Notes under the pieces: generated by a model
What the model saw: only the letters and a program-made list of their open reading frames with translations
Told to the model about the DNA's origin: nothing
Databases searched by the model: none
Shown: positions 1 to 64,000 of the stretch, one piece after another
How the letters are laid out: every line of letters starts with the position of its first letter
How positions within the stretch are numbered: position 1 is the stretch's first letter
Program-made: the position numbers and the translations under genes
Origin: Parabacteroides sp.
Lineage (GTDB): Bacteria; Bacteroidota; Bacteroidia; Bacteroidales; Tannerellaceae
Assembly: GCA_017481945.1 (NCBI GenBank)
Contig: JAFUOJ010000021.1
Coordinates: forward strand, 159,600-223,599
Direction of reading: 5' to 3'
DNA length: 64,000 nucleotides

Positions 1-156
1 CAAACAAAATCTTTTCGCTTTAAACAATACATTTTCTATTTCATTTCGTCAAACTTTAACTTTTGGAGAATTGAATATTTGAAAAGAGAACAAAGACTTT
101 GCATGTAGGATGGAAATATACAAGGGGTATATTTTTTACTTGGGGAGGTATTTGAA

Positions 157-244
157 AAAAGTTTGGATATTTTTCGGAAAAAGTCTAAACTTTTTGTGTA
201 AAAAGTCCAGACTTTTAAAATCAAAAGTTTAGACTTTTTTCATC
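157..244. repeat. Array A: four 22-bp units with a near-palindromic core
   Basis: Units start at 157, 179, 201 and 223, exactly 22 bp apart. Cores of units 2 to 4 are AAAAGTCTAAACTTTT, AAAAGTCCAGACTTTT and AAAAGTTTAGACTTTT; unit 1 is a decayed version. The unit 4 core is the exact reverse complement of the unit 2 core, so the outer arms can pair as one long hairpin. It lies about 250 bp past the 3' end of the purF-like gene. Function is unknown; operator array or structured transcript end are both possible. Confidence 0.8.
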
Positions 245-432
245 CTAAAAAACGGGTAAAAGTGACAAAAACCGATACTTTCAGCGCAAAAAGTACTGTT
301 TTCTCCCTCTTTTTCCCATAAACTACGATTTTGGAAACCTTTTATCTCCGATTTTTAGTTTCTATTTTACTCCATTTTTGAATCAAATTTGAATTGACAA
401 AATGTCACTTTTCATTCGAGCGACATCACACA
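245..432. other. AT-rich spacer with no recognisable gene
   Basis: This stretch holds no convincing ORF and no further copy of the upstream 22-bp unit. I see no conserved promoter or RNA structure before the hairpin that starts at 433. Confidence 0.5.
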
Positions 433-470
433 AAAAAGCAAGAACCTCTCCTATTGAGATCCTTGCTTTC
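432..470 (-). terminator. Rho-independent terminator of the purF-like gene
   Basis: On the minus strand AAGCAAG plus ATCTC pairs with GAGAG plus CTTGCTT across a short AATAG loop, followed by six T residues. It starts 28 bp after the purF-like stop codon. Confidence 0.8.
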
Positions 471-497
471 TTCATTATTCAAAATGAATCATTTCAT

Positions 498-1904
498 TTA
501 GAAACAACTACTTCCATCAAAACAGTGTGTACAAACCTTACATTTCGGCAAACCAATCGCCTCTACTAAAGTTTCAACTGTATTAAATTTCAGAGAGGTT
601 AGGCTAAAACGATCGGCAATGATTTGCACCATTTTCTTATATTCCGGTGAATCTGTTGTAGCATACTTCTCTAAGTTTTTGTTTTCATCTCCCTCTAATT
701 CCTTGATAATTCGGCGAGTAATCAACTCTAAAGGTGTCTTGGAAGAAGTAAAGCCTATGAAAGGACAACTATAAATCAATGGAGGACAGGCGATACGCAT
801 GTGGACTTCCTTAGCTCCATAATCATATAATATCTTTACATTATCACGAAGTTGCGTTCCACGTACGATAGAGTCATCGCAGAACAGAATGCGTTTTCCC
901 TCCAACATGGCACGGTTCGGGATCAACTTCATCTTAGCAACCAAAGAACGTAGTTCTTGATTAGCCGGGGTAAAGCTACGAGGCCAAGTCGGTGTATATT
1001 TAGCAATTGCCCGATGATAAGGAGCCCCTTTTCCTTCAGCATAGCCTAAAGCCATTCCAACTCCGGAGTCAGGAATACCACAAACACAGTCTACTTCGTT
1101 TTCATCTTTCTTACCCATCTTATAACCACATTGGAATCGTACCTCCTCAACATTCCGACCTTCATAGCAAGAAACCGGGAAACCATAATAGACCCAAAGG
1201 AATGAACAAACCTGCATTTCTTCGTTTGGTTTACGTATTTGCTCAATACCATCAGCACGTAAACGAAGGATTTCTCCCGGACCTACATATCTATCTATTT
1301 CATAATCCAAGTTCGGCAAACTACTGGATTCACTGGTTGCAGCGAATGCACCCTCTTTTTTTCCAATAATAATCGGTGTACGTCCCCATTTATCACGGGC
1401 AACAATAATCCCATCTTCGGTTAATAATAGCAATGAACAGGAACCTTTTATCCGGTTATATACATTCTCTATCCCCTCAACAAAGTTTTTTCCCTGCGTA
1501 ATCAACAAGGCAACCAACTCTGTTTGATTGGTCTTACCAGAGCTTAATTCAGAGAAATGCATATTCGCATCCAATAATTCACGCTCCAATTCATCTAAAT
1601 TATTAATCTTAGCAACCGTTACAATTGCGAATTTTCCTAAATGAGAATTAATAACAATAGGCTGTGCGTCCGTATCACTAATAATACCAATACCGGCATT
1701 ACCTACAAACTTAGGAAGAGAAGATTCAAACTTTGTACGGAAATAAGAGCTTTCCAAATTGTGAATAGAACGAGTAAAACCAGACTCTTTATCATAGGTT
1801 ACCATACCACCACGGCGAGTCCCTAAATGAGAATTATAGTCGGTTCCATAGAATAAATCAGTAGAACAAGCCGACTTTGAAATAGTTCCAAAAAAACCAC
1901 CCAT
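498..1904 (-). CDS. Amidophosphoribosyltransferase (PurF) paralogue lacking the glutaminase cysteine
   Basis: A 468-residue protein with the two-domain architecture of PurF: an N-terminal Ntn-type glutaminase-like half and a C-terminal phosphoribosyltransferase half. The PRPP loop is intact (residues 339-350, FCDDSIVRGT). PurF enzymes need a cysteine at the mature N-terminus to hydrolyse glutamine, but this protein begins MGGFFG and the nearby arginine/glutamine-binding segment is also altered (HLGTRRGG). Cys233, Cys380 and a C-terminal cluster (C455, C458, C461) resemble the 4Fe-4S ligands of Bacillus-type PurF. It may use ammonia, another amide donor, or act outside purine synthesis. A true purF is presumably elsewhere. 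The PurF fold call is secure; the activity is not. Confidence 0.8.
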   Translation of the reverse strand: MGGFFGTISKSACSTDLFYGTDYNSHLGTRRGGMVTYDKESGFTRSIHNLESSYFRTKFESSLPKFVGNAGIGIISDTDAQPIVINSHLGKFAIVTVAKINNLDELERELLDANMHFSELSSGKTNQTELVALLITQGKNFVEGIENVYNRIKGSCSLLLLTEDGIIVARDKWGRTPIIIGKKEGAFAATSESSSLPNLDYEIDRYVGPGEILRLRADGIEQIRKPNEEMQVCSFLWVYYGFPVSCYEGRNVEEVRFQCGYKMGKKDENEVDCVCGIPDSGVGMALGYAEGKGAPYHRAIAKYTPTWPRSFTPANQELRSLVAKMKLIPNRAMLEGKRILFCDDSIVRGTQLRDNVKILYDYGAKEVHMRIACPPLIYSCPFIGFTSSKTPLELITRRIIKELEGDENKNLEKYATTDSPEYKKMVQIIADRFSLTSLKFNTVETLVEAIGLPKCKVCTHCFDGSSCF

Positions 1905-1930
1905 GTGTTTTTAAATTTTGAATTTGGCTG

Positions 1931-1938
1931 CAAAGGTA
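1931..1938 (-). promoter_or_regulatory. -7 box TACCTTTG for the purF-like gene
   Basis: The Bacteroidetes -7 element TAnnTTTG lies 27 bp before the start codon. No well-spaced TTTG -33 box is visible. Confidence 0.5.
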
Positions 1939-2042
1939 TAAGATTATTTCAAAAATCCTTTAAGAGAATAAAAACAATCACACACTTTTTATTACTTCAA
2001 TTTATCAACACAAAAGAGAATCTTAATACTTATTTTGCTCAA

Positions 2043-2082
2043 AAAGAACTAAAATGTGCAGATTCTAAATCAAAAGTTCTTT
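2043..2082. repeat. Inverted repeat AAAGAACT/AGTTCTTT overlapping the etf promoter
   Basis: Perfect 8-bp arms at 2043-2050 and 2075-2082. The right arm overlaps the -33 TTTG of the etfB promoter, so this could be an operator, but that is inference. Confidence 0.4.
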
Positions 2083-2109
2083 GAGATAAAGAATGTTTGA
2101 TTACATTTG
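2080..2109 (+). promoter_or_regulatory. Bacteroidetes sigma-ABfr promoter of the etf operon
   Basis: TTTG at 2080-2083, an 18-bp spacer, then TACATTTG at 2102-2109. This is the best promoter match in the window and lies 65 bp before etfB. Confidence 0.75.
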
Positions 2110-2174
2110 CAACCGGATAATTATGCTTAAATTTGTACTAATTATCTAATATTGAAATCTAATATTCTTATAAT

Positions 2175-3053
2175 ATGAGTTTAAAAATTATTGTATTAGC
2201 GAAGCAAGTTCCGGATACACGCAATGTAGGAAAGGACGCGATGAAAGAAGACGGTACTATCAACCGTGCTGCTCTTCCCGCTATTTTCAACCCGGAAGAC
2301 TTGAATGCTCTTGAACAAGCGCTTCGTTTGAAAGACACCTATCCAGGAACTACTGTAACCCTATTAACAATGGGTCCTGGTCGTGCCGCAGAAATTATTC
2401 GTGAAGGTTTATATCGTGGTGCTGATGGTGGTTATTTATTAACTGACCGTGCCTTTGCTGGTGCTGACACGTTAGCTACTTCTTATGCATTGGCAACAGC
2501 TATCAAGAAAATCGGAGAATATGACATTATTATCGGTGGTCGTCAAGCTATTGATGGAGATACAGCTCAAGTAGGTCCACAGGTCGCTGAAAAATTGGGA
2601 TTGACTCAAATCACTTATGCTGAAGAGATCTTAAATGTAGATGAAGCGACTCGTCGTATCACAGTAAAACGTCATATTGATGGTGGTGTTGAAACCGTAG
2701 AAGGTCCTCTTCCTATTGTCATCACTGTAAACGGTTCGGCAGCTCCTTGTCGTCCACGCAATGCTAAATTAGTGATGAAATACAAACGTGCTTTAGGAGC
2801 ACAGGAAAAAGCAGCTACTACAGTAGATATGCCTGAATTGTATGAAACTCGCCCCTATTTGAATATTCAAGAATGGAGTGTTGCTGATGTAAATGGTGAT
2901 TTGGCACAATGCGGTTTGTCAGGCTCACCAACTAAAGTTAAAGCCATCCAGAATATTGTTTTCCAAGCGAAAGAAAGCAAGACACTGACTGGGTCAGACA
3001 AGGATGTTGAAGATTTGATTGTTGAACTGTTAGCTAACCACACAATTGGGTAA
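2175..3053 (+). CDS. etfB: Electron transfer flavoprotein beta subunit (EtfB/FixA family)
   Basis: This 292-residue protein opens with the EtfB signature KIIVLAKQVPDT and keeps the adenine-nucleotide-binding fold (GGRQAIDGDTAQVGPQVAEKLG near residue 120, shown by position rather than in full below). It pairs with EtfA, encoded 3 bp downstream, to form the FAD/AMP heterodimer that takes electrons from acyl-CoA dehydrogenases in the cytoplasm. The next gene but one is such a dehydrogenase, so the three form one functional operon with a clear TTTG/TAnnTTTG promoter upstream. Whether the flavoprotein also bifurcates electrons cannot be decided by eye. The symbol follows the family; fixA would be an equivalent name. 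Confidence 0.93.
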   Translation: MSLKIIVLAKQVPDTRNVGKDAMKEDGTINRAALPAIFNPEDLNALEQALRLKDTYPGTTVTLLTMGPGRAAEIIREGLYRGADGGYLLTDRAFAGADTLATSYALATAIKKIGEYDIIIGGRQAIDGDTAQVGPQVAEKLGLTQITYAEEILNVDEATRRITVKRHIDGGVETVEGPLPIVITVNGSAAPCRPRNAKLVMKYKRALGAQEKAATTVDMPELYETRPYLNIQEWSVADVNGDLAQCGLSGSPTKVKAIQNIVFQAKESKTLTGSDKDVEDLIVELLANHTIG

Positions 3054-3055
3054 TT

Positions 3056-4075
3056 ATGAATAATGTATTTGTATATTGTGAACTTGAAGGCACAACAGTT
3101 GCCGATGTAAGTCTCGAACTTTTGACCAAAGGTCGTAAGTTAGCGAATCAGTTAAACTGCCAATTGGAAGCAATTGTTGCCGGTTCTGGTTTAGAAGGTA
3201 TTGAAAAGCAGGTAATGCCATTTGGAGTAGACAAAGTACATGTATTCGACGCTCCGGGTTTATTCCCTTATACTTCACTTCCTCACGCTTCTATCCTAAT
3301 TAATTTATTTAAAGAAGAAAAGCCACAAATCTGTTTGATGGGTGCAACTGTCATCGGTCGTGACTTAGGTCCTCGTGTTTCTTCTGCTTTGACAAGTGGT
3401 TTGACAGCGGACTGTACTTCTCTTGAAATTGGTTCACACGAAGATAAAAAGGCAGGTATTACTTATGAAAATCTATTATATCAGATTCGTCCGGCTTTCG
3501 GAGGTAATATCGTTGCTACGATTATCAACCCGGAACATCGTCCACAAATGGCGACAGTTCGTGAAGGTGTGATGAAGAAAGAAGTTTTAGATGTAAACTA
3601 TCAAGGTGAAGTTGTTAAACATGACGTAGCAAAGTATGTTCCTGAAACAGACTACGTAGTAAAAGTAATTGACCGTCACGTTGAAAAGGCTAAACATAAT
3701 TTGAAAGGAGCTCCAATTGTAATCGCTGGTGGTTACGGTATGGGATCCAAAGAGGGATTCGACATGTTGTTCGAATTGGCAAAAGAGCTTCATGCAGAAG
3801 TTGGTGCCAGCCGTGCAGCTGTTGACGCAGGCTTCTGTGATCATGATCGTCAAATCGGTCAAACAGGTGTAACTGTTCGCCCTAAATTGTATATAGCTTG
3901 TGGTATATCCGGACAGATTCAGCACATTGCCGGTATGCAAGATGCTGGTATCATCATCTCTATCAATAACGATGAGAATGCTCCTATCAATACTATCGCT
4001 GATTATGTAATCAACGGTACAGTAGAAGAAGTCATCCCGAAGATGATTAAGTATTACAAACAGAACAGCAAGTAA
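3056..4075 (+). CDS. etfA: Electron transfer flavoprotein alpha subunit
   Basis: A 339-residue protein with the C-terminal FAD-binding domain of EtfA at about residues 220-300. Visible motifs are VIAGGYGMGSKEGF, GASRAAVDAG, QIGQTG and the hallmark LYIACGISGQIQH. It forms the electron-transfer dimer with EtfB, whose stop lies 3 bp upstream, and is followed after 4 bp by an acyl-CoA dehydrogenase. The tight spacing implies one transcript and coordinated stoichiometry. The N-terminal domain (about 1-190) supplies the dimer interface. No terminator is present before the dehydrogenase gene. Confidence 0.94.
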   Translation: MNNVFVYCELEGTTVADVSLELLTKGRKLANQLNCQLEAIVAGSGLEGIEKQVMPFGVDKVHVFDAPGLFPYTSLPHASILINLFKEEKPQICLMGATVIGRDLGPRVSSALTSGLTADCTSLEIGSHEDKKAGITYENLLYQIRPAFGGNIVATIINPEHRPQMATVREGVMKKEVLDVNYQGEVVKHDVAKYVPETDYVVKVIDRHVEKAKHNLKGAPIVIAGGYGMGSKEGFDMLFELAKELHAEVGASRAAVDAGFCDHDRQIGQTGVTVRPKLYIACGISGQIQHIAGMQDAGIIISINNDENAPINTIADYVINGTVEEVIPKMIKYYKQNSK

Positions 4076-4079
4076 AGAG

Positions 4080-5786
4080 ATGGCAAATTATTATACAGAC
4101 ATTCCGGAACTCAAGTATCACTTGAACAATCCGATGATGGAACGTATTTGCGAACTGAAAGAACGCAATTACAGAGACAAAGATGAATTTGACTATGCAC
4201 CGCAGAACTACGCTGACGCATTGGATTCATTCGACAAAGTACTCGAAATTACAGGTGAAATCACAGGTGAAATCATTGCTCCAAACGCAGAAGGGGTAGA
4301 CGCAGAAGGCCCTCATTGTGCAAATGGTCGTGTGGAATATGCTTCAGGTACAAAGCAAAATTTGGAAGCAACTGTTAAAGCAGGCTTAAATGGTATGACT
4401 ATGCCTCGCCGTTTTGGTGGTTTGAATTTCCCAATTACTCCATACACAATGTGTGCAGAAATTGTTGCTGCTGCTGACGCTGGTTTTGGCAATATCTGGT
4501 CATTACAGGACTGTATTGAAACACTTTATGAATTTGGTAATGAAGATCAACACAGTCGTTTCATTCCGCGTATTTGTGCAGGGGAAACAATGTCAATGGA
4601 CTTAACCGAACCAGACGCGGGTTCAGACTTACAGTCTGTAATGTTGAAAGCTACATTCGACGAAAAGGAAAACTGCTGGCGTTTGAACGGGGTTAAACGT
4701 TTCATCACAAACGGTGACGCAGACTTGCATTTGGTATTGGCTCGCTCAGAAGAAGGTACAAAAGATGGACGCGGTCTATCTATGTTCATCTATGACAAAA
4801 ATGATGGTGGTGTAAATGTTCGCCGTATTGAAAATAAATTGGGTATTCACGGTTCTCCTACTTGTGAATTAGTTTACAAAAATGCAAAAGCTGAGCTTTG
4901 TGGAGATCGTAAATTAGGTTTGATTAAATACGTCATGGCCTTGATGAACGGTGCTCGTTTGGGTATCGCTGCACAGTCAGTAGGTTTAAGTCAAGCAGCT
5001 TACAATGAAGGATTAGCATACGCAAAAGAGCGTAAACAGTTTGGTAAAGCTATTATTGAATTCCCTGCTGTTTATGATATGTTATCCATCATGAAAGCCA
5101 AATTGGACGCGGGTCGTGCTCTATTGTATCAGACATCTCGTTACGTAGATATTTACAAAGCATTAGATGATATTGCTCGCGAACGTAAATTAACTCCAGA
5201 AGAACGTCAAGAACAAAAGAAGTTTGCAAAATTAGCAGACGCTTTCACACCGTTAGCAAAAGGTATGAACTCTGAATATTGTAATCAGAATGCGTATGAT
5301 TGTATCCAGATTCATGGAGGTTCCGGTTTCATGTTGGAATATGCGTGTCAGCGAATTTATCGCGATGCTCGTATTACTTCTATCTATGAAGGAACGACTC
5401 AATTACAAACAGTAGCAGCTATTCGTTACGTGACTAATGGTTCTTACTTGGCAACTATCCGCGAATATGAAGCGATACCTTGTGCTCCCGAAATGGAAAC
5501 TTTAATGGCGCGTTTGAAAGTTATGACAGACAAGTTTGAAGCTTGTACTAATATTGCTAAAGCTGCTCAAAACCAAGAATTACAAGATTTCGTTGCACGT
5601 CGTTTGATGGAAATGGCAGCAGATTGTATCATGGCCCATTTATTAATCCAAGATGCAACTAAAGCTCCAGAAATGTTTGCGAAATCTGCAGTTGTTTATA
5701 TGAACTATGCAGAAGCAGAAGTTGAAAAGCATACTAACTTTATCACCAACTTTAATGCTGACGCTTTAGTAAATTACAGACAATAA
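4080..5786 (+). CDS. Acyl-CoA dehydrogenase with C-terminal extension
   Basis: A 568-residue flavoprotein, longer than the roughly 380 residues of simple acyl-CoA dehydrogenases because of an N-terminal helical extension and a C-terminal helical domain after about residue 460. Core motifs include DLTEPDAGSDLQ, NGVKRFITNG and, near the C-terminus of the core, IYEGTTQLQ, where Glu437 matches the catalytic base Glu376 of the medium-chain enzyme. It oxidises an acyl-CoA (chain length unknown) and passes electrons to the EtfBA encoded just upstream. In anaerobic gut Bacteroidales such modules may run in the reductive direction or in branched-chain acid metabolism; that is inference. Confidence 0.9.
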   Translation: MANYYTDIPELKYHLNNPMMERICELKERNYRDKDEFDYAPQNYADALDSFDKVLEITGEITGEIIAPNAEGVDAEGPHCANGRVEYASGTKQNLEATVKAGLNGMTMPRRFGGLNFPITPYTMCAEIVAAADAGFGNIWSLQDCIETLYEFGNEDQHSRFIPRICAGETMSMDLTEPDAGSDLQSVMLKATFDEKENCWRLNGVKRFITNGDADLHLVLARSEEGTKDGRGLSMFIYDKNDGGVNVRRIENKLGIHGSPTCELVYKNAKAELCGDRKLGLIKYVMALMNGARLGIAAQSVGLSQAAYNEGLAYAKERKQFGKAIIEFPAVYDMLSIMKAKLDAGRALLYQTSRYVDIYKALDDIARERKLTPEERQEQKKFAKLADAFTPLAKGMNSEYCNQNAYDCIQIHGGSGFMLEYACQRIYRDARITSIYEGTTQLQTVAAIRYVTNGSYLATIREYEAIPCAPEMETLMARLKVMTDKFEACTNIAKAAQNQELQDFVARRLMEMAADCIMAHLLIQDATKAPEMFAKSAVVYMNYAEAEVEKHTNFITNFNADALVNYRQ

Positions 5787-5803
5787 TTGATTCTCCTTAT
5801 TAT

Positions 5804-5840
5804 AAAAAGGACAGAGATTATAAACACTCTGTCCTTTTTT
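5804..5840. terminator. Bidirectional terminator between acyl-CoA dehydrogenase and MATE genes
   Basis: AGGACAGAG pairs with CTCTGTCCT, with a run of T on both strands. The hairpin covers the last codons of the MATE gene, so its 3' coding end doubles as the terminator of the convergent operon. Confidence 0.85.
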
Positions 5841-7122
5841 GTTTATGACGAAACAGAATCCATTCCATAATTCCTCGTAATAAAAGATAAGCTAAAAAAG
5901 CCATCCATAAAGCATGATTTCCTAAATAACCTGAAAAGCTATAATATATTAAAAAGAAACAAACTGAAGCTATTAACATCGAATAAAGCATAAATCGGGT
6001 TTCTGTTGCCCCAATTAAAATACCATCCCAAAGGAAGGCGGCAAAACCAGCAAATGGTATTGCTAATACCCAATAAAAATATCCTCCAGCTTCTCGAATT
6101 ACCAAGGTATCATTTGTCAAAAGAGAAAGAAAGTTTTTTCCTCCTAATCCATATAATAGAGTAAAAAAAAGAGCCAATCCAACTCCCCAACCAAATAAAA
6201 AATGAACCATACGCTCAAATCCTTTTGAGTTCTGTGCCCCAATATATCGACCTGCTAAGGCTTCACCAGCATAAGCAAACCCATCCATTATATAAGAGAA
6301 AAGAGTAAAAAGTTGCATTAACAAAGTATTAACTGCCAAAATAACATCTCCCTGTTTTGCACCCGTTGAAGTAAAAAAAGTAGTAACAGCGACCAAACAA
6401 AGTGTTCGGAAAAAAATATCACTATTTACCTGAAAGAAACGGCGCATAGAAACTTTATCTATCAGATCTTGCCAACAAACTTGTCCTTTTAATCGCTTTC
6501 GATAATAGGTAAACCATAAATACAGAGCAAGAAAAAAACCTGCATATTGTGCAATTAAAGTTCCTAAAGCAACACCCTCAACTTTCATTCCCAACACAAA
6601 TACGAAAAGAAGACTAACAACTATATTGATTACATTTTGAGCAATCGCAACAAACATAGGGAAACGAGAATTTTGCATACCTATAAACCAACCTGAAAAA
6701 CCATATAATCCTAATACAGCAGGTGCTCCCCAAACACAAATATTAAAATAAGAAATAGCTAAAGTTTCAACTGCCTCCGTTGTATCTAATAAAGAAAAAG
6801 CAACATTTCGAATGGGATATTGAAAAAGAAGTAACAGCAAAGAGATAAAAAATCCAATTCCAACAGCTCGATATAAAACTCGTGTCACATCCTGTAAATC
6901 CCGTCTTCCTAAAGCTTGAGAAGTCATTCCACTGGTTCCCATACGCAAAAAACCAAAAAGCCAATAGATAATATTAAATAACATACTACCTATAGCAATC
7001 GCACCAATATAAGAAGCTGCCCCTAAATGACCAACAATTGCAACATCAACTAACCCCAACAAAGGAACAGTAATATTAGAAACAATGGAAGGAAATGCCA
7101 ATTGAAGTATTTTTCTATTCAT
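5818..7122 (-). CDS. MATE family efflux transporter (DinF-like)
   Basis: A 434-residue hydrophobic protein with about twelve predicted membrane segments in two six-helix halves, the usual size and layout of MATE antiporters. The N-terminal LQLAFPSIVSNITVPLLGLVDVAIVGHLG is the conserved first helix, shown in the gene from residue 7. It probably exports drugs or toxic metabolites across the inner membrane in exchange for H+ or Na+. DinF-type assignment rests on overall pattern and is tentative. It is convergent with the etf operon and monocistronic. The -7 box at 7151-7158 is a likely promoter. Confidence 0.88.
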   Translation of the reverse strand: MNRKILQLAFPSIVSNITVPLLGLVDVAIVGHLGAASYIGAIAIGSMLFNIIYWLFGFLRMGTSGMTSQALGRRDLQDVTRVLYRAVGIGFFISLLLLLFQYPIRNVAFSLLDTTEAVETLAISYFNICVWGAPAVLGLYGFSGWFIGMQNSRFPMFVAIAQNVINIVVSLLFVFVLGMKVEGVALGTLIAQYAGFFLALYLWFTYYRKRLKGQVCWQDLIDKVSMRRFFQVNSDIFFRTLCLVAVTTFFTSTGAKQGDVILAVNTLLMQLFTLFSYIMDGFAYAGEALAGRYIGAQNSKGFERMVHFLFGWGVGLALFFTLLYGLGGKNFLSLLTNDTLVIREAGGYFYWVLAIPFAGFAAFLWDGILIGATETRFMLYSMLIASVCFFLIYYSFSGYLGNHALWMAFLAYLLLRGIMEWILFRHKQKRTECL

Positions 7123-7150
7123 CTTTTTTTCTCTTTTTTCTTTTAGAGTT

Positions 7151-7158
7151 CAAAGATA
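7151..7158 (-). promoter_or_regulatory. -7 box TATCTTTG for the MATE gene
   Basis: TAnnTTTG element 29 bp before the start codon; no clear -33 box. Confidence 0.45.
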
Positions 7159-7173
7159 AACAAAAACAGTTAT

Positions 7174-7208
7174 AAAAAACGAAAGCCGCGGGATTCACAT
7201 CCGGCGGC
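7174..7208 (-). terminator. GC-rich terminator downstream of tpx
   Basis: On the minus strand a ten-base stem beginning GCCGC and ending GCGGC, with one mismatch and a GTGA loop, is followed by a T-rich tract. About 50 bp separate it from the tpx stop codon; that spacer contains no ORF. Confidence 0.75.
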
Positions 7209-7259
7209 CTCCTACACTAACCCTTAACTTTAACCAATGAAAAACAATAATCTTTTTAA

Positions 7260-7763
7260 TCAAATTCTTAACGAAGCAACCGCTGCTTCAAAATTCGGTT
7301 CATTTATAATCTCTGGAACTAATTCCCTATAAATAATCTTACCTGATTCATCAATCACAATCACACTTCGAGCTAATAAACCTGCAAGTGGACCGTCAAT
7401 CATCAATAGTCCATATTCCCTTTCAAAACAAGAATCCCGGAACATAGAAATAGGAATAACCCTCTCAATTCCTTCCGTTGTACAAAAACGTCCTTGTGCG
7501 AAAGGCAAGTCTTTTGATACTGCAAGCACCACTGTATTTAAACAAGAAGCAGCTTCTTTATTAAAACGTCTCACAGAAGCAGCACAGACTGCAGTATCCA
7601 AACTTGGAAATACATTAATCACTACTTTTTTCCCTCTTAAAGATTTCAGATGTAATTCTGACAAATCACTTCTTACGCCTTTAAAATCCGGAGCCTCTGC
7701 TCCTACTTCTGGTAATACACCATTCGTATTTACCTCTTGTCCTTTAAATGTTATCTTCGCCAT
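7260..7763 (-). CDS. tpx: Thiol peroxidase, atypical 2-Cys peroxiredoxin
   Basis: A 167-residue protein of the standard Tpx length. Cys60 lies in the peroxidatic motif PSLDTAVC and Cys94 in RFCTTEG, matching the peroxidatic and resolving cysteines (61 and 95) of the E. coli enzyme. It reduces hydrogen and alkyl peroxides in the cytoplasm using thioredoxin. There is no signal peptide. A TACATTTG box upstream (7799-7806) and a GC-rich terminator downstream suggest a single-gene transcript. The divergent neighbour is rmuC. Confidence 0.95.
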   Translation of the reverse strand: MAKITFKGQEVNTNGVLPEVGAEAPDFKGVRSDLSELHLKSLRGKKVVINVFPSLDTAVCAASVRRFNKEAASCLNTVVLAVSKDLPFAQGRFCTTEGIERVIPISMFRDSCFEREYGLLMIDGPLAGLLARSVIVIDESGKIIYRELVPEIINEPNFEAAVASLRI

Positions 7764-7798
7764 AATGAAATATTTATCGCTTCATTTAAAGTTGCATA

Positions 7799-7806
7799 CA
7801 AATGTA
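7799..7806 (-). promoter_or_regulatory. -7 box TACATTTG for tpx
   Basis: TAnnTTTG element 36 bp before tpx; a TTTG on the same strand at 7828-7831 gives a 21-bp spacer. Confidence 0.55.
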
Positions 7807-7894
7807 AGAAACTTTTTACCACATAACCAAATAGAAATGAAGATTGTTTTCTTATTTAACTCTTTTTAACAACATTCTTATATAATACTTTGTA

Positions 7895-7902
7895 TATATT
7901 TG
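7895..7902 (+). promoter_or_regulatory. -7 box TATATTTG for rmuC
   Basis: This element overlaps an in-frame TTG at 7900, which therefore cannot be the start codon; it supports the ATG at 7921. Confidence 0.55.
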
Positions 7903-7920
7903 TCGAAAACAAACAAAAAA

Positions 7921-9177
7921 ATGAACGAATTGATTATTGGCCTACTTTTAGTAGTCATCTTATTACAAATTATTTTACGTCCTAAAAAAAGTCAGGAGGA
8001 GGTCGCAAATGAAATAAAACGATTATTAGACGAAATGCAACGTTCTTTTGATCGAATCGAAAAAAACTTCAAAGAAGATTTTCGTTTGAATCGGGAAGAA
8101 AGTCGTATAATCGCAAAAGATAATCGAGATGAATTGACTCAATCTATGACTGAGTTTCGTATTTCTTTCGAGAAAGGTATTACCTCATTTAATAATTTAC
8201 AAAAAGAGAAGTTCACAAGTTTAAATGAACAACAACATCTTCTTATCAACAATACAGAAAAAAGGTTGGAAGAAATCCGAATTACTGTAGATGAGAAATT
8301 ACAAAAGACTTTAAATGACAGAATTGGACAATCTTTTCGTTTAGTAACTGAACAATTAGAGAATGTTCAAAAGGGATTGGGAGAAATGCAAACTTTAGCA
8401 CAAGATGTTGGAGGATTAAAACGAGTCCTGAGTAATGTAAAAACACGAGGAAATATAGGAGAAATTCAATTAAGTATGCTTCTCGAACAGATGTTAGCCC
8501 CTGAACAATATGAGGCAAATGTACATACACGCAAAGGTTCAGACTCTGTTGTGGAATTTGCAGTTAAACTTCCAGGACGTGATGACGTACGTGAATTTGT
8601 ATATTTACCTATTGACGCTAAATTTCCAAAAGAAGTCTATGAACAACTATTAGACGCTTACGACCAAGCAGACTCACAAGCAATAGAAAGTGCAGGGAAA
8701 TTATTAGAAGCAACGATCAAAAAAATGGCTAAGGACATATCTGATAAATATCTATCTCCACCCACAACAACAGATTTCGGTATAATGTTTCTCCCCTTTG
8801 AAAGTATATATGCAGAAGTAATCCGTCGTTCTTCTTTATTAGAAGAACTACAGCGAAAATACAAAGTAGTCGTAACAGGTCCAACAACATTAGCCGCTAT
8901 TTTAAACAGTTTACAGATGGGGTTCCGAACTCTCGCAATTCAAAAGCATTCAGGAGAAGTCTGGACTATTTTAGGGGCTGTAAAAAAAGAATTTGAAAAA
9001 GTAGGAGGAATGTTAGAAAAGGCTCAGAAGAACTTACAAACAGCCAGTGGACAAATAGAAGAAGTTCTGGGTACTCGAACTCGGGTCATTCAACGAAAAT
9101 TAAAAGACATAGATACTTTGAGCGACCGAGAAGCACGAGCAATCTTACCAGAAATAGGAGATTTAAACTTAGAATAA
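7921..9177 (+). CDS. rmuC: DNA recombination protein RmuC
   Basis: With the start at the ATG at 7921 the protein has 418 residues. Residues 1-20 form a membrane anchor (MNELIIGLLLVVILLQIIL), residues about 30-140 form a long coiled coil, and the rest is the RmuC nuclease-like domain with motifs such as NVKTRGNIGEIQLSMLLEQM and LPIDAKFPKE. RmuC limits inversions and illegitimate recombination at short inverted repeats in E. coli. The earlier TTG at 7900 is rejected because it lies inside the promoter box. A hairpin terminator follows at once. The biochemical activity is inferred from the family. Confidence 0.92.
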   Translation: MNELIIGLLLVVILLQIILRPKKSQEEVANEIKRLLDEMQRSFDRIEKNFKEDFRLNREESRIIAKDNRDELTQSMTEFRISFEKGITSFNNLQKEKFTSLNEQQHLLINNTEKRLEEIRITVDEKLQKTLNDRIGQSFRLVTEQLENVQKGLGEMQTLAQDVGGLKRVLSNVKTRGNIGEIQLSMLLEQMLAPEQYEANVHTRKGSDSVVEFAVKLPGRDDVREFVYLPIDAKFPKEVYEQLLDAYDQADSQAIESAGKLLEATIKKMAKDISDKYLSPPTTTDFGIMFLPFESIYAEVIRRSSLLEELQRKYKVVVTGPTTLAAILNSLQMGFRTLAIQKHSGEVWTILGAVKKEFEKVGGMLEKAQKNLQTASGQIEEVLGTRTRVIQRKLKDIDTLSDREARAILPEIGDLNLE

Positions 9178-9180
9178 CAA

Positions 9181-9216
9181 AAAGGTTCCGTTGATATTTA
9201 CAACGGAACCTTTTTT
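9181..9216. terminator. Bidirectional terminator between rmuC and lsrF
   Basis: AAAGGTTCCGTTG pairs with CAACGGAACCTTT, with T runs in both directions, between two convergent genes. Confidence 0.88.
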
Positions 9217-9234
9217 ATAAATAAGAAATATTAG

Positions 9235-10107
9235 TTACTTAGATAAGTCCTGAAACATTTCATATCCCTGTTCCGGAGTCAAACCATCGTGAACAACTGC
9301 ATGAACAGCCTGAATCATAGCTGCAGGGTTTTCACTCTGGAAGACGTTACGACCCATATCTACACCTACAGCACCGTCATTTACAGCGTTGTAACACAAT
9401 TCTAATGCCTCTTTCTCCGGCAATTTCTTTCCACCGGCTATCACGATAGGTACAGGACAAGCGGCTGCAACCTTTTCAAAACCTTCACAATAGTAGGTCT
9501 TGACAATAGAAGCTCCGTTTTCTGCACATACACGAGATGCCAATGCAAAGTAACGAGCGTCACGAGCCATCTGCTTACCAACTGCTGTTACACCCATCAC
9601 CGGTATACCATAGCGATTTCCCAAATCAGCGGCTTCTACCAAGTTTGCTGCTGTTATCGCTTCCTGTTCACCGTCTCCGGCTGAGAACATAACAGCCATT
9701 GCTGAAGCATTGAAACGGATTGCGTCTTCAACATCGATCAATACGTTACGGTTCAATTCTGTCAAGATTGTTGTTCCTGCGTCTGAACGTAAACAAACCG
9801 GTTTATTGATATTTGCCGGTACTGAAGACTGAAGTATTCCACGGGTACACATGATACAGTCTGCATACTGAATCAACGGTACAATGTTCAAATCTATACG
9901 TTCCAAACCGGATGTCGGTCCCATAATAAAACCATGATCGAATGCCAACATCACTACACGACCGGTCTTAGGATTGAAGATACGAGACAAACGGTCTTTC
10001 ATACCCCAAGGTAAGTTAGACGCTCCTTTTACATGAAAACTATCAAACTGGGCTGTCTGTCCAAATCCAAAATTGTTGGCTTCTCTGAAGCCATCCATAT
10101 CTGCCAT
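9235..10107 (-). CDS. lsrF: LsrF-like aldolase/thiolase (3-hydroxy-5-phosphonooxypentane-2,4-dione thiolase)
   Basis: A 290-residue (beta/alpha)8 protein closely resembling E. coli LsrF along its full length, for example RLSRIFNPKTG, MLAFDHG, GPTSGLERID, IVIAGGKKLP and GVDMGRN. Lys203 in IVKTYY is at the position of the catalytic lysine of LsrF. LsrF transfers an acetyl group from phosphorylated AI-2 breakdown product to CoA, giving dihydroxyacetone phosphate. Here the gene ends an operon with dhaK and dhaL, not with lsrK or an Lsr transporter, so the substrate may be a different phosphoketose. The fold call is very secure, the substrate is not. Confidence 0.88.
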   Translation of the reverse strand: MADMDGFREANNFGFGQTAQFDSFHVKGASNLPWGMKDRLSRIFNPKTGRVVMLAFDHGFIMGPTSGLERIDLNIVPLIQYADCIMCTRGILQSSVPANINKPVCLRSDAGTTILTELNRNVLIDVEDAIRFNASAMAVMFSAGDGEQEAITAANLVEAADLGNRYGIPVMGVTAVGKQMARDARYFALASRVCAENGASIVKTYYCEGFEKVAAACPVPIVIAGGKKLPEKEALELCYNAVNDGAVGVDMGRNVFQSENPAAMIQAVHAVVHDGLTPEQGYEMFQDLSK

Positions 10108-10143
10108 AATTTACTCTTTTTATTGTTTGTTTTCTATATTCTA

Positions 10144-10758
10144 TTATAATGCCTGTGCAAATGACTCAAACATGCAGCTCCAGGAAGTTGCACCACTATC
10201 TGCAAAACCTATTGAACGTTCTCCATAGTTACGAGCACGACCGAAGTTAGCCTTCAAATTCACCGTTGAAGCAGCTCCTTCCAAAGCAGCCTTGGCTCCT
10301 GCTTCCAAGATTTCCTTAATGTCACCAGACGGGCAAGCTTGAATGGCTTCTACTGCCGGTATCAAGGCGTCCATCATTGTCTTGTCACCTCTTTGTGCTT
10401 TTGTCTGTTTCTGTACGTTCGCCAAACCACCGGCAAACATCGCTTTTACGGCCGCAGCGTCCAGCTCTGTTCCTGCTGCATGATCACTCATTCCCAAGAA
10501 GAAAGCTCCTAAAAGCGTACTGGTTGATCCGCTTACCTGCAACATTACGTCAAAGCCCATATCGTTCAGCATTGACTTGAACTCGGTTCCTTTTTGAGCT
10601 GTTGCTACAATGGCTGACATGGCTGTTACGATTGCCTGACCATGATCACCGTCACCGATCACTGCGTCTAATTTTGAAAATTCGTCTTCGCGCTCTTTTA
10701 TATTCTTCAACGCGTTGTTCAACATCGCCTTGAAGTTGTCTATTGTCAATTGTTCCAT
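10144..10758 (-). CDS. dhaL: Dihydroxyacetone kinase subunit DhaL
   Basis: A 204-residue all-helical nucleotide-binding subunit. The motif AVIGDGDHG supplies the aspartates that hold Mg-ADP/ATP, and SGSTSTLLGAFFLG, TMMDALIPA and ATVNLKANFGRARN-like segments match DhaL. I chose the ATG at 10758, which leaves a 13-bp gap after dhaK; a longer frame from 10803 would overlap dhaK and adds residues not typical of the family. No DhaM phosphotransferase gene is nearby, so the pair is more likely ATP-dependent than PTS-dependent. It acts with DhaK upstream and LsrF downstream. Confidence 0.9.
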   Translation of the reverse strand: MEQLTIDNFKAMLNNALKNIKEREDEFSKLDAVIGDGDHGQAIVTAMSAIVATAQKGTEFKSMLNDMGFDVMLQVSGSTSTLLGAFFLGMSDHAAGTELDAAAVKAMFAGGLANVQKQTKAQRGDKTMMDALIPAVEAIQACPSGDIKEILEAGAKAALEGAASTVNLKANFGRARNYGERSIGFADSGATSWSCMFESFAQAL

Positions 10759-10771
10759 ATATACTGCTTTA

Positions 10772-11791
10772 TTATTTACCGATAGTTGTCCAATAAGGAG
10801 CATTAGAAGCTTTATTCTTCAAATAGTCGATATGATCTTCATCCAATATAGCGGCGATCATCTGGAAACCCGCTTGTTCCTGTACCGTCAGGATTTCCTG
10901 GATACGACCAAAGACTACTTCCATCCCACGTGCCTGTAATTCCAAGTGCGCCTTGCGGTAAATAATGTTCAATTCCATGTGAGTTGTTGCCCCTACACCA
11001 TTTATGATCAATAACATCTTATCGCCGGCTTTTGGTTGTAACTGTTGGCAAAGAAGGTCTACCATTTCTACGGCTGTCTCATCTGCTGACACCAATGGTT
11101 TCTGACCACCGCTACCGCCTTCACCATGCTGACCCATACCGATTTCCATCATGCCCAAAGGTAGGTCGGCTATGGTTGCTCCATTCTGAGGATGTGAACA
11201 AGAGCGCATAGCGACTGCTAATGTTGCTACTTTCTGATTGTAACGTTCTGCAATTTCTACCAATTCATCCAATGATTTACCTTCATCTGCTGCTGCTCCC
11301 AAAATCTTATACAAAGGAACACAACCGGCCAAACCACGGCGATCGGTATCATCTGCTCCGATTCCGGCACTGATATCATCGTGAGTCAATACCTGTTTTA
11401 CTTTGATTCCGACACGTTCTGCCAACTGGCAAGCCATGTTCGCACTCATCACGTCACCGGAGTGGTTCAATACAACCAACAATATTCCGGCTTCACGTTT
11501 CATCAATTGCAAAGCTTGGAACAGGCGTTGAGCACCCGGAGCGGCAAATACGTCACCTACTACTGAGCAGTCCAACATGCCATCACCAACAAAGCCACTT
11601 AATGCAGGTTCATGACCGGAACCGCCTAAAGTTACTATCGCTACTTTATCTTCGCTTTTCGGGGTCGCACGTACTACAATATTTTCTGCAGCTAATTTTA
11701 CTTGGTCTGGATAAGCCAATACATAACCTTCCAATAATTCAGCTGTGATTTGTTCGGGATCATTGATAAATTTTGTCTTTACTTCTGACAT
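10772..11791 (-). CDS. dhaK: Dihydroxyacetone kinase subunit DhaK
   Basis: A 339-residue substrate-binding subunit of the DhaK family. GGSGHEP (57-62) is the conserved ligand loop, and His222 in GMGQHGEGG matches the histidine that binds the ketone covalently as a hemiaminal. The usual product is dihydroxyacetone phosphate, made with DhaL, which is encoded 13 bp downstream. Because LsrF is in the same operon, other short ketoses or DPD-like compounds are reasonable substrates too. The VOC protein gene lies 35 bp upstream and probably starts the transcript. Confidence 0.92.
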   Translation of the reverse strand: MSEVKTKFINDPEQITAELLEGYVLAYPDQVKLAAENIVVRATPKSEDKVAIVTLGGSGHEPALSGFVGDGMLDCSVVGDVFAAPGAQRLFQALQLMKREAGILLVVLNHSGDVMSANMACQLAERVGIKVKQVLTHDDISAGIGADDTDRRGLAGCVPLYKILGAAADEGKSLDELVEIAERYNQKVATLAVAMRSCSHPQNGATIADLPLGMMEIGMGQHGEGGSGGQKPLVSADETAVEMVDLLCQQLQPKAGDKMLLIINGVGATTHMELNIIYRKAHLELQARGMEVVFGRIQEILTVQEQAGFQMIAAILDEDHIDYLKNKASNAPYWTTIGK

Positions 11792-11826
11792 GTGTTTTTC
11801 CTCCTTTTTATTTTTTAATAGTACAA

Positions 11827-12141
11827 TTATTTTACTTCCATTAATTCAATTGAAATACCTTCTTCTTCGATGAAAGCGATTGTCAAATGTTCGTCGCAAA
11901 CGGCCGGACCAAAAATCACTTTCTTTCCCTTCAATTCTTCTTCCAAAGAAGGTACAACATAAGCTATGTGACTTTGAGTTTGTACCAATTCCGGCATACA
12001 GCTACCAGCCTCAAATTTCAAAAACTCAATCTTGTTCGCACTTTGATTGGGATCGGTCAACCATACGCTCAAACCTTCATTGTAAACTGATCCTGCTACC
12101 TTCTCGGATACGACTATCCCAATGTGATGTAATGTTCTCAT
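11827..12141 (-). CDS. Small VOC (glyoxalase/epimerase superfamily) protein
   Basis: A 104-residue single VOC module starting RTLHHIGIVV, with potential metal ligands His5/His6, His58 in QSHIAYVV and Glu98 near the C-terminus (SIELMEV). VOC proteins include glyoxalase I, methylmalonyl-CoA epimerase and isomerases of small carbonyl compounds. It is the first gene of the dhaK-dhaL-lsrF operon, so it may isomerise or epimerise the ketose before or after phosphorylation. The family call is firm, the reaction unknown. The protein is shorter than glyoxalase I, about 130 residues. Confidence 0.75.
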   Translation of the reverse strand: MRTLHHIGIVVSEKVAGSVYNEGLSVWLTDPNQSANKIEFLKFEAGSCMPELVQTQSHIAYVVPSLEEELKGKKVIFGPAVCDEHLTIAFIEEEGISIELMEVK

Positions 12142-12180
12142 GACTAATAAATTTAATTTGTTATGTTACATTATGAGAGT

Positions 12181-12188
12181 CAAAGTTA
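12181..12188 (-). promoter_or_regulatory. -7 box TAACTTTG for the VOC-dhaKL-lsrF operon
   Basis: TAnnTTTG element 40 bp before the VOC gene start. Confidence 0.5.
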
Positions 12189-12251
12189 TAGAATTTTTCT
12201 TTGCAATAAATTAAGTTTTAGCAAAAATCTGAAGAAAAACTTATTTTACCC

Positions 12252-12294
12252 CAAAAATAGGAAGGAGAATTTCTTTCTAAGACTCTCCTCCTTC
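12252..12294 (-). terminator. Terminator of the tolC-hlyD operon
   Basis: GAAGGAG and CTCCTTC form a stem on the minus strand followed by a T-rich tract. It closes the operon right after hlyD, so no transporter gene follows. Confidence 0.6.
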
Positions 12295-12309
12295 ATTAAT
12301 ATAAGCCAC

Positions 12310-13560
12310 TCATTCTAAAACTAATATCTCATTTTCTTTATAACTTTCATAGCTTGAAACTATTACTTTCTCACCAGCCTCTAAACCTTCAAGGACTTCA
12401 TAATATTGTGGATTCTGACGACCGATTTTAATTTTACGACGATAAGCTTTCTTTCCTTCCTTATCCAATACAAAAATCCAACTACCTCCTGTACTTTGAA
12501 AAAATGTACCACGGGGAATAATAATACTTTCCGTTGGTTGTCCCAGTTCCAGATTAATATAATAGGTCTGCCCACTACGAATATTATCCGGACGTTCTCC
12601 TGTAAAAACAAAATCTGTTCTAAATTTTCCATCTCGAACTTCTGGATATACCTTACGAACTGTTAAAGTAAAATCAGATCCTTGTCGTTCAAAGTTAGCT
12701 GTTAATCCTGGTTTAACTCGATCAATATAATGTTCATCAATAAGAGCCTCTATTTTATAATCTGAAAAATCATTGATCTGCCCTATCTTTTGCCCTGCTG
12801 TCACATTCTGTCCTAAGACGACATCTAACAACCCTAATTCTCCATCAATTTGTGATCGTACATTCAAATGTTCTTTTCGTTCATGAACCAAAGCTATATT
12901 CTTACGCATATTTGCCAAACTTGTTTCCATTTCCTCCATCTGGATAGTCCTTGAAATTGAGTCCTGACGTAAACGCTCCACAACTAAATCATATTTTTTA
13001 CTAGCTAACTCATAATCTTCTTTTGCCTTCAAGTATTCTTCTTTTGCAATCAATTCTTCATCATACAGTCTTTTCTGTTGTTGATAAGCACGACGATAGC
13101 GAGTTATATCCATATCTAATTGTGCCTTCTCTAACTGATTATTTAATTTATCCTGTTCCATCGTAACTTGAGTATTACGAAGGAAATTTTGTTTTTCAGC
13201 CAATTGTGCTTCTGCATCTAAAATTTGCAAATCAAGATTTGAATTAGACAAACGAATAATAATATCCCCTTTTTTAACCTGTGCCCCTTCTTCTACCACT
13301 TTTTCCTGAACAATACCCCCTTCTTCTGGACTCAACTGAACAATTGTTATCGGTTGTACTTGTCCATCCATCCGGACAAAATCATTAAACTGTTCATAAG
13401 TAACATTTCCTATATTTAGATTCTGACTATTCACTTTTAATGTTGAGACATGATCACCCCAAATAATCCAGCATAACAAAGCCAAGAAAAAGACACTTCC
13501 TATTATATAAGGTATATGTTTTTTCTGAATTCCTTTTCTTTTTTCTAACTGTATATCCAT
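12310..13560 (-). CDS. HlyD/MacA-family periplasmic adaptor
   Basis: A 416-residue membrane fusion protein. One N-terminal membrane helix (about 15-34) anchors it in the inner membrane; then come a biotinyl-lipoyl half (about 75-105), a long coiled-coil hairpin (about 115-235), the second lipoyl half and beta-barrel domains. It should bridge an inner-membrane exporter to the TolC protein encoded 46 bp upstream. No ABC permease or ATPase lies next to it, which is unusual for a MacA-type adaptor; the partner must be elsewhere. The substrate is unknown. Confidence 0.88.
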   Translation of the reverse strand: MDIQLEKRKGIQKKHIPYIIGSVFFLALLCWIIWGDHVSTLKVNSQNLNIGNVTYEQFNDFVRMDGQVQPITIVQLSPEEGGIVQEKVVEEGAQVKKGDIIIRLSNSNLDLQILDAEAQLAEKQNFLRNTQVTMEQDKLNNQLEKAQLDMDITRYRRAYQQQKRLYDEELIAKEEYLKAKEDYELASKKYDLVVERLRQDSISRTIQMEEMETSLANMRKNIALVHERKEHLNVRSQIDGELGLLDVVLGQNVTAGQKIGQINDFSDYKIEALIDEHYIDRVKPGLTANFERQGSDFTLTVRKVYPEVRDGKFRTDFVFTGERPDNIRSGQTYYINLELGQPTESIIIPRGTFFQSTGGSWIFVLDKEGKKAYRRKIKIGRQNPQYYEVLEGLEAGEKVIVSSYESYKENEILVLE

Positions 13561-13606
13561 AATTATTATCTTTTTATTATTTCCTAATCTATATTTATTC
13601 TCTCTT

Positions 13607-14941
13607 TTACTCTGTAATCAACGGTCTTCCTTTATAATAATCCACTTGTCTACATTTTATCATATATAATAAACGCTTTTGTAATAAATCTGCTCTTGAA
13701 TTCAATAAAGCAGTTGCATTAGTTTGTACATCCAAAGGGCTCATTAATCCTTCTTCATATTTACGAAGTGTTACTTGGTATGACAAGGCATCCGCCTTTA
13801 CTTTCTTTTCCATTTGAGTGGTCTCTTTCGCATATCCCTCACGATCTAAAACGGCTTGTTCAACATCTGCTTGCAATTGACGAAGTACTTCTGTCTGTTT
13901 TTCATAAGCAATTCGTATATTATTTCGAGCACGACGTAAATTGGTAATTCGTGATAATCCATCAAACAAGGGCAAACTAAAATTTAAATAAATATATTCA
14001 CCTCGATTATTTTTAAATTGATCTTTAAAAGCAACTGGTGTATTGGTCGATTTTAAATTTTCAAAATAACTCGTTGAGACACCAGCCTGTAACGTAATAG
14101 AAGGGAATAACTTACCTTTCATTATTAAATAATTCATTCGACTAGTTTTCAATTGAAAAGCAGCTTGTAAAGCCGTCGGATTATTAGCAATAGCACAATC
14201 CTGAATTTCACTGATTACTTCTTGTTCAAAAAAGCTATTTATAACAGGAATCACTGTATCTACATTCAAAATAGAATCTAAAGGATAATTCATTTTATTT
14301 TTTAAACTAATCAAGGCTGTATTATAAAGATTCTGTTGATGAGTCAAATTATAATCATCCCCTGCTACCTGTGACTCTATTTGGGCGACATCTGCTTTTC
14401 CTTTTAACCCCAACTCTTCTTGCCGACGAGTTTTATACAACAAACGTTCACTTTCCAAAAGCTTTTCAGCACACATTTTTACTAAACCTTGATAATAGAG
14501 AACAGAAACAAAAGCATTCATTACATCAATAGCCAAATCGTCTTTTTGCTTTCGTAAGTCATTTTTCCCCATATAACGATTAACATTTGCCAATCTCAAT
14601 TGATTAATCAGCTGCCCCCCCTTAAACAAAGGTAAGCTCAGATAAGCTCCATAACCATTATTAAAGGTAGAAGTATTAACATAAGTATTTGTTTCTGGGT
14701 CTACAGAACGCCCAAATCGATATTGTGCATCTATTTCCGTTCCTATAGATGGAAGAAAAGAAGCTATTGCGGACTGTTGTTCTGTCTTATATGTATTATT
14801 TGTATAGATCTGTTGCTTTACTTTTGGACTATTCTCTATCGCATATCGCATACATGCATCCATATTCCATCTATCATTTTGTGCTATAGTCGAAACAACT
14901 ATATTTAAAGAAATAATCGTTATTGTTGCTATCTTTTTCAT
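13607..14941 (-). CDS. TolC-family outer membrane efflux protein
   Basis: A 444-residue protein with a signal peptide (KKIATITIISLNIVVSTIAQ), followed by the two OEP repeats of about 200 residues each rich in heptad helices, and strand segments such as YGAYLSLPLFKGGQL. It forms the outer-membrane channel of a tripartite exporter with the HlyD adaptor downstream. It is the first gene of the pair. Upstream lie a TGGCAT-N5-TTGTG element and two TGTC-N9-GACA palindromes that would fit sigma-54 control. Confidence 0.9.
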   Translation of the reverse strand: MKKIATITIISLNIVVSTIAQNDRWNMDACMRYAIENSPKVKQQIYTNNTYKTEQQSAIASFLPSIGTEIDAQYRFGRSVDPETNTYVNTSTFNNGYGAYLSLPLFKGGQLINQLRLANVNRYMGKNDLRKQKDDLAIDVMNAFVSVLYYQGLVKMCAEKLLESERLLYKTRRQEELGLKGKADVAQIESQVAGDDYNLTHQQNLYNTALISLKNKMNYPLDSILNVDTVIPVINSFFEQEVISEIQDCAIANNPTALQAAFQLKTSRMNYLIMKGKLFPSITLQAGVSTSYFENLKSTNTPVAFKDQFKNNRGEYIYLNFSLPLFDGLSRITNLRRARNNIRIAYEKQTEVLRQLQADVEQAVLDREGYAKETTQMEKKVKADALSYQVTLRKYEEGLMSPLDVQTNATALLNSRADLLQKRLLYMIKCRQVDYYKGRPLITE

Positions 14942-14966
14942 TACTTTATATTTTTACCTAATCACA

Positions 14967-14983
14967 CACAAATATTATGCCAT
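14967..14983 (-). promoter_or_regulatory. Possible sigma-54 (-24/-12) promoter of tolC-hlyD
   Basis: On the minus strand TGGCAT, five bases, TTGTG. The GG of -24 is kept and the -12 dinucleotide is GT instead of GC, ten bases later, so this is a weak match. Predicted start is near 14955, about 14 nt before tolC. Confidence 0.4.
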
Positions 14984-15035
14984 ATTATATAAGTAACTAT
15001 CAAACAATAGATTAGCAAAATCATCTACTCTTTCA

Positions 15036-15077
15036 AGTGTCAAAAAATTAGACAGTAGTGTCAAAAAAATGGACACT
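15036..15077. repeat. Array D: two 21-bp palindromic units, enhancer-like
   Basis: Two abutting 21-bp units starting at 15036 and 15057: AGTGTC-N9-GACAGT and AGTGTC-N9-GACACT. The cores TGTC-N9-GACA look like binding sites of NtrC-type activators. They sit about 90 and 110 bp upstream of the predicted sigma-54 start of tolC, a normal enhancer distance, and about 150 bp from the ppdK promoter. Confidence 0.7.
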
Positions 15078-15224
15078 CTACCATGAATCTCCATTAGGAC
15101 AAAACATGTTCTCTTCTTAAAAAATTAATCCACATTTAAGCTTTCGGTTCCAAATAAATTCAAAATGGCTGTAAAACATATAAAATTATCTAATAAATTC
15201 TATCCAGAAAATTTTTAATTAGCA

Positions 15225-15232
15225 TATATTTG
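15225..15232 (+). promoter_or_regulatory. -7 box TATATTTG for ppdK
   Basis: TAnnTTTG element 57 bp before the chosen ATG of ppdK; the -33 box is not obvious. Confidence 0.5.
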
Positions 15233-15289
15233 CAGCACTGCAATTTTAAGATTGCATAAAACTGAAATCTATTATTTTTAATATTGTAT

Positions 15290-18010
15290 ATGGAAAGAAA
15301 AAGAGTTTACACCTTCGGTAACGGACAAGCTGAAGGTAAGGCAGATATGAGAAATCTGCTAGGTGGTAAAGGGGCAAACCTTGCCGAAATGAATCTTATC
15401 GGTGTTCCTGTTCCTCCGGGATTCACTATCACTACTGAAGTTTGTACTGAGTATTTTGAATTAGGAAAAGATAAAGTCGTTGAGATTTTGAAAGACGATG
15501 TGATGAAGGCAGTTGCTAACATCGAAGCGTTGATGAATTCAAAATTTGGCGATGTTGAGAATCCTTTGTTGGTTTCTGTTCGTTCCGGAGCTCGTGCTTC
15601 TATGCCGGGTATGATGGATACCATCCTGAACTTGGGTTTGAATGACGAAGTAGTAGAAGGTATGATCCGTAAGACCGGCCGTCCTCGCTTCGCTTGGGAC
15701 TCTTACCGTCGTTTTGTACAGATGTACGGTGACGTGGTGTTAGGGATGAAACCGGTAAACAAAGAAGATATCGATCCATTCGAAGCTATCATCGAAGAGG
15801 TGAAAGAAGCCAAAGGCGTGAAGTTGGATAACGAATTGGAAGTGGAAGACCTACAGGAACTTGTTAAACGTTTCAAAGCTGCTGTTAAGGCTCAGACCGG
15901 TCAGGATTTCCCGACAGACGCTTACGAACAGCTTTGGGGGGCTATCTGCGCTGTATTCGATTCTTGGATGAACGAACGTGCAATCCTTTACCGTAAGATG
16001 GAAGGTATTCCGGCTGAATGGGGTACTGCTGTAAACGTACAGGCTATGGTATTCGGTAACATGGGGGATACTTCTGCTACTGGTGTTTGCTTCTCTCGTG
16101 ACGCAGGTAACGGTGAAGATCTTTTCAACGGTGAATATTTGATCAATGCTCAGGGTGAAGACGTGGTGGCTGGTATCCGTACTCCGCAACAGATCACAAA
16201 GATCGGTTCTCAACGCTGGGCTGAACGTGCTGGTATCTCTGAAGAAGAACGTGCTGCCAAGTATCCGTCTATGGAAGAGGCTATGCCGGAAATCTATAAA
16301 GAATTGGACGAACTTCAGACGAAGTTGGAAAACCATTACCGCGATATGCAGGATATGGAATTCACCGTTCAGGAAGGTAAACTTTGGTTCTTGCAGACTC
16401 GTAACGGTAAACGTACCGGTTCTGCTATGGTTAAGATTGCTATGGACTTGTTACGTCAGGGCATGATTGACGAAAAGACTGCTTTGGAACGTTGTGAACC
16501 GCAGAAATTGGATGAACTGTTGCACCCTGTCTTCGATAAGAATGCATTGAAACAGGCTAAAGTTTTGACACGTGGTCTTCCGGCTTCTCCGGGTGCAGCT
16601 ACCGGTCAGATCGTTTTCTTCGCTGAAGACGCTGCTAAATGGAGAGCTGACGGCAAGAAGGTGGTAATGGTTCGTATCGAAACTTCTCCGGAAGACTTGG
16701 CTGGTATGGCTGTGGCAGAAGGTATCTTGACCGCTCGTGGTGGTATGACTTCTCACGCTGCTGTTGTTGCTCGTGGTATGGGTAAATGCTGCGTTTCCGG
16801 TGCCGGTGCTATCAATGTAGACTACAAAGCACGTACTGTTGAAATCGATGGTATTGTATTAAAAGAGGGTGATTTCATCTCTATCAACGGTACTACAGGG
16901 GAAGTTTATCAGGGTAAAGTGGAAACAAAAGCTGCTGAAGTATCTGGTGACTTTGCTGACTTGATGGCGCTTTGCGATAAATATACAAAGTTATTGGTTC
17001 GTACTAACGCAGATACTCCGCATGACGCAGAAGTTGCTCGTGCATTCGGTGCACAAGGTATCGGTCTTTGCCGTACAGAGCACATGTTCTTCGAAGCTGA
17101 AAAGATCGTGGCTATGCGCGAAATGATTTTGGCTCCGGACGTAGAAGGACGTAAGAAAGCGTTGGCTAAATTGTTACCGTATCAGAAAGCTGACTTCAAG
17201 GGTATCTTCAAAGCAATGAACGGCTTCCCTGTAAACGTTCGTCTGTTAGACCCTCCTTTGCATGAGTTTGTTCCTCACGATGCAAAAGGTCAGGAAGAGA
17301 TGGCTCAGGCTATGGGCGTAACTGTTGAATACATCAAACAGCGCGTTGAAAGCCTTTGCGAACACAATCCGATGTTAGGTCACCGTGGTTGTCGTTTAGG
17401 TAACACTTATCCGGAAATCACTGAAATGCAGACTCGTGCTATCTTAGGCGCTGCTGTTGAATTGAAGAAAGAAGGTTTGGATCCTCATCCTGAAATCATG
17501 GTTCCATTAACCGGTATCTTGTATGAATTCGAAGCACAGGAAAAGGTAATCCGTGAGACTGCTGCTGCCTTGTTCGCTGAAGAAGGTGTTGAAATCCCAT
17601 TCAAGGTAGGTACAATGATTGAAATCCCACGTGCTGCTTTGACTGCTAACCGTATCGCAAGCCGCGCTGAATACTTCTCATTCGGTACAAACGACTTGAC
17701 TCAGATGACATTCGGTTACTCTCGTGACGATATCGCTTCATTCTTGCCGGTATATTTGGAAAAGAAGATCTTGAAGGTCGATCCGTTCCAGGTATTAGAC
17801 CAGAATGGTGTTGGTCAGTTGGTGAACATGGCTGTAGAAAAGGGACGTTCTGTTCGTCCGGACTTGAAGTGCGGTATCTGTGGTGAACACGGTGGTGAAC
17901 CTTCTTCTGTTAAGTTCTGTCACAGAGCAGGTTTGAACTACGTTTCTTGTTCTCCGTTCCGCGTGCCTATCGCACGTTTGGCTGCTGCACAAGCTGCTGT
18001 GGAAGAATAA
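15290..18010 (+). CDS. ppdK: Pyruvate, phosphate dikinase
   Basis: A 906-residue enzyme converting pyruvate, ATP and phosphate to phosphoenolpyruvate, AMP and pyrophosphate, reversibly. Order: N-terminal ATP-grasp domain (about 1-375, opening KRVYTFGNG), phosphohistidine swivel domain with catalytic His489 in GGMTSHAAVVARGMG, and C-terminal PEP/pyruvate barrel with Cys864 in CGICGEHGGEP. ATG at 15290 is preferred to the in-frame TTG at 15284. Codons are strongly biased to those of highly expressed genes, unlike the AT-rich neighbours. A strong hairpin terminator follows. In anaerobes it often links glycolysis and gluconeogenesis. Confidence 0.97.
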   Translation: MERKRVYTFGNGQAEGKADMRNLLGGKGANLAEMNLIGVPVPPGFTITTEVCTEYFELGKDKVVEILKDDVMKAVANIEALMNSKFGDVENPLLVSVRSGARASMPGMMDTILNLGLNDEVVEGMIRKTGRPRFAWDSYRRFVQMYGDVVLGMKPVNKEDIDPFEAIIEEVKEAKGVKLDNELEVEDLQELVKRFKAAVKAQTGQDFPTDAYEQLWGAICAVFDSWMNERAILYRKMEGIPAEWGTAVNVQAMVFGNMGDTSATGVCFSRDAGNGEDLFNGEYLINAQGEDVVAGIRTPQQITKIGSQRWAERAGISEEERAAKYPSMEEAMPEIYKELDELQTKLENHYRDMQDMEFTVQEGKLWFLQTRNGKRTGSAMVKIAMDLLRQGMIDEKTALERCEPQKLDELLHPVFDKNALKQAKVLTRGLPASPGAATGQIVFFAEDAAKWRADGKKVVMVRIETSPEDLAGMAVAEGILTARGGMTSHAAVVARGMGKCCVSGAGAINVDYKARTVEIDGIVLKEGDFISINGTTGEVYQGKVETKAAEVSGDFADLMALCDKYTKLLVRTNADTPHDAEVARAFGAQGIGLCRTEHMFFEAEKIVAMREMILAPDVEGRKKALAKLLPYQKADFKGIFKAMNGFPVNVRLLDPPLHEFVPHDAKGQEEMAQAMGVTVEYIKQRVESLCEHNPMLGHRGCRLGNTYPEITEMQTRAILGAAVELKKEGLDPHPEIMVPLTGILYEFEAQEKVIRETAAALFAEEGVEIPFKVGTMIEIPRAALTANRIASRAEYFSFGTNDLTQMTFGYSRDDIASFLPVYLEKKILKVDPFQVLDQNGVGQLVNMAVEKGRSVRPDLKCGICGEHGGEPSSVKFCHRAGLNYVSCSPFRVPIARLAAAQAAVEE

Positions 18011-18040
18011 TGGATATATATCCTGTTAATAAGTAAATAC

Positions 18041-18086
18041 AAAAATCCCCGGTAACAGATAATATTTCTGTCACCGGGGATTTTTA
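18041..18086 (+). terminator. Strong terminator of ppdK
   Basis: AAAAATCCCCGGT-ACAGA pairs with TCTGT-ACCGGGGATTTTT and ends in a T run, 30 bp after the ppdK stop. Confidence 0.92.
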
Positions 18087-18410
18087 TTTCTCTGCCGGGA
18101 TTACTAAAGAAAAACCGGTATGAAAAAGAAAGGATTTATATACATGTCCGAACCAAACATATCTTCCATATTTTTTATGTAAGATAGATAACTTTCAACT
18201 GATCACATCCATTGAATACTTTATATCCAATCTATGTAACAGAATTTGGTATAGTTATATTTGTAATACTTTCTTCACAGCTAAATACATTATCCCCAAT
18301 AATATTAACTCCTTCCTCTATTTTGTCTGACCCAATATTGTTGTATAAAACTAACAAATCATTTTTGTTGAATAAAAACGTTAACTGTTAGTTCTTGTTT
18401 AAATACTTTT
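18087..18410. other. AT-rich spacer without recognisable gene
   Basis: No supported ORF or RNA. The short reverse ORF in 18411-18596 overlaps the palindrome pair and has no family features. Confidence 0.45.
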
Positions 18411-18421
18411 TTACATGAAAA

Positions 18422-18486
18422 CAACTCTAAACCTTACTCGAGGAGTAAAGCGGACGTTACTCGAGGAGTAAGATTTTTTAGAGTTG
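18422..18486. repeat. Array B: two identical 15-bp palindromes inside an inverted repeat
   Basis: TTACTCGAGGAGTAA occurs at 18434-18448 and identically at 18457-18471, 23 bp apart; each is a near-perfect palindrome. Outside them CAACTCTAAA (18422-18431) and TTTAGAGTTG (18477-18486) form a perfect 10-bp inverted repeat. It lies about 135 bp upstream of the promoter box of the phosphoesterase gene. Confidence 0.8.
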
Positions 18487-18606
18487 ATAACATTTGTCAG
18501 TCCTGATTGTGTTAAACAAGAAAGCGAATAACCGGATTGAATCCAATTATCTTTTGATTTTCTCAAAGAAAATCTATTAATCTTGATTTTTCTCAAATAT
18601 TATTTC

Positions 18607-18614
18607 TACTTTTG
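18607..18614 (+). promoter_or_regulatory. -7 box TACTTTTG for the metallophosphoesterase gene
   Basis: TAnnTTTG element 44 bp before the ATG. Confidence 0.5.
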
Positions 18615-18657
18615 ACATATTTCTAAGATTTTAGGAGAGAAAAAATCAATAAGTTGG

Positions 18658-19644
18658 ATGAAAATGAATAGACGCAATTTTATACAATTATGTGGTGGTG
18701 TGATTCTTGCAACAGAGTTACCGGATAATGTGTGGGCAGAAGTAAAACGTCCTGTACGAAGTCTAAAACCTTTAAATATCAAGGAGATAACTATTCCGGT
18801 GGGATGTTCTAAACCTTTTTCTGCACTACATATTTCAGATACACATATTTCTCGTGTTGATAATCGGGATGTAGAGAGGAAAATTAAACTTGCTTCCAAA
18901 CGTTCTAAATTATTTCCTTGGGGTGAACATTATTTTAATGAGGCCATACGTTATGCTAAAGAACATGGTATGAATTTATTTCATACAGGGGACTTAATAG
19001 ATTTTGTCAGTGAAGCAAATCTTGATTTTACAGCAACTCATTATAAAACTGAAGATTGGTTTGTCGCTGCGGGTAATCACGAATACTCTCAGTTTGTAGG
19101 TGAAGCAAAGGAAGATGAACTTTATAAAGCAGAAAGTTATCCTAAGGTGCAAGAGGCCTATCCGAATGATTTGACATTTTGTTCTCGTATTATCAATGGT
19201 GTTAATTTTGTCGCTATTGATGATGTTTATTATAATATTACGGAACGTCAGCATGAATTGATGGAATTGGAAGTTCGTAAAGGATTACCTATTATTATGC
19301 TTTGTCATGTTCCGCTCTACACACCAAAGCATTGTCAATATGGTTTGGAACAGACTAAAGGGAAGGCGGCCTATATGACTGGTGCTCCTCTTGAAATTAC
19401 ATCTAAATATGAACATAATCCGAATCTGTCTCCAGAGGAACAGTGGCGTAATCGGACTGTACAACAAAAAGCAGATAAACCAACGCTTGACTTTATCGCT
19501 TGGTTAAAGGAACAAAAGTTATTAAAGGGAATTCTTTGTGGACATTGTCATTATTTCTTTCAAGAACAATTTTCTCCTACAGCGATTCAATATACAGTTG
19601 GTGCGACGTACCAAGGGGACGCTTATGCCGTTCATTTCATTTAA
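18658..19644 (+). CDS. Exported calcineurin-like metallophosphoesterase
   Basis: A 328-residue protein with a Tat-type leader (NRRNFIQLCGG, arginines 5 and 6) and all five metallophosphoesterase blocks in order: SDTHIS (D-x-H), HTGDLIDF (G-D-x-x-D), AGNHEYS (G-N-H-E), LCHVPLY (H) and LCGHCHYF (G-H-x-H). It should carry a two-metal centre and hydrolyse phosphoesters in the periplasm; the substrate is unknown. It lies upstream of the LytTR gene but has its own promoter box, and a separate box occurs before the LytTR gene, so it is probably not part of the signalling operon. Confidence 0.85.
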   Translation: MKMNRRNFIQLCGGVILATELPDNVWAEVKRPVRSLKPLNIKEITIPVGCSKPFSALHISDTHISRVDNRDVERKIKLASKRSKLFPWGEHYFNEAIRYAKEHGMNLFHTGDLIDFVSEANLDFTATHYKTEDWFVAAGNHEYSQFVGEAKEDELYKAESYPKVQEAYPNDLTFCSRIINGVNFVAIDDVYYNITERQHELMELEVRKGLPIIMLCHVPLYTPKHCQYGLEQTKGKAAYMTGAPLEITSKYEHNPNLSPEEQWRNRTVQQKADKPTLDFIAWLKEQKLLKGILCGHCHYFFQEQFSPTAIQYTVGATYQGDAYAVHFI

Positions 19645-19673
19645 ATATTGGATGTAAAATAAATAAAATGTAG

Positions 19674-19681
19674 TATTTTTG
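19674..19681 (+). promoter_or_regulatory. -7 box TATTTTTG for the LytTR gene
   Basis: TAnnTTTG element 20 bp before the LytTR start codon. Confidence 0.45.
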
Positions 19682-19701
19682 TTTTTACGTAAAAAGTAAG
19701 C

Positions 19702-20079
19702 ATGGATATGGAGCGATATTTAATTATAAAAACAAGAGATGAATTATTACGTATTAAGATAGGGCAGATACTCTATTTTGAGGCAGATAGAAATTATACT
19801 AAATTATTGTTATCCAATAATATTCAATTTACATTTGCTATTAATATAGGAAAAATAGAAGAGCTGTTAGAGAAACAGGTAGCAGGTTGTAATGCAATTT
19901 TAATGCGCGTAGGTAAAAGTCATATCATTAACAAGAATCATATCTTACAAATTAATTTGCCTAAACAACGTTTGTTATTACTCACTCAAGACGGAAAACC
20001 AAAGGAATTAGTAATATCAAAAGATCCTTTGAAGATGTTGAAAGATACACTTGAAAAGGAGATGGGAGAATTAAAATAA
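19702..20079 (+). CDS. Stand-alone LytTR DNA-binding protein
   Basis: A 125-residue protein that is nearly all LytTR domain: IGQILYFEADRNYTKLLL in the first half and the ILMRVGKSHIINKNHI segment typical of the domain. There is no receiver or membrane domain, so it is not a standard response regulator. LytTR domains bind direct repeats about 21-22 bp apart, and arrays of that phasing occur elsewhere in this window, though no link is shown. The next gene, an FHA protein, starts 16 bp downstream. Start at 19702 or 19708 are both possible. Confidence 0.8.
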   Translation: MDMERYLIIKTRDELLRIKIGQILYFEADRNYTKLLLSNNIQFTFAINIGKIEELLEKQVAGCNAILMRVGKSHIINKNHILQINLPKQRLLLLTQDGKPKELVISKDPLKMLKDTLEKEMGELK

Positions 20080-20095
20080 TTAAAAGGCTTTGTTC

Positions 20096-20746
20096 ATGAT
20101 TATAAAAATAGGGAAAGCAGTAGATAATAATTTTATTGTAAATGATCCTCATGTTAGTCGACATCATGCACAGCTGATTCATAAAGAAGAGGGTTGGATT
20201 TTAGAAGATTTAAATTCAACTAATGGTACGTTTGTTAATGGTGTTCAGATTGTTAAGAAATATGTTACTTTGACAGATACAATTAAATTAGGAGATAATT
20301 ATGTATTGGATATTTCGGAGGTTTTGAAATTTAATAATGACTATAGTGAAGAGTTCTTAGCTTTAAAAAAGGTATATGATAATTATATCCAGGAAAAAGT
20401 TCGAATTCAATCGGCCAATCAATTTAAGACACGAATTTTCCAATCTTTACCGTTTGCTCTTCCTGGTATAATTGGTATAATCATAGGTTTTTTAGGAGAA
20501 AGAAATCCTTTATTATTAGGGGTTAGTTTGTTTATTGCGATTTGTGCACCCACAATTGGTATTTATTTAGGAGCAAAACAATCCGCTAAAATACCTCTTT
20601 TACTTCAGGATCTCGTTAATCAATTTAAAATTGATTATGTTTGTCCTAAGTGTGGAACCTTTTTAGGAGAAGTGCCCTGGGAATCACTACGGAATCGTAA
20701 ACAATGTCCGGTTTCATCATGTAAAGCAAAGTGGGTTAGTGAATAA
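20096..20746 (+). CDS. Membrane FHA-domain protein with C-terminal zinc ribbon
   Basis: A 216-residue protein from the ATG at 20096 (an in-frame TTG at 20090 is less likely). Residues 1-75 form an FHA domain with intact phosphothreonine-binding residues: SRHH at 21-24 and NSTNGTFVNG at 40-49. Two membrane helices follow (about 118-134 and 139-160), then a zinc ribbon with Cys183, Cys186, Cys204 and Cys209. Both ends should be cytoplasmic. It is likely to recruit a phosphorylated partner, such as the kinase encoded at 22478, to the membrane. The zinc ribbon may bind a protein or nucleic acid. Confidence 0.82.
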   Translation: MIIKIGKAVDNNFIVNDPHVSRHHAQLIHKEEGWILEDLNSTNGTFVNGVQIVKKYVTLTDTIKLGDNYVLDISEVLKFNNDYSEEFLALKKVYDNYIQEKVRIQSANQFKTRIFQSLPFALPGIIGIIIGFLGERNPLLLGVSLFIAICAPTIGIYLGAKQSAKIPLLLQDLVNQFKIDYVCPKCGTFLGEVPWESLRNRKQCPVSSCKAKWVSE

Positions 20747-20844
20747 ATCATAGTTTTATATACTAAAAGTAATACTTTCGTACAGTAAACCCAAACGTTT
20801 GATTATAAGGATTTATTTTATGTTTTAAGTCCAATCAGATTCCT

Positions 20845-20852
20845 TACTTTTG
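20845..20852 (+). promoter_or_regulatory. -7 box TACTTTTG for the acidic protein/FHA/PP2C/kinase operon
   Basis: TAnnTTTG element 30 bp before the 79-codon gene; it marks a transcript start separate from the LytTR-FHA pair. Confidence 0.55.
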
Positions 20853-20881
20853 TTTCCAGAAAATTTAATTATAACATCATT

Positions 20882-21121
20882 ATGCAAGAAGAGGATTACA
20901 CATTCGTGACATTAGACAGCGAAGACACAAATTTGTCCGAAGCTGTTATCTTGGATGTGGACGGGGAAAATGATTTATCAGATATTGTAATGATTGATGA
21001 AGGTATAGAAGTTTCTGATTTTATCACATTATCTGACGATACAATTATGTTATCTGATACAGATACATTAGATACGTATTCAACAGATATTGAAGGTTCT
21101 GATATTTCATTTATCTTATGA
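20882..21121 (+). CDS. 79-residue acidic Ser/Thr-rich protein without basic residues
   Basis: I do not recognise a family. The protein has 24 Asp/Glu, no Lys, Arg or His, and about 18 Ser/Thr. Short recurrent pieces such as LSD, VSD, LSDD and LSDTD occur from residue 32 to 61. The net charge is near -24. The gene has its own TAnnTTTG box and its stop overlaps the start of the zinc-ribbon/FHA gene by 4 nt (ATGA), so the two are translationally coupled. The neighbours are a kinase, a phosphatase and two FHA proteins, so a kinase substrate or FHA ligand is a reasonable guess. A reverse ORF covers the same DNA but lacks such support. Confidence 0.72.
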   Translation: MQEEDYTFVTLDSEDTNLSEAVILDVDGENDLSDIVMIDEGIEVSDFITLSDDTIMLSDTDTLDTYSTDIEGSDISFIL

Positions 21122-21621
21122 TTTCCGTTAAATGTCCACATTGCCATGTTGGGTTAAAAGTAGACGAGGGGAAAATTCCCCTCGATATTACTTCTTTTAA
21201 GTGCCCTAAATGTAAACAACCGATTTCAGTCTCTTTTTTAAAGGAAAGTCAAACTGAATCAGAAACGATTGTTATACAGCCACAACGATTAACAACAGGA
21301 TGTCTTACAGTGGTTGCTAATGAAGATACACAAGAACAAAAGTTTTTACTTCAAGAAGGTAGTTATACTATAGGTCGAAAATCAAGTACTTCAAAAGCCA
21401 CAATTGGAATTTTGACAGCGGATAAGTCAATGAGTCGTGAACATATTCGTATTGAAGTAAAAAAAGATGTGAAAGGAGGGTATAGACACTATCTTTCTGA
21501 CAATAATAGTAAAAATCAAACGTTATATAATAGCAACTTTCTAAGAAATGGAGAGATCGTTGTATTAAAAGATAATGATGAAATTATTATCGGTCGAACT
21601 ATTCTTCGTTTTAATGAGTAA
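21118..21621 (+). CDS. Zinc-ribbon and FHA-domain protein
   Basis: A 167-residue soluble protein. The N-terminus is a zinc ribbon of the MJ0042/zinc_ribbon_5 sort (CPHC at 6-9, CPKC at 29-32). Residues about 80-165 form an FHA domain with Arg87 in TIGRKSS and SREH at 106-109; the usual NGTxxNG segment is degenerate. Between them lies an acidic threonine motif, ESETIVI (Thr50), placed as the phosphorylated threonine is in actinobacterial GarA/OdhI regulators, which act by folding back on their own FHA domain. The gene overlaps the acidic-protein gene by 4 nt. It could be a phospho-switch controlling unknown targets. Confidence 0.82.
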   Translation: MISVKCPHCHVGLKVDEGKIPLDITSFKCPKCKQPISVSFLKESQTESETIVIQPQRLTTGCLTVVANEDTQEQKFLLQEGSYTIGRKSSTSKATIGILTADKSMSREHIRIEVKKDVKGGYRHYLSDNNSKNQTLYNSNFLRNGEIVVLKDNDEIIIGRTILRFNE

Positions 21622-21633
21622 AATTTCTATGCT

Positions 21634-22437
21634 ATGGATATAACAATCGGCAAACCTTGGGGAATAAGTGAAAAAGGAGGCAGATTGAATAATGAAGATT
21701 CCATCTACCCTCAACCAGAAACTGCGAATTCCAATCATAAACTATTTTTAGTGTGTGATGGAGTTGGAGGAGCTGAGAAGGGAGAGATTGCAAGTGCATT
21801 GGCCTGTGACTCTTTTGAAACTTATTTTTCTACTTTTTATGAAGGAGATCTAACAAAAACTTTTATAGATAAAGCCGTTATTTATACAGAAACTCGTTTT
21901 GATGAATATATAACGAGCCATCCAGAGGCTGCCGGTATGGCAACGACTCTAACGATGGCTTATGTGGGTTCAAATGGTGTTACATTAGCTCATATAGGGG
22001 ATAGTCGAATCTACCATTTTAGAAAAGGAGAGATTTTATATCAGACAGAAGATCATTCTTTAGTAAGTGAGTTTGTAAAATTGGGTAAGATAACCAAAGA
22101 AGAGGCTCGAAAACATCCGCAACGAAATGTTATTTTACGTGCTATCCAGGGATGTGCTCATTCAACAGAGGCAGATGTTGTGTCTTTGAGAGATATTAAA
22201 GCGGGGGATTATCTGTTTATGTGTTCGGATGGAGTGTTAGAAAATCTAACGAACGAAGATCTATCTGCTATTTTCAAGCAATCCAATGGGGTTGAAGAAA
22301 TCAAAACGAAGATTATGAGTTACTGCGAAGGAAAAACACGAGATAATTTTTCATTCTATATAATTCCTATACAAAATGTGTTAGAATCTAAAGGTTTTAA
22401 GCAAAATATTCTTTCTTTTCTTTATTCTTTTATGTAA
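21634..22437 (+). CDS. PP2C-family Ser/Thr protein phosphatase
   Basis: A 267-residue cytoplasmic phosphatase of the bacterial PP2C (Stp/PrpC) type. Metal-binding motifs are all present: NNED at 19-22, VCDGVGG with Asp42, HIGDSRIY, MCSDGVLENL and, near the C-terminus, RDNFSF. It should need Mn2+ or Mg2+ and remove phosphate from Ser/Thr of the kinase and its substrates. It lies 12 bp after the FHA gene and 40 bp before the kinase gene, the usual pairing of eukaryotic-like kinase and phosphatase. Confidence 0.94.
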   Translation: MDITIGKPWGISEKGGRLNNEDSIYPQPETANSNHKLFLVCDGVGGAEKGEIASALACDSFETYFSTFYEGDLTKTFIDKAVIYTETRFDEYITSHPEAAGMATTLTMAYVGSNGVTLAHIGDSRIYHFRKGEILYQTEDHSLVSEFVKLGKITKEEARKHPQRNVILRAIQGCAHSTEADVVSLRDIKAGDYLFMCSDGVLENLTNEDLSAIFKQSNGVEEIKTKIMSYCEGKTRDNFSFYIIPIQNVLESKGFKQNILSFLYSFM

Positions 22438-22477
22438 AAGATGTACTTTTACAACTTGATTAAGTAAAAGTATAGTT

Positions 22478-24280
22478 ATGAATTTGCCAAACGAATATGT
22501 TCTTCAAAACGGGAAATACCGAATAACTCACACCATTGGACAAGGAGGGTTTGGTATAACATATAAAGGCGTTTGGTATACGGAAGTCAAGGGCTCATTA
22601 GGAACAGTTAAAACAGAAGTACCGATTTGTATAAAAGAATATTTCTTTAAAGACTACTGCTATAGGGATACAAATGACTCTTTTACTGTCAAAGTTCATT
22701 CAGAAACAGGTAGAGTTCTTTTCAATAAATTCAAGGAAAAGCTTATCAAAGAGGCGAAAATACTTTCTGAAGTCCATCATCCACACATTGTAAATGTGTT
22801 AGAAGTTTTCGAAGAAAATGGGACAGCCTATATAGCTATGGAATATATTTCAGGTTGTTCTCTCAAATCCATGATGGATAGGGAAGGGGTACTGCCAGAA
22901 GCAAAGGTGCTTCGATATGTTCATCAGATAGGAGAGGCGCTTCAGTTTGTACATGAGAAAAATATTCTTCATTTAGATATTAAGCCCAGCAACATCCTTA
23001 TTGATTCGTCCGGAAAAGCTCGTCTCATAGATTTTGGTGTAAGTAAAAGATATGATGTTGAGCAGCAAGAGACCAGTACGACAATGTTGACTCTCTCTAA
23101 AGGATTTGCTTCAATAGAACAGTATGATAATGAAGGAATACAAAATTTTTCTCCATGCCCGGATATTTATTCGTTGGGAGCTACCATGTACAATTTATTG
23201 ACAGGAAAAATCCCTACAGAGTCTATTTTAAGAGCTACACGTCCTTTATTGGAGCCAACGAAACTAAATAAAGACATATCTTCTAAGACTGAGGCTGTAA
23301 TCATTAAAGCTATGCAGATTATTCCGGCAGATCGTTTTCAAACAATCACCGAAATGATGGCTGCATTGGATTTTCCGGCAGAGGAGGAAGAAACTAATTT
23401 ATTAACTGAAAAATTAGAATCAGATAGTAAAGAGGATGAAACAACAGTTTTAAATATAAAAGAACAAACTTCTCCCGAGGAGGAGGATGAACAAACAATT
23501 ATAAGAAGAGAAACTATCTCTTCTTTCTCTAACAAAAAGAAAAGTAAGGGAAAGCTTTTACTAATACCGATATTTGTAGTTGCGATTATTTGCTCAGGTG
23601 TCATTTTATTTTTGAGAGCACGAGGAAATAAAATAGATATTGAAGAGAGAGTTCAAGTAGATAGTTTGTTATTGAAGAAAAATCCTGTAGATTCTAATGT
23701 AATAGAGGATAAACAAGAACTTTTTGTTGAGAAGAAAGTGGATACCTCCAAAATCAATCAGGAATTAAAACAGAAGACAGAAAAAGCTATAATCGAGAAG
23801 AAGGTTGATGTTAAAGAAAATACGACTAAGAAGAATGATGTTCAGCCACAGCCAGAACAACATTCAGTCCAAGATATAGAGACTAAGTATGCAACATTGA
23901 TTCTTTCAGGTAAAGAAAAAATGGAGAATGCTGATTTTATAAATGCAAGATTAGATTTTACAAAAGCAAAAGAAATTAAGCTCACAGAAGAGGTTATACG
24001 TCTTTTAATTACTTGTGATGAAGAAGAAGCTATAAAACAACTTGCAGATAGGAAAGCTCAATATGAAATCAAAAAGACTTTTGGAAATTTCATGATTGTA
24101 CGAAAGAAATCAACAAAGTTATATGGGGCGATTGATGAAGAGGCTAAAGAATGTATTCCTTGTATTTATTTGAATGTAGGAATTACTGATAATGGCCGTG
24201 CTTTTGAACGTAAAGATGGGTTATTTGACATTTATAATGCCAAGGGGATATTAATAAATGAAGGAGTAACCTATTATTAA
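22478..24280 (+). CDS. Transmembrane Ser/Thr protein kinase with C-terminal WG-like sensor
   Basis: A 600-residue protein. Kinase domain about 14-297: glycine loop GQGGFG (21-26), Lys53, Glu92, HLDIKPSN (165-172) and DFG (185-187). The usual HRD arginine is Leu, so this is a non-RD kinase. An acidic juxtamembrane segment (300-350) has two threonine motifs, DETTVLN (Thr322/323) and DEQTIIRR (Thr340). A single membrane helix (about 359-380) leads to a periplasmic part of about 220 residues with a charged linker, a TPR-like helical segment and WG-type repeats (YGAIDEEAKECIPCIY). It probably senses an envelope signal. Downstream genes are closely spaced and likely cotranscribed. Confidence 0.92.
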   Translation: MNLPNEYVLQNGKYRITHTIGQGGFGITYKGVWYTEVKGSLGTVKTEVPICIKEYFFKDYCYRDTNDSFTVKVHSETGRVLFNKFKEKLIKEAKILSEVHHPHIVNVLEVFEENGTAYIAMEYISGCSLKSMMDREGVLPEAKVLRYVHQIGEALQFVHEKNILHLDIKPSNILIDSSGKARLIDFGVSKRYDVEQQETSTTMLTLSKGFASIEQYDNEGIQNFSPCPDIYSLGATMYNLLTGKIPTESILRATRPLLEPTKLNKDISSKTEAVIIKAMQIIPADRFQTITEMMAALDFPAEEEETNLLTEKLESDSKEDETTVLNIKEQTSPEEEDEQTIIRRETISSFSNKKKSKGKLLLIPIFVVAIICSGVILFLRARGNKIDIEERVQVDSLLLKKNPVDSNVIEDKQELFVEKKVDTSKINQELKQKTEKAIIEKKVDVKENTTKKNDVQPQPEQHSVQDIETKYATLILSGKEKMENADFINARLDFTKAKEIKLTEEVIRLLITCDEEEAIKQLADRKAQYEIKKTFGNFMIVRKKSTKLYGAIDEEAKECIPCIYLNVGITDNGRAFERKDGLFDIYNAKGILINEGVTYY

Positions 24281-24290
24281 GTATTAGTTT

Positions 24291-25241
24291 ATGAAAAGTT
24301 TTTGGATTATAATTTTTCTTATTGTATTACCAATAAGTTTAAGTGCTCAACAAAGAGCAGAATATAATAGAAATGGGGACGAGGCTATGAAACGTCTCGA
24401 TTATAGTGATGCCAGAATGTGGTATGAAGAAGGTGTTGTAGAATGTGATTCATATAGTATTGGGCAATTAACTACAATTTGGTTATCTAATCAAGAAATG
24501 CGTTCCTCTATGCGTAGCTTGATGAATAAGTGTTTAAATTGTCTAACTGTTATGGCTAATGAAAATGATACAATCGCAATATCAAGATTGATTACTTATT
24601 ATACGGAGGGGATAGGGACCCCTAAAAATGAAGAATTGGCAATCTATTGGCAAGAACGTTTAAATACGTTACGTGAGCCTGTAAAAGAAACTAATGTTTC
24701 TTTAGGGAATCAAGATCTACCGGAAAAGAAGAAAGAACCTATGAAATTCTTTGTAGGTTATACCTATTCAAAAGAAGCTCCTTATGGTATAACTGTTGGA
24801 GGAATAAAATCCCGCTTAGGTTGGTTTGTCCGTTTTCGAACGAATCTGGGATTTGATAATTATGAAAATGAATGTAAAGGAAATGGACAAATAGTAGGCT
24901 CTGTGACAGGTAGCCCTTTTATACGTTTTACAGACAACCAAAAGGTAAATTGCTATGCAGGAACCGCAGGTATTGTTGTAAAATGTACATCTTGGTTATA
25001 TACTTCTTTAGGTTTAGGGTATGGTAGTAGAAAATTACTTTGTGAATATAAATCTATTGACGCAGTTGATCACACAATAGAAAGTTCATATTGGAGTAAA
25101 AATATTGATTATTCTTATAATGGTTTGGCTGCAGATTTAGACTTTATGATAAAATTAGGACCTATCTATGTTAATGCAGGATGTAATACTATAAATTTTA
25201 AATATATAGACTTTAATGCAGGTCTTGGTGTGTTTTTTTAA
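24291..25241 (+). CDS. Exported TPR/Sel1-like protein with C-terminal barrel-like domain
   Basis: A 316-residue protein with a signal peptide (MKSFWIIIFLIVLPISLSAQ). Residues about 20-130 are helical and resemble TPR/Sel1 repeats (AMKRLDYSDARMWYEEGV). From about 150 the protein is rich in aromatic beta strands and ends with GLGVFF, a terminal phenylalanine typical of outer-membrane proteins. It lies 10 bp after the kinase gene. A small outer-membrane barrel with a periplasmic helical head that contacts the kinase sensor is possible. I do not recognise a named family. Confidence 0.6.
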   Translation: MKSFWIIIFLIVLPISLSAQQRAEYNRNGDEAMKRLDYSDARMWYEEGVVECDSYSIGQLTTIWLSNQEMRSSMRSLMNKCLNCLTVMANENDTIAISRLITYYTEGIGTPKNEELAIYWQERLNTLREPVKETNVSLGNQDLPEKKKEPMKFFVGYTYSKEAPYGITVGGIKSRLGWFVRFRTNLGFDNYENECKGNGQIVGSVTGSPFIRFTDNQKVNCYAGTAGIVVKCTSWLYTSLGLGYGSRKLLCEYKSIDAVDHTIESSYWSKNIDYSYNGLAADLDFMIKLGPIYVNAGCNTINFKYIDFNAGLGVFF

Positions 25242-25253
25242 TAGTTGAATGAT

Positions 25254-27455
25254 ATGAAACGTATATATATTTTCTTTTTATTTTGTTCGTTAGCAGGATT
25301 TGTTTTTAGTTGTATAGATGATCCTGTCATGGATACGCATTTACAAAACGGAATAGCTCCAGAGGTTTCTGAAACTTCAGAAATATCAAAAAAAGCATCG
25401 ACTATTACACTAAAAGCAAGTATATTAAAAGAAAATGGTTCACAAATATTAGAATGTGGCGTTTGTTGGAGTGATAAGTCTGATTATCTACCTCAAAAGA
25501 ATATTTCTGAAGGTCGATATAAAAAGGCTACAAATTTAGAAAATAGGGAATTTCAGGTTACTATATCGGATCTTAATGATAATACAGAATATTATGTATA
25601 TGCTTATGCGATAAATGAAACTGATACGGCATTCTCTACAAAAAGTGCTTATAAAACAGTTCTTGGAGTAGGAGAGGTAAAGACTCTTCCAATAGATAGT
25701 ACTCATATAAAAGCAACCTCGGTCTTGGTTAGTGGACAAATAAAAAATAGAGGAGAGGGTATCGATAAGGCAGGATTTTATTTGTCAGAAGAAAATGATG
25801 TACCTTCATCTAACGATTCTATCATTTTATGTAATGAGGATATAACAGAAGTGGATTCTTTTAGCTGTTTCATTTCTAATTTAAAACCAAGTACACTTTA
25901 TTATGTACGAGCATTTGCAACTAATTCTTTTGGAGAGTTTGCATTTAATGTGGATTCATTTTATACAACAGATGGAATGCCTATATTAGATGTGCTATCT
26001 TTAGATAGTATAAGTTTTACTTCTGTTGATTTATCAGCTTCATTAATTAGCGAAGGAGACTCTTCCTTGACAGCTTTTGGATTCTGTTGGGGAACAATGG
26101 AGGAACCAACTATCGAAAATACCGACACAAGTGTTTGTTCTGAGATAGTAGATAATAAATTTAGTGGTAGTATATATGATCTACAATCAAATAAGAAATA
26201 TTATGTACGTGCGTACGCAACAAATGTCTTTGGTACAGCTTATAGTTCTAATACAAAAGCATTTTTTACTAAAAGTCAGTTACCAACAGTTCTAACTCTT
26301 CCTGTCACAGAGGAAACGATAAAGAATGGAACTGCTGTAGTAGGTGGAGAGTTACAAGATGAAGGAATGTCTGAAGTAACAACTATTGGTATTTGTTGGT
26401 CTATTAATAATGAAAATCCTAATCTTTCAGATATGAATTGTTTTTATAAAGAAATACCATTGGAAAGATTAGATGAAAATAATATATTCACCGACTCATT
26501 GACAGATTTAACAGGAGGAACAACCTATTATGTTAATACATATGCGATTAATGAAAATGGGATTCAATATGGGAATGTAGAGTCTTTTAAGACACCATCA
26601 ATTTTAGTCGAAAGGAATATTTATTCAGGAGCCAAACGTTCTTTTTCTGCAGGTTTTACTATCAATAACCAAGCATACATTGTTGGTGGAGATTTAGGAA
26701 ATGAGCGAACAAATGAAACATATAGTTATAATGCAGATATAGACGAATGGACTTTGGCTGCTCCATATATAAAAGCTTATTCACAAATGGCAGCATGTAC
26801 AGACGAAGAAAAAGCATATATTATAGGAGGAACTGATAAGTCTATTTATGCTACTGATGTACAATGTTATCAACCAACGTCTAACACTTGGGTTTCAATG
26901 CCTTCTTTGCCTGAAGGAGAAGGAAGGTATGACGCAGTTAGTTTCGTCTATCGAGATTCTATTTATGTATTAGGAGGAGTTAGCAATAATGAAAACTCAA
27001 GAGAACTTTGGCAATATACAGGAGATTCATGGATATTGAAAACCACTGAGTTCCCAATACCTCAACAAAAGGGTGTAATTTTAGTTGTAAATGATACTGT
27101 ATATGCTGGATTAGGAAGTAATACAGGTCTAACAAGAGGATTTTGGATGGCCTCTGATAGTTTAACTACGTGGGAAGATGTGCCGGGAACTTTACCCAGC
27201 AATATTGGAATAATATCATCTTCTGTATATTATAAGAATGAAAATAGGAATAGTTTCTTCATGATTGATAATAATGGTAAGATATGGGAATACAACTTGT
27301 CTGAAAATAAATGGTTAGAACATCTTACAACCTTACAACGTATGAATAATTATCATATGTTTGTATTGAATGATAAAATTTACATTTTAGGGCAAGATCG
27401 TTTTGAGAATAATTTCTTTGTAATGTATGATCCAATTTGGGATCCTGTAAAGTAA
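25254..27455 (+). CDS. Lipoprotein with fibronectin-like repeats and a kelch propeller
   Basis: A 733-residue protein from the ATG at 25254 (the in-frame TTG at 25245 is ignored). A lipoprotein signal ends VFSC, with Cys near residue 20. Residues about 40-470 contain four copies of a Fn3-like Bacteroidetes module, each with a C(G)VCWS/GFCWG-like strand and a TxYYVRAYATN-like strand. The C-terminal 270 residues are kelch repeats with IVGGD, IIGGT and VLGGV blade starts, predicted to close as a beta-propeller. It is probably displayed on the outer membrane and binds protein or glycan. It lies next to the kinase operon genes with only 12 bp spacing. Confidence 0.8.
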   Translation: MKRIYIFFLFCSLAGFVFSCIDDPVMDTHLQNGIAPEVSETSEISKKASTITLKASILKENGSQILECGVCWSDKSDYLPQKNISEGRYKKATNLENREFQVTISDLNDNTEYYVYAYAINETDTAFSTKSAYKTVLGVGEVKTLPIDSTHIKATSVLVSGQIKNRGEGIDKAGFYLSEENDVPSSNDSIILCNEDITEVDSFSCFISNLKPSTLYYVRAFATNSFGEFAFNVDSFYTTDGMPILDVLSLDSISFTSVDLSASLISEGDSSLTAFGFCWGTMEEPTIENTDTSVCSEIVDNKFSGSIYDLQSNKKYYVRAYATNVFGTAYSSNTKAFFTKSQLPTVLTLPVTEETIKNGTAVVGGELQDEGMSEVTTIGICWSINNENPNLSDMNCFYKEIPLERLDENNIFTDSLTDLTGGTTYYVNTYAINENGIQYGNVESFKTPSILVERNIYSGAKRSFSAGFTINNQAYIVGGDLGNERTNETYSYNADIDEWTLAAPYIKAYSQMAACTDEEKAYIIGGTDKSIYATDVQCYQPTSNTWVSMPSLPEGEGRYDAVSFVYRDSIYVLGGVSNNENSRELWQYTGDSWILKTTEFPIPQQKGVILVVNDTVYAGLGSNTGLTRGFWMASDSLTTWEDVPGTLPSNIGIISSSVYYKNENRNSFFMIDNNGKIWEYNLSENKWLEHLTTLQRMNNYHMFVLNDKIYILGQDRFENNFFVMYDPIWDPVK

Positions 27456-27458
27456 TTA

Positions 27459-28340
27459 ATGATGAATAGAGTTGATATATTAAAAGAAATTCAGAAAAAT
27501 GCAGACCTTTTGTCTACATCTGAGTATAAATATATTCCATTACATAAAAATTCATCGCCATCAGTAATTGTTCTACGGGAAATTATGCAGTTACTTAGGA
27601 GAGTTTTATTTCCTGGATTTTTCGGAACAGAACAAGAAGTACAGAATGAGTCTATTCAATATTATATAGGAGTATATTTAGAACAAATATATGATTCTTT
27701 ACAAGAACAGATTTATAATGGCTTATGTTTTGAAACAGAACGTTCTCATATATTTAAAGAACAAGCTTCTAAAATAGCAATTGATTTTATTAATAAGATA
27801 CCGAATATTAAATACTTATTGTCAACAGATGTAAAGGCAATTTTAGATGGAGATCCGGCAGCAAAAAGTTCTAGTGAAATAATTTTTTGTTATCCGGCTA
27901 TTCATGCAATTTTATACCAGCGAGTTGCACATGAGTTATTAAAATTAGAAGTACCAGTAATACCACGAATAATTACAGAATTGGCACATTCAGATACTGG
28001 TATTGATATACATCCTGGTGCACAAATTGGAGAATATTTTAGTATTGACCATGGTACGGGTATTGTTATAGGAGAAACTACAATTATAGGAAACCATGTT
28101 CGATTATATCAGGGAGTAACACTTGGTGCAAAGAGTTTTGTTTTAGATGAAAATGGATTACCTTTGAATATACCAAGACATCCTATAATAGAAGATCATG
28201 TAACAATTTATTCAAACACGTCTGTATTAGGAAGAATAAAAATTGGACATAATTCTATTATTGGTGGAAATATTTGGTTAACTCATGACGTTCCTCCAAA
28301 TTCGAAAGTGTTACAGACTCGTGCTATTGAAGATAGATAA
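27459..28340 (+). CDS. cysE: Serine O-acetyltransferase
   Basis: A 293-residue enzyme of the longer plastid/Bacteroidales-like CysE type. The N-terminal two thirds are helical; from about residue 180 the left-handed hexapeptide-repeat helix begins with DIHPGAQIGEYFSIDHGTG and continues through IGETTIIGNHVRLYQGVTLGAKSF (given here in separate parts: DIHPGAQIG, IDHGTGIVIGE, LYQGVTLGA). It forms O-acetylserine from serine and acetyl-CoA for cysteine synthesis. The gene is 3 bp behind the kelch lipoprotein gene, so it is read from the signalling operon unless an internal promoter exists. Confidence 0.92.
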   Translation: MMNRVDILKEIQKNADLLSTSEYKYIPLHKNSSPSVIVLREIMQLLRRVLFPGFFGTEQEVQNESIQYYIGVYLEQIYDSLQEQIYNGLCFETERSHIFKEQASKIAIDFINKIPNIKYLLSTDVKAILDGDPAAKSSSEIIFCYPAIHAILYQRVAHELLKLEVPVIPRIITELAHSDTGIDIHPGAQIGEYFSIDHGTGIVIGETTIIGNHVRLYQGVTLGAKSFVLDENGLPLNIPRHPIIEDHVTIYSNTSVLGRIKIGHNSIIGGNIWLTHDVPPNSKVLQTRAIEDR

Positions 28341-28426
28341 AAGGATTATTTATCTTCTATCTTTGTTTTTTATAATTACCATTATGTTTAATTGTATCTT
28401 TTAAGATTAAACTTTTTATCTAATCA

Positions 28427-28458
28427 TTTGTTTTTAATACGAGGTTGATTTAATTTTG
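28427..28458 (+). promoter_or_regulatory. Promoter of ispE: TTTG and TAATTTTG
   Basis: TTTG at 28427-28430, a 20-bp spacer, TAATTTTG at 28451-28458. The box overlaps an in-frame TTG at 28456, so that codon cannot be the start. Confidence 0.6.
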
Positions 28459-28479
28459 TCTATTATAAAAAATGAATTT

Positions 28480-29289
28480 ATGCTCTGTTTTCCTAATGCT
28501 AAAATCAATTTGGGATTAAATATTATAAATAAACGTCCCGATGGTTATCATAATATTGAAACTATTTTTTATCCGATACCTGTTGTTGACGCTTTAGAAA
28601 TAACTCATGCGGAAACACTTTCTTTTTCACAAACAGGAATTAAAATAGATACTCCTATTGAGAAAAATTTAGTTGTTAAAGCTTTGAATTTGTTGAAGAA
28701 ACAATATAAAATACCTGATGTAGAAATACATTTATTAAAAGCGATACCTTTTGGAGCAGGTTTAGGTGGAGGTTCTGCGGATGCTGCTTTTATGTTGAAG
28801 TTATTAAATGACTATTTCAATCTGCATATTTCAATTGAAAAATTAGAAGAATTAGCAAGTGAAATTGGTGCTGATTGTCCTTTTTTTATTCGTAATAAAC
28901 CTGTATTTGCTTCTGGTATTGGTAATATTTTTGAACCGATAAACTTATCTTTAAAAGGGTATTATTTATGTTTAATAAAACCTGAGATAATGGTTTCTAC
29001 TCCAGAAGCTTACTCCAAAGTGATTCCAAAAGTTCCTGTAATTTCTTTAAAAGAAATTATTCAAAGGCCTATATCTGAATGGAAACAATGGATGGTCAAT
29101 GACTTTGAGTCAAGTGTTTTTTCTAAACATCCGGAAATAGAATCAATAAAAAATCTTTTATATAGAAAAGGTGCTATTTATGCAGCGATGTCGGGATCAG
29201 GTTCTTCGGTATTTGGATTGTTTGAAGAAGCAACTCATTTAAAAAGTCTTTTTAATGGATGTTTTGTTTGGGAAGGCCCTTTAACATGA
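28480..29289 (+). CDS. ispE: 4-diphosphocytidyl-2-C-methyl-D-erythritol kinase
   Basis: A 269-residue GHMP kinase of the non-mevalonate isoprenoid pathway. The N-terminus [12 protein letters not shown] and [14 protein letters not shown] are diagnostic for Isp[13 protein letters not shown] is the ATP-binding loop and [13 protein letters not shown] the C-terminal motif. It phosphorylates CDP-methylerythritol. I set the start at the ATG at 28480 because the upstream TTG lies in the promoter box. The stop codon overlaps the next start codon by 4 nt (ATGA). Confidence 0.95.
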
Positions 29290-29864
29290 ATCAGTTTATA
29301 GTCGATTTTTTTGATACATTAGCAGATCGTTGGGATGAACTTTGTACACATGATTCTGACAAATTAAACTATCTATTGCAAAGAACTGGATTACGGAAAG
29401 GACTTCGTATATTAGATATAGGATGTGGTACTGGAGTATTAGAAGAGTTTCTATTACCCTATTCACCTATTCAGATTGTTGGAGTTGATTTTTCTCCAAA
29501 GATGATTCAAAAGGCTCAAAGTAAATATAGAACTCCTTTAGTTGATTTTCGTTGTATGGATGTACATGATATACGAGATGAAATATTTGATTACATCATT
29601 GCGTATAGTGTTTTTCCACATTTCTTTAATCTGAAGAAAACAATTGCTCATTTAGCAAATTTGTTAGTCTCTGGAGGAGAATTTGTGATTTGTCATAGTG
29701 AGGGACGTGATAGAATAAACGGTCTTCATACAAAGCAAGCAAATAAACTATCTAAAAATTTACCTTCTGTAGTGGAGTTAACAAAATTACTCTCCCCCTA
29801 TTTTACAATTCAAACAGCGGAAGACAATGAGAATCTTTATCTGGTTAGAGCAATCCGCCGATAA
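29286..29864 (+). CDS. Class I SAM-dependent methyltransferase
   Basis: A 192-residue protein. Motif I is [16 protein letters not shown], followed by [14 protein letters not shown] (acidic SAM-ribose contact) and [12 protein letters not shown]. It overlaps ispE by 4 nt, so translation is probably coupled; the longer frame from a TTG at 29259 is not needed. The substrate cannot be inferred. The family includes ubiquinone/menaquinone and small-molecule methylases; C-terminal substrate-binding part is short. Confidence 0.8.
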
Positions 29865-29892
29865 TCCTCTATTCTTATCACAATATAATTAT

Positions 29893-29900
29893 TACCTTTG
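29893..29900 (+). promoter_or_regulatory. -7 box TACCTTTG 5 bp before the ygiQ start
   Basis: The ATG is at 29906, so a transcript starting at the usual distance would have almost no leader. Confidence 0.45.
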
Positions 29901-29905
29901 CCACT

Positions 29906-31720
29906 ATGAAAACATTTAAACCAGAGGCATGGTTGCCAACTACAAAAAAAGAGGTAGACGCTCGTGGATGGGATTATATAGATGTGATACTTTTTAGTGG
30001 AGATGCATATGTTGATCACCCATCTTTTGGTTCTGCTGTTATAGGACGAACATTAGAGTCAATGGGATTACGTGTCGCTATTGTTCCACAACCTGATTGG
30101 CGAGGTGATTATCGTGATTTTAAAAAGTTGGGAGCTCCTCGCCTATTTTTTGGAGTGTCGGCAGGTGCAATGGATTCAATGATTAATCATTATACAGCAA
30201 ACAAACGGCTACGTAGCGATGACGCTTATACACCTGATTGCCGAGCTGGTATGCGTCCTGATTACCCCAGTATTGTTTATACAAAGATTTTAAAGGAACT
30301 ATATCCTGACGTTCCTGTTGTTTTAGGAGGAATTGAAGCTTCGCTTCGCCGATTAACTCATTATGATTATTGGCAAGACAAACTATTACCCGGAATCTTA
30401 AAAGATAGTCCTGCTGATTTATTGATATATGGTATGGGAGAATTACCAATAAAGGAGTTAGTTCGTCGTTTGCAAAAGGGTATTCTTTTTCATGAAATTA
30501 AGGATATCCCACAAACAGCTTACTTGGCAGATAAAGTTGAAATCTCTCCAAATGATATTCATCTTTTTTCACACGAAGATTGTTTACGAGATAAATTAAA
30601 ACAAGCAAAAAATTTTAGACATATTGAAGAAGAATCTAATAAACAACAAGCATCTCGTATTTTGCAAAAAGTGGGTAAACAAACAATTGTTGTAAATCCT
30701 CCCTATCCGCCTATGACGGAAGAGGAAATAGACGCTTCTTTTGATTTACCCTACACTCGTCTCCCCCATCCTAAATATAAAGGGAAAGTAATACCTGCTT
30801 TTGAGATGATAAAGTTCTCAGTAAATATTCATCGAGGTTGTTTTGGAGGTTGTGCTTTCTGTACAATCTCGGCTCACCAGGGAAAATTTATAGCCTCACG
30901 TAGTAAGAAATCTATCTTAAAAGAAGTAAGGCAAATTATAGAGATGGATGATTTTAAAGGATATTTGAGCGATTTGGGAGGACCCTCTGCCAATATGTAC
31001 AAAATGAAAGGGATAAAACCTGAGATTTGTGCACAATGCAAGAAACCCTCTTGTATATCTCCTATGGTTTGTAAAAATCTAAATGCAGACCATACTCCTT
31101 TATTAGAAATATATCGAGAAGTTGATGGTTTACCAGATATAAAACGATCTTTTATAGGAAGTGGTGTACGTTATGATTTATTATTACATCGATATGCTGA
31201 TGATCATTTGAATCAAGCTGCACATACTTATACAGAGGAGTTAATAGCTCGTCATGTGTCTGGACGTCTAAAAGTTGCACCTGAACATACAGAAGATAAT
31301 GTATTAAAAATGATGAGGAAACCCTCATTTGAACTATTTGGTCAGTTCAAGAAAATATTTGATCGAGTAAATAAAAAACAGGGATTAAATCAGCAATTAA
31401 TCCCCTACTTTATTTCTAGTCATCCAGGATGTACAGAAGCTGATATGGCAAATTTAGCTGTCCAAACAAAAAAACTACATTTTCAGTTGGAACAAGTACA
31501 AGACTTTACTCCTACTCCAATGACCTTAGCTACAGAAATGTACTACACAGGCTATCATCCTTATACTTTAGAAAAAGTATATACAGCTCGTAGTAAGGAA
31601 CAAAAGTTAGCACAACGACAATTTTTCTTTTGGTATAAGCCCGAATTTCGTCGTCAAATTATACAGGCTTTACACAAAATAGGAAAGAAAGACTTAATCA
31701 TAAAATTATTTGGGAAATAA
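29906..31720 (+). CDS. YgiQ-family radical SAM protein
   Basis: A 604-residue protein with the YgiQ N-terminal domain (about 1-290; start KTFKPEAWLPTTKKEVDARG with DVILFSGDAYVDHP further on) and a radical SAM barrel with Cys in NIHRGCFGGCAFCTIS (C-x3-C-x2-C). Four further cysteines at CAQCKKPSC may bind another Fe-S cluster. The reaction of YgiQ is not established. It lacks the longer C-terminal tail of some homologues. A bidirectional terminator follows directly. Confidence 0.9.
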   Translation: MKTFKPEAWLPTTKKEVDARGWDYIDVILFSGDAYVDHPSFGSAVIGRTLESMGLRVAIVPQPDWRGDYRDFKKLGAPRLFFGVSAGAMDSMINHYTANKRLRSDDAYTPDCRAGMRPDYPSIVYTKILKELYPDVPVVLGGIEASLRRLTHYDYWQDKLLPGILKDSPADLLIYGMGELPIKELVRRLQKGILFHEIKDIPQTAYLADKVEISPNDIHLFSHEDCLRDKLKQAKNFRHIEEESNKQQASRILQKVGKQTIVVNPPYPPMTEEEIDASFDLPYTRLPHPKYKGKVIPAFEMIKFSVNIHRGCFGGCAFCTISAHQGKFIASRSKKSILKEVRQIIEMDDFKGYLSDLGGPSANMYKMKGIKPEICAQCKKPSCISPMVCKNLNADHTPLLEIYREVDGLPDIKRSFIGSGVRYDLLLHRYADDHLNQAAHTYTEELIARHVSGRLKVAPEHTEDNVLKMMRKPSFELFGQFKKIFDRVNKKQGLNQQLIPYFISSHPGCTEADMANLAVQTKKLHFQLEQVQDFTPTPMTLATEMYYTGYHPYTLEKVYTARSKEQKLAQRQFFFWYKPEFRRQIIQALHKIGKKDLIIKLFGK

Positions 31721-31755
31721 AAAATGGCAACTGTGTTATTTTCAGTTGCCATTTT
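31721..31755. terminator. Bidirectional terminator between ygiQ and ridA
   Basis: AAAATGGCAACTG pairs with CAGTTGCCATTTT, with T runs on both strands, between convergent genes. Confidence 0.88.
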
Positions 31756-31769
31756 CTTTATAAAAAGAA

Positions 31770-32150
31770 TTAATCTTTCACTGCAATAATTTCAATTTCA
31801 ACTAACCCATTCTTAGGTAATGTTTTAACTGCTACTGCAGAACGAGCAGGAAAAGCACCCGTAAATTGTTGTGCATAGACCTCATTCATAGCTGCAAAAT
31901 CACCCATATCAGCTAAAAAAACAGTTGTTTTTACTACATTATCTATTGTAAGACCAGCTTCTGCTAAAATAGCATGAATATTTTTAAAAGCTTGTGTAGT
32001 TTGCTCTTTTATTCCACCTTCTGCAAAATTTCCTGTTACAGGATCAAGTCCTAATTGACCTGAAGCAAAAAGCATATTCCCTACTTGTACAGCCTGGCTA
32101 TAAGGACCAATTGCTGCTGGTGCATTGTTTGTTGCAATTACTTTTTTCAT
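31770..32150 (-). CDS. ridA: RidA-family enamine/imine deaminase
   Basis: A 126-residue protein of normal RidA length. Motifs are APAAIGPYSQAV, FASGQLGLDP, and the C-terminal RSAVAVKTLPKNGLVEIEIIA, where the arginine (about residue 107) and Glu near the end are the substrate carboxylate and catalytic contacts of active RidA proteins. It hydrolyses reactive 2-aminoacrylate-type enamines in the cytoplasm, preventing damage to PLP enzymes. It lies 19 bp after rlmB and probably shares its transcript. Confidence 0.93.
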   Translation of the reverse strand: MKKVIATNNAPAAIGPYSQAVQVGNMLFASGQLGLDPVTGNFAEGGIKEQTTQAFKNIHAILAEAGLTIDNVVKTTVFLADMGDFAAMNEVYAQQFTGAFPARSAVAVKTLPKNGLVEIEIIAVKD

Positions 32151-32169
32151 TGTCTTTTATTATTTAAAA

Positions 32170-32916
32170 TCAAATATTTTCATTCATTCGTTGACGAACA
32201 ACTTCATAAATTAAGATTGAAGAGGCTACGGATACATTTAGAGACCCGATAGTTCCAAATTGTGGAATCTTTACCATACTATCACAAATACGAAGATTTT
32301 CCATAGAGACACCTGTGTCTTCGGCTCCCATAACTATAGCAACAGGTCCATCATATTTTACAGCTGTATAATTTTCGTATGCCTTTTCACTTGCTGCGTA
32401 TACTTTTACCCCCGATTCTTGTAAAAAACGAATTGATTGTGTAATGCTTTTTTCTTTACAAACGGGTAATACATGTAAAGCTCCTGCTGATGTTTTAATA
32501 GCATCTGCATTGACCGTTACACTACCTTTTGATGGGATTACAATTGCGTTAACTCCTGCACATTCACAAGTACGAGCGATTGCCCCAAAGTTACGAACAT
32601 CTGTGATACCATCTAATAATACTATAAATGGATTTTTCCCTTGTTCATATAAAAACGGAATAATATCTTCTAACCTTTGATAAGTTACAGCAGGTATAAA
32701 GGCAATAACCCCTTGATGGTTCTTGCGAGTTAAGCGATCTAAACGTTCTGCCGGTACTCGTTGCACAGGAATATCACGTCCTTTTAAAACACTAAATAAT
32801 TCACGTGATAAATCTCCTTGTAACTCACGTTTTACCAATATCTTATCAATTTCTTTATCCGCTTGTATTGCTTCAATTACTGCACGGATACCGAATATCA
32901 TTTCGTTCTCTTTCAT
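32170..32916 (-). CDS. rlmB: 23S rRNA (guanosine-2'-O)-methyltransferase (TrmH/SpoU family)
   Basis: A 248-residue protein with an N-terminal substrate-binding domain (IFGIRAVIEAIQ) and a SpoU knotted domain. SpoU motifs: VLLDGITDVRNFGAIARTCE (motif 1; Asn, Arg), AIVMGAEDTGV (motif 2) and IPQFGTIGSLNVSVASSI (motif 3). The family methylates G2251 of 23S rRNA (RlmB) or a tRNA guanosine; assignment to rlmB is by closest pattern. It follows the recN cluster, as in other Bacteroidales, though a secreted protein gene intervenes. Confidence 0.9.
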   Translation of the reverse strand: MKENEMIFGIRAVIEAIQADKEIDKILVKRELQGDLSRELFSVLKGRDIPVQRVPAERLDRLTRKNHQGVIAFIPAVTYQRLEDIIPFLYEQGKNPFIVLLDGITDVRNFGAIARTCECAGVNAIVIPSKGSVTVNADAIKTSAGALHVLPVCKEKSITQSIRFLQESGVKVYAASEKAYENYTAVKYDGPVAIVMGAEDTGVSMENLRICDSMVKIPQFGTIGSLNVSVASSILIYEVVRQRMNENI

Positions 32917-32945
32917 ATTCTATTAGTTCTTTCTCTATTCACGCT

Positions 32946-32953
32946 CAAAGATA
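32946..32953 (-). promoter_or_regulatory. -7 box TATCTTTG for rlmB-ridA
   Basis: TAnnTTTG element 30 bp before rlmB. Confidence 0.5.
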
Positions 32954-32982
32954 CAAAGAAATATAATGTTTTATCGTCTTGA

Positions 32983-33798
32983 TTAATCCCTTTTCGTATT
33001 TTGACGACTATTTGACTGTTGTCTGCTACTACTTGTTCGTCCTTTTCTCAGACGATCATCATTTTTATCTCTTTGGTAATAGTTTTCTTTATTACTTTGT
33101 CGCTTTTTATCTTGTTTATTATACTGACTCTTTTCTTTATTGGATTCCCCTTTCTGCTTATTGAACTCAGGTCGGTTATTATGATTAGACGTCCAATGTT
33201 CATTATGATTAGGGTGTCCATGATTCATGTTTGGAGAATAATTATTATTGGGACGAGAGACTCTATTTTTATGAGTTAAATGGCGGTCATATTTTCCCGG
33301 GAACCATTTATTATGGTCAAAATGATTAGACCATCTCTTATTTGAGTATTCCCAACGACTATGCCAATAATAATCCTCATATCGATAACAAATATTAGAA
33401 GGATGATATTCCGGATAATGTGGATTGTTAAACCATCCTCTCCAATCATGTATACGAGTTGGTAGTTCCCGTATTAAGTCAACATATAAATGAAATTGCT
33501 TTGGAGAAAGAATATGTTGTAACTTTCTATCACGCTCCATACGTAACCGATATATCTTTTCTGCTACTTGATCCCAATATCGATAAGGGCGACAAGCTTC
33601 TTGTTCAATTCTTTCACCATATCGATGGATGATTTTATGATATTCTGCTGCCTGATAATCAGTCATACGAATAGCATTTTCCATCCAATGGCAACTTTCG
33701 CAATAGGGTTCATTCCACCCAAAACTAATCCAAAATTGAGCATGTCCTTGTAGATAACTTAAAAGAACAATCATCAACACTATACTCCATCTTTTCAT
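32983..33798 (-). CDS. Secreted protein with CxxCH motif and basic Asn-rich tail
   Basis: A 271-residue protein, no family recognised. A signal peptide (MKRWSIVLMIVLLSYLQGHAQ) is followed by CESCH (residues 33-37), the c-type haem attachment pattern. A helical part, about 45-115, ends LSPKQFHLYVDLIREL and resembles Spy/CpxP-like or LTxxQ hairpins. From about 165 the protein is low-complexity, rich in Asn, His, Arg, Lys and Gln and strongly basic, so it may be disordered and bind nucleic acid or polysaccharide. It lies between recN and rlmB, an insertion in an otherwise ordinary order. Confidence 0.7.
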   Translation of the reverse strand: MKRWSIVLMIVLLSYLQGHAQFWISFGWNEPYCESCHWMENAIRMTDYQAAEYHKIIHRYGERIEQEACRPYRYWDQVAEKIYRLRMERDRKLQHILSPKQFHLYVDLIRELPTRIHDWRGWFNNPHYPEYHPSNICYRYEDYYWHSRWEYSNKRWSNHFDHNKWFPGKYDRHLTHKNRVSRPNNNYSPNMNHGHPNHNEHWTSNHNNRPEFNKQKGESNKEKSQYNKQDKKRQSNKENYYQRDKNDDRLRKGRTSSSRQQSNSRQNTKRD

Positions 33799-33870
33799 GA
33801 TATTTATTTGTTAAATTAACACTTAAAATAGTTTTGTAATATGACTATACAGTGATGAAAAGGTTTAAAT

Positions 33871-35529
33871 TCATATTTTCAACAAATCTTTTGCATTAGC
33901 AATTGACGCTTCTGTAAGAGTCGATCCGCTAAGCATACGAGCTATTTCTTTTATTCGCTCATCTTTGTTTAATAATTTGATGTGAGTTGTTGTTTGCTCA
34001 TCTGTATCTTCTTTATAGACAAAATAATGCTCTTTCCCTTTTGCTGCAATTTGAGGAAGATGAGTAATGGTGAAGACTTGCATTTTTGTTCCTAAATCTT
34101 GCATAATATCCCCCATTTTATCGGCAATATCACCTGAGACTCCAGTATCTACTTCGTCAAAAATAATTGTAGGTAATGCGGTGAATCCGGCAATCATTGC
34201 TTTTATACAAAGCATTAAACGAGAAATTTCTCCCCCAGAAGCTGTTTGTGCTACCGGTTGTAACTCTGCACTTTTATTAGCAGAAAACATAAACTGAATT
34301 TCGTCCATTCCATCGATTCCCGGTTCTGATTTAGAAACAAAATCAATTGAAAAACGAGTATTTGGCATTCCTAAAGGAATAATTCTTTCTACTAATTGGG
34401 AAGCAATAGCCTTTGATGCAATTTTACGTTGTTCACTTAAAACAGTTGCCTGTTGTAATAATTCTTGGTAAGAAATTTCAACTTGCTCCTTTAAATTCTC
34501 AATTTGTTCATCAAAAGAATCTATTTCTTTTAACTGCTCCTCATATTGATTTTGTAACGTAATCAATTCTTCTATGGTAGAAACTCTATGTTTTTGTTCT
34601 AATGTGTAGAGGGTATTTAACCGTTCGTTTACCCAATCTAATCGTTCAGGATTAAATTCGATGTCTTCTTTCCAAAGTTCAGCTTCTGAAGCTAAATCAT
34701 TTAAATCAATATAAGCAGACCGTAAACGTTCTGAGATTTCTTTTGCTTTTGGATAATATCTTTCTAAATTATCTGCGGTAGAAAGGGCTTCTTTAATAAG
34801 TTGAACAGCTCCTTGTTCCTCTCCATTTAATAGTTGAGTTACTTTGTATAGTGAACCCTTTATTTCTTCAGCATGAGACAATGTCTCTAATTCTTGTTCT
34901 AAATCCTCTTGTTCACCAATACTTAAATTGGCTTCTACTAATTGTTCTAATTGAAAGCGGACATAATCTTCTTCTTGTTTTGTCTGTCTCGCCTTTTCTG
35001 TTAATTCTGTTAATTCTTTTTTTAGAAATTGATAACGATTATACTCTTTTCGATAAAGAATTAATAAAATCTCATTTTCAGCCATTACATCAATAACCTT
35101 TAGTTGAAAGCGAGTATCTCCTAATAAAAGATTTTGATGTTGTGAATGAATATCAATCAACCGAGCTCCTAATTCTTTTAAAATAGTTAGAGAAACTGGA
35201 GAATCATTGATAAAAGCTCGAGACTTACCTGACGCATATAATTCTCGGCGAAGAATACAAACTTCTGCGTCATACTCTAAGTCTTTTATCATAAAAAACT
35301 CTTCTAACTTGTATTTAGAAACATCAAAAACAGCTTCTATTACACATTTCTCAGATCCATTCTTTATACTTTTTCCATCGGCTCGCTGCCCTAAAACTAA
35401 AGATAAAGCTCCTAATATGATTGATTTTCCTGCCCCAGTCTCACCGGTTATTACAGAAAAACCTTGATTAAATTTAATATCTAAACTATCTATTAGGACG
35501 AAGTTTCGTATAAATAATGATTTCAGCAT
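33871..35529 (-). CDS. recN: DNA repair protein RecN
   Basis: A 552-residue SMC-like ATPase. Walker A is GETGAGKSIILGAL (about 30-43), the coiled-coil arms run about 150-360, signature QTASGGEISRLMLCIKA and Walker B PTIIFDEVDTGVSG follow near the C-terminus. It works in recombinational repair of double-strand breaks. It is 19 bp behind the DUF4835 gene and belongs to the dnaN-dnaQ-coaBC-DUF4835-recN run, a stable gene order in Bacteroidales. Confidence 0.96.
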   Translation of the reverse strand: MLKSLFIRNFVLIDSLDIKFNQGFSVITGETGAGKSIILGALSLVLGQRADGKSIKNGSEKCVIEAVFDVSKYKLEEFFMIKDLEYDAEVCILRRELYASGKSRAFINDSPVSLTILKELGARLIDIHSQHQNLLLGDTRFQLKVIDVMAENEILLILYRKEYNRYQFLKKELTELTEKARQTKQEEDYVRFQLEQLVEANLSIGEQEDLEQELETLSHAEEIKGSLYKVTQLLNGEEQGAVQLIKEALSTADNLERYYPKAKEISERLRSAYIDLNDLASEAELWKEDIEFNPERLDWVNERLNTLYTLEQKHRVSTIEELITLQNQYEEQLKEIDSFDEQIENLKEQVEISYQELLQQATVLSEQRKIASKAIASQLVERIIPLGMPNTRFSIDFVSKSEPGIDGMDEIQFMFSANKSAELQPVAQTASGGEISRLMLCIKAMIAGFTALPTIIFDEVDTGVSGDIADKMGDIMQDLGTKMQVFTITHLPQIAAKGKEHYFVYKEDTDEQTTTHIKLLNKDERIKEIARMLSGSTLTEASIANAKDLLKI

Positions 35530-35548
35530 GGTAAAAACTTATTCAAAA

Positions 35549-36454
35549 TTACTTTTTTAATGATTCCATACGTGATGTAAGAGCAGGATAAAGATTAGAC
35601 AATAGTTTGTAACCGTCCTGTTTTTCCTGGCTTGTTGCTTTTGAATAGATTAAAACAACTTCGTCTAACTTTGCGTCTGAAAACATTTGAAGTATAGGAG
35701 ATGTAGGACGGGAACTTTTTATCTGTTCCAATGTTGGAAGTAATTCTATAATTGTTGTTCGCCCCCGATCGGCATTAGCAGCCATTTCATCCAGTCCTTT
35801 ACGATGGTAATTATACCACATTTCTCGGAATAAATCAGATGTGTTGTCTGTCAATGCTGTAGATAAAGCATGACGATTTCGGTCGTTTTCAAAAGCTTTC
35901 CATCCGGTCCAAGAGGTTTGTGCCTGTGCTAAACTTACAATTTGTTGGGCTTGTTGTAAAAAGGTACTCCCCCCTTTGGGCGCAAAACTATCAAAATCTA
36001 ATCCTAAGATTGTATAAATATAAAAAACAACTGTCGCTATTAAATTATTACTTAATGTATTTTCTGTGTACTCTAAAGGTTCAAATTCAGTATAATCAAA
36101 AGATAGCTCTGTATCACGAAAGTTTAATAAGGTGGTTGTATAACTTGAGTTATAAACCGGACGACGTGCTTGTATCTGTATTTCTCCTTTAAAACTATTA
36201 TCTGAAACAACTTCAGAAATAATAAGAGTCATAGAGCAATCTATTCGTTCGTTTACAGCGAATGTTGCGTCTGTCCATTTTTTATTATTAATAAACTCAG
36301 TTAAAGCTGTTTGTAAAGTTGTAAAAACTTGCTTATTGGTCGTTTGTACTTGGTCACTATTAATTGTAACACGTGCATTCAATTCCTGAGCCTCCATTCC
36401 AAAAGGAATAGTACCCAATAAGCCTATACATAGCCATCTTTTAATTTTATTCAT
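35549..36454 (-). CDS. DUF4835-family exported protein
   Basis: A 301-residue protein with a signal peptide (IKRWLCIGLLGTIPFGMEAQ). It begins ELNARVTINSDQVQ after cleavage, then FTTLQTALTEFINNKKWT, and matches the pattern of the DUF4835 proteins found between coaBC and recN in Bacteroidetes. Function unknown; it may be an envelope protein. Its start codon overlaps the coaBC stop by 4 nt. Confidence 0.85.
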   Translation of the reverse strand: MNKIKRWLCIGLLGTIPFGMEAQELNARVTINSDQVQTTNKQVFTTLQTALTEFINNKKWTDATFAVNERIDCSMTLIISEVVSDNSFKGEIQIQARRPVYNSSYTTTLLNFRDTELSFDYTEFEPLEYTENTLSNNLIATVVFYIYTILGLDFDSFAPKGGSTFLQQAQQIVSLAQAQTSWTGWKAFENDRNRHALSTALTDNTSDLFREMWYNYHRKGLDEMAANADRGRTTIIELLPTLEQIKSSRPTSPILQMFSDAKLDEVVLIYSKATSQEKQDGYKLLSNLYPALTSRMESLKK

Positions 36455-37662
36455 ATTAATAACATTGCCAGTTTATTTACAATATCAACAGCTACCTCTT
36501 GTTTATTCTTTAAAGGATAAGTCGTCAATTCCCCTTCTTTATCAATAATACTAATTTTATTTGTATCATAACGGAAACCAGCTCCAGCATCTCGTAAAGA
36601 ATTTAACACGATGAAATCGAGATTTTTTCGCTTTAATTTTCTTTCTGCATGAACAGCTTCATCGTTAGTTTCCAATGCAAAACCCACTAATATTTGTCCT
36701 TGTTGTTTTATTGCTCCCAATGAAGCTGCAATATCTTTATTAGGAACTAAACGCAAAGTCATTTCTCCTTCAGTTTCACGTTTTATTTTCTCAGCAGCTT
36801 GTATATCCGGACGATAGTCTGCAACTGCCGCACAAAGTATTCCTGCGTCAGCTTTAGGAAAAGCTGTCATCGCAGCTTGGTACATCTCTTCTGCAGACTC
36901 AACATCAATACGTTTAATATTAGGATGTTTCGTTTTTAGAGATACAGGACCCGCAATTAATGTTACCTCTGCCCCCTGTTGAGCGCAAACTTCAGCTAAA
37001 GCAAATCCCATTTTCCCAGATGAATAATTTCCTATAAAACGTACAGGATCTATCTTTTCATATGTTGGTCCTGCTGTTATTACTATCTTTTTTTTTTCAA
37101 GCTGTCTTTGTGAAGTAAAAAAGTCTTCTAATGTGGCCACTATTTTATCAGGCTCTTCCATACGTCCTTTACCCACTAAATGGCTTGCCAACTCTCCTTC
37201 TGCCGGTTCTATAATACGATTTCCAAAAGAACGAAGACGTTCTAAATTTTGTTGAGTTGAAGGATGAGCAAACATATCTAAGTCCATTGCCGGTGCTATA
37301 AATACCGGTGCTTTACAAGAAAGATAGGTCGTGATTAACATGTTATCTGCCACTCCATTTGTCATTTTACCAATTGTTGAAGCTGTAGCAGGAGCAATTA
37401 ACATTACATCTGCCCAAAGACCTAAATCAACATGACTATTCCATGTCCCATCACGATTTGAGAAAAATTCACTAATTACGGGATGACTACTTAATGTAGA
37501 TAATGTCAATGGAGTAATAAATTCTTTCCCTGCAGGAGTAATAACGACCTGTACCTCCGCTCCTTTTTTGACTAAAGCACGGATAATATAAGCAGCTTTG
37601 TAAGCAGCGATACTTCCTGTTATTCCTAAGATGATATGTTTATTCTTTAATATACTCTCCAT
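36451..37662 (-). CDS. coaBC: Bifunctional phosphopantothenoylcysteine decarboxylase/synthetase
   Basis: A 403-residue bifunctional enzyme of coenzyme A synthesis. The N-terminal decarboxylase (CoaC) half has GITGSIAAYKAAYIIR, the His in SHVDLGLWAD, PATASTIGKM and NGVADNML; the C-terminal synthetase (CoaB) half has ITAGPTYEKIDPVRFIGNYSSGKMG and the later NKDIAASLG. Together they join cysteine to 4'-phosphopantothenate and decarboxylate the product. It lies 10 bp after dnaQ. Confidence 0.96.
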   Translation of the reverse strand: MESILKNKHIILGITGSIAAYKAAYIIRALVKKGAEVQVVITPAGKEFITPLTLSTLSSHPVISEFFSNRDGTWNSHVDLGLWADVMLIAPATASTIGKMTNGVADNMLITTYLSCKAPVFIAPAMDLDMFAHPSTQQNLERLRSFGNRIIEPAEGELASHLVGKGRMEEPDKIVATLEDFFTSQRQLEKKKIVITAGPTYEKIDPVRFIGNYSSGKMGFALAEVCAQQGAEVTLIAGPVSLKTKHPNIKRIDVESAEEMYQAAMTAFPKADAGILCAAVADYRPDIQAAEKIKRETEGEMTLRLVPNKDIAASLGAIKQQGQILVGFALETNDEAVHAERKLKRKNLDFIVLNSLRDAGAGFRYDTNKISIIDKEGELTTYPLKNKQEVAVDIVNKLAMLLI

Positions 37663-37672
37663 CTTATATTTC

Positions 37673-38443
37673 TTATTTCAATTTGAAATCTCTTAATTTG
37701 ATTTCTGTCAATATTTTTTTAGTGTTTAGAGGAAAATCTCCATTCATAATCCAAGAATAATATCCGGGATCACTTTTTAAAACATCTTTTACTAAACGAC
37801 CTTTATATTTCCCAAAATTGATTACTTCTTCCCCTTTATCGTTATAAATCATGCGACCGGCAAAGTCTACATTATTGTTATAACTTGAATATTGAGATAG
37901 AAAATTAATATCATTTTGTAACTCAGGATAGCGATCCAATTGGGCTTTTAAGACCTCATAAGTCGCCATAGTATCTGCTTCTGCTGTATGAGCATTATCT
38001 AAATCTTTATCACAATAGAATTTATAAGCAGCAGATAATGTTCTTTGTTCCATTTTGTGGAAGATTGTTTGTACATCCACAAATTTACGTCTGTTTAGAT
38101 CTATATCCACACCAGCACGAATGAATTCTTCTGCCAATAAAGGAATATCGAAACGGTTAGAATTGTATCCTGCTAAATCACAACCTTCTATTTGAGAGGC
38201 TAATGATTTTGCAATCTCTTTAAAGGTCGGACAATCTTTTACGTCATCATCTGTAATTCCATGTACAGCAGTTGCTTCCGGTGGAATAGGCATTTCTGGA
38301 TTGATTCGTCTTGTTTTACACTCTTCTTTCCCACCAGGATAAACCTTAACAAAAGAGATCTCAACAATACGGTCTTTAACTATATTTATACCCGTAGTCT
38401 CCAAATCAAAGAAGACTAACGGGTTCTTTAAATTTAATTGCAT
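37673..38443 (-). CDS. DnaQ-like 3'-5' exonuclease
   Basis: A 256-residue DEDDh exonuclease: ExoI motif FFDLETTG, conserved AVHGITDDDV, ExoII YNSNRFDIPLL and ExoIII HTAEADTMATYE. The C-terminal 60 residues carry INFGKYKGR-type segment found in ExoX-like proteins. It is annotated in related genomes as DNA polymerase III epsilon subunit, and its position 10 bp behind dnaN supports a role in replication or repair. The fold is sure; use as a proofreading subunit is inferred. Confidence 0.9.
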   Translation of the reverse strand: MQLNLKNPLVFFDLETTGINIVKDRIVEISFVKVYPGGKEECKTRRINPEMPIPPEATAVHGITDDDVKDCPTFKEIAKSLASQIEGCDLAGYNSNRFDIPLLAEEFIRAGVDIDLNRRKFVDVQTIFHKMEQRTLSAAYKFYCDKDLDNAHTAEADTMATYEVLKAQLDRYPELQNDINFLSQYSSYNNNVDFAGRMIYNDKGEEVINFGKYKGRLVKDVLKSDPGYYSWIMNGDFPLNTKKILTEIKLRDFKLK

Positions 38444-38453
38444 TCTTTACTGA

Positions 38454-39578
38454 TTAATCATTCAACATCATTGGCATTAACAACATCAAAAGATCTTCAT
38501 TTTCTTCATTTTCTGAAGGAACTATCAGACCTGCACGTGAAGGATCTGCCAATTCGAGTATTACCTCTTCTGAATTGATATTACTCAATATCTCTATTAA
38601 ATAAGTTGCTTTAAATCCGATATTTAACTCAGAACCTTCAAAACTACACATAATCTTTTCCTCTGCTGATGTTGAGAAATCAATATCCTGCGCAGAAACA
38701 ACCATAACATTATCTTTTAATTGTAGCTTAACTAAGCTACTTGCCGGATTAGAAAAGACAGAAACTCGTTTTAACGCATTTAAGAATGATACACGGTCAA
38801 TTGTTACTTTATAAGGATTCTCCTGTGGTATTACACTATTGTAATTAGGGTAACGACCTTCTATCAATCGACAAATCATTTCAAAGTTTGAACAACGTAC
38901 ATAAGCATTATTGTCGTCAAACTTAATATTGATCATATCCTCTTCCTTAGCCAGAAGTCCTTTTAATAGGTTGGCCGGTTTTTTAGGTAAGATGAAAGAA
39001 GCTCTTTCTGTTGATTTGACAGAAAGGTTACGTAAGCGTACCAATTTATGACCATCAGAAGCCACAAATGTCAAATCCTCTGTATGAAAATCAAAATAAA
39101 CCCCATTCATTACTGGACGTAATTCATCATCTGCAGTAGCAAATAGAGAACGACTTATGCCATTTAATAACATTTGAGCTTCTACCATGACGGATATTGT
39201 GTTCTCATTCAATGGTTTTTGCCGAGGATAAGTATCCCCTTTCTGTCCAATAAAATTATATTTACCATTCTGGAAATGGATAAAAATCTCCAAATTTTCA
39301 TCGTTAATATCGAAGGTTAAAGGTTGTTCCGGTAATTCTTTTAGAGGATCAAGTAATATCTTTGCCGAAACAGCAAACAGTCCTCCTCCTTGTGCATTCA
39401 TCACGTCTACTGATGTAACCAGACGTGTTTCAGCATCTGAAGCTGTTATCGTAAGTTTATTTCCTTCCAAATTAAAAAGGAAACTATCCAGAATTGGTAA
39501 TGAATTCTTAGAGGCAATAACTTTACTAATTGACTGCAAGCGAGATAACAGCGCAGTACTGGATACATCAAATCTCAT
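38454..39578 (-). CDS. dnaN: DNA polymerase III beta sliding clamp
   Basis: A 374-residue protein of exactly the normal clamp length, with three repeated domains. The start RFDVSSTALLSRLQSISKV, ANLLKGLLAKEED, RLIEGRYPNYNSVIP and the C-terminal LLMLLMPMMLND match the family. It forms a dimeric ring around DNA. It is the first gene of the cluster and has a TATTTTTG box 42 bp upstream. Confidence 0.97.
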   Translation of the reverse strand: MRFDVSSTALLSRLQSISKVIASKNSLPILDSFLFNLEGNKLTITASDAETRLVTSVDVMNAQGGGLFAVSAKILLDPLKELPEQPLTFDINDENLEIFIHFQNGKYNFIGQKGDTYPRQKPLNENTISVMVEAQMLLNGISRSLFATADDELRPVMNGVYFDFHTEDLTFVASDGHKLVRLRNLSVKSTERASFILPKKPANLLKGLLAKEEDMINIKFDDNNAYVRCSNFEMICRLIEGRYPNYNSVIPQENPYKVTIDRVSFLNALKRVSVFSNPASSLVKLQLKDNVMVVSAQDIDFSTSAEEKIMCSFEGSELNIGFKATYLIEILSNINSEEVILELADPSRAGLIVPSENEENEDLLMLLMPMMLND

Positions 39579-39619
39579 GGTTCTAAATATTTATGTTGTT
39601 TTTATTGTTTTCAATCATA

Positions 39620-39627
39620 CAAAAATA
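39620..39627 (-). promoter_or_regulatory. -7 box TATTTTTG for dnaN
   Basis: TAnnTTTG element upstream of the dnaN-recN gene run. Confidence 0.45.
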
Positions 39628-39663
39628 ACAAAATATTCTATACAAACATCTGCTTCTTGAAAA

Positions 39664-39703
39664 TAAAAAAGAGGTTCTTCTAATTTTAGAAAAACCTCTT
39701 TTA
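39664..39703 (-). terminator. Terminator after the ribosomal protein operon
   Basis: AAAAGAGGTT and AACCTCTTTT arms with inner TCTAA/TTAGA pairing; T-rich on both sides. Confidence 0.85.
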
Positions 39704-39724
39704 ATTTATCCTTTATCTGCTTAA

Positions 39725-39877
39725 TTATTTAGCGAAATAATCTTTTACAGCTTCGTTTGGAATCATTTCTTCCTGGAAGATGTAAGCACCAGTCTTCGGG
39801 GACTTAACCATCTTGATTACTTTAGAATAGGTACGACCGTCACCTTTCTTAAATGTTGCAACCGCTTTTTTTGCCAT
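39725..39877 (-). CDS. DUF4295 small basic protein
   Basis: A 50-residue basic protein that begins MAKKAVATFKKGDGRTYSKV and ends EAVKDYFAK. It matches the DUF4295 family, which is almost always encoded behind rpmG in Bacteroidetes. Role unknown, but it is likely ribosome-associated given its size, charge (many Lys) and neighbours. It is 15 bp after rpmG and followed by the operon terminator. It is below common ORF-length cut-offs. Confidence 0.9.
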   Translation of the reverse strand: MAKKAVATFKKGDGRTYSKVIKMVKSPKTGAYIFQEEMIPNEAVKDYFAK

Positions 39878-39891
39878 TGTTTAATCTCCTC

Positions 39892-40080
39892 TTACTTAAT
39901 TTCTTTGTGTAACGTCATCTTCTTCAGGATAGGATTATATTTCATAAGTTCCAATCTCTGAGTTGTATTCTTTCTGTTTTTAGTAGTAATATAACGAGAA
40001 GTACCCGGCATACCACTTTCTTTGTGTTCAGTGCATTCCAAAATAACCTGAACTCTGTTACCTTTTGCTTTCTTTGCCAT
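39892..40080 (-). CDS. rpmG: 50S ribosomal protein L33
   Basis: A 62-residue protein starting [20 protein letters not shown] with [22 protein letters not shown], the L33 core. Only one cysteine remains, so this is the zinc-free form. It lies 18 bp after rpmB and 14 bp before the DUF4295 gene in a three-gene operon. Confidence 0.96.
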
Positions 40081-40098
40081 TTCTTATCTCCTCCTCTA

Positions 40099-40338
40099 TT
40101 AAGCGTTTAAATAACCTTTTTCAGCAGCTCTTCTAATTGCTGCATCCAAACCAAGTTTATTAATAGTACGCAAGCCAGCGGCTGAAATATTCAGGCTAAC
40201 CCAACAATCTTGTTCTACCCAGTAGAACTTTTTAGTAAACAGGTTCACATCAAACTTACGTTTCGTTCTTCTTTTAGAGTGAGAAACGTTGTTGCCAACC
40301 ATTGCTTTTTTTCCAGTAATTTGACAAATTTTCGACAT
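40099..40338 (-). CDS. rpmB: 50S ribosomal protein L28
   Basis: A 79-residue protein with [20 protein letters not shown] and [12 protein letters not shown], diagnostic of L28. It is first in the rpmB-rpmG-DUF4295 operon and is preceded by a leader of about 120 nt from the promoter at 40463-40493, long enough for autogenous control, though no specific structure is apparent. Confidence 0.97.
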
Positions 40339-40462
40339 TGCTAAATTTTTCTTTTAAAATATTACGAAATTAAGTCAACTCCTGCTATGTGTCTTCCCTT
40401 TTTGAACTGCATCACGAACAAAAACAAAGATTCTAATAGAGTTTCTCTTTCTTTACGGGGCA

Positions 40463-40493
40463 CAAAGGTAGGAATTATTTCTTTAAAAACAAA
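40463..40493 (-). promoter_or_regulatory. Promoter of the rpmB operon
   Basis: On the minus strand TTTG (40490-40493), a 19-bp spacer and TACCTTTG (40463-40470). This is a near-perfect match for a strong housekeeping promoter. Confidence 0.75.
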
Positions 40494-40620
40494 TAAACCA
40501 ATGACTAAATTCTATATTTCCTATTAAAATCATTGAGATAAACAGATAAAAAAAGACTTTATTAGAACGTATTGGAAAGGAAGAAATGTCTTTATAAAAA
40601 AATGTACAGACTTTTTTTAA

Positions 40621-40682
40621 AGTTTCAGGTAAGAAACTTCAAGTTTCATCATAAGAAACTCCGAGTTTCATTACTTGAAACT
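40621..40682. repeat. Array C: three 21/22-bp units with inverted arms AGTTTC/GAAACT
   Basis: Units at 40621, 40642 and 40664. Each has arms AGTTTC and GAAACT round a 6-7 bp centre. Unit 3, read on the other strand, resembles unit 1. The array lies 128 bp past the rpmB promoter and 135 bp before the nitroreductase gene. The rest of 40339-40817 shows no other structure beyond the rpmB promoter. Confidence 0.8.
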
Positions 40683-40817
40683 TTTAGGAATCTAATAATC
40701 GGTTGGAATTTATCTAACTACTTATGAAAAGAATTCAACTAACTAATAATTATCTTTCTTTAATTCAACAAAATAGATAACAAAAGAGTTTTATTTCTGA
40801 TTGAATTTAAAATTTGA

Positions 40818-41426
40818 ATGATTATGGCACGAAACTTTAAAGAGGCTTTAAGACATCGGAGAAGTTATTATTCCATTACGGATAGTTCTCCTATTTCTGA
40901 TAAGGCAATCAGAGAGATTATTGATTTTGCAATTATGCAGGTTCCTTCGGCTTTTAACTCCCAATCGACACGTATTGTTCTTTTATTGGGAAAACAGCAT
41001 AAAAGACTTTGGAAAATCACGAAAGAGATTTTAAAACAACTTGTTCCCGAGAAAATGTTTCAGAAAACAGAGACAAAAATTGATGAAAGTTTTGCTTCTG
41101 GATATGGTACTATCCTATTCTTTGAAGACCAGACGGTCGTTGAACAGCTGCAAAATTCCTATCCTCTCTATGCAGATAAGTTTCCTCTTTGGGCACAACA
41201 AACTTCTGCAATGCACCAATTAGCCATCTGGACCATGTTAGAAGATGAAGGTTTAGGGGCTTCTTTACAACATTATAATCCACTTATCGACGAACAAGTA
41301 GCACGAGAATGGGAACTCCCTTTTACATGGAAATTAATTGCTCAAATGCCTTTCGGTATTCCTACAGAAAAAGTAGAGCCAAAAGCTTTTGAACCATTGG
41401 ATAAAAGGGTTTTAATCTTTAAATAA
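40818..41426 (+). CDS. Nitroreductase-family protein
   Basis: A 202-residue FMN-dependent oxidoreductase of the small nitroreductase type related to yeast Hbn1/Frm2. Visible motifs are RRSYYSI, PSAFNSQSTRIVLL (FMN contact) and GLGASLQHYNP. It reduces nitro or related compounds with NAD(P)H; natural substrate unknown. The start could be 40818 or the ATG at 40824. It is monocistronic, ends in a long stem-loop, and has no clear promoter box, although array C lies upstream. Confidence 0.85.
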   Translation: MIMARNFKEALRHRRSYYSITDSSPISDKAIREIIDFAIMQVPSAFNSQSTRIVLLLGKQHKRLWKITKEILKQLVPEKMFQKTETKIDESFASGYGTILFFEDQTVVEQLQNSYPLYADKFPLWAQQTSAMHQLAIWTMLEDEGLGASLQHYNPLIDEQVAREWELPFTWKLIAQMPFGIPTEKVEPKAFEPLDKRVLIFK

Positions 41427-41431
41427 TTATA

Positions 41432-41475
41432 TAGGATATATAGCTTCATCCGTACAGATGGGACTATATATCCTA
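41432..41475. terminator. Long stem-loop between convergent genes
   Basis: TAGGATATATAG pairs with CTATATATCCTA (12 bp) and inner CATC pairs with GATG. No T run follows, so its role as terminator is likely but not certain. Confidence 0.6.
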
Positions 41476-41486
41476 CTCTGATAAAT

Positions 41487-42326
41487 CTATTTTTTTGCGG
41501 GAACAAAAAAATCTTTTTCTGTCAATTCGCATTGCTTGGCAATCCGTTTACAATAATCCAATCGTCCGACATAATGGTTTCGAGAATCTGAACCAAATGT
41601 AAATTTTAAACCGGCATGCTTTGCCATTCGAATAAACTTCTCATGAGGGACATGCACAATATCATTTATTTCTATTGCGATATTTCGAGCTTTCGCGGCA
41701 TCTATAATCTGTTGTAGACGCTTTTTTGTCCAAAGTGTATCATATTCTCGCTGCAAACAACAAGGTAAAAATAGTGGACAAGCTAATATATCCAAAGGAT
41801 CCTCTCCGGTAAGAATATCCATATAATGTTGCATATTCCGATTCATAAACACTTCCGAATCATCAATATAAGCATTGTACTCCCATAATTTAATGGTTTC
41901 TCCATAGCTGTTCCCATTTTCAACGATTTGTGGATCCATTGCAATATAATCGGCTTGAGCGATTAGATCAGGAGAAAAATTTTTTGACCATCCGGGACTC
42001 ATGGGTTGTAATCCGATATAAACGGGATAGGGTTTTATTGTATTTATGTATTCTTTTAGCTGTACATCAGTCTTGATTCCCCAAGGAGCAATGTTCTCCA
42101 TAACCCCGATTGTCATATTCAATTCTTTGGATTTTGCGACAATATCATTGATTGTCAATTTATCTGAACGGTGAACATGTAAATCCATAATGGGGAAATT
42201 CAGTTCATTGGGGACACTTACTTTTGATCCTTTATTAGATTCAAAGCTCTCTTTTGCGGAAACTTTATTGAATAAAGTACTGGTCAATAAAGCTCCTGAA
42301 GTTTTAAGAAATGTTTTTCTATTCAT
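41487..42326 (-). CDS. Exported PHP-domain-like metal hydrolase
   Basis: A 279-residue protein with a Tat-like leader (NRKTFLKTSGALL) and PHP-type metal motifs: MDLHVHRS at the start of the mature part and FGSDSRNH near the end. The middle has IAMDPQIVENG and IEINDIVHVP. PHP proteins include phosphatases and nucleases; this periplasmic form may act on a phosphoester or sugar phosphate, but the substrate is unknown. A TATTTTTG box (42347-42354) is 20 bp upstream. Confidence 0.7.
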   Translation of the reverse strand: MNRKTFLKTSGALLTSTLFNKVSAKESFESNKGSKVSVPNELNFPIMDLHVHRSDKLTINDIVAKSKELNMTIGVMENIAPWGIKTDVQLKEYINTIKPYPVYIGLQPMSPGWSKNFSPDLIAQADYIAMDPQIVENGNSYGETIKLWEYNAYIDDSEVFMNRNMQHYMDILTGEDPLDILACPLFLPCCLQREYDTLWTKKRLQQIIDAAKARNIAIEINDIVHVPHEKFIRMAKHAGLKFTFGSDSRNHYVGRLDYCKRIAKQCELTEKDFFVPAKK

Positions 42327-42346
42327 AAATGCTCTGTCTTTTTTTG

Positions 42347-42354
42347 CAAAAATA
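42347..42354 (-). promoter_or_regulatory. -7 box TATTTTTG for the PHP-like gene
   Basis: TAnnTTTG element upstream of 42326. Confidence 0.45.
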
Positions 42355-42432
42355 ATTGCTCGCCGATCTCTCCATTTGTTTTATTGTTTATAATCATTGT
42401 ACAATATTTAGGGCTTAATCATAAATATAATT

Positions 42433-43722
42433 TTATAACTGTCGAAGTCCGACTACCTTATTATATTGTGCGATAGCTATTTTTTGCTGATACCATGTTT
42501 GAATCAAATTACTGAAAGATTGAATCCATGAAAGCTGTGCAGAGAGCACATCCAAGATCGGAAGTTTTCCTTCGTTATAACTAAAGGTATTTAAATCTAA
42601 GTTCTCTTCCGCAATTTCACAGGCTCTTTTTGCAACCTCTATCTGTTTGGTATATTCAGTTAAGTTTGTCCAAGCGTTTGCAAGTTCTTGGGTTATTTGG
42701 TCTCTTGTTTCATCTTGAGCATATTCACTGCTCCGTAACAGTGCCTTTTGTTTATTGACTTCTTTAAATCGGGCTCCTCCATGAAACAAAGGAATTTTTA
42801 AAGAAGCTACAATCGCCGGTGTCCAAAGTTGTTCCGAACCTTTGACATTTAATAGAGGTGTTCCCCAAGTTGTTTGAAAACCGATTGCCAATGAAGGGCT
42901 ATATTTCGCTTTTACCAAACGGATTTGTCGATTCAGATATTCAGTATTCAGTTCTTTTATCTTAAGTTCCGGCCGATTTCTCAATGCTATCTCTTCATCG
43001 ATATACTGAGGTAAAGGGAGTACTTTTGAGATTGCGTCTGTTAATTCAACTGAATTCATCGGGGACAGCCCCATTAAAACATTCAAGTTTTGTAAAGCGA
43101 TTTGGAAATCTGTATAGGCTGTACTTTGGTTTAACTCTGCCTCTTTCAGACGAGCTTGAACCTGTAATAGATCGGTTTTGCTTATTTGTCCCTCTTTAAA
43201 TCGCGTTTCCAAAACATCTGCTAAAGCCTGTACAATTTGGACATATTGCTTCATAACTTCATACATTCCTTTACGAGCGGCAGCAGACCAATAGATGATG
43301 TCCGCTGCATACAGAACGTTATCGGTTGTCAATTCTTCCGTTTCCATCGCTATTTGGCTTTGGATCTGTGTCGCTTTATATTGGTTATAGATTTGGCCAC
43401 CTGTATATATGGGTTGGTTTAAAGAGACTCCTATATTATAGGTATTATGATCTATCTCAGCTGAAAACGCAGGTCCAAAGTCCAATTGACTTGAATTAAT
43501 CCTGTATTGATAGTTACCGGAGAAATCAATAGACGGTAGAAAGGCTGTTTTTGCAACCTTAACTGCATATTGCATAGCCGTACGTTCTTCTACATATTGT
43601 TTGATTTGGCGACTGTATTCAAGTACCTTTTGTTTGTAATCATTTACTGTAATCGAATGTTCTTGCGCAGTAAGAAAGAGAGAGCAGGTAAATATTCCGC
43701 TTATAATCAGGTAACATTTCAT
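42433..43722 (-). CDS. TolC-family outer membrane channel of the RND operon
   Basis: A 429-residue protein with a signal peptide ending TAQ (residues about 1-20) and two OEP helical repeats. Segments GVSLNQPIYTGGQIYNQY and ASLKIPLFHGGARF correspond to strand-turn portions of the channel. It is last in the operon, 5 bp behind the RND pump gene, and should dock on that pump. Substrate unknown. Confidence 0.92.
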   Translation of the reverse strand: MKCYLIISGIFTCSLFLTAQEHSITVNDYKQKVLEYSRQIKQYVEERTAMQYAVKVAKTAFLPSIDFSGNYQYRINSSQLDFGPAFSAEIDHNTYNIGVSLNQPIYTGGQIYNQYKATQIQSQIAMETEELTTDNVLYAADIIYWSAAARKGMYEVMKQYVQIVQALADVLETRFKEGQISKTDLLQVQARLKEAELNQSTAYTDFQIALQNLNVLMGLSPMNSVELTDAISKVLPLPQYIDEEIALRNRPELKIKELNTEYLNRQIRLVKAKYSPSLAIGFQTTWGTPLLNVKGSEQLWTPAIVASLKIPLFHGGARFKEVNKQKALLRSSEYAQDETRDQITQELANAWTNLTEYTKQIEVAKRACEIAEENLDLNTFSYNEGKLPILDVLSAQLSWIQSFSNLIQTWYQQKIAIAQYNKVVGLRQL

Positions 43723-43727
43723 ATTGT

Positions 43728-46700
43728 TTATTCGGATTTAATGTGAAAGAAAATACAATAAGTCACAGGCAGAATGAATATGGTCAATAGTGTCGATACA
43801 AACAATCCACCCATAATCGTTGCTGCCATTCCAGCAAACATCGCGTCCCCTAACAGAGGAAGCATACCTAAAATGGTAGTTCCTGACGCCATTGTGACGG
43901 GGACAATTCGTGTTTTGGTCGCCTCAATTACGGCTTTAACCAGGATTAACCCACTGTTTAATTGCAAATCAATCTCCTCTACTAAAACAATTGCATTCTT
44001 GATATTCATACCAATCAATCCTAACAATCCTAAGATAGCAAAGAAGTCTAGTGATTTACCGAATAAGAGTAAGCCCAGTACTACACCTATAAAAATAAGA
44101 GGTAACATACACATGATCAGTACAGGTTTCCTATAATATGTTGGGAAAAGAAATAACAGTGTGACATAGATAATTCCAAACATCAAAGGGATATTGGCCG
44201 CAATAGCACTATTCCCTTTATCCTGTTCTGCCTGTTCACCGAAATATTGGAGTTTATATCCTGTGGGTACAGCCACACCTTCCTTTATTTCTTGCCACAG
44301 CTGTTTAAAAATAGCCATCGTGTTAGTACCCCGTTTAGGCTCACATTGCATAAGCATGTAACGTTGGCGATTATACCGTTTGATTACACTGAATTCATAA
44401 TCCAAGGAGAAATTATCTATCACCTGCTCTACCTTTACCGACTTTCCTTTCGCACTATGTACCGGAAGTGTTTTTATATCATTCAGATTCATGGAATCTT
44501 TCCCTTCATCTTTCAATAAAATAGGCATAGAAAGATCTCCCTCACGATACTCACCTAAAGGAACACCATTTGTTACTGCTCGAAGCGAATAAGCCATCTG
44601 TTGCCGAGTAATCCCCAAGCGTAACCCCTTCTCCTGAGAGTATAAAGGTTTCCATACCGGTACTTTATTGCCCCAACTATTGCGAACTTCCATGACATAT
44701 TTGTTTTTATAGGCTATCTTTTTGGCCTGTTGTGTCAGTGCAACCAACGTATCGATATTATCTCCAATGAAACCTATCTCGATTGCTGCGTCCGGAACGG
44801 GAGAAAGAGCAAAGAGAGAAGAACGGGTTAATATATTAGGATAATTTGCTACCATATATTCATAAAACCGACTTTCTTCTTCCGGTGCCTCCTTTGCTTG
44901 CTTGGTTTCAATCAGCACATTCGCAAAATTGGGCTTTTGTCCAACGGATGAACTGGCCAAATAGTAACGTATAGGAGAAGCTCCCAAAGTAAAGGAATAG
45001 GACTTGAGTTTATCGTTCTTCTTTAAATCCTTCTCTATTTGTTCTACCTCTCTTTGTACCTCTTCAATCCCATATCCTTCAGGAAAAATCAGGTCTGCCC
45101 GGAAATAGGGCTTATTCATTATCGGGAAAAAGCTCTGTGGCATGATACTCATGATAAAAAGAGAGAGAAACAGGGTTAAAACCACAGTTGTAAGTGTGAT
45201 ATATCGATATTTTATCAATCTTCCCAATACCTTTTCAAAGGTATGATAGAGTTTCGTATCGTAAGGGTCTTTATATTCGCCAGCCTTAGATTCTTTTAGG
45301 ATAAAATTGCCAAAAGTAGTTGTCTGTGTTAAAGCTAATAGCCAACTTAGTCCTAAAGAGACAGCCAACACAATAAACAGAGGCTTTACTATTTCGGCCA
45401 CAGAAGCCGGTGCTAAGTAAAGCGGAAGGAATGAACATACAGCAATAAAGGTCGCTCCCAACAACGCCCATTGTGGCTTAGTCGCACCTTCAACCAATGC
45501 CTGATAACGGGATAACCCCCGCTTAATCCCTACTTGTGCATTATCTGTCACGACAATGGCATTATCGACTAACATGCCCATTGCAATGATAAAGGCCGCC
45601 AAAGAGGTTCGGTTCAGTCCAACTCCCCATATCCACATAATCAACAGGGTTCCTCCTACCGAGAACAGAAGTGAGCTTCCCACTAACATACCTGCACGTG
45701 ATCCCATCACTAAGAAGATGATTACAATCACGATTAATAATGACTCTATCAAATTCAGTATAAAACCATTATTCGCTTCTTCGGCAATCTTATCCTCCGG
45801 ATAGATTGTCTCCAATTCCATACCGACCGGAAGGCGTTGTTTTAGTTCTTTCAACCGTTCTGTTACACGATTACCCACATCCACTACATCATCTTCTGCA
45901 CCGGTAGAGACTCCGATCCCAATAGCCCGTTTCCCATTAACTCGCATAAGGGTAGAAGGTGGATCTGCATATCCTTTCTCAATTTGGGCAATGTCTCCCA
46001 AACGTACCTCTGCTCCGCTTTTTGTGACAATCAGTTGTTCCCGAATGTCTTGAATACTTTTATAAGTGCCTTCTGCACGCACTCGAAGTTGATAGGTCCC
46101 GGTTGTAATTTCTCCTGTATTGACCAATAGATTCTGTGTCTGTAGAACTTGTTGGATAGCTGTTGGATCGATTCCTAAATTGGACAGTTTAGGAACGGAA
46201 ATAAAGACATTAACAACTTGTGCCTGCTCTCCAAAAAGAAAGACCTTTTGCACACCTGACAGCGGATTCAATTCAGTCATGATCTTTTGTGCCCAGTTAC
46301 GCATATCATTGTAGGTGAAGCCCTCGTCAGCAGTCAGCGCATAGTAAATACCAAAAACATCTCCAAAATCATCATTTACCAAGAGTGTTGTGACTCCAGC
46401 AGGCAACTTAGATTGCATATTGGCCACTTTACGACGCAATTCATCCCACTTTTGAGTGATGGATTGGGGTGATAAATGGCTTTTTAGTTCAACAGAGGTC
46501 TCTGACAGTCCAAAGTAACATTTAGACTTGATGTTGTACACATCAGAGAGTGTTTGCAAATCTCTTTCAATCGTTTCGACCACATTTTTTTCTACTTCCA
46601 TTGGGTTCGCACCCGGATAGTAAGCAGTCAGGACAGCTTGTTTGATGATAAACGGGGCGTCTTCCTTCTTTGGAAGCTTAAAAAAGGCATAAATACCCCC

Positions 46701-46769
46701 GACAAGCAGGATGGATAGGAAAAAATAGATCACTTTTCTATTTTTCAAGGAGTAAATAGGGAGATTCAT
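43728..46769 (-). CDS. RND-family inner membrane efflux pump (AcrB/HAE1-like)
   Basis: A 1013-residue pump with the 12-helix RND layout: helix 1 at about 10-30, large periplasmic loop, helices 2-6 after about 330, the second loop and helices 7-12. In helix 4 the segment GMLVDNAIVVTDN holds the proton-relay aspartate, although AcrB has two aspartates here and this protein Asp-Asn. It is between the adaptor gene (12 bp upstream) and the TolC gene (5 bp downstream). It probably exports drugs, lipids or bile acids using proton flow. Confidence 0.94.
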   Translation of the reverse strand: MNLPIYSLKNRKVIYFFLSILLVGGIYAFFKLPKKEDAPFIIKQAVLTAYYPGANPMEVEKNVVETIERDLQTLSDVYNIKSKCYFGLSETSVELKSHLSPQSITQKWDELRRKVANMQSKLPAGVTTLLVNDDFGDVFGIYYALTADEGFTYNDMRNWAQKIMTELNPLSGVQKVFLFGEQAQVVNVFISVPKLSNLGIDPTAIQQVLQTQNLLVNTGEITTGTYQLRVRAEGTYKSIQDIREQLIVTKSGAEVRLGDIAQIEKGYADPPSTLMRVNGKRAIGIGVSTGAEDDVVDVGNRVTERLKELKQRLPVGMELETIYPEDKIAEEANNGFILNLIESLLIVIVIIFLVMGSRAGMLVGSSLLFSVGGTLLIMWIWGVGLNRTSLAAFIIAMGMLVDNAIVVTDNAQVGIKRGLSRYQALVEGATKPQWALLGATFIAVCSFLPLYLAPASVAEIVKPLFIVLAVSLGLSWLLALTQTTTFGNFILKESKAGEYKDPYDTKLYHTFEKVLGRLIKYRYITLTTVVLTLFLSLFIMSIMPQSFFPIMNKPYFRADLIFPEGYGIEEVQREVEQIEKDLKKNDKLKSYSFTLGASPIRYYLASSSVGQKPNFANVLIETKQAKEAPEEESRFYEYMVANYPNILTRSSLFALSPVPDAAIEIGFIGDNIDTLVALTQQAKKIAYKNKYVMEVRNSWGNKVPVWKPLYSQEKGLRLGITRQQMAYSLRAVTNGVPLGEYREGDLSMPILLKDEGKDSMNLNDIKTLPVHSAKGKSVKVEQVIDNFSLDYEFSVIKRYNRQRYMLMQCEPKRGTNTMAIFKQLWQEIKEGVAVPTGYKLQYFGEQAEQDKGNSAIAANIPLMFGIIYVTLLFLFPTYYRKPVLIMCMLPLIFIGVVLGLLLFGKSLDFFAILGLLGLIGMNIKNAIVLVEEIDLQLNSGLILVKAVIEATKTRIVPVTMASGTTILGMLPLLGDAMFAGMAATIMGGLFVSTLLTIFILPVTYCIFFHIKSE

Positions 46770-46781
46770 TACCTTATGAGT

Positions 46782-47831
46782 TTAATCCGTTAATACCTTT
46801 ACCTGCTCTCTGTCAGTCAATCGGGTAGCTCCTGCGGAAACCACCTGTTCACCGGGCTTTAAATTATCCGTAACGACCACTTGCTCCTTCCCTATCAGCT
46901 CTGTAATCTGAACCGGACGCAGTTCTACCTTTCCTGTCCGTTGATTATAGACAAAAACAAAGGTCTCCTCATTTTCTTCGCTGGCGACAATCGCTGAAAG
47001 AGGAACCAGCACTGCCTCCTTTTGGAAGTTTGTATTCTCAACATGCAAAATCACTCGACAGGAGAAACCAACAGCTACTTTATAGCGATTCAAATCGAAC
47101 TCCGGATCCTCTATTTGGAGAAAAACGGGAACACCCGATCCATCTGGAGAGGCCTCTACATACTCTTTTACCTTTGCCTTGAATATCTTCCCTTTATAGG
47201 TATCAAACTCAATATAAATCTGATAAGGATAGCTGAAATAGATGACGTTCGTCTCCGGCATCGTGAATTGAACCTGTAATTTTTTGGGATTTATCAGGCA
47301 GACAATCCCTTCTCCCGCCTGTACTTTCTGGTAATTCTCAACATACTTCTTTTGGATGAACCCATCAAAAGGGGCACGTAGCTTGGTCTGTGCCAATTGA
47401 TTCTCCGCATACTCAAAAGCCGCTTTGGCATTGATAAAAGCTGCCTCTGTTGTTTCATATTCCTGCTTAGAGATGGCCTGTTTCGTCAGTAGATTCTGTG
47501 CTCGCTGCAATTGGGCTTCTGCTGTCAGGAAAGAGGCTCGTTTAGCCTCGTAGTCCCATTGAAAATCTTGCGGATTTATCTCGGCAATCACCTCCCCTTT
47601 GCGTACCTGCTGTCCCTCTGTTACGTTGAGTGAGATTAGAGGGCCTGCCATCTGAAATGCCAAGTCGCTAAACTGGTCGGGCGAGACTACCCCGCTAAAA
47701 GATTTCTCCAACACATCCAAGGCGGTCACTTCGGTCAGTTTTACCGGACGAGGTTGGGACTCCGGTACCGGTTGCTGGTGACAAGAAAATAGAAAAACGG
47801 TCGTACCGATAAGTATCCATCTGTTGTTCAT
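46782..47831 (-). CDS. RND periplasmic adaptor lipoprotein
   Basis: A 349-residue membrane-fusion protein with lipoprotein signal NRWILIGTTVFLFSC (Cys about residue 17). Lipoyl domain near residues 60-80 (ISLNVTEGQQVRKGEVIAEI in outline), coiled-coil hairpin 85-135, then beta-barrel and membrane-proximal domains. It is first in the adaptor-pump-channel operon. I see no TetR or other regulator gene and no clear promoter in the short spacer, which contains the nuclease terminator. Confidence 0.92.
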   Translation of the reverse strand: MNNRWILIGTTVFLFSCHQQPVPESQPRPVKLTEVTALDVLEKSFSGVVSPDQFSDLAFQMAGPLISLNVTEGQQVRKGEVIAEINPQDFQWDYEAKRASFLTAEAQLQRAQNLLTKQAISKQEYETTEAAFINAKAAFEYAENQLAQTKLRAPFDGFIQKKYVENYQKVQAGEGIVCLINPKKLQVQFTMPETNVIYFSYPYQIYIEFDTYKGKIFKAKVKEYVEASPDGSGVPVFLQIEDPEFDLNRYKVAVGFSCRVILHVENTNFQKEAVLVPLSAIVASEENEETFVFVYNQRTGKVELRPVQITELIGKEQVVVTDNLKPGEQVVSAGATRLTDREQVKVLTD

Positions 47832-47841
47832 AGGTAGAAAT

Positions 47842-47877
47842 AAAAAAAGTGTTGCACGTATTCATACAACACTTTTT
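47842..47877 (-). terminator. Terminator of the nuclease gene
   Basis: AAAAAGTGTTG pairs with CAACACTTTTT, with T runs on both strands. It sits between the nuclease stop and the start of the adaptor gene. Confidence 0.85.
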
Positions 47878-47910
47878 CGATACGATTGTTCTCCTATTTC
47901 GGAAGGAAGA

Positions 47911-48909
47911 TTAGAAAGACCAACTCCCCCAGTCAATGGATTTTTCCATCCGTTTTTCTTCGTCATCCGGTATCGCTGGAAAGAAATCAATGCCGGTAGC
48001 CTTCTCTACCTTGTCGATAGGGACTGCCATCGCCTTACTAAACTTCTCATTGTAATCTCGATTCTCAAAAAGGAAACCGATTCCCTTGTACTGACTGCCG
48101 GTATAGAAACAGAGCACTTTATAAAAGCCGGCCGGAATAGCCACCCGGTTTTTCCCTAACCTTTTCATGTCGTCGCTAAAGATAGGACCGGTTACGATGT
48201 ACAACGAACCGTTGTCTTTTGCCCACATACGACATTGTGCCTCCAAATCATTCCAGACCCCGCGGTTCAAACCCGGTGCTTGAGGACAGATATTGCTCAA
48301 ATAGAAAGATTCGCGCATGGCTTTCGCTGACCATTTCATGTCGGCTGCCGGAGCCAAATGTCCACGATCATAACCGGAGCGGGTATAATCCTCATTGGTA
48401 GCTGTAGCCCCTTTTACATCAGGGTCAGAGACAAATTTGTTTGAACGTTCAACCTTTTTATTATTGACTTCCATATCCGTCAATTCGTAAGCCACCCAGT
48501 TAGCCACCTTATAGTCGGAATTATAGGAAACAGTGTATCCCTCATGCCGGATTATCTGTTCTTTTCGCTTCTCTTTCAATTGAGGAATCTCGACCTGTGC
48601 CGCTACTTTCTCTACCCGTTTGGAAGTCGGGGTCGATTGAGTGGAAGTCTGCTTTTTCGGCTTCGTAGTAGCTGAATTTTTCCTGGATGTTGGCTCTGCT
48701 TTGGATGTTATGACCTGTTCTTTCGTCTCTATCGGTCTCTTTTTTTCTGTTTTTACCGAGAAAAAGAGGTCATACGTGTACATAACAGCGATGAACAGTA
48801 CGATAGCTGCCGATAATCCGATGATAAATTGTTTCGTCTTCTGGATTAAAGCAGATAGTTTGCCATTTGTTTTCTTTTTTCCCTTTCTTGTTGTCTTCTT
48901 TTTAGCCAT
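47911..48909 (-). CDS. Membrane-anchored DNA/RNA non-specific endonuclease (NUC1 family)
   Basis: A 332-residue protein from the ATG at 48909; a longer frame to 49005 would run through the promoter and is rejected. Residues 1-20 are lysine-rich, about 27-47 form one membrane helix, then a Lys/Ser/Thr-rich linker leads to the beta-beta-alpha-Me nuclease domain. The active-site motif is SGYDRGHLAPAADM, with His as general base, and NRGVWNDLE supplies the metal-binding Asn. It could degrade nucleic acid in the periplasm for nutrition or clearing. The TACTTTTG box is at 48935-48942. Confidence 0.88.
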   Translation of the reverse strand: MAKKKTTRKGKKKTNGKLSALIQKTKQFIIGLSAAIVLFIAVMYTYDLFFSVKTEKKRPIETKEQVITSKAEPTSRKNSATTKPKKQTSTQSTPTSKRVEKVAAQVEIPQLKEKRKEQIIRHEGYTVSYNSDYKVANWVAYELTDMEVNNKKVERSNKFVSDPDVKGATATNEDYTRSGYDRGHLAPAADMKWSAKAMRESFYLSNICPQAPGLNRGVWNDLEAQCRMWAKDNGSLYIVTGPIFSDDMKRLGKNRVAIPAGFYKVLCFYTGSQYKGIGFLFENRDYNEKFSKAMAVPIDKVEKATGIDFFPAIPDDEEKRMEKSIDWGSWSF

Positions 48910-48934
48910 TTTTCCTCTAAAATTTCTATGGTTG

Positions 48935-48966
48935 CAAAAGTAAACAATATAAAAATTCTCTACAAA
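48935..48966 (-). promoter_or_regulatory. Promoter of the nuclease gene
   Basis: TTTG (48963-48966), 20-bp spacer, TACTTTTG (48935-48942) on the minus strand. Confidence 0.6.
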
Positions 48967-48971
48967 TGTCC

Positions 48972-49235
48972 CGGCAAGCCGCTTTCCGAGGATTCTTTTC
49001 TTCAAAAATGTATCGGCCAGCCACTGACCTGTACCTCTATGTTAAAAGAAGAACCGGCCAGCCACTAACCCACCCTTCTTTGTTAAAAAATCCATTAGTC
49101 AGCCGCTAACCTGCACTATTTTGTTAATGAGTTTTAAGGATTAGTGGCTGACCTAAGCTACTTATATAAAAGTGTTAAAGGTCTGCGGCTGTCCGGCTCT
49201 ACTTTTCAGGAAGTTGAACCGGACAGTGACTAACC
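48972..49235. repeat. Array E: seven units, 39-42 bp period, some boxes inverted
   Basis: Unit starts: 48972, 49014, 49055, 49096, 49138, 49180, 49219. A typical unit has box 1 CGGCCAGCCACTAACC and then box 2 near TTTGTTAAAA about 25 bp later. In units 5 and 6 box 1 is the reverse complement (GGATTAGTGGCTGACC, GGTCTGCGGCTGTCCGG) while box 2 stays in place in unit 5. Units 6 and 7 share complementary CTGTCCGG/CCGGACAG arms. The array fills the spacer between the divergent nuclease and peptidase genes. Confidence 0.85.
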
Positions 49236-49340
49236 CTCAGTTTTTTCAATTCAATAACTTTTTGTTTGCAGATATCGAAAAAAATGACGAATATTGGAAC
49301 CTAAATAATCATAATATTTTTCACTTTAATTAAACATTTC

Positions 49341-52214
49341 ATGAATATGAAAAAAATTTCTATTGTGCTGACATCACTGATGATGGCGACGTTAGCCTAT
49401 GCAGAGAAAAAACCATTGGATCATTCGGTGTATGATTCATGGAAAAGACTTGATGCGGTTTCCGTACCCCGTAACGGAGATGTACTCATGTACACTATAG
49501 CTCCACAAGAGGGGGATGTAGAACTGGTTATCGAAAACATACGTAACGGTAAGAAGATTGCAGTCCCCAGAGCTACAAATGCAGTTCTTAATGAAGACGG
49601 AAGCAAGGTGGTAGCCTTAATCAAACCGCTTTTTCAAGAGACAAGAGAGGCAAAAATCAAAAAAACGAAGAAAGAAGATATGCCAAAAGATACATTGGCT
49701 ATCATTGACGTAAAGACAGGAGAAGTAACAAAGTATGCGAACTATAAATCACATGCTACTCCTATGAAATGGACTTCACTCATCGCTTTTGAACTGACTC
49801 CGGCTAAGGATAAGGACAAAGCGAAGGATGAAAAGAAGGATAAACCGGAAGGTGAGAAAAAAGCGGCTCCGGAAAAACCGGCTAATCAATTGCTTGTCAT
49901 GAATATTCAGACGGCAAAGATTGACACAATCAAGAATGTCAAATCTTATAAGTTCAACGTAGACGGTAGCCTGTTGGCTTACGTAGTAGAACCGGAAAAG
50001 AAGGATTCTTTAGGCAAGGCTGGTATTTTCCTTTATAATCCGGCTAACGGAGAAAGCAAGGAAATCATGCAGGGTGTGAAAGGTTCTAAATTTGAAGCAC
50101 CGACATTCAGCGAAGTGGGTACATTAGCTTTCTATGCGAATACAGATACGGCTAAAGCGGCTAAGAATAACAACAATATCTACTTGTATGACATCCAGTC
50201 TGGCAATGTAAAATTGGCAGCCCATAAGGATATGCAGGGAATGAATGAAGGATGGATTGTAAGTACAAACGCACCGCTGAATTTCAGTGAGGATGGAAAA
50301 CGATTATTCTTCGGTACAGCTCCTACTCCATTGGAAAAAGATACTACATTGGTTGAGTTTGAACAACCGCAGCTTGATATTTGGTCATGGCATGATGATT
50401 ATCTGCAACCGACACAGTTACTCAGAAGAGATCGGGATTTGAAGCAGACCTATACTGCATATATCAATACTTCATTAACAGAGCCATTCGTACAATTAGG
50501 AACACTTGACGTGCCTATGGTGAACGTACCGGATAGAAGAAAGGCTGATTGGGTGTTGGTAGGCAATGACAAGAAGTATCGCATTCAATCACAATGGGAC
50601 TATGGTCGTACTGTAGACATCTATTTGATGAACGTGAAGGATGGTTCTCAGAAATTAGTGAAAGAGAATGTACGTATGGGTGGTTTTTCTTACTCTCATG
50701 ACGCAAAATATGCAGTAGCTTATGACAGAGAACAAGGAGACTGGTACTTATTTACAGTGGCTACTGGCGAAATGGTGAATCTGACTGAAAATATGGAAGT
50801 AGGATTTGCTAATGATGAACATGATACACCGAGTTTGCCAAATCCATATAGCGGAGTTTATTGGTTTGAAGATAATCGTTCTTTCTTAATCAGAGATAAA
50901 TTTGACTTCTGGCAGTTCGATGTTACGAACCCAACTGCACCTAAGCAATTTACAGATGGTTACGGTCGTAAGAATAATACTCAGTTAAGTGTGGTCAATT
51001 TGATCGAAGATTCAGAAAAAGTAGCACGTTCATTGTATGGAGGTTCAACTAAAATGAAAAAGAACGAACCGATTTACTTCAGTACATTCAATCGTACTAC
51101 AAAAGAAAACGGATTGGTGATAAAAGACCTTTCTAAAAGAAAAGCAGAGGTTAAAAAGATTGTAGAAGGTCCTTATACTTTCAACAACCTTAATTACTCT
51201 AAAGCAGGAAAAGGTAAAAAAGAGGCGTTCGTTTACGTGCGTGGCAATTTTGAAGAGGGTAACAATACATTTGTTACTTATGACAACTTCAAAACTCAGA
51301 AGCAATTGACTGATATTAATCCACAGCAGCGCGAATATAACTGGGGTACAGTGGAACTTGTAAACTGGCAGACAGAGGATGATATTTTCTGTGAAGGTCT
51401 TTTATACAAACCGGAAAACTTTGATCCGAATAAGAAATATCCGGTGATGGTTTATTTCTATGAGAAGAATGCATTTACTATGTATCGCAGTATCGTTCCG
51501 GCTCCCAGCCGTTCAATCATAAACATACCTTACTATGTTAGTAATGGATATGTAGTATTTGTACCAGATATTTACTACACTACAGGTCATCCGGGACAGA
51601 GTGCAATGCGTTCTATCATGCCAGGTGTAGAGATGTTGGAAAAAACTTATCCTTGGATTGATGGTGAAAACATGGCTATCCAAGGACAGAGTTGGGGTGG
51701 ATACCAAGTGGCTTACATGATTACACAAACGAATAAGTTTAAAGCTGCAGGTGCTGGTGCTCCGGTATCAAACATGACAAGTGCTTATGGCGGTATCCGC
51801 TGGGGAACTGGTATCACTCGTCAAGCTCAGTACGAACAGGGGCAGAGTCGTATCGGTCAAAACTTGTGGGAAGCGTTTGATTTGTATTATGAAAACTCTC
51901 CGCTTTTCTTTGCTCCGAAAGTAGAGACTCCTCTTCTTATCATGCATAACGATAAAGATGGTGCAGTGCCCTGGTATCAAGGTATAGAATACTTTGTAGG
52001 TCTTCGCCGATTGGGTAAGGTTGTTTGGATGCTTCAATATAACAACGAACAACATAACTTAGCTGAAAGAAGAAATAGTAGAGACTTAAGTATCCGTCTC
52101 TCTCAATTCTTTGATCACTATTTGAAGGGTGCGCCTATGCCAAGTTGGATGAAGAACGGACGTCCGGCTACACAGAAAGGTATTGATTTAGGATATGATC
52201 TGACAGAAGAATAA
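49341..52214 (+). CDS. Exported S9-family prolyl oligopeptidase (DPP IV-like)
   Basis: A 957-residue exported serine peptidase. The signal peptide ends near ATLAYAE. The N-terminal beta-propeller occupies about 40-640, with a Lys/Glu-rich insertion near 150-180. The alpha/beta-hydrolase domain has Ser784 in GQSWGGYQ, Asp871 or Asp873 in HNDKDGAVP and His905 in NEQHNLA. It probably removes dipeptides or processes peptides in the periplasm. No clear TAnnTTTG box is visible; array E lies directly upstream. The terminator follows immediately. Confidence 0.92.
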   Translation: MNMKKISIVLTSLMMATLAYAEKKPLDHSVYDSWKRLDAVSVPRNGDVLMYTIAPQEGDVELVIENIRNGKKIAVPRATNAVLNEDGSKVVALIKPLFQETREAKIKKTKKEDMPKDTLAIIDVKTGEVTKYANYKSHATPMKWTSLIAFELTPAKDKDKAKDEKKDKPEGEKKAAPEKPANQLLVMNIQTAKIDTIKNVKSYKFNVDGSLLAYVVEPEKKDSLGKAGIFLYNPANGESKEIMQGVKGSKFEAPTFSEVGTLAFYANTDTAKAAKNNNNIYLYDIQSGNVKLAAHKDMQGMNEGWIVSTNAPLNFSEDGKRLFFGTAPTPLEKDTTLVEFEQPQLDIWSWHDDYLQPTQLLRRDRDLKQTYTAYINTSLTEPFVQLGTLDVPMVNVPDRRKADWVLVGNDKKYRIQSQWDYGRTVDIYLMNVKDGSQKLVKENVRMGGFSYSHDAKYAVAYDREQGDWYLFTVATGEMVNLTENMEVGFANDEHDTPSLPNPYSGVYWFEDNRSFLIRDKFDFWQFDVTNPTAPKQFTDGYGRKNNTQLSVVNLIEDSEKVARSLYGGSTKMKKNEPIYFSTFNRTTKENGLVIKDLSKRKAEVKKIVEGPYTFNNLNYSKAGKGKKEAFVYVRGNFEEGNNTFVTYDNFKTQKQLTDINPQQREYNWGTVELVNWQTEDDIFCEGLLYKPENFDPNKKYPVMVYFYEKNAFTMYRSIVPAPSRSIINIPYYVSNGYVVFVPDIYYTTGHPGQSAMRSIMPGVEMLEKTYPWIDGENMAIQGQSWGGYQVAYMITQTNKFKAAGAGAPVSNMTSAYGGIRWGTGITRQAQYEQGQSRIGQNLWEAFDLYYENSPLFFAPKVETPLLIMHNDKDGAVPWYQGIEYFVGLRRLGKVVWMLQYNNEQHNLAERRNSRDLSIRLSQFFDHYLKGAPMPSWMKNGRPATQKGIDLGYDLTEE

Positions 52215-52233
52215 ATCATCAAAACAAACACAT

Positions 52234-52273
52234 AAAAAAAGTCCTCGGCAGATCTCTGCCGAGGACTTTTTTT
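52234..52273. terminator. Bidirectional terminator between S9 peptidase and GH31
   Basis: AAAAAAAGTCCTCGGCAGA pairs with TCTGCCGAGGACTTTTTTT across two bases; a very strong stem with T runs on both strands. Confidence 0.95.
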
Positions 52274-52284
52274 ATGTGTTTATC

Positions 52285-54687
52285 TTATAATACTGTTACT
52301 ACAGCTTTTTGTTTTACATCTTTCTGATGAACGTTTACACGAACTTTATGGTCGTCTCCGTAAGTCCAATCAGATACTTGTGTGTTATTAACAAGTACTT
52401 TAGAAGGACGTTGCGCAGCGTCGATTTCCAATTCATACGTTCTGGAAGTGTACATTCCTTTGTAAGAACCTTTGACCGGCTGAACAGTAAATTCAATCTT
52501 TTGTCCGCTCTTCTTGCATTCAAAACGAGTTTCAGCGATACCACCATTTTCATAAGCGTATGTTTCGCCATCATCTTCGTACATCGTATAAGAAGTTGTA
52601 GCCTCTTTAGGGAATACCTTTACGATTAATGTATCCAGCGGTTTCTGACCGATGTATTGCATTTCTTTCTGGAATGGAATGATTGCACCTTCACGAACGA
52701 ACAATAAACCGGCACGGTTAGCAGGATAAGCATGTTCAATTTCTTTACCGCCTGCAATCTTTTCGCCTGTCCAGTAGTCAATCCAATTACCTTTTGGCAA
52801 ATAGATAGAGTTACTGAAGATACTTAACAATAGATTTTCACCGAACATATACTGATATACCATATCATCGCATTTGCGGTCTTCCGGGAACATTAATGGC
52901 ATAGAACGAACAATCGGCATACCTGTTTGTGCACCTTCTAAAGCGGCAGAATAGATATACGGCATTAAAGAATAACGTAATTGAACGTAATCACGATAGG
53001 TATTCTTTCTGTCTTCTGGGAAATAGAACGGGTGGAACAATGCGTACCAGCTATTTACTTGTACCCAAGGTAAGAAAAGGCCGAAGTGTAAACTTTGCAT
53101 TTCTTGTGCCTCCTCGTCTACCCAAAGAACGTCGCAAGAGGTATTCATAAATCCACTCATTCCTAAGTTCAACTGGTCGAACAAGGCAGTACGTCCACCT
53201 CCATTATCACCACTGGTAGAAGCACCCCAATGTTGTGTTCCTGCCCAACCAGCTGTATAGTGGTGCCATGTACGGCGTCCTAAATGGCCACGCGTCATTT
53301 GGTTCATCTGCTTCGGAAGCAAAACTTGGTTTAAGTTGTGCATTTCTTTATCGGTACGACCGTTATAGTACTCACGAGTCGGGTGTTCGTCAATTGTACG
53401 AGCAGGGTCCAATTTGAAGCCGTCTACACCGTTATCCAAGAAGGTTTTTAAGTGATCCATCCAGTGTTCCTGACCTGAAGTCGGTTTACCGGCAGCTGCA
53501 GCCAACTTGTCTTCTTCCGGTAAACTTAAATCATACTCTTCACATAACCACAAACCTAAATGGAATCCCATTTTATGCAAACGACCAATCAAAAGACGGT
53601 GCTGTTCAGTTTTAGGGAATTTATCAGCTTCCCAATAACCTTCTGGAGAGAATAATTTATAGTTCCATTTCTTTTTGGTAGAGAAGTCATAGCGTTTTTC
53701 CATCCACTGAGGTTCTAACCAAAGCAAGTCACAAGGAATTCTTTCTTGACGGAAGCTACGAGCGTCATCTAAAATATCAAACTGATCTTCCAACATGTTC
53801 GGACCAAAACAGAAACCATATGCCCATTTCGGTAATACATACGGACGACCTGTGATTTGTGTGAAATGATTGATAACATCAGGCATTGAGTTACCAAACA
53901 TCAAATAAAAGTCAGCTTCGTCTGTAGTGTTATAGATAGAGAATATATCGGACTGATAGCTACCAATATCAAAGAAGTTCTTACGAGTTGTGTTATTATA
54001 TACACCCCAATTTTCAGAACTGATCATCATTGGCATTGGAATTTCTGTATGCTGATAAGTAGTCCACATACGAAGTAATTCACCGCGGTGCTGGATGTGT
54101 TCGCGGCTGGTACTACCACCACCATAGAAACGTTCGCCTTCTTTCAAAGAGATATTAATAATGCTGGCCTTAGAGTAGTCTCCAGTTTCTGCCATATCTT
54201 TTATATTCCCTTTATTGGTATCATCTCCAATGATAGCAGCACCATTGGTTGCAACCTTTAGGCTTTCGTATTTTTTATTGATAACTTCCCCTAAGTTTGT
54301 ACACAAAGGATCTTTACCTGTAACGTGAATCACTTTTTCAATGATTACATTACCTTTTTTATCAGAAACAGTAATAGCTCCTGTCTTTTTATCAACAACT
54401 AATTTATAGCTATTAGTTGCAACTTCAAATTGTTGTTTAGAATCTTTAGGAGTTACAGCAACATTCTTCCAATCAGTTTTAATAATACCATAACGTTCCA
54501 TTAATGACTCTTCCAAAGCTTCACGCGGAGTTACTCGGATTCGGAAAATTCCGTCAGTACATACCGCGACATTCATGTACAGTCCGTTCTTTAAACGAAC
54601 GTCGTAAGCCTGTTTTTCTTTTACAGAGTAGGCAAAAGCCGACTGTAGGCAAAACAGACAAAGAAGTAAATAATAGATTTTCTTCAT
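52285..54687 (-). CDS. GH31 family alpha-glycosidase
   Basis: An 800-residue exported enzyme (signal KKIYYLLLCLFCLQSAFA). It has the N-terminal beta-sandwich, the GH31 barrel from about 270-600 and two C-terminal beta domains. Asp427 in DGFKLDPAR is the likely nucleophile and Asp494 in TSGDNGGG the acid/base. GH31 includes alpha-glucosidases and alpha-xylosidases; specificity is open. It is last of the reverse-strand run after rhamnosidases, with its own TATCTTTG box, so it may be expressed alone. The nucleophile motif is not followed by the common Glu, which may affect specificity. Confidence 0.88.
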   Translation of the reverse strand: MKKIYYLLLCLFCLQSAFAYSVKEKQAYDVRLKNGLYMNVAVCTDGIFRIRVTPREALEESLMERYGIIKTDWKNVAVTPKDSKQQFEVATNSYKLVVDKKTGAITVSDKKGNVIIEKVIHVTGKDPLCTNLGEVINKKYESLKVATNGAAIIGDDTNKGNIKDMAETGDYSKASIINISLKEGERFYGGGSTSREHIQHRGELLRMWTTYQHTEIPMPMMISSENWGVYNNTTRKNFFDIGSYQSDIFSIYNTTDEADFYLMFGNSMPDVINHFTQITGRPYVLPKWAYGFCFGPNMLEDQFDILDDARSFRQERIPCDLLWLEPQWMEKRYDFSTKKKWNYKLFSPEGYWEADKFPKTEQHRLLIGRLHKMGFHLGLWLCEEYDLSLPEEDKLAAAAGKPTSGQEHWMDHLKTFLDNGVDGFKLDPARTIDEHPTREYYNGRTDKEMHNLNQVLLPKQMNQMTRGHLGRRTWHHYTAGWAGTQHWGASTSGDNGGGRTALFDQLNLGMSGFMNTSCDVLWVDEEAQEMQSLHFGLFLPWVQVNSWYALFHPFYFPEDRKNTYRDYVQLRYSLMPYIYSAALEGAQTGMPIVRSMPLMFPEDRKCDDMVYQYMFGENLLLSIFSNSIYLPKGNWIDYWTGEKIAGGKEIEHAYPANRAGLLFVREGAIIPFQKEMQYIGQKPLDTLIVKVFPKEATTSYTMYEDDGETYAYENGGIAETRFECKKSGQKIEFTVQPVKGSYKGMYTSRTYELEIDAAQRPSKVLVNNTQVSDWTYGDDHKVRVNVHQKDVKQKAVVTVL

Positions 54688-54716
54688 GATAATAATAAAT
54701 TATGTAATATTTTGTG

Positions 54717-54724
54717 CAAAGATA
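54717..54724 (-). promoter_or_regulatory. -7 box TATCTTTG for the GH31 gene
   Basis: TAnnTTTG element 30 bp before the GH31 start. Confidence 0.45.
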
Positions 54725-54742
54725 ATACAGATATTGAGATTA

Positions 54743-56941
54743 TTAACGAGTCTTATCTGTAATCACCAATGAATGTTTACCCGCTTGAAGGACTTTCACC
54801 TTGTTTTCTGCTACTTGAACTTCTGCTGTAGTTCCCTCAGGAACAGTTAATTGAAGTTGTACACGTTTCCCTTTCTTCTTAGCACTTACTTCAATCAAGC
54901 CGAATTTAGTGTCTACTACACCTTCGACCTCTTTCAAATATCCCATCTGTGGCGCAACACGGAACACTCTAAATCCCGGTTCTACTGGTTCGATACCACA
55001 AAGTTTCTGACCAAACAGGATAATTGGAGCTCCTGTCCAAGCATGGTTCAAAGAACCATCCAGACTAAAATGTTCGGCCAGCGTAGTACTACCCTCTCTC
55101 ATCACAATCGGATAACGCTTTTTCATGCGATCTAAAGCTAAAGAAGGTTCACCCATTTGGAATAAAGCTTCTAATACATACTTTTCCATGTAAGGACTTG
55201 CATGTTGTTCAGTAGTCAATAATTTTATAATCGCAGGATATTTATCAGGAGAAGCTAAACCTGAAACAACAGCCATTGCCTGTACGCGATCATCTGTTTT
55301 TTCGGTATAGTCAGCCGAACGATAGGCTGTACCATTCCAATAACGTTTGTTATAGCTTTCATAAATACGTTTCATAATTGCTTCTATCTGCTTCACATCT
55401 TCTGTCTTTCCTAACTGAGCTGCGAAAACCCGTTCAGCCTTTAATGCTAAATAATACCAACAAGGAATGAAAGCATATTGATCTTTATTTTGACCGGCGT
55501 CAATCCAAGTCCAACCTCCTTCACGGAAAATAGGTAAACCTTCATTATCCAATTGCCAAGTCTCATGTAAATAACGTTTCACTCGGTCATAAACTATTGG
55601 AATGAAAGTACTGTCAGCACTATAAAAATATTGATTATGAAAACCATACCAACCAACAGAAGCAAGCATTTGACCCGGTAATTCTGAGAAGTAGTTTCCT
55701 GCAGGAACCGGAGAAGAAATAGAACCGTCTGCTTTTTGCCAATTCATCAATTCATAAATACCTTTTACTGCTAACTGATGAGAAGAGGGAGACAATGCGT
55801 AAAAAGCTTCTCCTAATTCATTCACTTCGTCACCCCACCACTGACCTCGTTCACGATCCGGACAGTCCATGTAGGTATCACGCATACAGACATAAAGCGT
55901 ACGTACTGCTCTTTTCCAAAACTCATTGAAGAACTCCTCATTACAGTGGAACTTTCCGGTGAATTCTGTATCGTAACCTGTTTCGCGATATTTTACTTCC
56001 AACACTTTTACTCCTTCTGGAATCATGTAGCGAACTTCATCGCCGTTCATCCAACCGAAACACTCAAATTCCTGTATACCGTCACGAGTAATATATTCTG
56101 CACGAAGACTGCGGGCTGTTCCAATTTCATAATGATCTGTTTGCATATTAATTAGCTTACCAGCAGGTGCTTCTACCTTTAGATAGGGAGTTACATGACA
56201 GTTATAAGGCAAACGACAGAATAGAGTATCTCCGTTTTGACGAACACTAACATATTCACGCATACCATAGTTTTTCCATAGAGGAATCGGACGTTTCACT
56301 AACTTACCGAAAGGAGCCTGTTCCGGTTGCATAGGCAATAGCATTGATCCACCAATACGTTTCGGATGACCACCCATATTCCAATCTACCAGATCCTTCC
56401 GAGCGTCAAAGCGAATATTACTTTCAGCCATACGATAGTTGGGATAAGGTTCTCCTGTATTTTGGAAAGAATGGTGAATCGAAGCTTCCCAGGTCTGATC
56501 TGAAATCAGTTCCAACTCCGGACAAATCGCCTCAAACAATAAACCAGCTGTACCACTATTGATATGGCTAAAACCATTACGACCAAAATGCCAAATCAAA
56601 ATAGCTATATGGTTCTCTCCCGTTTTCAAATAAGGAGCGATTTCAACTTCGTCATAATAGGTATCTCCGAATGAAGGACCTCGTTTCAATCCACCTTCAA
56701 AGACAACCAATTGTTTATTAATCCACAACCAATACTTTGTATCAGTTGCAATACGAGCAGTTAAACTTTTCGGTACTTTATCTAAATTTACTTTCTTACG
56801 AAAAGCAAGCCAAGAGTTTGCTTCGCTTTGGGATTCTGATTTAGAAATCCATTTAGCTTTCCACTTATGTTCTCCTGCTTGAAGGGAAAATAGATTTCCC
56901 AACAAACAAGCGATACAACAGAATAAAAATGTTTTCTTCAT
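54743..56941 (-). CDS. GH78-type alpha-L-rhamnosidase, tandem copy 2
   Basis: A 732-residue exported enzyme (signal KKTFLFCCIACLLGNLFSLQ). An N-terminal beta domain with DTKYWLWINKQLVVFEGGLK precedes a barrel bearing DCPDRERGQWWGDEVNELG, the GH78-like signature. Ends with a beta domain. It is very similar throughout to the gene at 56948 (same domain order, many identical blocks), so it arose by tandem duplication. The spacing is 6 bp. It would release terminal alpha-L-rhamnose; substrate glycan unknown. Confidence 0.85.
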   Translation of the reverse strand: MKKTFLFCCIACLLGNLFSLQAGEHKWKAKWISKSESQSEANSWLAFRKKVNLDKVPKSLTARIATDTKYWLWINKQLVVFEGGLKRGPSFGDTYYDEVEIAPYLKTGENHIAILIWHFGRNGFSHINSGTAGLLFEAICPELELISDQTWEASIHHSFQNTGEPYPNYRMAESNIRFDARKDLVDWNMGGHPKRIGGSMLLPMQPEQAPFGKLVKRPIPLWKNYGMREYVSVRQNGDTLFCRLPYNCHVTPYLKVEAPAGKLINMQTDHYEIGTARSLRAEYITRDGIQEFECFGWMNGDEVRYMIPEGVKVLEVKYRETGYDTEFTGKFHCNEEFFNEFWKRAVRTLYVCMRDTYMDCPDRERGQWWGDEVNELGEAFYALSPSSHQLAVKGIYELMNWQKADGSISSPVPAGNYFSELPGQMLASVGWYGFHNQYFYSADSTFIPIVYDRVKRYLHETWQLDNEGLPIFREGGWTWIDAGQNKDQYAFIPCWYYLALKAERVFAAQLGKTEDVKQIEAIMKRIYESYNKRYWNGTAYRSADYTEKTDDRVQAMAVVSGLASPDKYPAIIKLLTTEQHASPYMEKYVLEALFQMGEPSLALDRMKKRYPIVMREGSTTLAEHFSLDGSLNHAWTGAPIILFGQKLCGIEPVEPGFRVFRVAPQMGYLKEVEGVVDTKFGLIEVSAKKKGKRVQLQLTVPEGTTAEVQVAENKVKVLQAGKHSLVITDKTR

Positions 56942-56947
56942 ACGATA

Positions 56948-59152
56948 TTATTTTGTTTTTACGGTTATACGATATTCTCCAGCTTCAAACTGTTTCTTCT
57001 TTCCTGTTGCATTAGGAACTTCTGCTGTTGTACCCTCAGGAACAGACAATGTCATTTGAATTTTACTTCCACTTCGTTTCAATGCCACCTTAATCATACC
57101 ATAATTGGTTTCCAATGAAGTGGAAGCCTCTTTCAAGCTTCCCATTTGCGGACACACCTGGAATGAACGGAAGCCTGGTGAGGTTGGTTCTACACCACAA
57201 ACTTTCTGGCTCAACAGTGTCAAAGGTCCTCCACTCCATGCGTGGTTGATCGTTCCACCACCAAAACCTTCAGAGCCAATTCCCCATCCTTCGAACAGAG
57301 TAGTATGATCCTCATATCTCAACATCTTTGTATAGCGAGTCTTCATACGTTCCAAAGCAAACTCCGGTTCATTCATTAAGAAGAGAGATTCTAAAACATA
57401 TTTCTCCATATACGGACTTGCATGATACTCTTTCTTTAGCACCTTTACCAATGCCGGGTACTTATCTGCTGAAGCTAATCCTGAAACTACAGCCATTGCC
57501 TGTGAACGATCATCTGTTTCCTTCGTATAATCTGCCGAACGGTAAGCTGTACCTGTCCAATAGACAGAATCAAAGGTCTCAGCCAACTTATTCATCTTCT
57601 TCGTGATCATTTCCACGTCAGCGGTCTTGCCTAACATCTTCGCAAATTCTCTTTCTCCTTTCAAAGCCAAATAATACCAGCAACTGGTCAAAACTCCTAA
57701 GTCTATATTTTCGCCCCAGTCTCCCCAGTTCCATTCTCCTTTACGCTTGATAGGTTGTCCCTTTTCATCCAACTTCCATACTTCATGCAAATAGCGATGT
57801 ACTCTGTCATAAATAGGAGCTACGAAACTACGATCTCCACTATAATAATATTGTGTATAGAAGCCATACCAACTTACTGAGGCCAACATCTGCAACGGTA
57901 ACTCTGAACGCCAAATGCCAGAAGGCATCGGAGAGAAAAGTGTACCATCAGCCCGTTGCCAGTTTACTAACTCATAAATACCTTTCAATGCTAATTTATG
58001 GCTGGATGGAGAAAGTGCATAGAAAGCTTCGCCTAACTCATTCACTTCGTCACCCCACCACTGTGCACGTTCACGATCCGGACAGTCCATATAGTTATCG
58101 CGCATAGTTATATAAAGAGTTCGTGCCGAACGTTTCCACAATTCAGTGTAAAATGGATCATTACAGTCAAAAGAACCTGAAAACTCTGCATTGTAACCTG
58201 TTTCACGGAACTGTACATCCAAAACTTTCACCCCTTCCGGAATCACATACCAGATCTCATGTCCATTCATCCAACCATAGCTTTCGTATTCCTGTACCCC
58301 TTCGCGTGTGATATATTCCGCACGTACATTCAGTTCGGAACCTCCGTTATAGTTATCTGTCTGCATTTTAATCATCTTACCAGCCGGGGCTTCTACCTTT
58401 AAATAAGGTGTTACCTGCGCATTGTATGGCAAACGACAAATTAAGGTATCCCCGGAAGTACGCTGTGAGACATACGGTTTCAAACCATAATCTTTAAACA
58501 ACGGTATCGGACGTTTCACTAACTTACCGAAAGGGGCTGAACCTGCGTCACAAACCGGAATAATTCCTTTTAACTTTTTACTTTGATAGCCCGGCTGATT
58601 CCATCCAGCTTCCGCCAAACGAGCGTCAAAACGAACATTACTTTCTGCTAACCGAGAGTTTGGATGTGGAGCTTCTGTTGTTTGATAAGCTTCATAAACG
58701 AATCCTTTCCAAGTACGGTCAGTAACAATCTCGATACCGGGTCCTACCGCTTCAAAGAGTAATCCTGCTGTACCGCTACTGATATGGCTGAATCCATTCC
58801 GACCGAAGTACCAGACCAAAAGAGCAATGGTATTCTCCCCTTTCTTCAAGTAAGGAGCTATCTCCACTTCATCATAATAGGTATCACTAATCGAAGGACC
58901 CCGTTTCAATCCACCTTCGAATACAACCATTTCGCCATTGATCCACAACCAATATTTACTGTCAGCAGCAATATTGGCCGTCAATGCTTCAGGTACTTTC
59001 TCAATGTCTACCGTCTTACGATAAACAATCCAGCTATTTGTTTCACTCGTACACATTGAGGGAACAATCCAACTGGCTTTCCATTCCGATTTTGCTTCTG
59101 TGGTAAAAACTAAAGCTACCAAGAGCAACAATAAATAATAAAGCTTCTTCAT
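56948..59152 (-). CDS. GH78-type alpha-L-rhamnosidase, tandem copy 1
   Basis: A 734-residue exported enzyme (signal KKLYYLLLLLVALVFTTEA). Same architecture as its downstream neighbour, with DCPDRERAQWWGDEVNELG and TINHAWSGGPLTLLSQKVCG. Long shared blocks include GEAFYALSPSSHKLA and ESNVRFDARL. The 167-bp spacer before it holds the 24-bp array F. It likely belongs to the same transcript as the 59320 gene, but the spacer could weaken coupling. Confidence 0.85.
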   Translation of the reverse strand: MKKLYYLLLLLVALVFTTEAKSEWKASWIVPSMCTSETNSWIVYRKTVDIEKVPEALTANIAADSKYWLWINGEMVVFEGGLKRGPSISDTYYDEVEIAPYLKKGENTIALLVWYFGRNGFSHISSGTAGLLFEAVGPGIEIVTDRTWKGFVYEAYQTTEAPHPNSRLAESNVRFDARLAEAGWNQPGYQSKKLKGIIPVCDAGSAPFGKLVKRPIPLFKDYGLKPYVSQRTSGDTLICRLPYNAQVTPYLKVEAPAGKMIKMQTDNYNGGSELNVRAEYITREGVQEYESYGWMNGHEIWYVIPEGVKVLDVQFRETGYNAEFSGSFDCNDPFYTELWKRSARTLYITMRDNYMDCPDRERAQWWGDEVNELGEAFYALSPSSHKLALKGIYELVNWQRADGTLFSPMPSGIWRSELPLQMLASVSWYGFYTQYYYSGDRSFVAPIYDRVHRYLHEVWKLDEKGQPIKRKGEWNWGDWGENIDLGVLTSCWYYLALKGEREFAKMLGKTADVEMITKKMNKLAETFDSVYWTGTAYRSADYTKETDDRSQAMAVVSGLASADKYPALVKVLKKEYHASPYMEKYVLESLFLMNEPEFALERMKTRYTKMLRYEDHTTLFEGWGIGSEGFGGGTINHAWSGGPLTLLSQKVCGVEPTSPGFRSFQVCPQMGSLKEASTSLETNYGMIKVALKRSGSKIQMTLSVPEGTTAEVPNATGKKKQFEAGEYRITVKTK

Positions 59153-59186
59153 ATTTATATAGTTTATATTTCACCATGCTTTTGTT

Positions 59187-59320
59187 GATAGGGGTGGGAA
59201 TCCCGGTTTCCCCTACCATAGAGACACCCGTATTGATACCTATGGGAACAGAGGCTTCGATACCTATAGTGGCACAGGCTCTGATACCGGTATCAGCACC
59301 GGTGTTGATACACCCCTTAC
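59187..59320. repeat. Array F: six 24-bp units between two rhamnosidase genes
   Basis: Units begin at 59187, 59211, 59235, 59259, 59283 and 59307 (the last partial), exactly 24 bp apart. Typical start is GATACCTAT, and unit 5 contains GATACCGGTATC, a perfect palindrome, and CACCGGTG. The last unit reaches the stop codon of the 59320 gene. If transcribed in the operon it would sit between the two reading frames. Confidence 0.85.
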
Positions 59321-61896
59321 TAAAAAGTGTTAATATGTGTCCCGGAACCTACTTTTAGGCTCTGTTCTCCTACCTTAATCTCCGCTGTACATCCGGAAGG
59401 GACTGTAACTGTGAGTGTTATCTTTCCATTCTCACGTTTCCACTCACTGGTAATCAAACCGCGAACAGAATGATAAGAACCTTTAACCCAGTCCAAACCT
59501 TCTACAAAATGTGGTGTAATTAGAATATTATAGAATCCCGGCTGCGTCGTATCATAATTGATACCTGCCAGCTGATTCATCATCCAAGCTGATACATCTC
59601 CCATAAAAACATGATTCAAGGAGGCGTCACGGAACTTCGGACTCAAAGTCCATGTTTCCGGCAATGTAGTGTATCCCATTGTTTCAACCCAATATCCCCA
59701 AGAGGGAGCCTCTGTCTTTGTTACCATCTTCATGGCGTCTTCTACGTAACCATAACGAGTCAACATGGCGGGCACTGACTTACTACCCAATAGACCGAAA
59801 TCCAAGAAATGGTTATTAGCTCGGACTGTTTCACACAGTTTATCTGCTACCAGTTGTTCTTTGTCCTCCGGTACAAGCCCTAAATACAAGGCAATGGCTT
59901 GTGCCGTCTGAGTCCCTTCTGCATAGATACCGGTCTCAGGATTGAAGAAACGCTGATTGATCAATGCTTTCAACTCGTCTGCTTTCTGTTGGTAAAGCGT
60001 AGTGTCTTTTCCTAACAAAGAGGCGAAACGAGCCATTAATGTATAGTCTAAATAATAGAAAGCAGTAGAGGTATAGGTGTTATTGGTAGTAGCTTTCCAG
60101 TACACCCAATCCCCCAAACCATAGGTGAGATAGCCTCCCTCCTTTTCTCGGGTCTTTAAATAGGAAAGGTAGCGTTCCATAGTAGGATAGAGATTCTGGA
60201 TACTGCGCACCTCTCCGTAATAATTATACAACGCATTGGGAATAATGAACAGAGCAGCGTCCCAAACAGGGCCAATCCAATCGCTATATCCCCAGCCGCT
60301 GGAAGGAATAATACCTGAGAAATCACCAATGCTATCCCGTTGGTTATCGATAAAGTCATTCATCCATTTCTCATAGAAAGTAATCCCGTCAAAGCCCAAT
60401 AGACCTAAATCCACAGAAACATGAGCGTCTGCCGTCCAACCATTCTTTTCTCGCTGCGGACAGTCAGTTGGAATACTGTGTAAATTACTACGATATGACT
60501 GCATAGTTGCGTCCCATATCTTATTCAATAATGGATGAGAGCAAGAGAATGAACCAACAGGTTGAACTGCGGTGTGCATAAATAACCCGGTTAAGCTCTC
60601 TTTGGTCAGCTGTATCGGAGCTGAACTTTCCACTTCAACATGTTGGAAACCATGATAGGAGAAAGAGGGCATGAAAACCTCTTCTTCTCCAGTTCCTTTC
60701 AAAGTAAAGATGTCCATCTGGAAGACCTCTTCAGGTTTTACCGGGTCATAATAAATGTTTATGTTTCCCTGTTCCAAACGACCATCTTTTTTCAAAAGCT
60801 CACCATGCTTTAAAGTAATACGAGTTCCCGGAGCACCCTTTACCTTCAGGCGACATAATCCGGCAAAGTTCTTCTCAAAGGAGAATACATATAACTTCTC
60901 ATTGAATGCTTTCATTGAGACTGGAGTCAATTCCTCGGTAATCTGAATACCGGGCATTTGTTGGGCAACCAACAGATAAGTGGGAACTTCTCTTACAATG
61001 GCACCTTTCCATTTCTCATCGTTGAAACCAACAGTATTCCATCCCTCCTCTTCTAAAGTAGCATCATACTTATCACCGCTATACAGATTATTATAGGTAT
61101 ATGGACCGGTTGCTACCCGCCAAGTTTCATCTGTATAAACAATGCTACTGGTTCCGTCTTCATATTGTATTCTTAACTCACAAAGCAAACGAGGACGATT
61201 CCGCCAACGAGCTTTCTCAAAATCCCAAGTTGCCTTAGATTGGATATTAAACCAACCATTACCGACAACGGCAGCCACTGCATTCTCTCCCTCTTGCAAA
61301 AGAGAGGTAACATCATGAGTTACATATAACATTCGTTTATCGAAATGAGTATATCCTGGATCTAAATAGTTTTCCCCTACTCGCTTACCATTGATAAACA
61401 ACTCATAGTAACCTGTCGCACTAACATAAGCTCTGGCCTCCTTTATGGGTTTATCCAAAGAAAAGGCCTTACGGAACATAGGAGCTGGTTCGAACTCTTT
61501 ATCATGGCGATCCGTAATCCAACACCCCTCCCAATCATGAGACTCTAATTTTGCTGTTTCAAATGTGGCAATATCTGATGTTTTACAGACAGCTCCATTT
61601 TGATCCCATACCCTTACATTCCAATAATAACGAGTATAGGGTTTAAACTCCATATCCTCTCGATAAGGTTTCAATTTATTAGGAGAAGTCCCGATACGGA
61701 TCTCCGAACGAGAGACCAAAAAGTTTTCTTCGTTACCGGCATACTCCCAAGTAAAGCGGGGATGTTTGGTACTTAAACCAATAGGTTCACTCAAGTACTC
61801 TGTCCGTAAATTTACCGGAACTGTCAATTCATTCTTGCCTTTACAACCGAACAGAGAAAGACAAGCTAATGAATATATATATAATGTATGTTTCAT
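59320..61896 (-). CDS. GH78 alpha-L-rhamnosidase
   Basis: An 858-residue exported protein; the N-terminus has a signal ending SLFGC, so it is probably a lipoprotein (Cys about residue 18). Domains: Fn3-like N-terminal sandwich, Bac_rhamnosid_N (VSATGYYELFINGKRVGENYLDPGYTHFDKR in outline), beta domain, then the (alpha/alpha)6 barrel with the classical TDCPQREKNGWTADAHVS. It should cleave alpha-L-rhamnosides on the cell surface or in the periplasm. It lies 21 bp after the 61918 gene. This is the most typical GH78 of the set. Confidence 0.93.
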   Translation of the reverse strand: MKHTLYIYSLACLSLFGCKGKNELTVPVNLRTEYLSEPIGLSTKHPRFTWEYAGNEENFLVSRSEIRIGTSPNKLKPYREDMEFKPYTRYYWNVRVWDQNGAVCKTSDIATFETAKLESHDWEGCWITDRHDKEFEPAPMFRKAFSLDKPIKEARAYVSATGYYELFINGKRVGENYLDPGYTHFDKRMLYVTHDVTSLLQEGENAVAAVVGNGWFNIQSKATWDFEKARWRNRPRLLCELRIQYEDGTSSIVYTDETWRVATGPYTYNNLYSGDKYDATLEEEGWNTVGFNDEKWKGAIVREVPTYLLVAQQMPGIQITEELTPVSMKAFNEKLYVFSFEKNFAGLCRLKVKGAPGTRITLKHGELLKKDGRLEQGNINIYYDPVKPEEVFQMDIFTLKGTGEEEVFMPSFSYHGFQHVEVESSAPIQLTKESLTGLFMHTAVQPVGSFSCSHPLLNKIWDATMQSYRSNLHSIPTDCPQREKNGWTADAHVSVDLGLLGFDGITFYEKWMNDFIDNQRDSIGDFSGIIPSSGWGYSDWIGPVWDAALFIIPNALYNYYGEVRSIQNLYPTMERYLSYLKTREKEGGYLTYGLGDWVYWKATTNNTYTSTAFYYLDYTLMARFASLLGKDTTLYQQKADELKALINQRFFNPETGIYAEGTQTAQAIALYLGLVPEDKEQLVADKLCETVRANNHFLDFGLLGSKSVPAMLTRYGYVEDAMKMVTKTEAPSWGYWVETMGYTTLPETWTLSPKFRDASLNHVFMGDVSAWMMNQLAGINYDTTQPGFYNILITPHFVEGLDWVKGSYHSVRGLITSEWKRENGKITLTVTVPSGCTAEIKVGEQSLKVGSGTHINTF

Positions 61897-61917
61897 ACGA
61901 ATTCTTATATGATCTGT

Positions 61918-63669
61918 TTATTTAACGACTTTCACTCCTTCCGGAACTTCTATCTGACTTTTAACTTTTCCATCATTTCCTTTTTCATGGCGAACCTTGA
62001 TCTCTCCATAAGGAGTTGGATAAATTCCTTCTACCCATTCCAAATCCCCTAAGTTGGGCCGGATAGATACAGTCTTAAAGCCCGGCTCCATCGGACAAAT
62101 ACCTAAGACATGACGACTTAACCAATAGGTCGGTCCTGACGCCCAACCATGACAAAGGCTGTGGCGAAAACCTTTATAGCAATAATCACCATAGTCTCCA
62201 TGAATATCTTTTTTACCTTCCGGTACAATCTCATCTATAGGAGCAGCATTCGGTAACCACTTCATATTGAAATCTTCCCAGAATGTCGTTGCTCCTAAGT
62301 CGAGCATAGCTCCCCAATATTCCCGAATCACATTCATTGCTCCCTGGTAATTGTTAGCAGCAGCCATTGCCTCTAACATGAAGAATCCAAAGAATGTGGA
62401 GAATCCATGAGAGCCGTTGTATGAAAGGTATTCTTGATTAGCTTTTCCTTTATCCATAAGTCCGGTTAGAGCCATCAATGCAGCAGCTTGTTTTTGTCCG
62501 GGAGCGTCATGCGCTAAATCAGATTTCAGAAAAGCTTCACTGGCTTTAGGGGCTGCAGCGACCAATCGCTTAGCAGATTTAGCACATTCTTTAGCTAACT
62601 CTTCTTCGCCTAAGTCTCGACAAAGTTCTTCACCAGCACGCATAGCCCAAATCATAAAGGCTTGTAGTCCGGCTTGAATAGCAGGCTTATTAGCACTGGA
62701 GGGCCAGTCTAAAAATCGTCCTCCCGTTAATTTCTCTACACCATCCTCTCCGATACAAGAAATGAATTGCTTCATTAATCCGGTAATATAGCTCTTCTGT
62801 TCTTTCAGATAATCAAGATTTCCATGATGACGATACCAATCATATTGAATCAATAGCCAAGAGATTGAATAGGCACTGTACCCATTCATCCAATTGGGTA
62901 ACGGGGTAATATCTTTAGCGAAGTCTAAAGATTTAGGAACTACTTCATTGTATCCGAATACCGCATTAATTGTCATTACTTCCGGATACATATCGCCGAT
63001 CCAAACTAAGCGGTCTCGTTTTATACCGTCCCATAAGTATTCTTGCATATTTAAATGGACTGTGTAAGCTCCCGTCTGCCATATCTTATTCAACCGTTCA
63101 TCATTGCTACGGAAAGAGCCTTTGTAAGGAATATCCCGATACGTGGAGATGGCACGTACCTCCTTCAAATGTAATTCAGTTGAATCATCCAATAGGTCAA
63201 TGCGTACGAAACGAAAACCGGAATTACCCACTTCTGTCACACCTAACCACGGAAGGCGAACGATAAAGTCGCGCATAGCATGGTCATTTGTAGCACCGTT
63301 CTTTCCATCAATATCACACATTGCTTCACTTACCGATTCCCCGAAACGAACTCGAATAGCAATCGGCTCATGAGATTTTGGCATTCCTGTAACAATCTGT
63401 AGCCCTCCTTGTAGCTCTTTCCCAAAATCTAATAGTAAAGCGGGATGTTGTTTATCTGTACTGATTATCTTACAGATGTATTTATTGGTAAGATCAGACT
63501 GACCAGTCCCTGGACGAAGCAGATGTTCTGCCCCAGTAATTAACGCTTCCTCCTGTTGCCATACAATACGAGTTGGAGATAAATATTCACGCGTTCGACT
63601 ATCCTTTTGCTGTGCAAAAAGAGAAACTGCACTAAAAAATAAAGATATGAGAAGATATAAATTTTTCAT
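61918..63669 (-). CDS. Rhamnosidase-like glycoside hydrolase (GH78-related)
   Basis: A 583-residue exported protein (signal KNLYLLISLFFSAVSLFAQ), shorter than the usual 700-900 residues because the N-terminal beta domains are reduced. The catalytic barrel has MQEYLWDGIKRDRLVWIGDMYPE, which replaces the DCPQRE signature, and a C-terminal region GWASGPTYWLSRHVLG. Family assignment to Bac_rhamnosid6H-type proteins is good; the exact CAZy family and substrate less so. It begins the run of rhamnosidase genes. Confidence 0.8.
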   Translation of the reverse strand: MKNLYLLISLFFSAVSLFAQQKDSRTREYLSPTRIVWQQEEALITGAEHLLRPGTGQSDLTNKYICKIISTDKQHPALLLDFGKELQGGLQIVTGMPKSHEPIAIRVRFGESVSEAMCDIDGKNGATNDHAMRDFIVRLPWLGVTEVGNSGFRFVRIDLLDDSTELHLKEVRAISTYRDIPYKGSFRSNDERLNKIWQTGAYTVHLNMQEYLWDGIKRDRLVWIGDMYPEVMTINAVFGYNEVVPKSLDFAKDITPLPNWMNGYSAYSISWLLIQYDWYRHHGNLDYLKEQKSYITGLMKQFISCIGEDGVEKLTGGRFLDWPSSANKPAIQAGLQAFMIWAMRAGEELCRDLGEEELAKECAKSAKRLVAAAPKASEAFLKSDLAHDAPGQKQAAALMALTGLMDKGKANQEYLSYNGSHGFSTFFGFFMLEAMAAANNYQGAMNVIREYWGAMLDLGATTFWEDFNMKWLPNAAPIDEIVPEGKKDIHGDYGDYCYKGFRHSLCHGWASGPTYWLSRHVLGICPMEPGFKTVSIRPNLGDLEWVEGIYPTPYGEIKVRHEKGNDGKVKSQIEVPEGVKVVK

Positions 63670-63720
63670 GGTAATATTATGTTATCAAAAACACTAAGAA
63701 GAATCTATTATAAGAAGCAA

Positions 63721-63758
63721 AAGCCGTTTCTCTCTTTCCTATAAGAGAGGAACGGCTT
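63721..63758 (-). terminator. Terminator of rhaD
   Basis: AAGCCGTT plus CTCTCTT pairs with AAGAGAG plus AACGGCTT. It lies 17 bp after the rhaD stop and separates rhaD from the rhamnosidase run. Confidence 0.88.
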
Positions 63759-63774
63759 CTATAAATGAATATTT

Positions 63775-64000
63775 TTACAGTCCGAAAGCAGTTACCAAAT
63801 CATCTAACTGTTTGTCAGTCATACCTTCCGGTTCTGAACCTGCCATGCGAGCACTGAAATAAATCTGAGCAGACTTGCTTAAGGTGTCGATTGCGTCAAA
63901 ACATTCGATCAAGTCTTCACCGACTGCCAAGATTCCGTGTTTCTCCCAGAAGACTACATCATGTTTGTCCAACTGTTTGATCGTTGCTCGAGCCAAATCC
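63775..64000 (-). CDS. rhaD: Rhamnulose-1-phosphate aldolase, C-terminal part
   Basis: The last 75 or so residues of a class II aldolase; the gene continues past the window edge. VVFWEKHGILAVGEDLIECFDAIDTLSKSAQIYF (seen as HGILAVG, FDAIDTLSKSAQ) and the final DDLVTAFGL match the C-terminus of RhaD. RhaD splits L-rhamnulose 1-phosphate into dihydroxyacetone phosphate and L-lactaldehyde. Its presence beside rhamnosidases supports L-rhamnose use. Confidence 0.9.
   Translation of the reverse strand, partial: DLARATIKQLDKHDVVFWEKHGILAVGEDLIECFDAIDTLSKSAQIYFSARMAGSEPEGMTDKQLDDLVTAFGL

Follow-up and report, generated by a model that had tools for sequence, protein, structure and literature searches.

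The window, the whole 64,000-nt stretch of DNA analyzed here (C13:159600-223599), comes from a draft Parabacteroides genome of 2.79 Mb that is 83% complete (G000). Six of its 19 intergenic spacers carry short arrays of repeated units, designated A to F (Table 1), and a log-odds score for tandem and palindromic repeats in spacers flagged exactly these six. This result confirms the description in the earlier note of six intergenic arrays with regular pitch and palindromic units. Counting k-mers was too weak a detector in such AT-rich DNA, so log-odds scoring replaced it.

Table 1. Repeat arrays of the window and the LytTR-domain protein near array C
Feature	Position	Strand	Description	Pitch (bp)
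Array A	155..242		Four palindromic units AAAAGT..ACTTTT, the first degenerate	22
Array B	15036..15077		Two units AGTGTC-N9-GACA(C/G)T	21
Array C	18418..18478		Two units TTACTCGAGGAGTAA at 18434-18448 and 18457-18471	23
LytTR-domain protein	19702..20079	+	PF04397, E value 2.2e-10; 1.2 kb from array C	
Array D	40619..40687		Alternating half-sites AGTTTC/GAAACT at 40621, 40633, 40642, 40655, 40664, 40677	
Array E	49014..49235		Three CAGCC(A/G)C units at 49018, 49059, 49100	41
Array F	59235..59312		GATACC units at 59235, 59259, 59283	24

An inverted repeat, ACTCTAAA/TTTAGAGT, encloses the two units of array C and extends to position 18484. Array D has loops of 6, 7, and 7 nt separated by 3-nt spacers, and its right end reads GAAACTTTTAG. 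Array E continues past the units listed in Table 1 with two flipped G(T/C)GGCTG units (49144 and 49185) and then a weaker unit at 49224, while array F also contains a flipped GGTATC at 59289 and a GATACA at 59307. Across array F, from 59153 to 59319, one frame of the minus strand is open and would encode short repeats rich in Gly and Ile, which may be a chance effect.

LytTR proteins bind direct repeats with a pitch of ~21 to 22 bp, similar to that of the arrays, and the earlier note had raised them as a comparison. They fit poorly: D half-sites alternate in orientation, the families differ from one another, and a search of the genome gave five LytTR domains. As a candidate binder, the LytTR protein near array C was set aside. 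Read by eye, the region from 19702 to 24280 begins with this stand-alone LytTR protein and continues with frames resembling FHA, zinc-ribbon, phosphatase, and kinase proteins; it is possibly a signaling cluster.

The detector was then applied to samples of spacers from six species of the genus, drawn from a set of 38 genomes that includes G000 and holds one genome per species. Arrays were present in 82 of 717 spacers of 60 to 2500 bp (leaving out the L006 segment shared with the window, as well as L254 and L313, both of which overlap L252; L254 is also left out of the class comparison), compared with 4 of 717 coding segments. Shuffled spacers, which had been set beforehand as the refuting test, gave fewer arrays (5/3585), in agreement with the earlier note that arrays are far more frequent than chance would allow.

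When the period was left free between 12 and 60, the pitch was bimodal, with 43 of the 82 arrays at 21 to 24 bp, 33 at 41 to 47 bp, and 6 at other values. The two classes were also recovered when palindromes were not required, since 65 of 76 strong tandem arrays had a period of 21 to 24 or 41 to 48. Nearly all of these 65 arrays were palindromic (63/65), compared with 3 of the 11 arrays at other periods. By eye, arrays with a pitch of 41 to 42 bp often consist of two alternating palindromes ~21 bp apart. Individual arrays are non-coding, span ~40 to 570 bp, and contain 2 to 11 palindromic units; in one species, G033, they were found in 36 of 161 sampled spacers. The six repeats of the window are members of a large class of small intergenic DNA elements made of evenly spaced palindromes, and related bacteria carry many sequence-unrelated families with a common spacing. 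The suggestion that the arrays form one class of element is supported, given that the two pitches, the palindromic grammar, and the kind of place are common to unrelated families.

Arrays favor the 3' ends of genes. They were densest in spacers between convergent genes (22/125 spacers, 0.92 per kb), compared with tandem (38/369, 0.42 per kb) and divergent (16/154, 0.37 per kb) spacers; spacers at the edges of the sampled stretches had arrays in 6 of 69 cases. Within the tandem spacers, 32 of the 38 arrays were closer to the stop codon.

Array turnover between close species is fast, though not complete. In two sister species the orthologous gene is not preceded by array E, and the left side is different there as well. 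In 22 spacer-by-record comparisons between G000 and sister records, some of which overlap (spacers of 30 to 2500 bp), no array was shared and two were found in G000 only. The sister species G012 and G015 (93% identity) likewise shared no array across 30 spacers of 40 to 2500 bp, with three arrays in only the one and three in only the other. At one junction, two genes of G012 are ~122 bp apart and flank an array, whereas the same genes are separated by 4 bp in G014 and by 5 to 20 bp in G015, with the direction of this insertion being read from the two relatives that lack the array and without a tree. No target-site duplication was evident at this junction, the one clean empty site. In G003, the left-hand gene of this junction is followed by an array that belongs to a different family. 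One array (L274:7089 and L287:6663) looks kept in two sister species, G006 and G019.

The earlier note had regarded the arrays as locus specific. This holds in that arrays A to F show no sequence relation to one another, but the families of A, C, and D recur elsewhere in the genome. A self-comparison with 400-bp flanks identified a second copy of array A (L227:6139-6226; 80% identity over 88 bp, with homology stopping at the array borders) and a four-unit copy of the array C family (L212:7413), and the D family has 10 loci in G000. No second copy of array B, E, or F was found in the compared part of the genome among the matches listed. Among the same matches, homology ended at or within ~40 bp of the array for the A-L227 and C-L212 pairs, the D copies, and further pairs; L220 and L223 were 95.6% identical over 68 bp, L242 and L248 were 90.6% identical over 96 bp, and L249 and L236 were 82.6% identical over 282 bp.

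Other families are distributed in a similar way, with one to ~10 copies per sequence family in the samples. The TCACC family (TCACCnnGGTGA) had nine matches at eight loci in G023 and five at four loci in G033; G008 and G032 had a single match apiece, and there were no matches in the other 34 genomes and none in the control. In G023, three of its copies are bare arrays of ~93 to 104 bp, while the five longer ones reach up to 236 bp. For a family in G012, homology spans 221 bp among the matches listed, and one of its copies (L313) lies in an insertion of ~244 bp with AGGGCAACCG at both ends. Five genomes contain further occurrences of this end word, with a count in G014 that barely exceeds the control, and a broken short frame lies beside one copy. 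The L313 element may resemble an ISAs1-type insertion sequence; membership is not claimed, because the one frame translated is broken. Long elements with AGGGCAACCGCACC ends and mutual homology over ~390 to 750 bp were also seen in G012, G014, and G015 (L341, L342, L347, L355, and L357). Both G012 and G033 also have several loci with a different, simple repeat of period 14 that contains AATTGTC and CAATTTT words (e.g., L311:16582-16651 and L249:16787-16889). The families of A, C, and D, together with other families, have the size and placement of miniature inverted-repeat transposable elements (MITEs), being 50 to 1000 bp long, non-coding, intergenic, and present in several copies.

The D family has the most explicit grammar. 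A pattern for its tandem pairs had 13 matches at nine loci in G000 and matches at two loci in G006, with none in the other 36 of the 38 genomes and none for the reversed control. In 13 D arrays (nine from G000, three from G006, and one from G019), AGTTTC and GAAACT alternate, the spacers are always 3 nt, and the loops are 7 or 6 nt, with exactly one 6-nt loop in 12 of the 13. Loops to the left of the unit with the 6-nt loop end in AT, and those to the right begin with AT, in all 25 one-sided units (2 units were ambiguous). This center rule was obeyed by all six units of three held-out three-unit arrays (L394 in G000 and L278 and L280 in G006), each of which has one 6-nt loop, and it was broken by a degenerate two-unit match, L391. 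The held-out check yielded no array at five of the seven places examined, nor at L273. Since the one-sided units point to a single center, the flipped units represent two wings of one quasi-palindrome, and a D element may accordingly be pictured as a single quasi-palindrome, often with inverted ends. The end words CTRAAAGTTTC on the left and GAAACTTTYAG on the right were exact at 5 and 7 of 11 loci, respectively, and both were exact at 4. By eye, an A- or C-type unit precedes some D arrays, which makes these elements mosaics.

D half-sites had 4 mismatches in 516 positions, a conservation partly inflated by selection because half-sites were accepted at no more than one mismatch, while the 7-nt loops were 45% identical. 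Constrained half-sites and free loops point to a sequence-specific binder. Exactly complementary pairs of 7-nt loops were noted within L292 (loops 1 and 3), L293 (2 and 4), L298 (1 and 4), and L278:5527 (1 and 3).

Beyond D, the center-and-wings tendency is present but weaker. Orientation was surveyed in 60 of 118 arrays, those in which at least three units could be delimited (the other 58 were left out); 22 of these 60 arrays were uninformative, 18 had a single orientation, and 20 were mixed. The mixed arrays contained 24 orientation switches, compared with 30.7 ± 2.4 after shuffling (P = 0.003), and more than one switch occurred in three of them.

Taken together, these results suggest that the arrays are probably small, non-autonomous dispersed elements that behave like MITEs or REPINs without a REP transposase, and elements of this class are apparently mobile. 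We count as established that copies are dispersed and lose homology at or near the array borders, that arrays are gained and lost between close species, with one insertion read against two relatives, that D half-sites are constrained and D units form wings, and that the pitch is restricted. Such elements could be copied in trans by a transposase- or recombinase-like protein whose dimers would occupy the half-sites along a single face of the DNA at intervals of two helical turns, with each sequence family having its own binder; it is the two-turn pitch that suggests successive dimers on one helix face. Some copies may be carried inside larger inverted-repeat elements. In G000, CTRAAAGTTTC occurs 24 times (control, 4), and no opposed pair of this word lies 0.7 to 3 kb apart, the range typical of an insertion sequence; the search yielded neither a mobilizer nor an autonomous partner for D. 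The sole opposed pair beyond array size is on C23, 4.9 kb apart, and one of its members is a lone word.

The arrays could instead be operators bound by related dimeric transcription factors, each having its own specificity and controlling the genes next to its arrays. Palindromes, near-invariant half-sites, variable loops, and a two-turn pitch would all suit cooperative dimers. However, array density peaks between convergent genes, most arrays in tandem spacers lie nearer the stop, and no array was shared at the orthologous spacers compared between G000 and its sisters or between G012 and G015. In addition, the translations of the genes neighboring nine D loci, read by eye, were unrelated, and D was therefore set aside as a regulon. 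The distance from gene starts, the scattered loci, and the gain and loss of arrays all favor an element that moves or is copied, and we consider the operator explanation unlikely. Of the three origins suggested in the earlier note, whose interpretation is partly supported overall, a dispersal or recombination process is the best supported, while transcription factor operators did not hold up as the main reading.

Two further explanations appear somewhat less probable again, and about equally so. One is that the arrays are local minisatellites generated by hairpin-aided slippage during replication, which would account for the tandem units, their hairpin potential, and their varying number. It does not readily account for families common to unlinked loci with sharp borders (among the matches listed), for loops that diverge while half-sites do not, or for a pitch confined to two classes; the L220-L223 identity already suggests a recent common source for unlinked loci. 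The other is that the arrays act as transcribed RNA structures behind genes, either terminators or 3' stabilizers. Arrays do lie behind stop codons, folding is predicted, and some D loops are exact complements within an array (3 of 51 pairs, compared with 5 of 852 between arrays). Nevertheless, this proportion was low enough that kissing loops were dropped as a general D rule, arrays also occur in divergent spacers, turnover is fast, and the window had no Rfam match at the gathering threshold.

Mobilization by a RAYT (Y1) transposase, as in REP or REPIN elements, would also account for short, dispersed, clustered intergenic palindromes, but this explanation is largely refuted and very improbable: PF01797 was present in only one of five genomes and absent from G000, G012 (a single contig, 99% complete), G006, and G019, and neither a GTAG nor a CGTC tag was seen at D ends, inspected by eye. 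The genome survey rules out the REP transposase as a general cause.

Known REPIN, REP, and BIME systems resemble the arrays in being short, dispersed extragenic palindromes that form clusters, with BIMEs alternating in orientation, as described in the available text of PMC3116915, PMC3733652, and PMC2817692. They differ from the arrays, which comprise many families of few copies with a 22- or 42-bp lattice inside the element and come from genomes most of which lack the RAYT transposase (four of the five searched). The closest known relatives are two Porphyromonas gingivalis elements, BrickBuilt (23 nt) and MITE464/PgRS (41 nt), and the match in pitch to the arrays is striking. As far as the available text of PMC4596501 goes, BrickBuilt is an intergenic MITE with 19 non-identical copies, up to 22.8 tandem 23-nt repeats, leader and tail segments, IS5-like ends, and predicted long stem loops, and its sequence occurs in P. 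gingivalis and P. gulae; MITE464/PgRS has 41-nt tandem repeats in ~10 to 20 copies and overlaps BrickBuilt in sequence only at the ends. Repeats of 41, 23, and 22 nt are cited there for P. gingivalis W83, and the main text names dyad symmetry once and contains no word beginning "palindrom-". Of such arrays, the available text of PMC5771137 treats BrickBuilt only. In contrast to the single BrickBuilt family, many families were found here, and the center-and-wings order described for D does not appear in the available BrickBuilt account; nor do D ends, the ones compared, match the IS5-like GAGAC.. ends of BrickBuilt and PgRS. Literature searches on Parabacteroides, Prevotella, and Bacteroidetes listed no description of such arrays. 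Nor did we find a published account of these pitches recurring throughout a second genus and in Prevotella-type contigs, in numerous families of unrelated sequence whose units are palindromic and follow a center-and-wings order.

A common lattice in sequence-unrelated families points to a shared factor, for which we found no name. A bolder and more doubtful proposal is that one trans-acting machinery with changeable recognition builds or copies palindrome lattices of 21 to 22 bp in the Bacteroidales, such that BrickBuilt, PgRS, and the many families found here would form a single undescribed class of center-and-wings mobile elements. Given the low copy number of each family, ordinary repeat searches could miss this class. 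A direct handle on the binder comes from the half-site rule, since it specifies bait DNA for a pull-down. If the arrays are indeed mobile elements, a single class of them would occupy more than one in five of the spacers sampled from G033.
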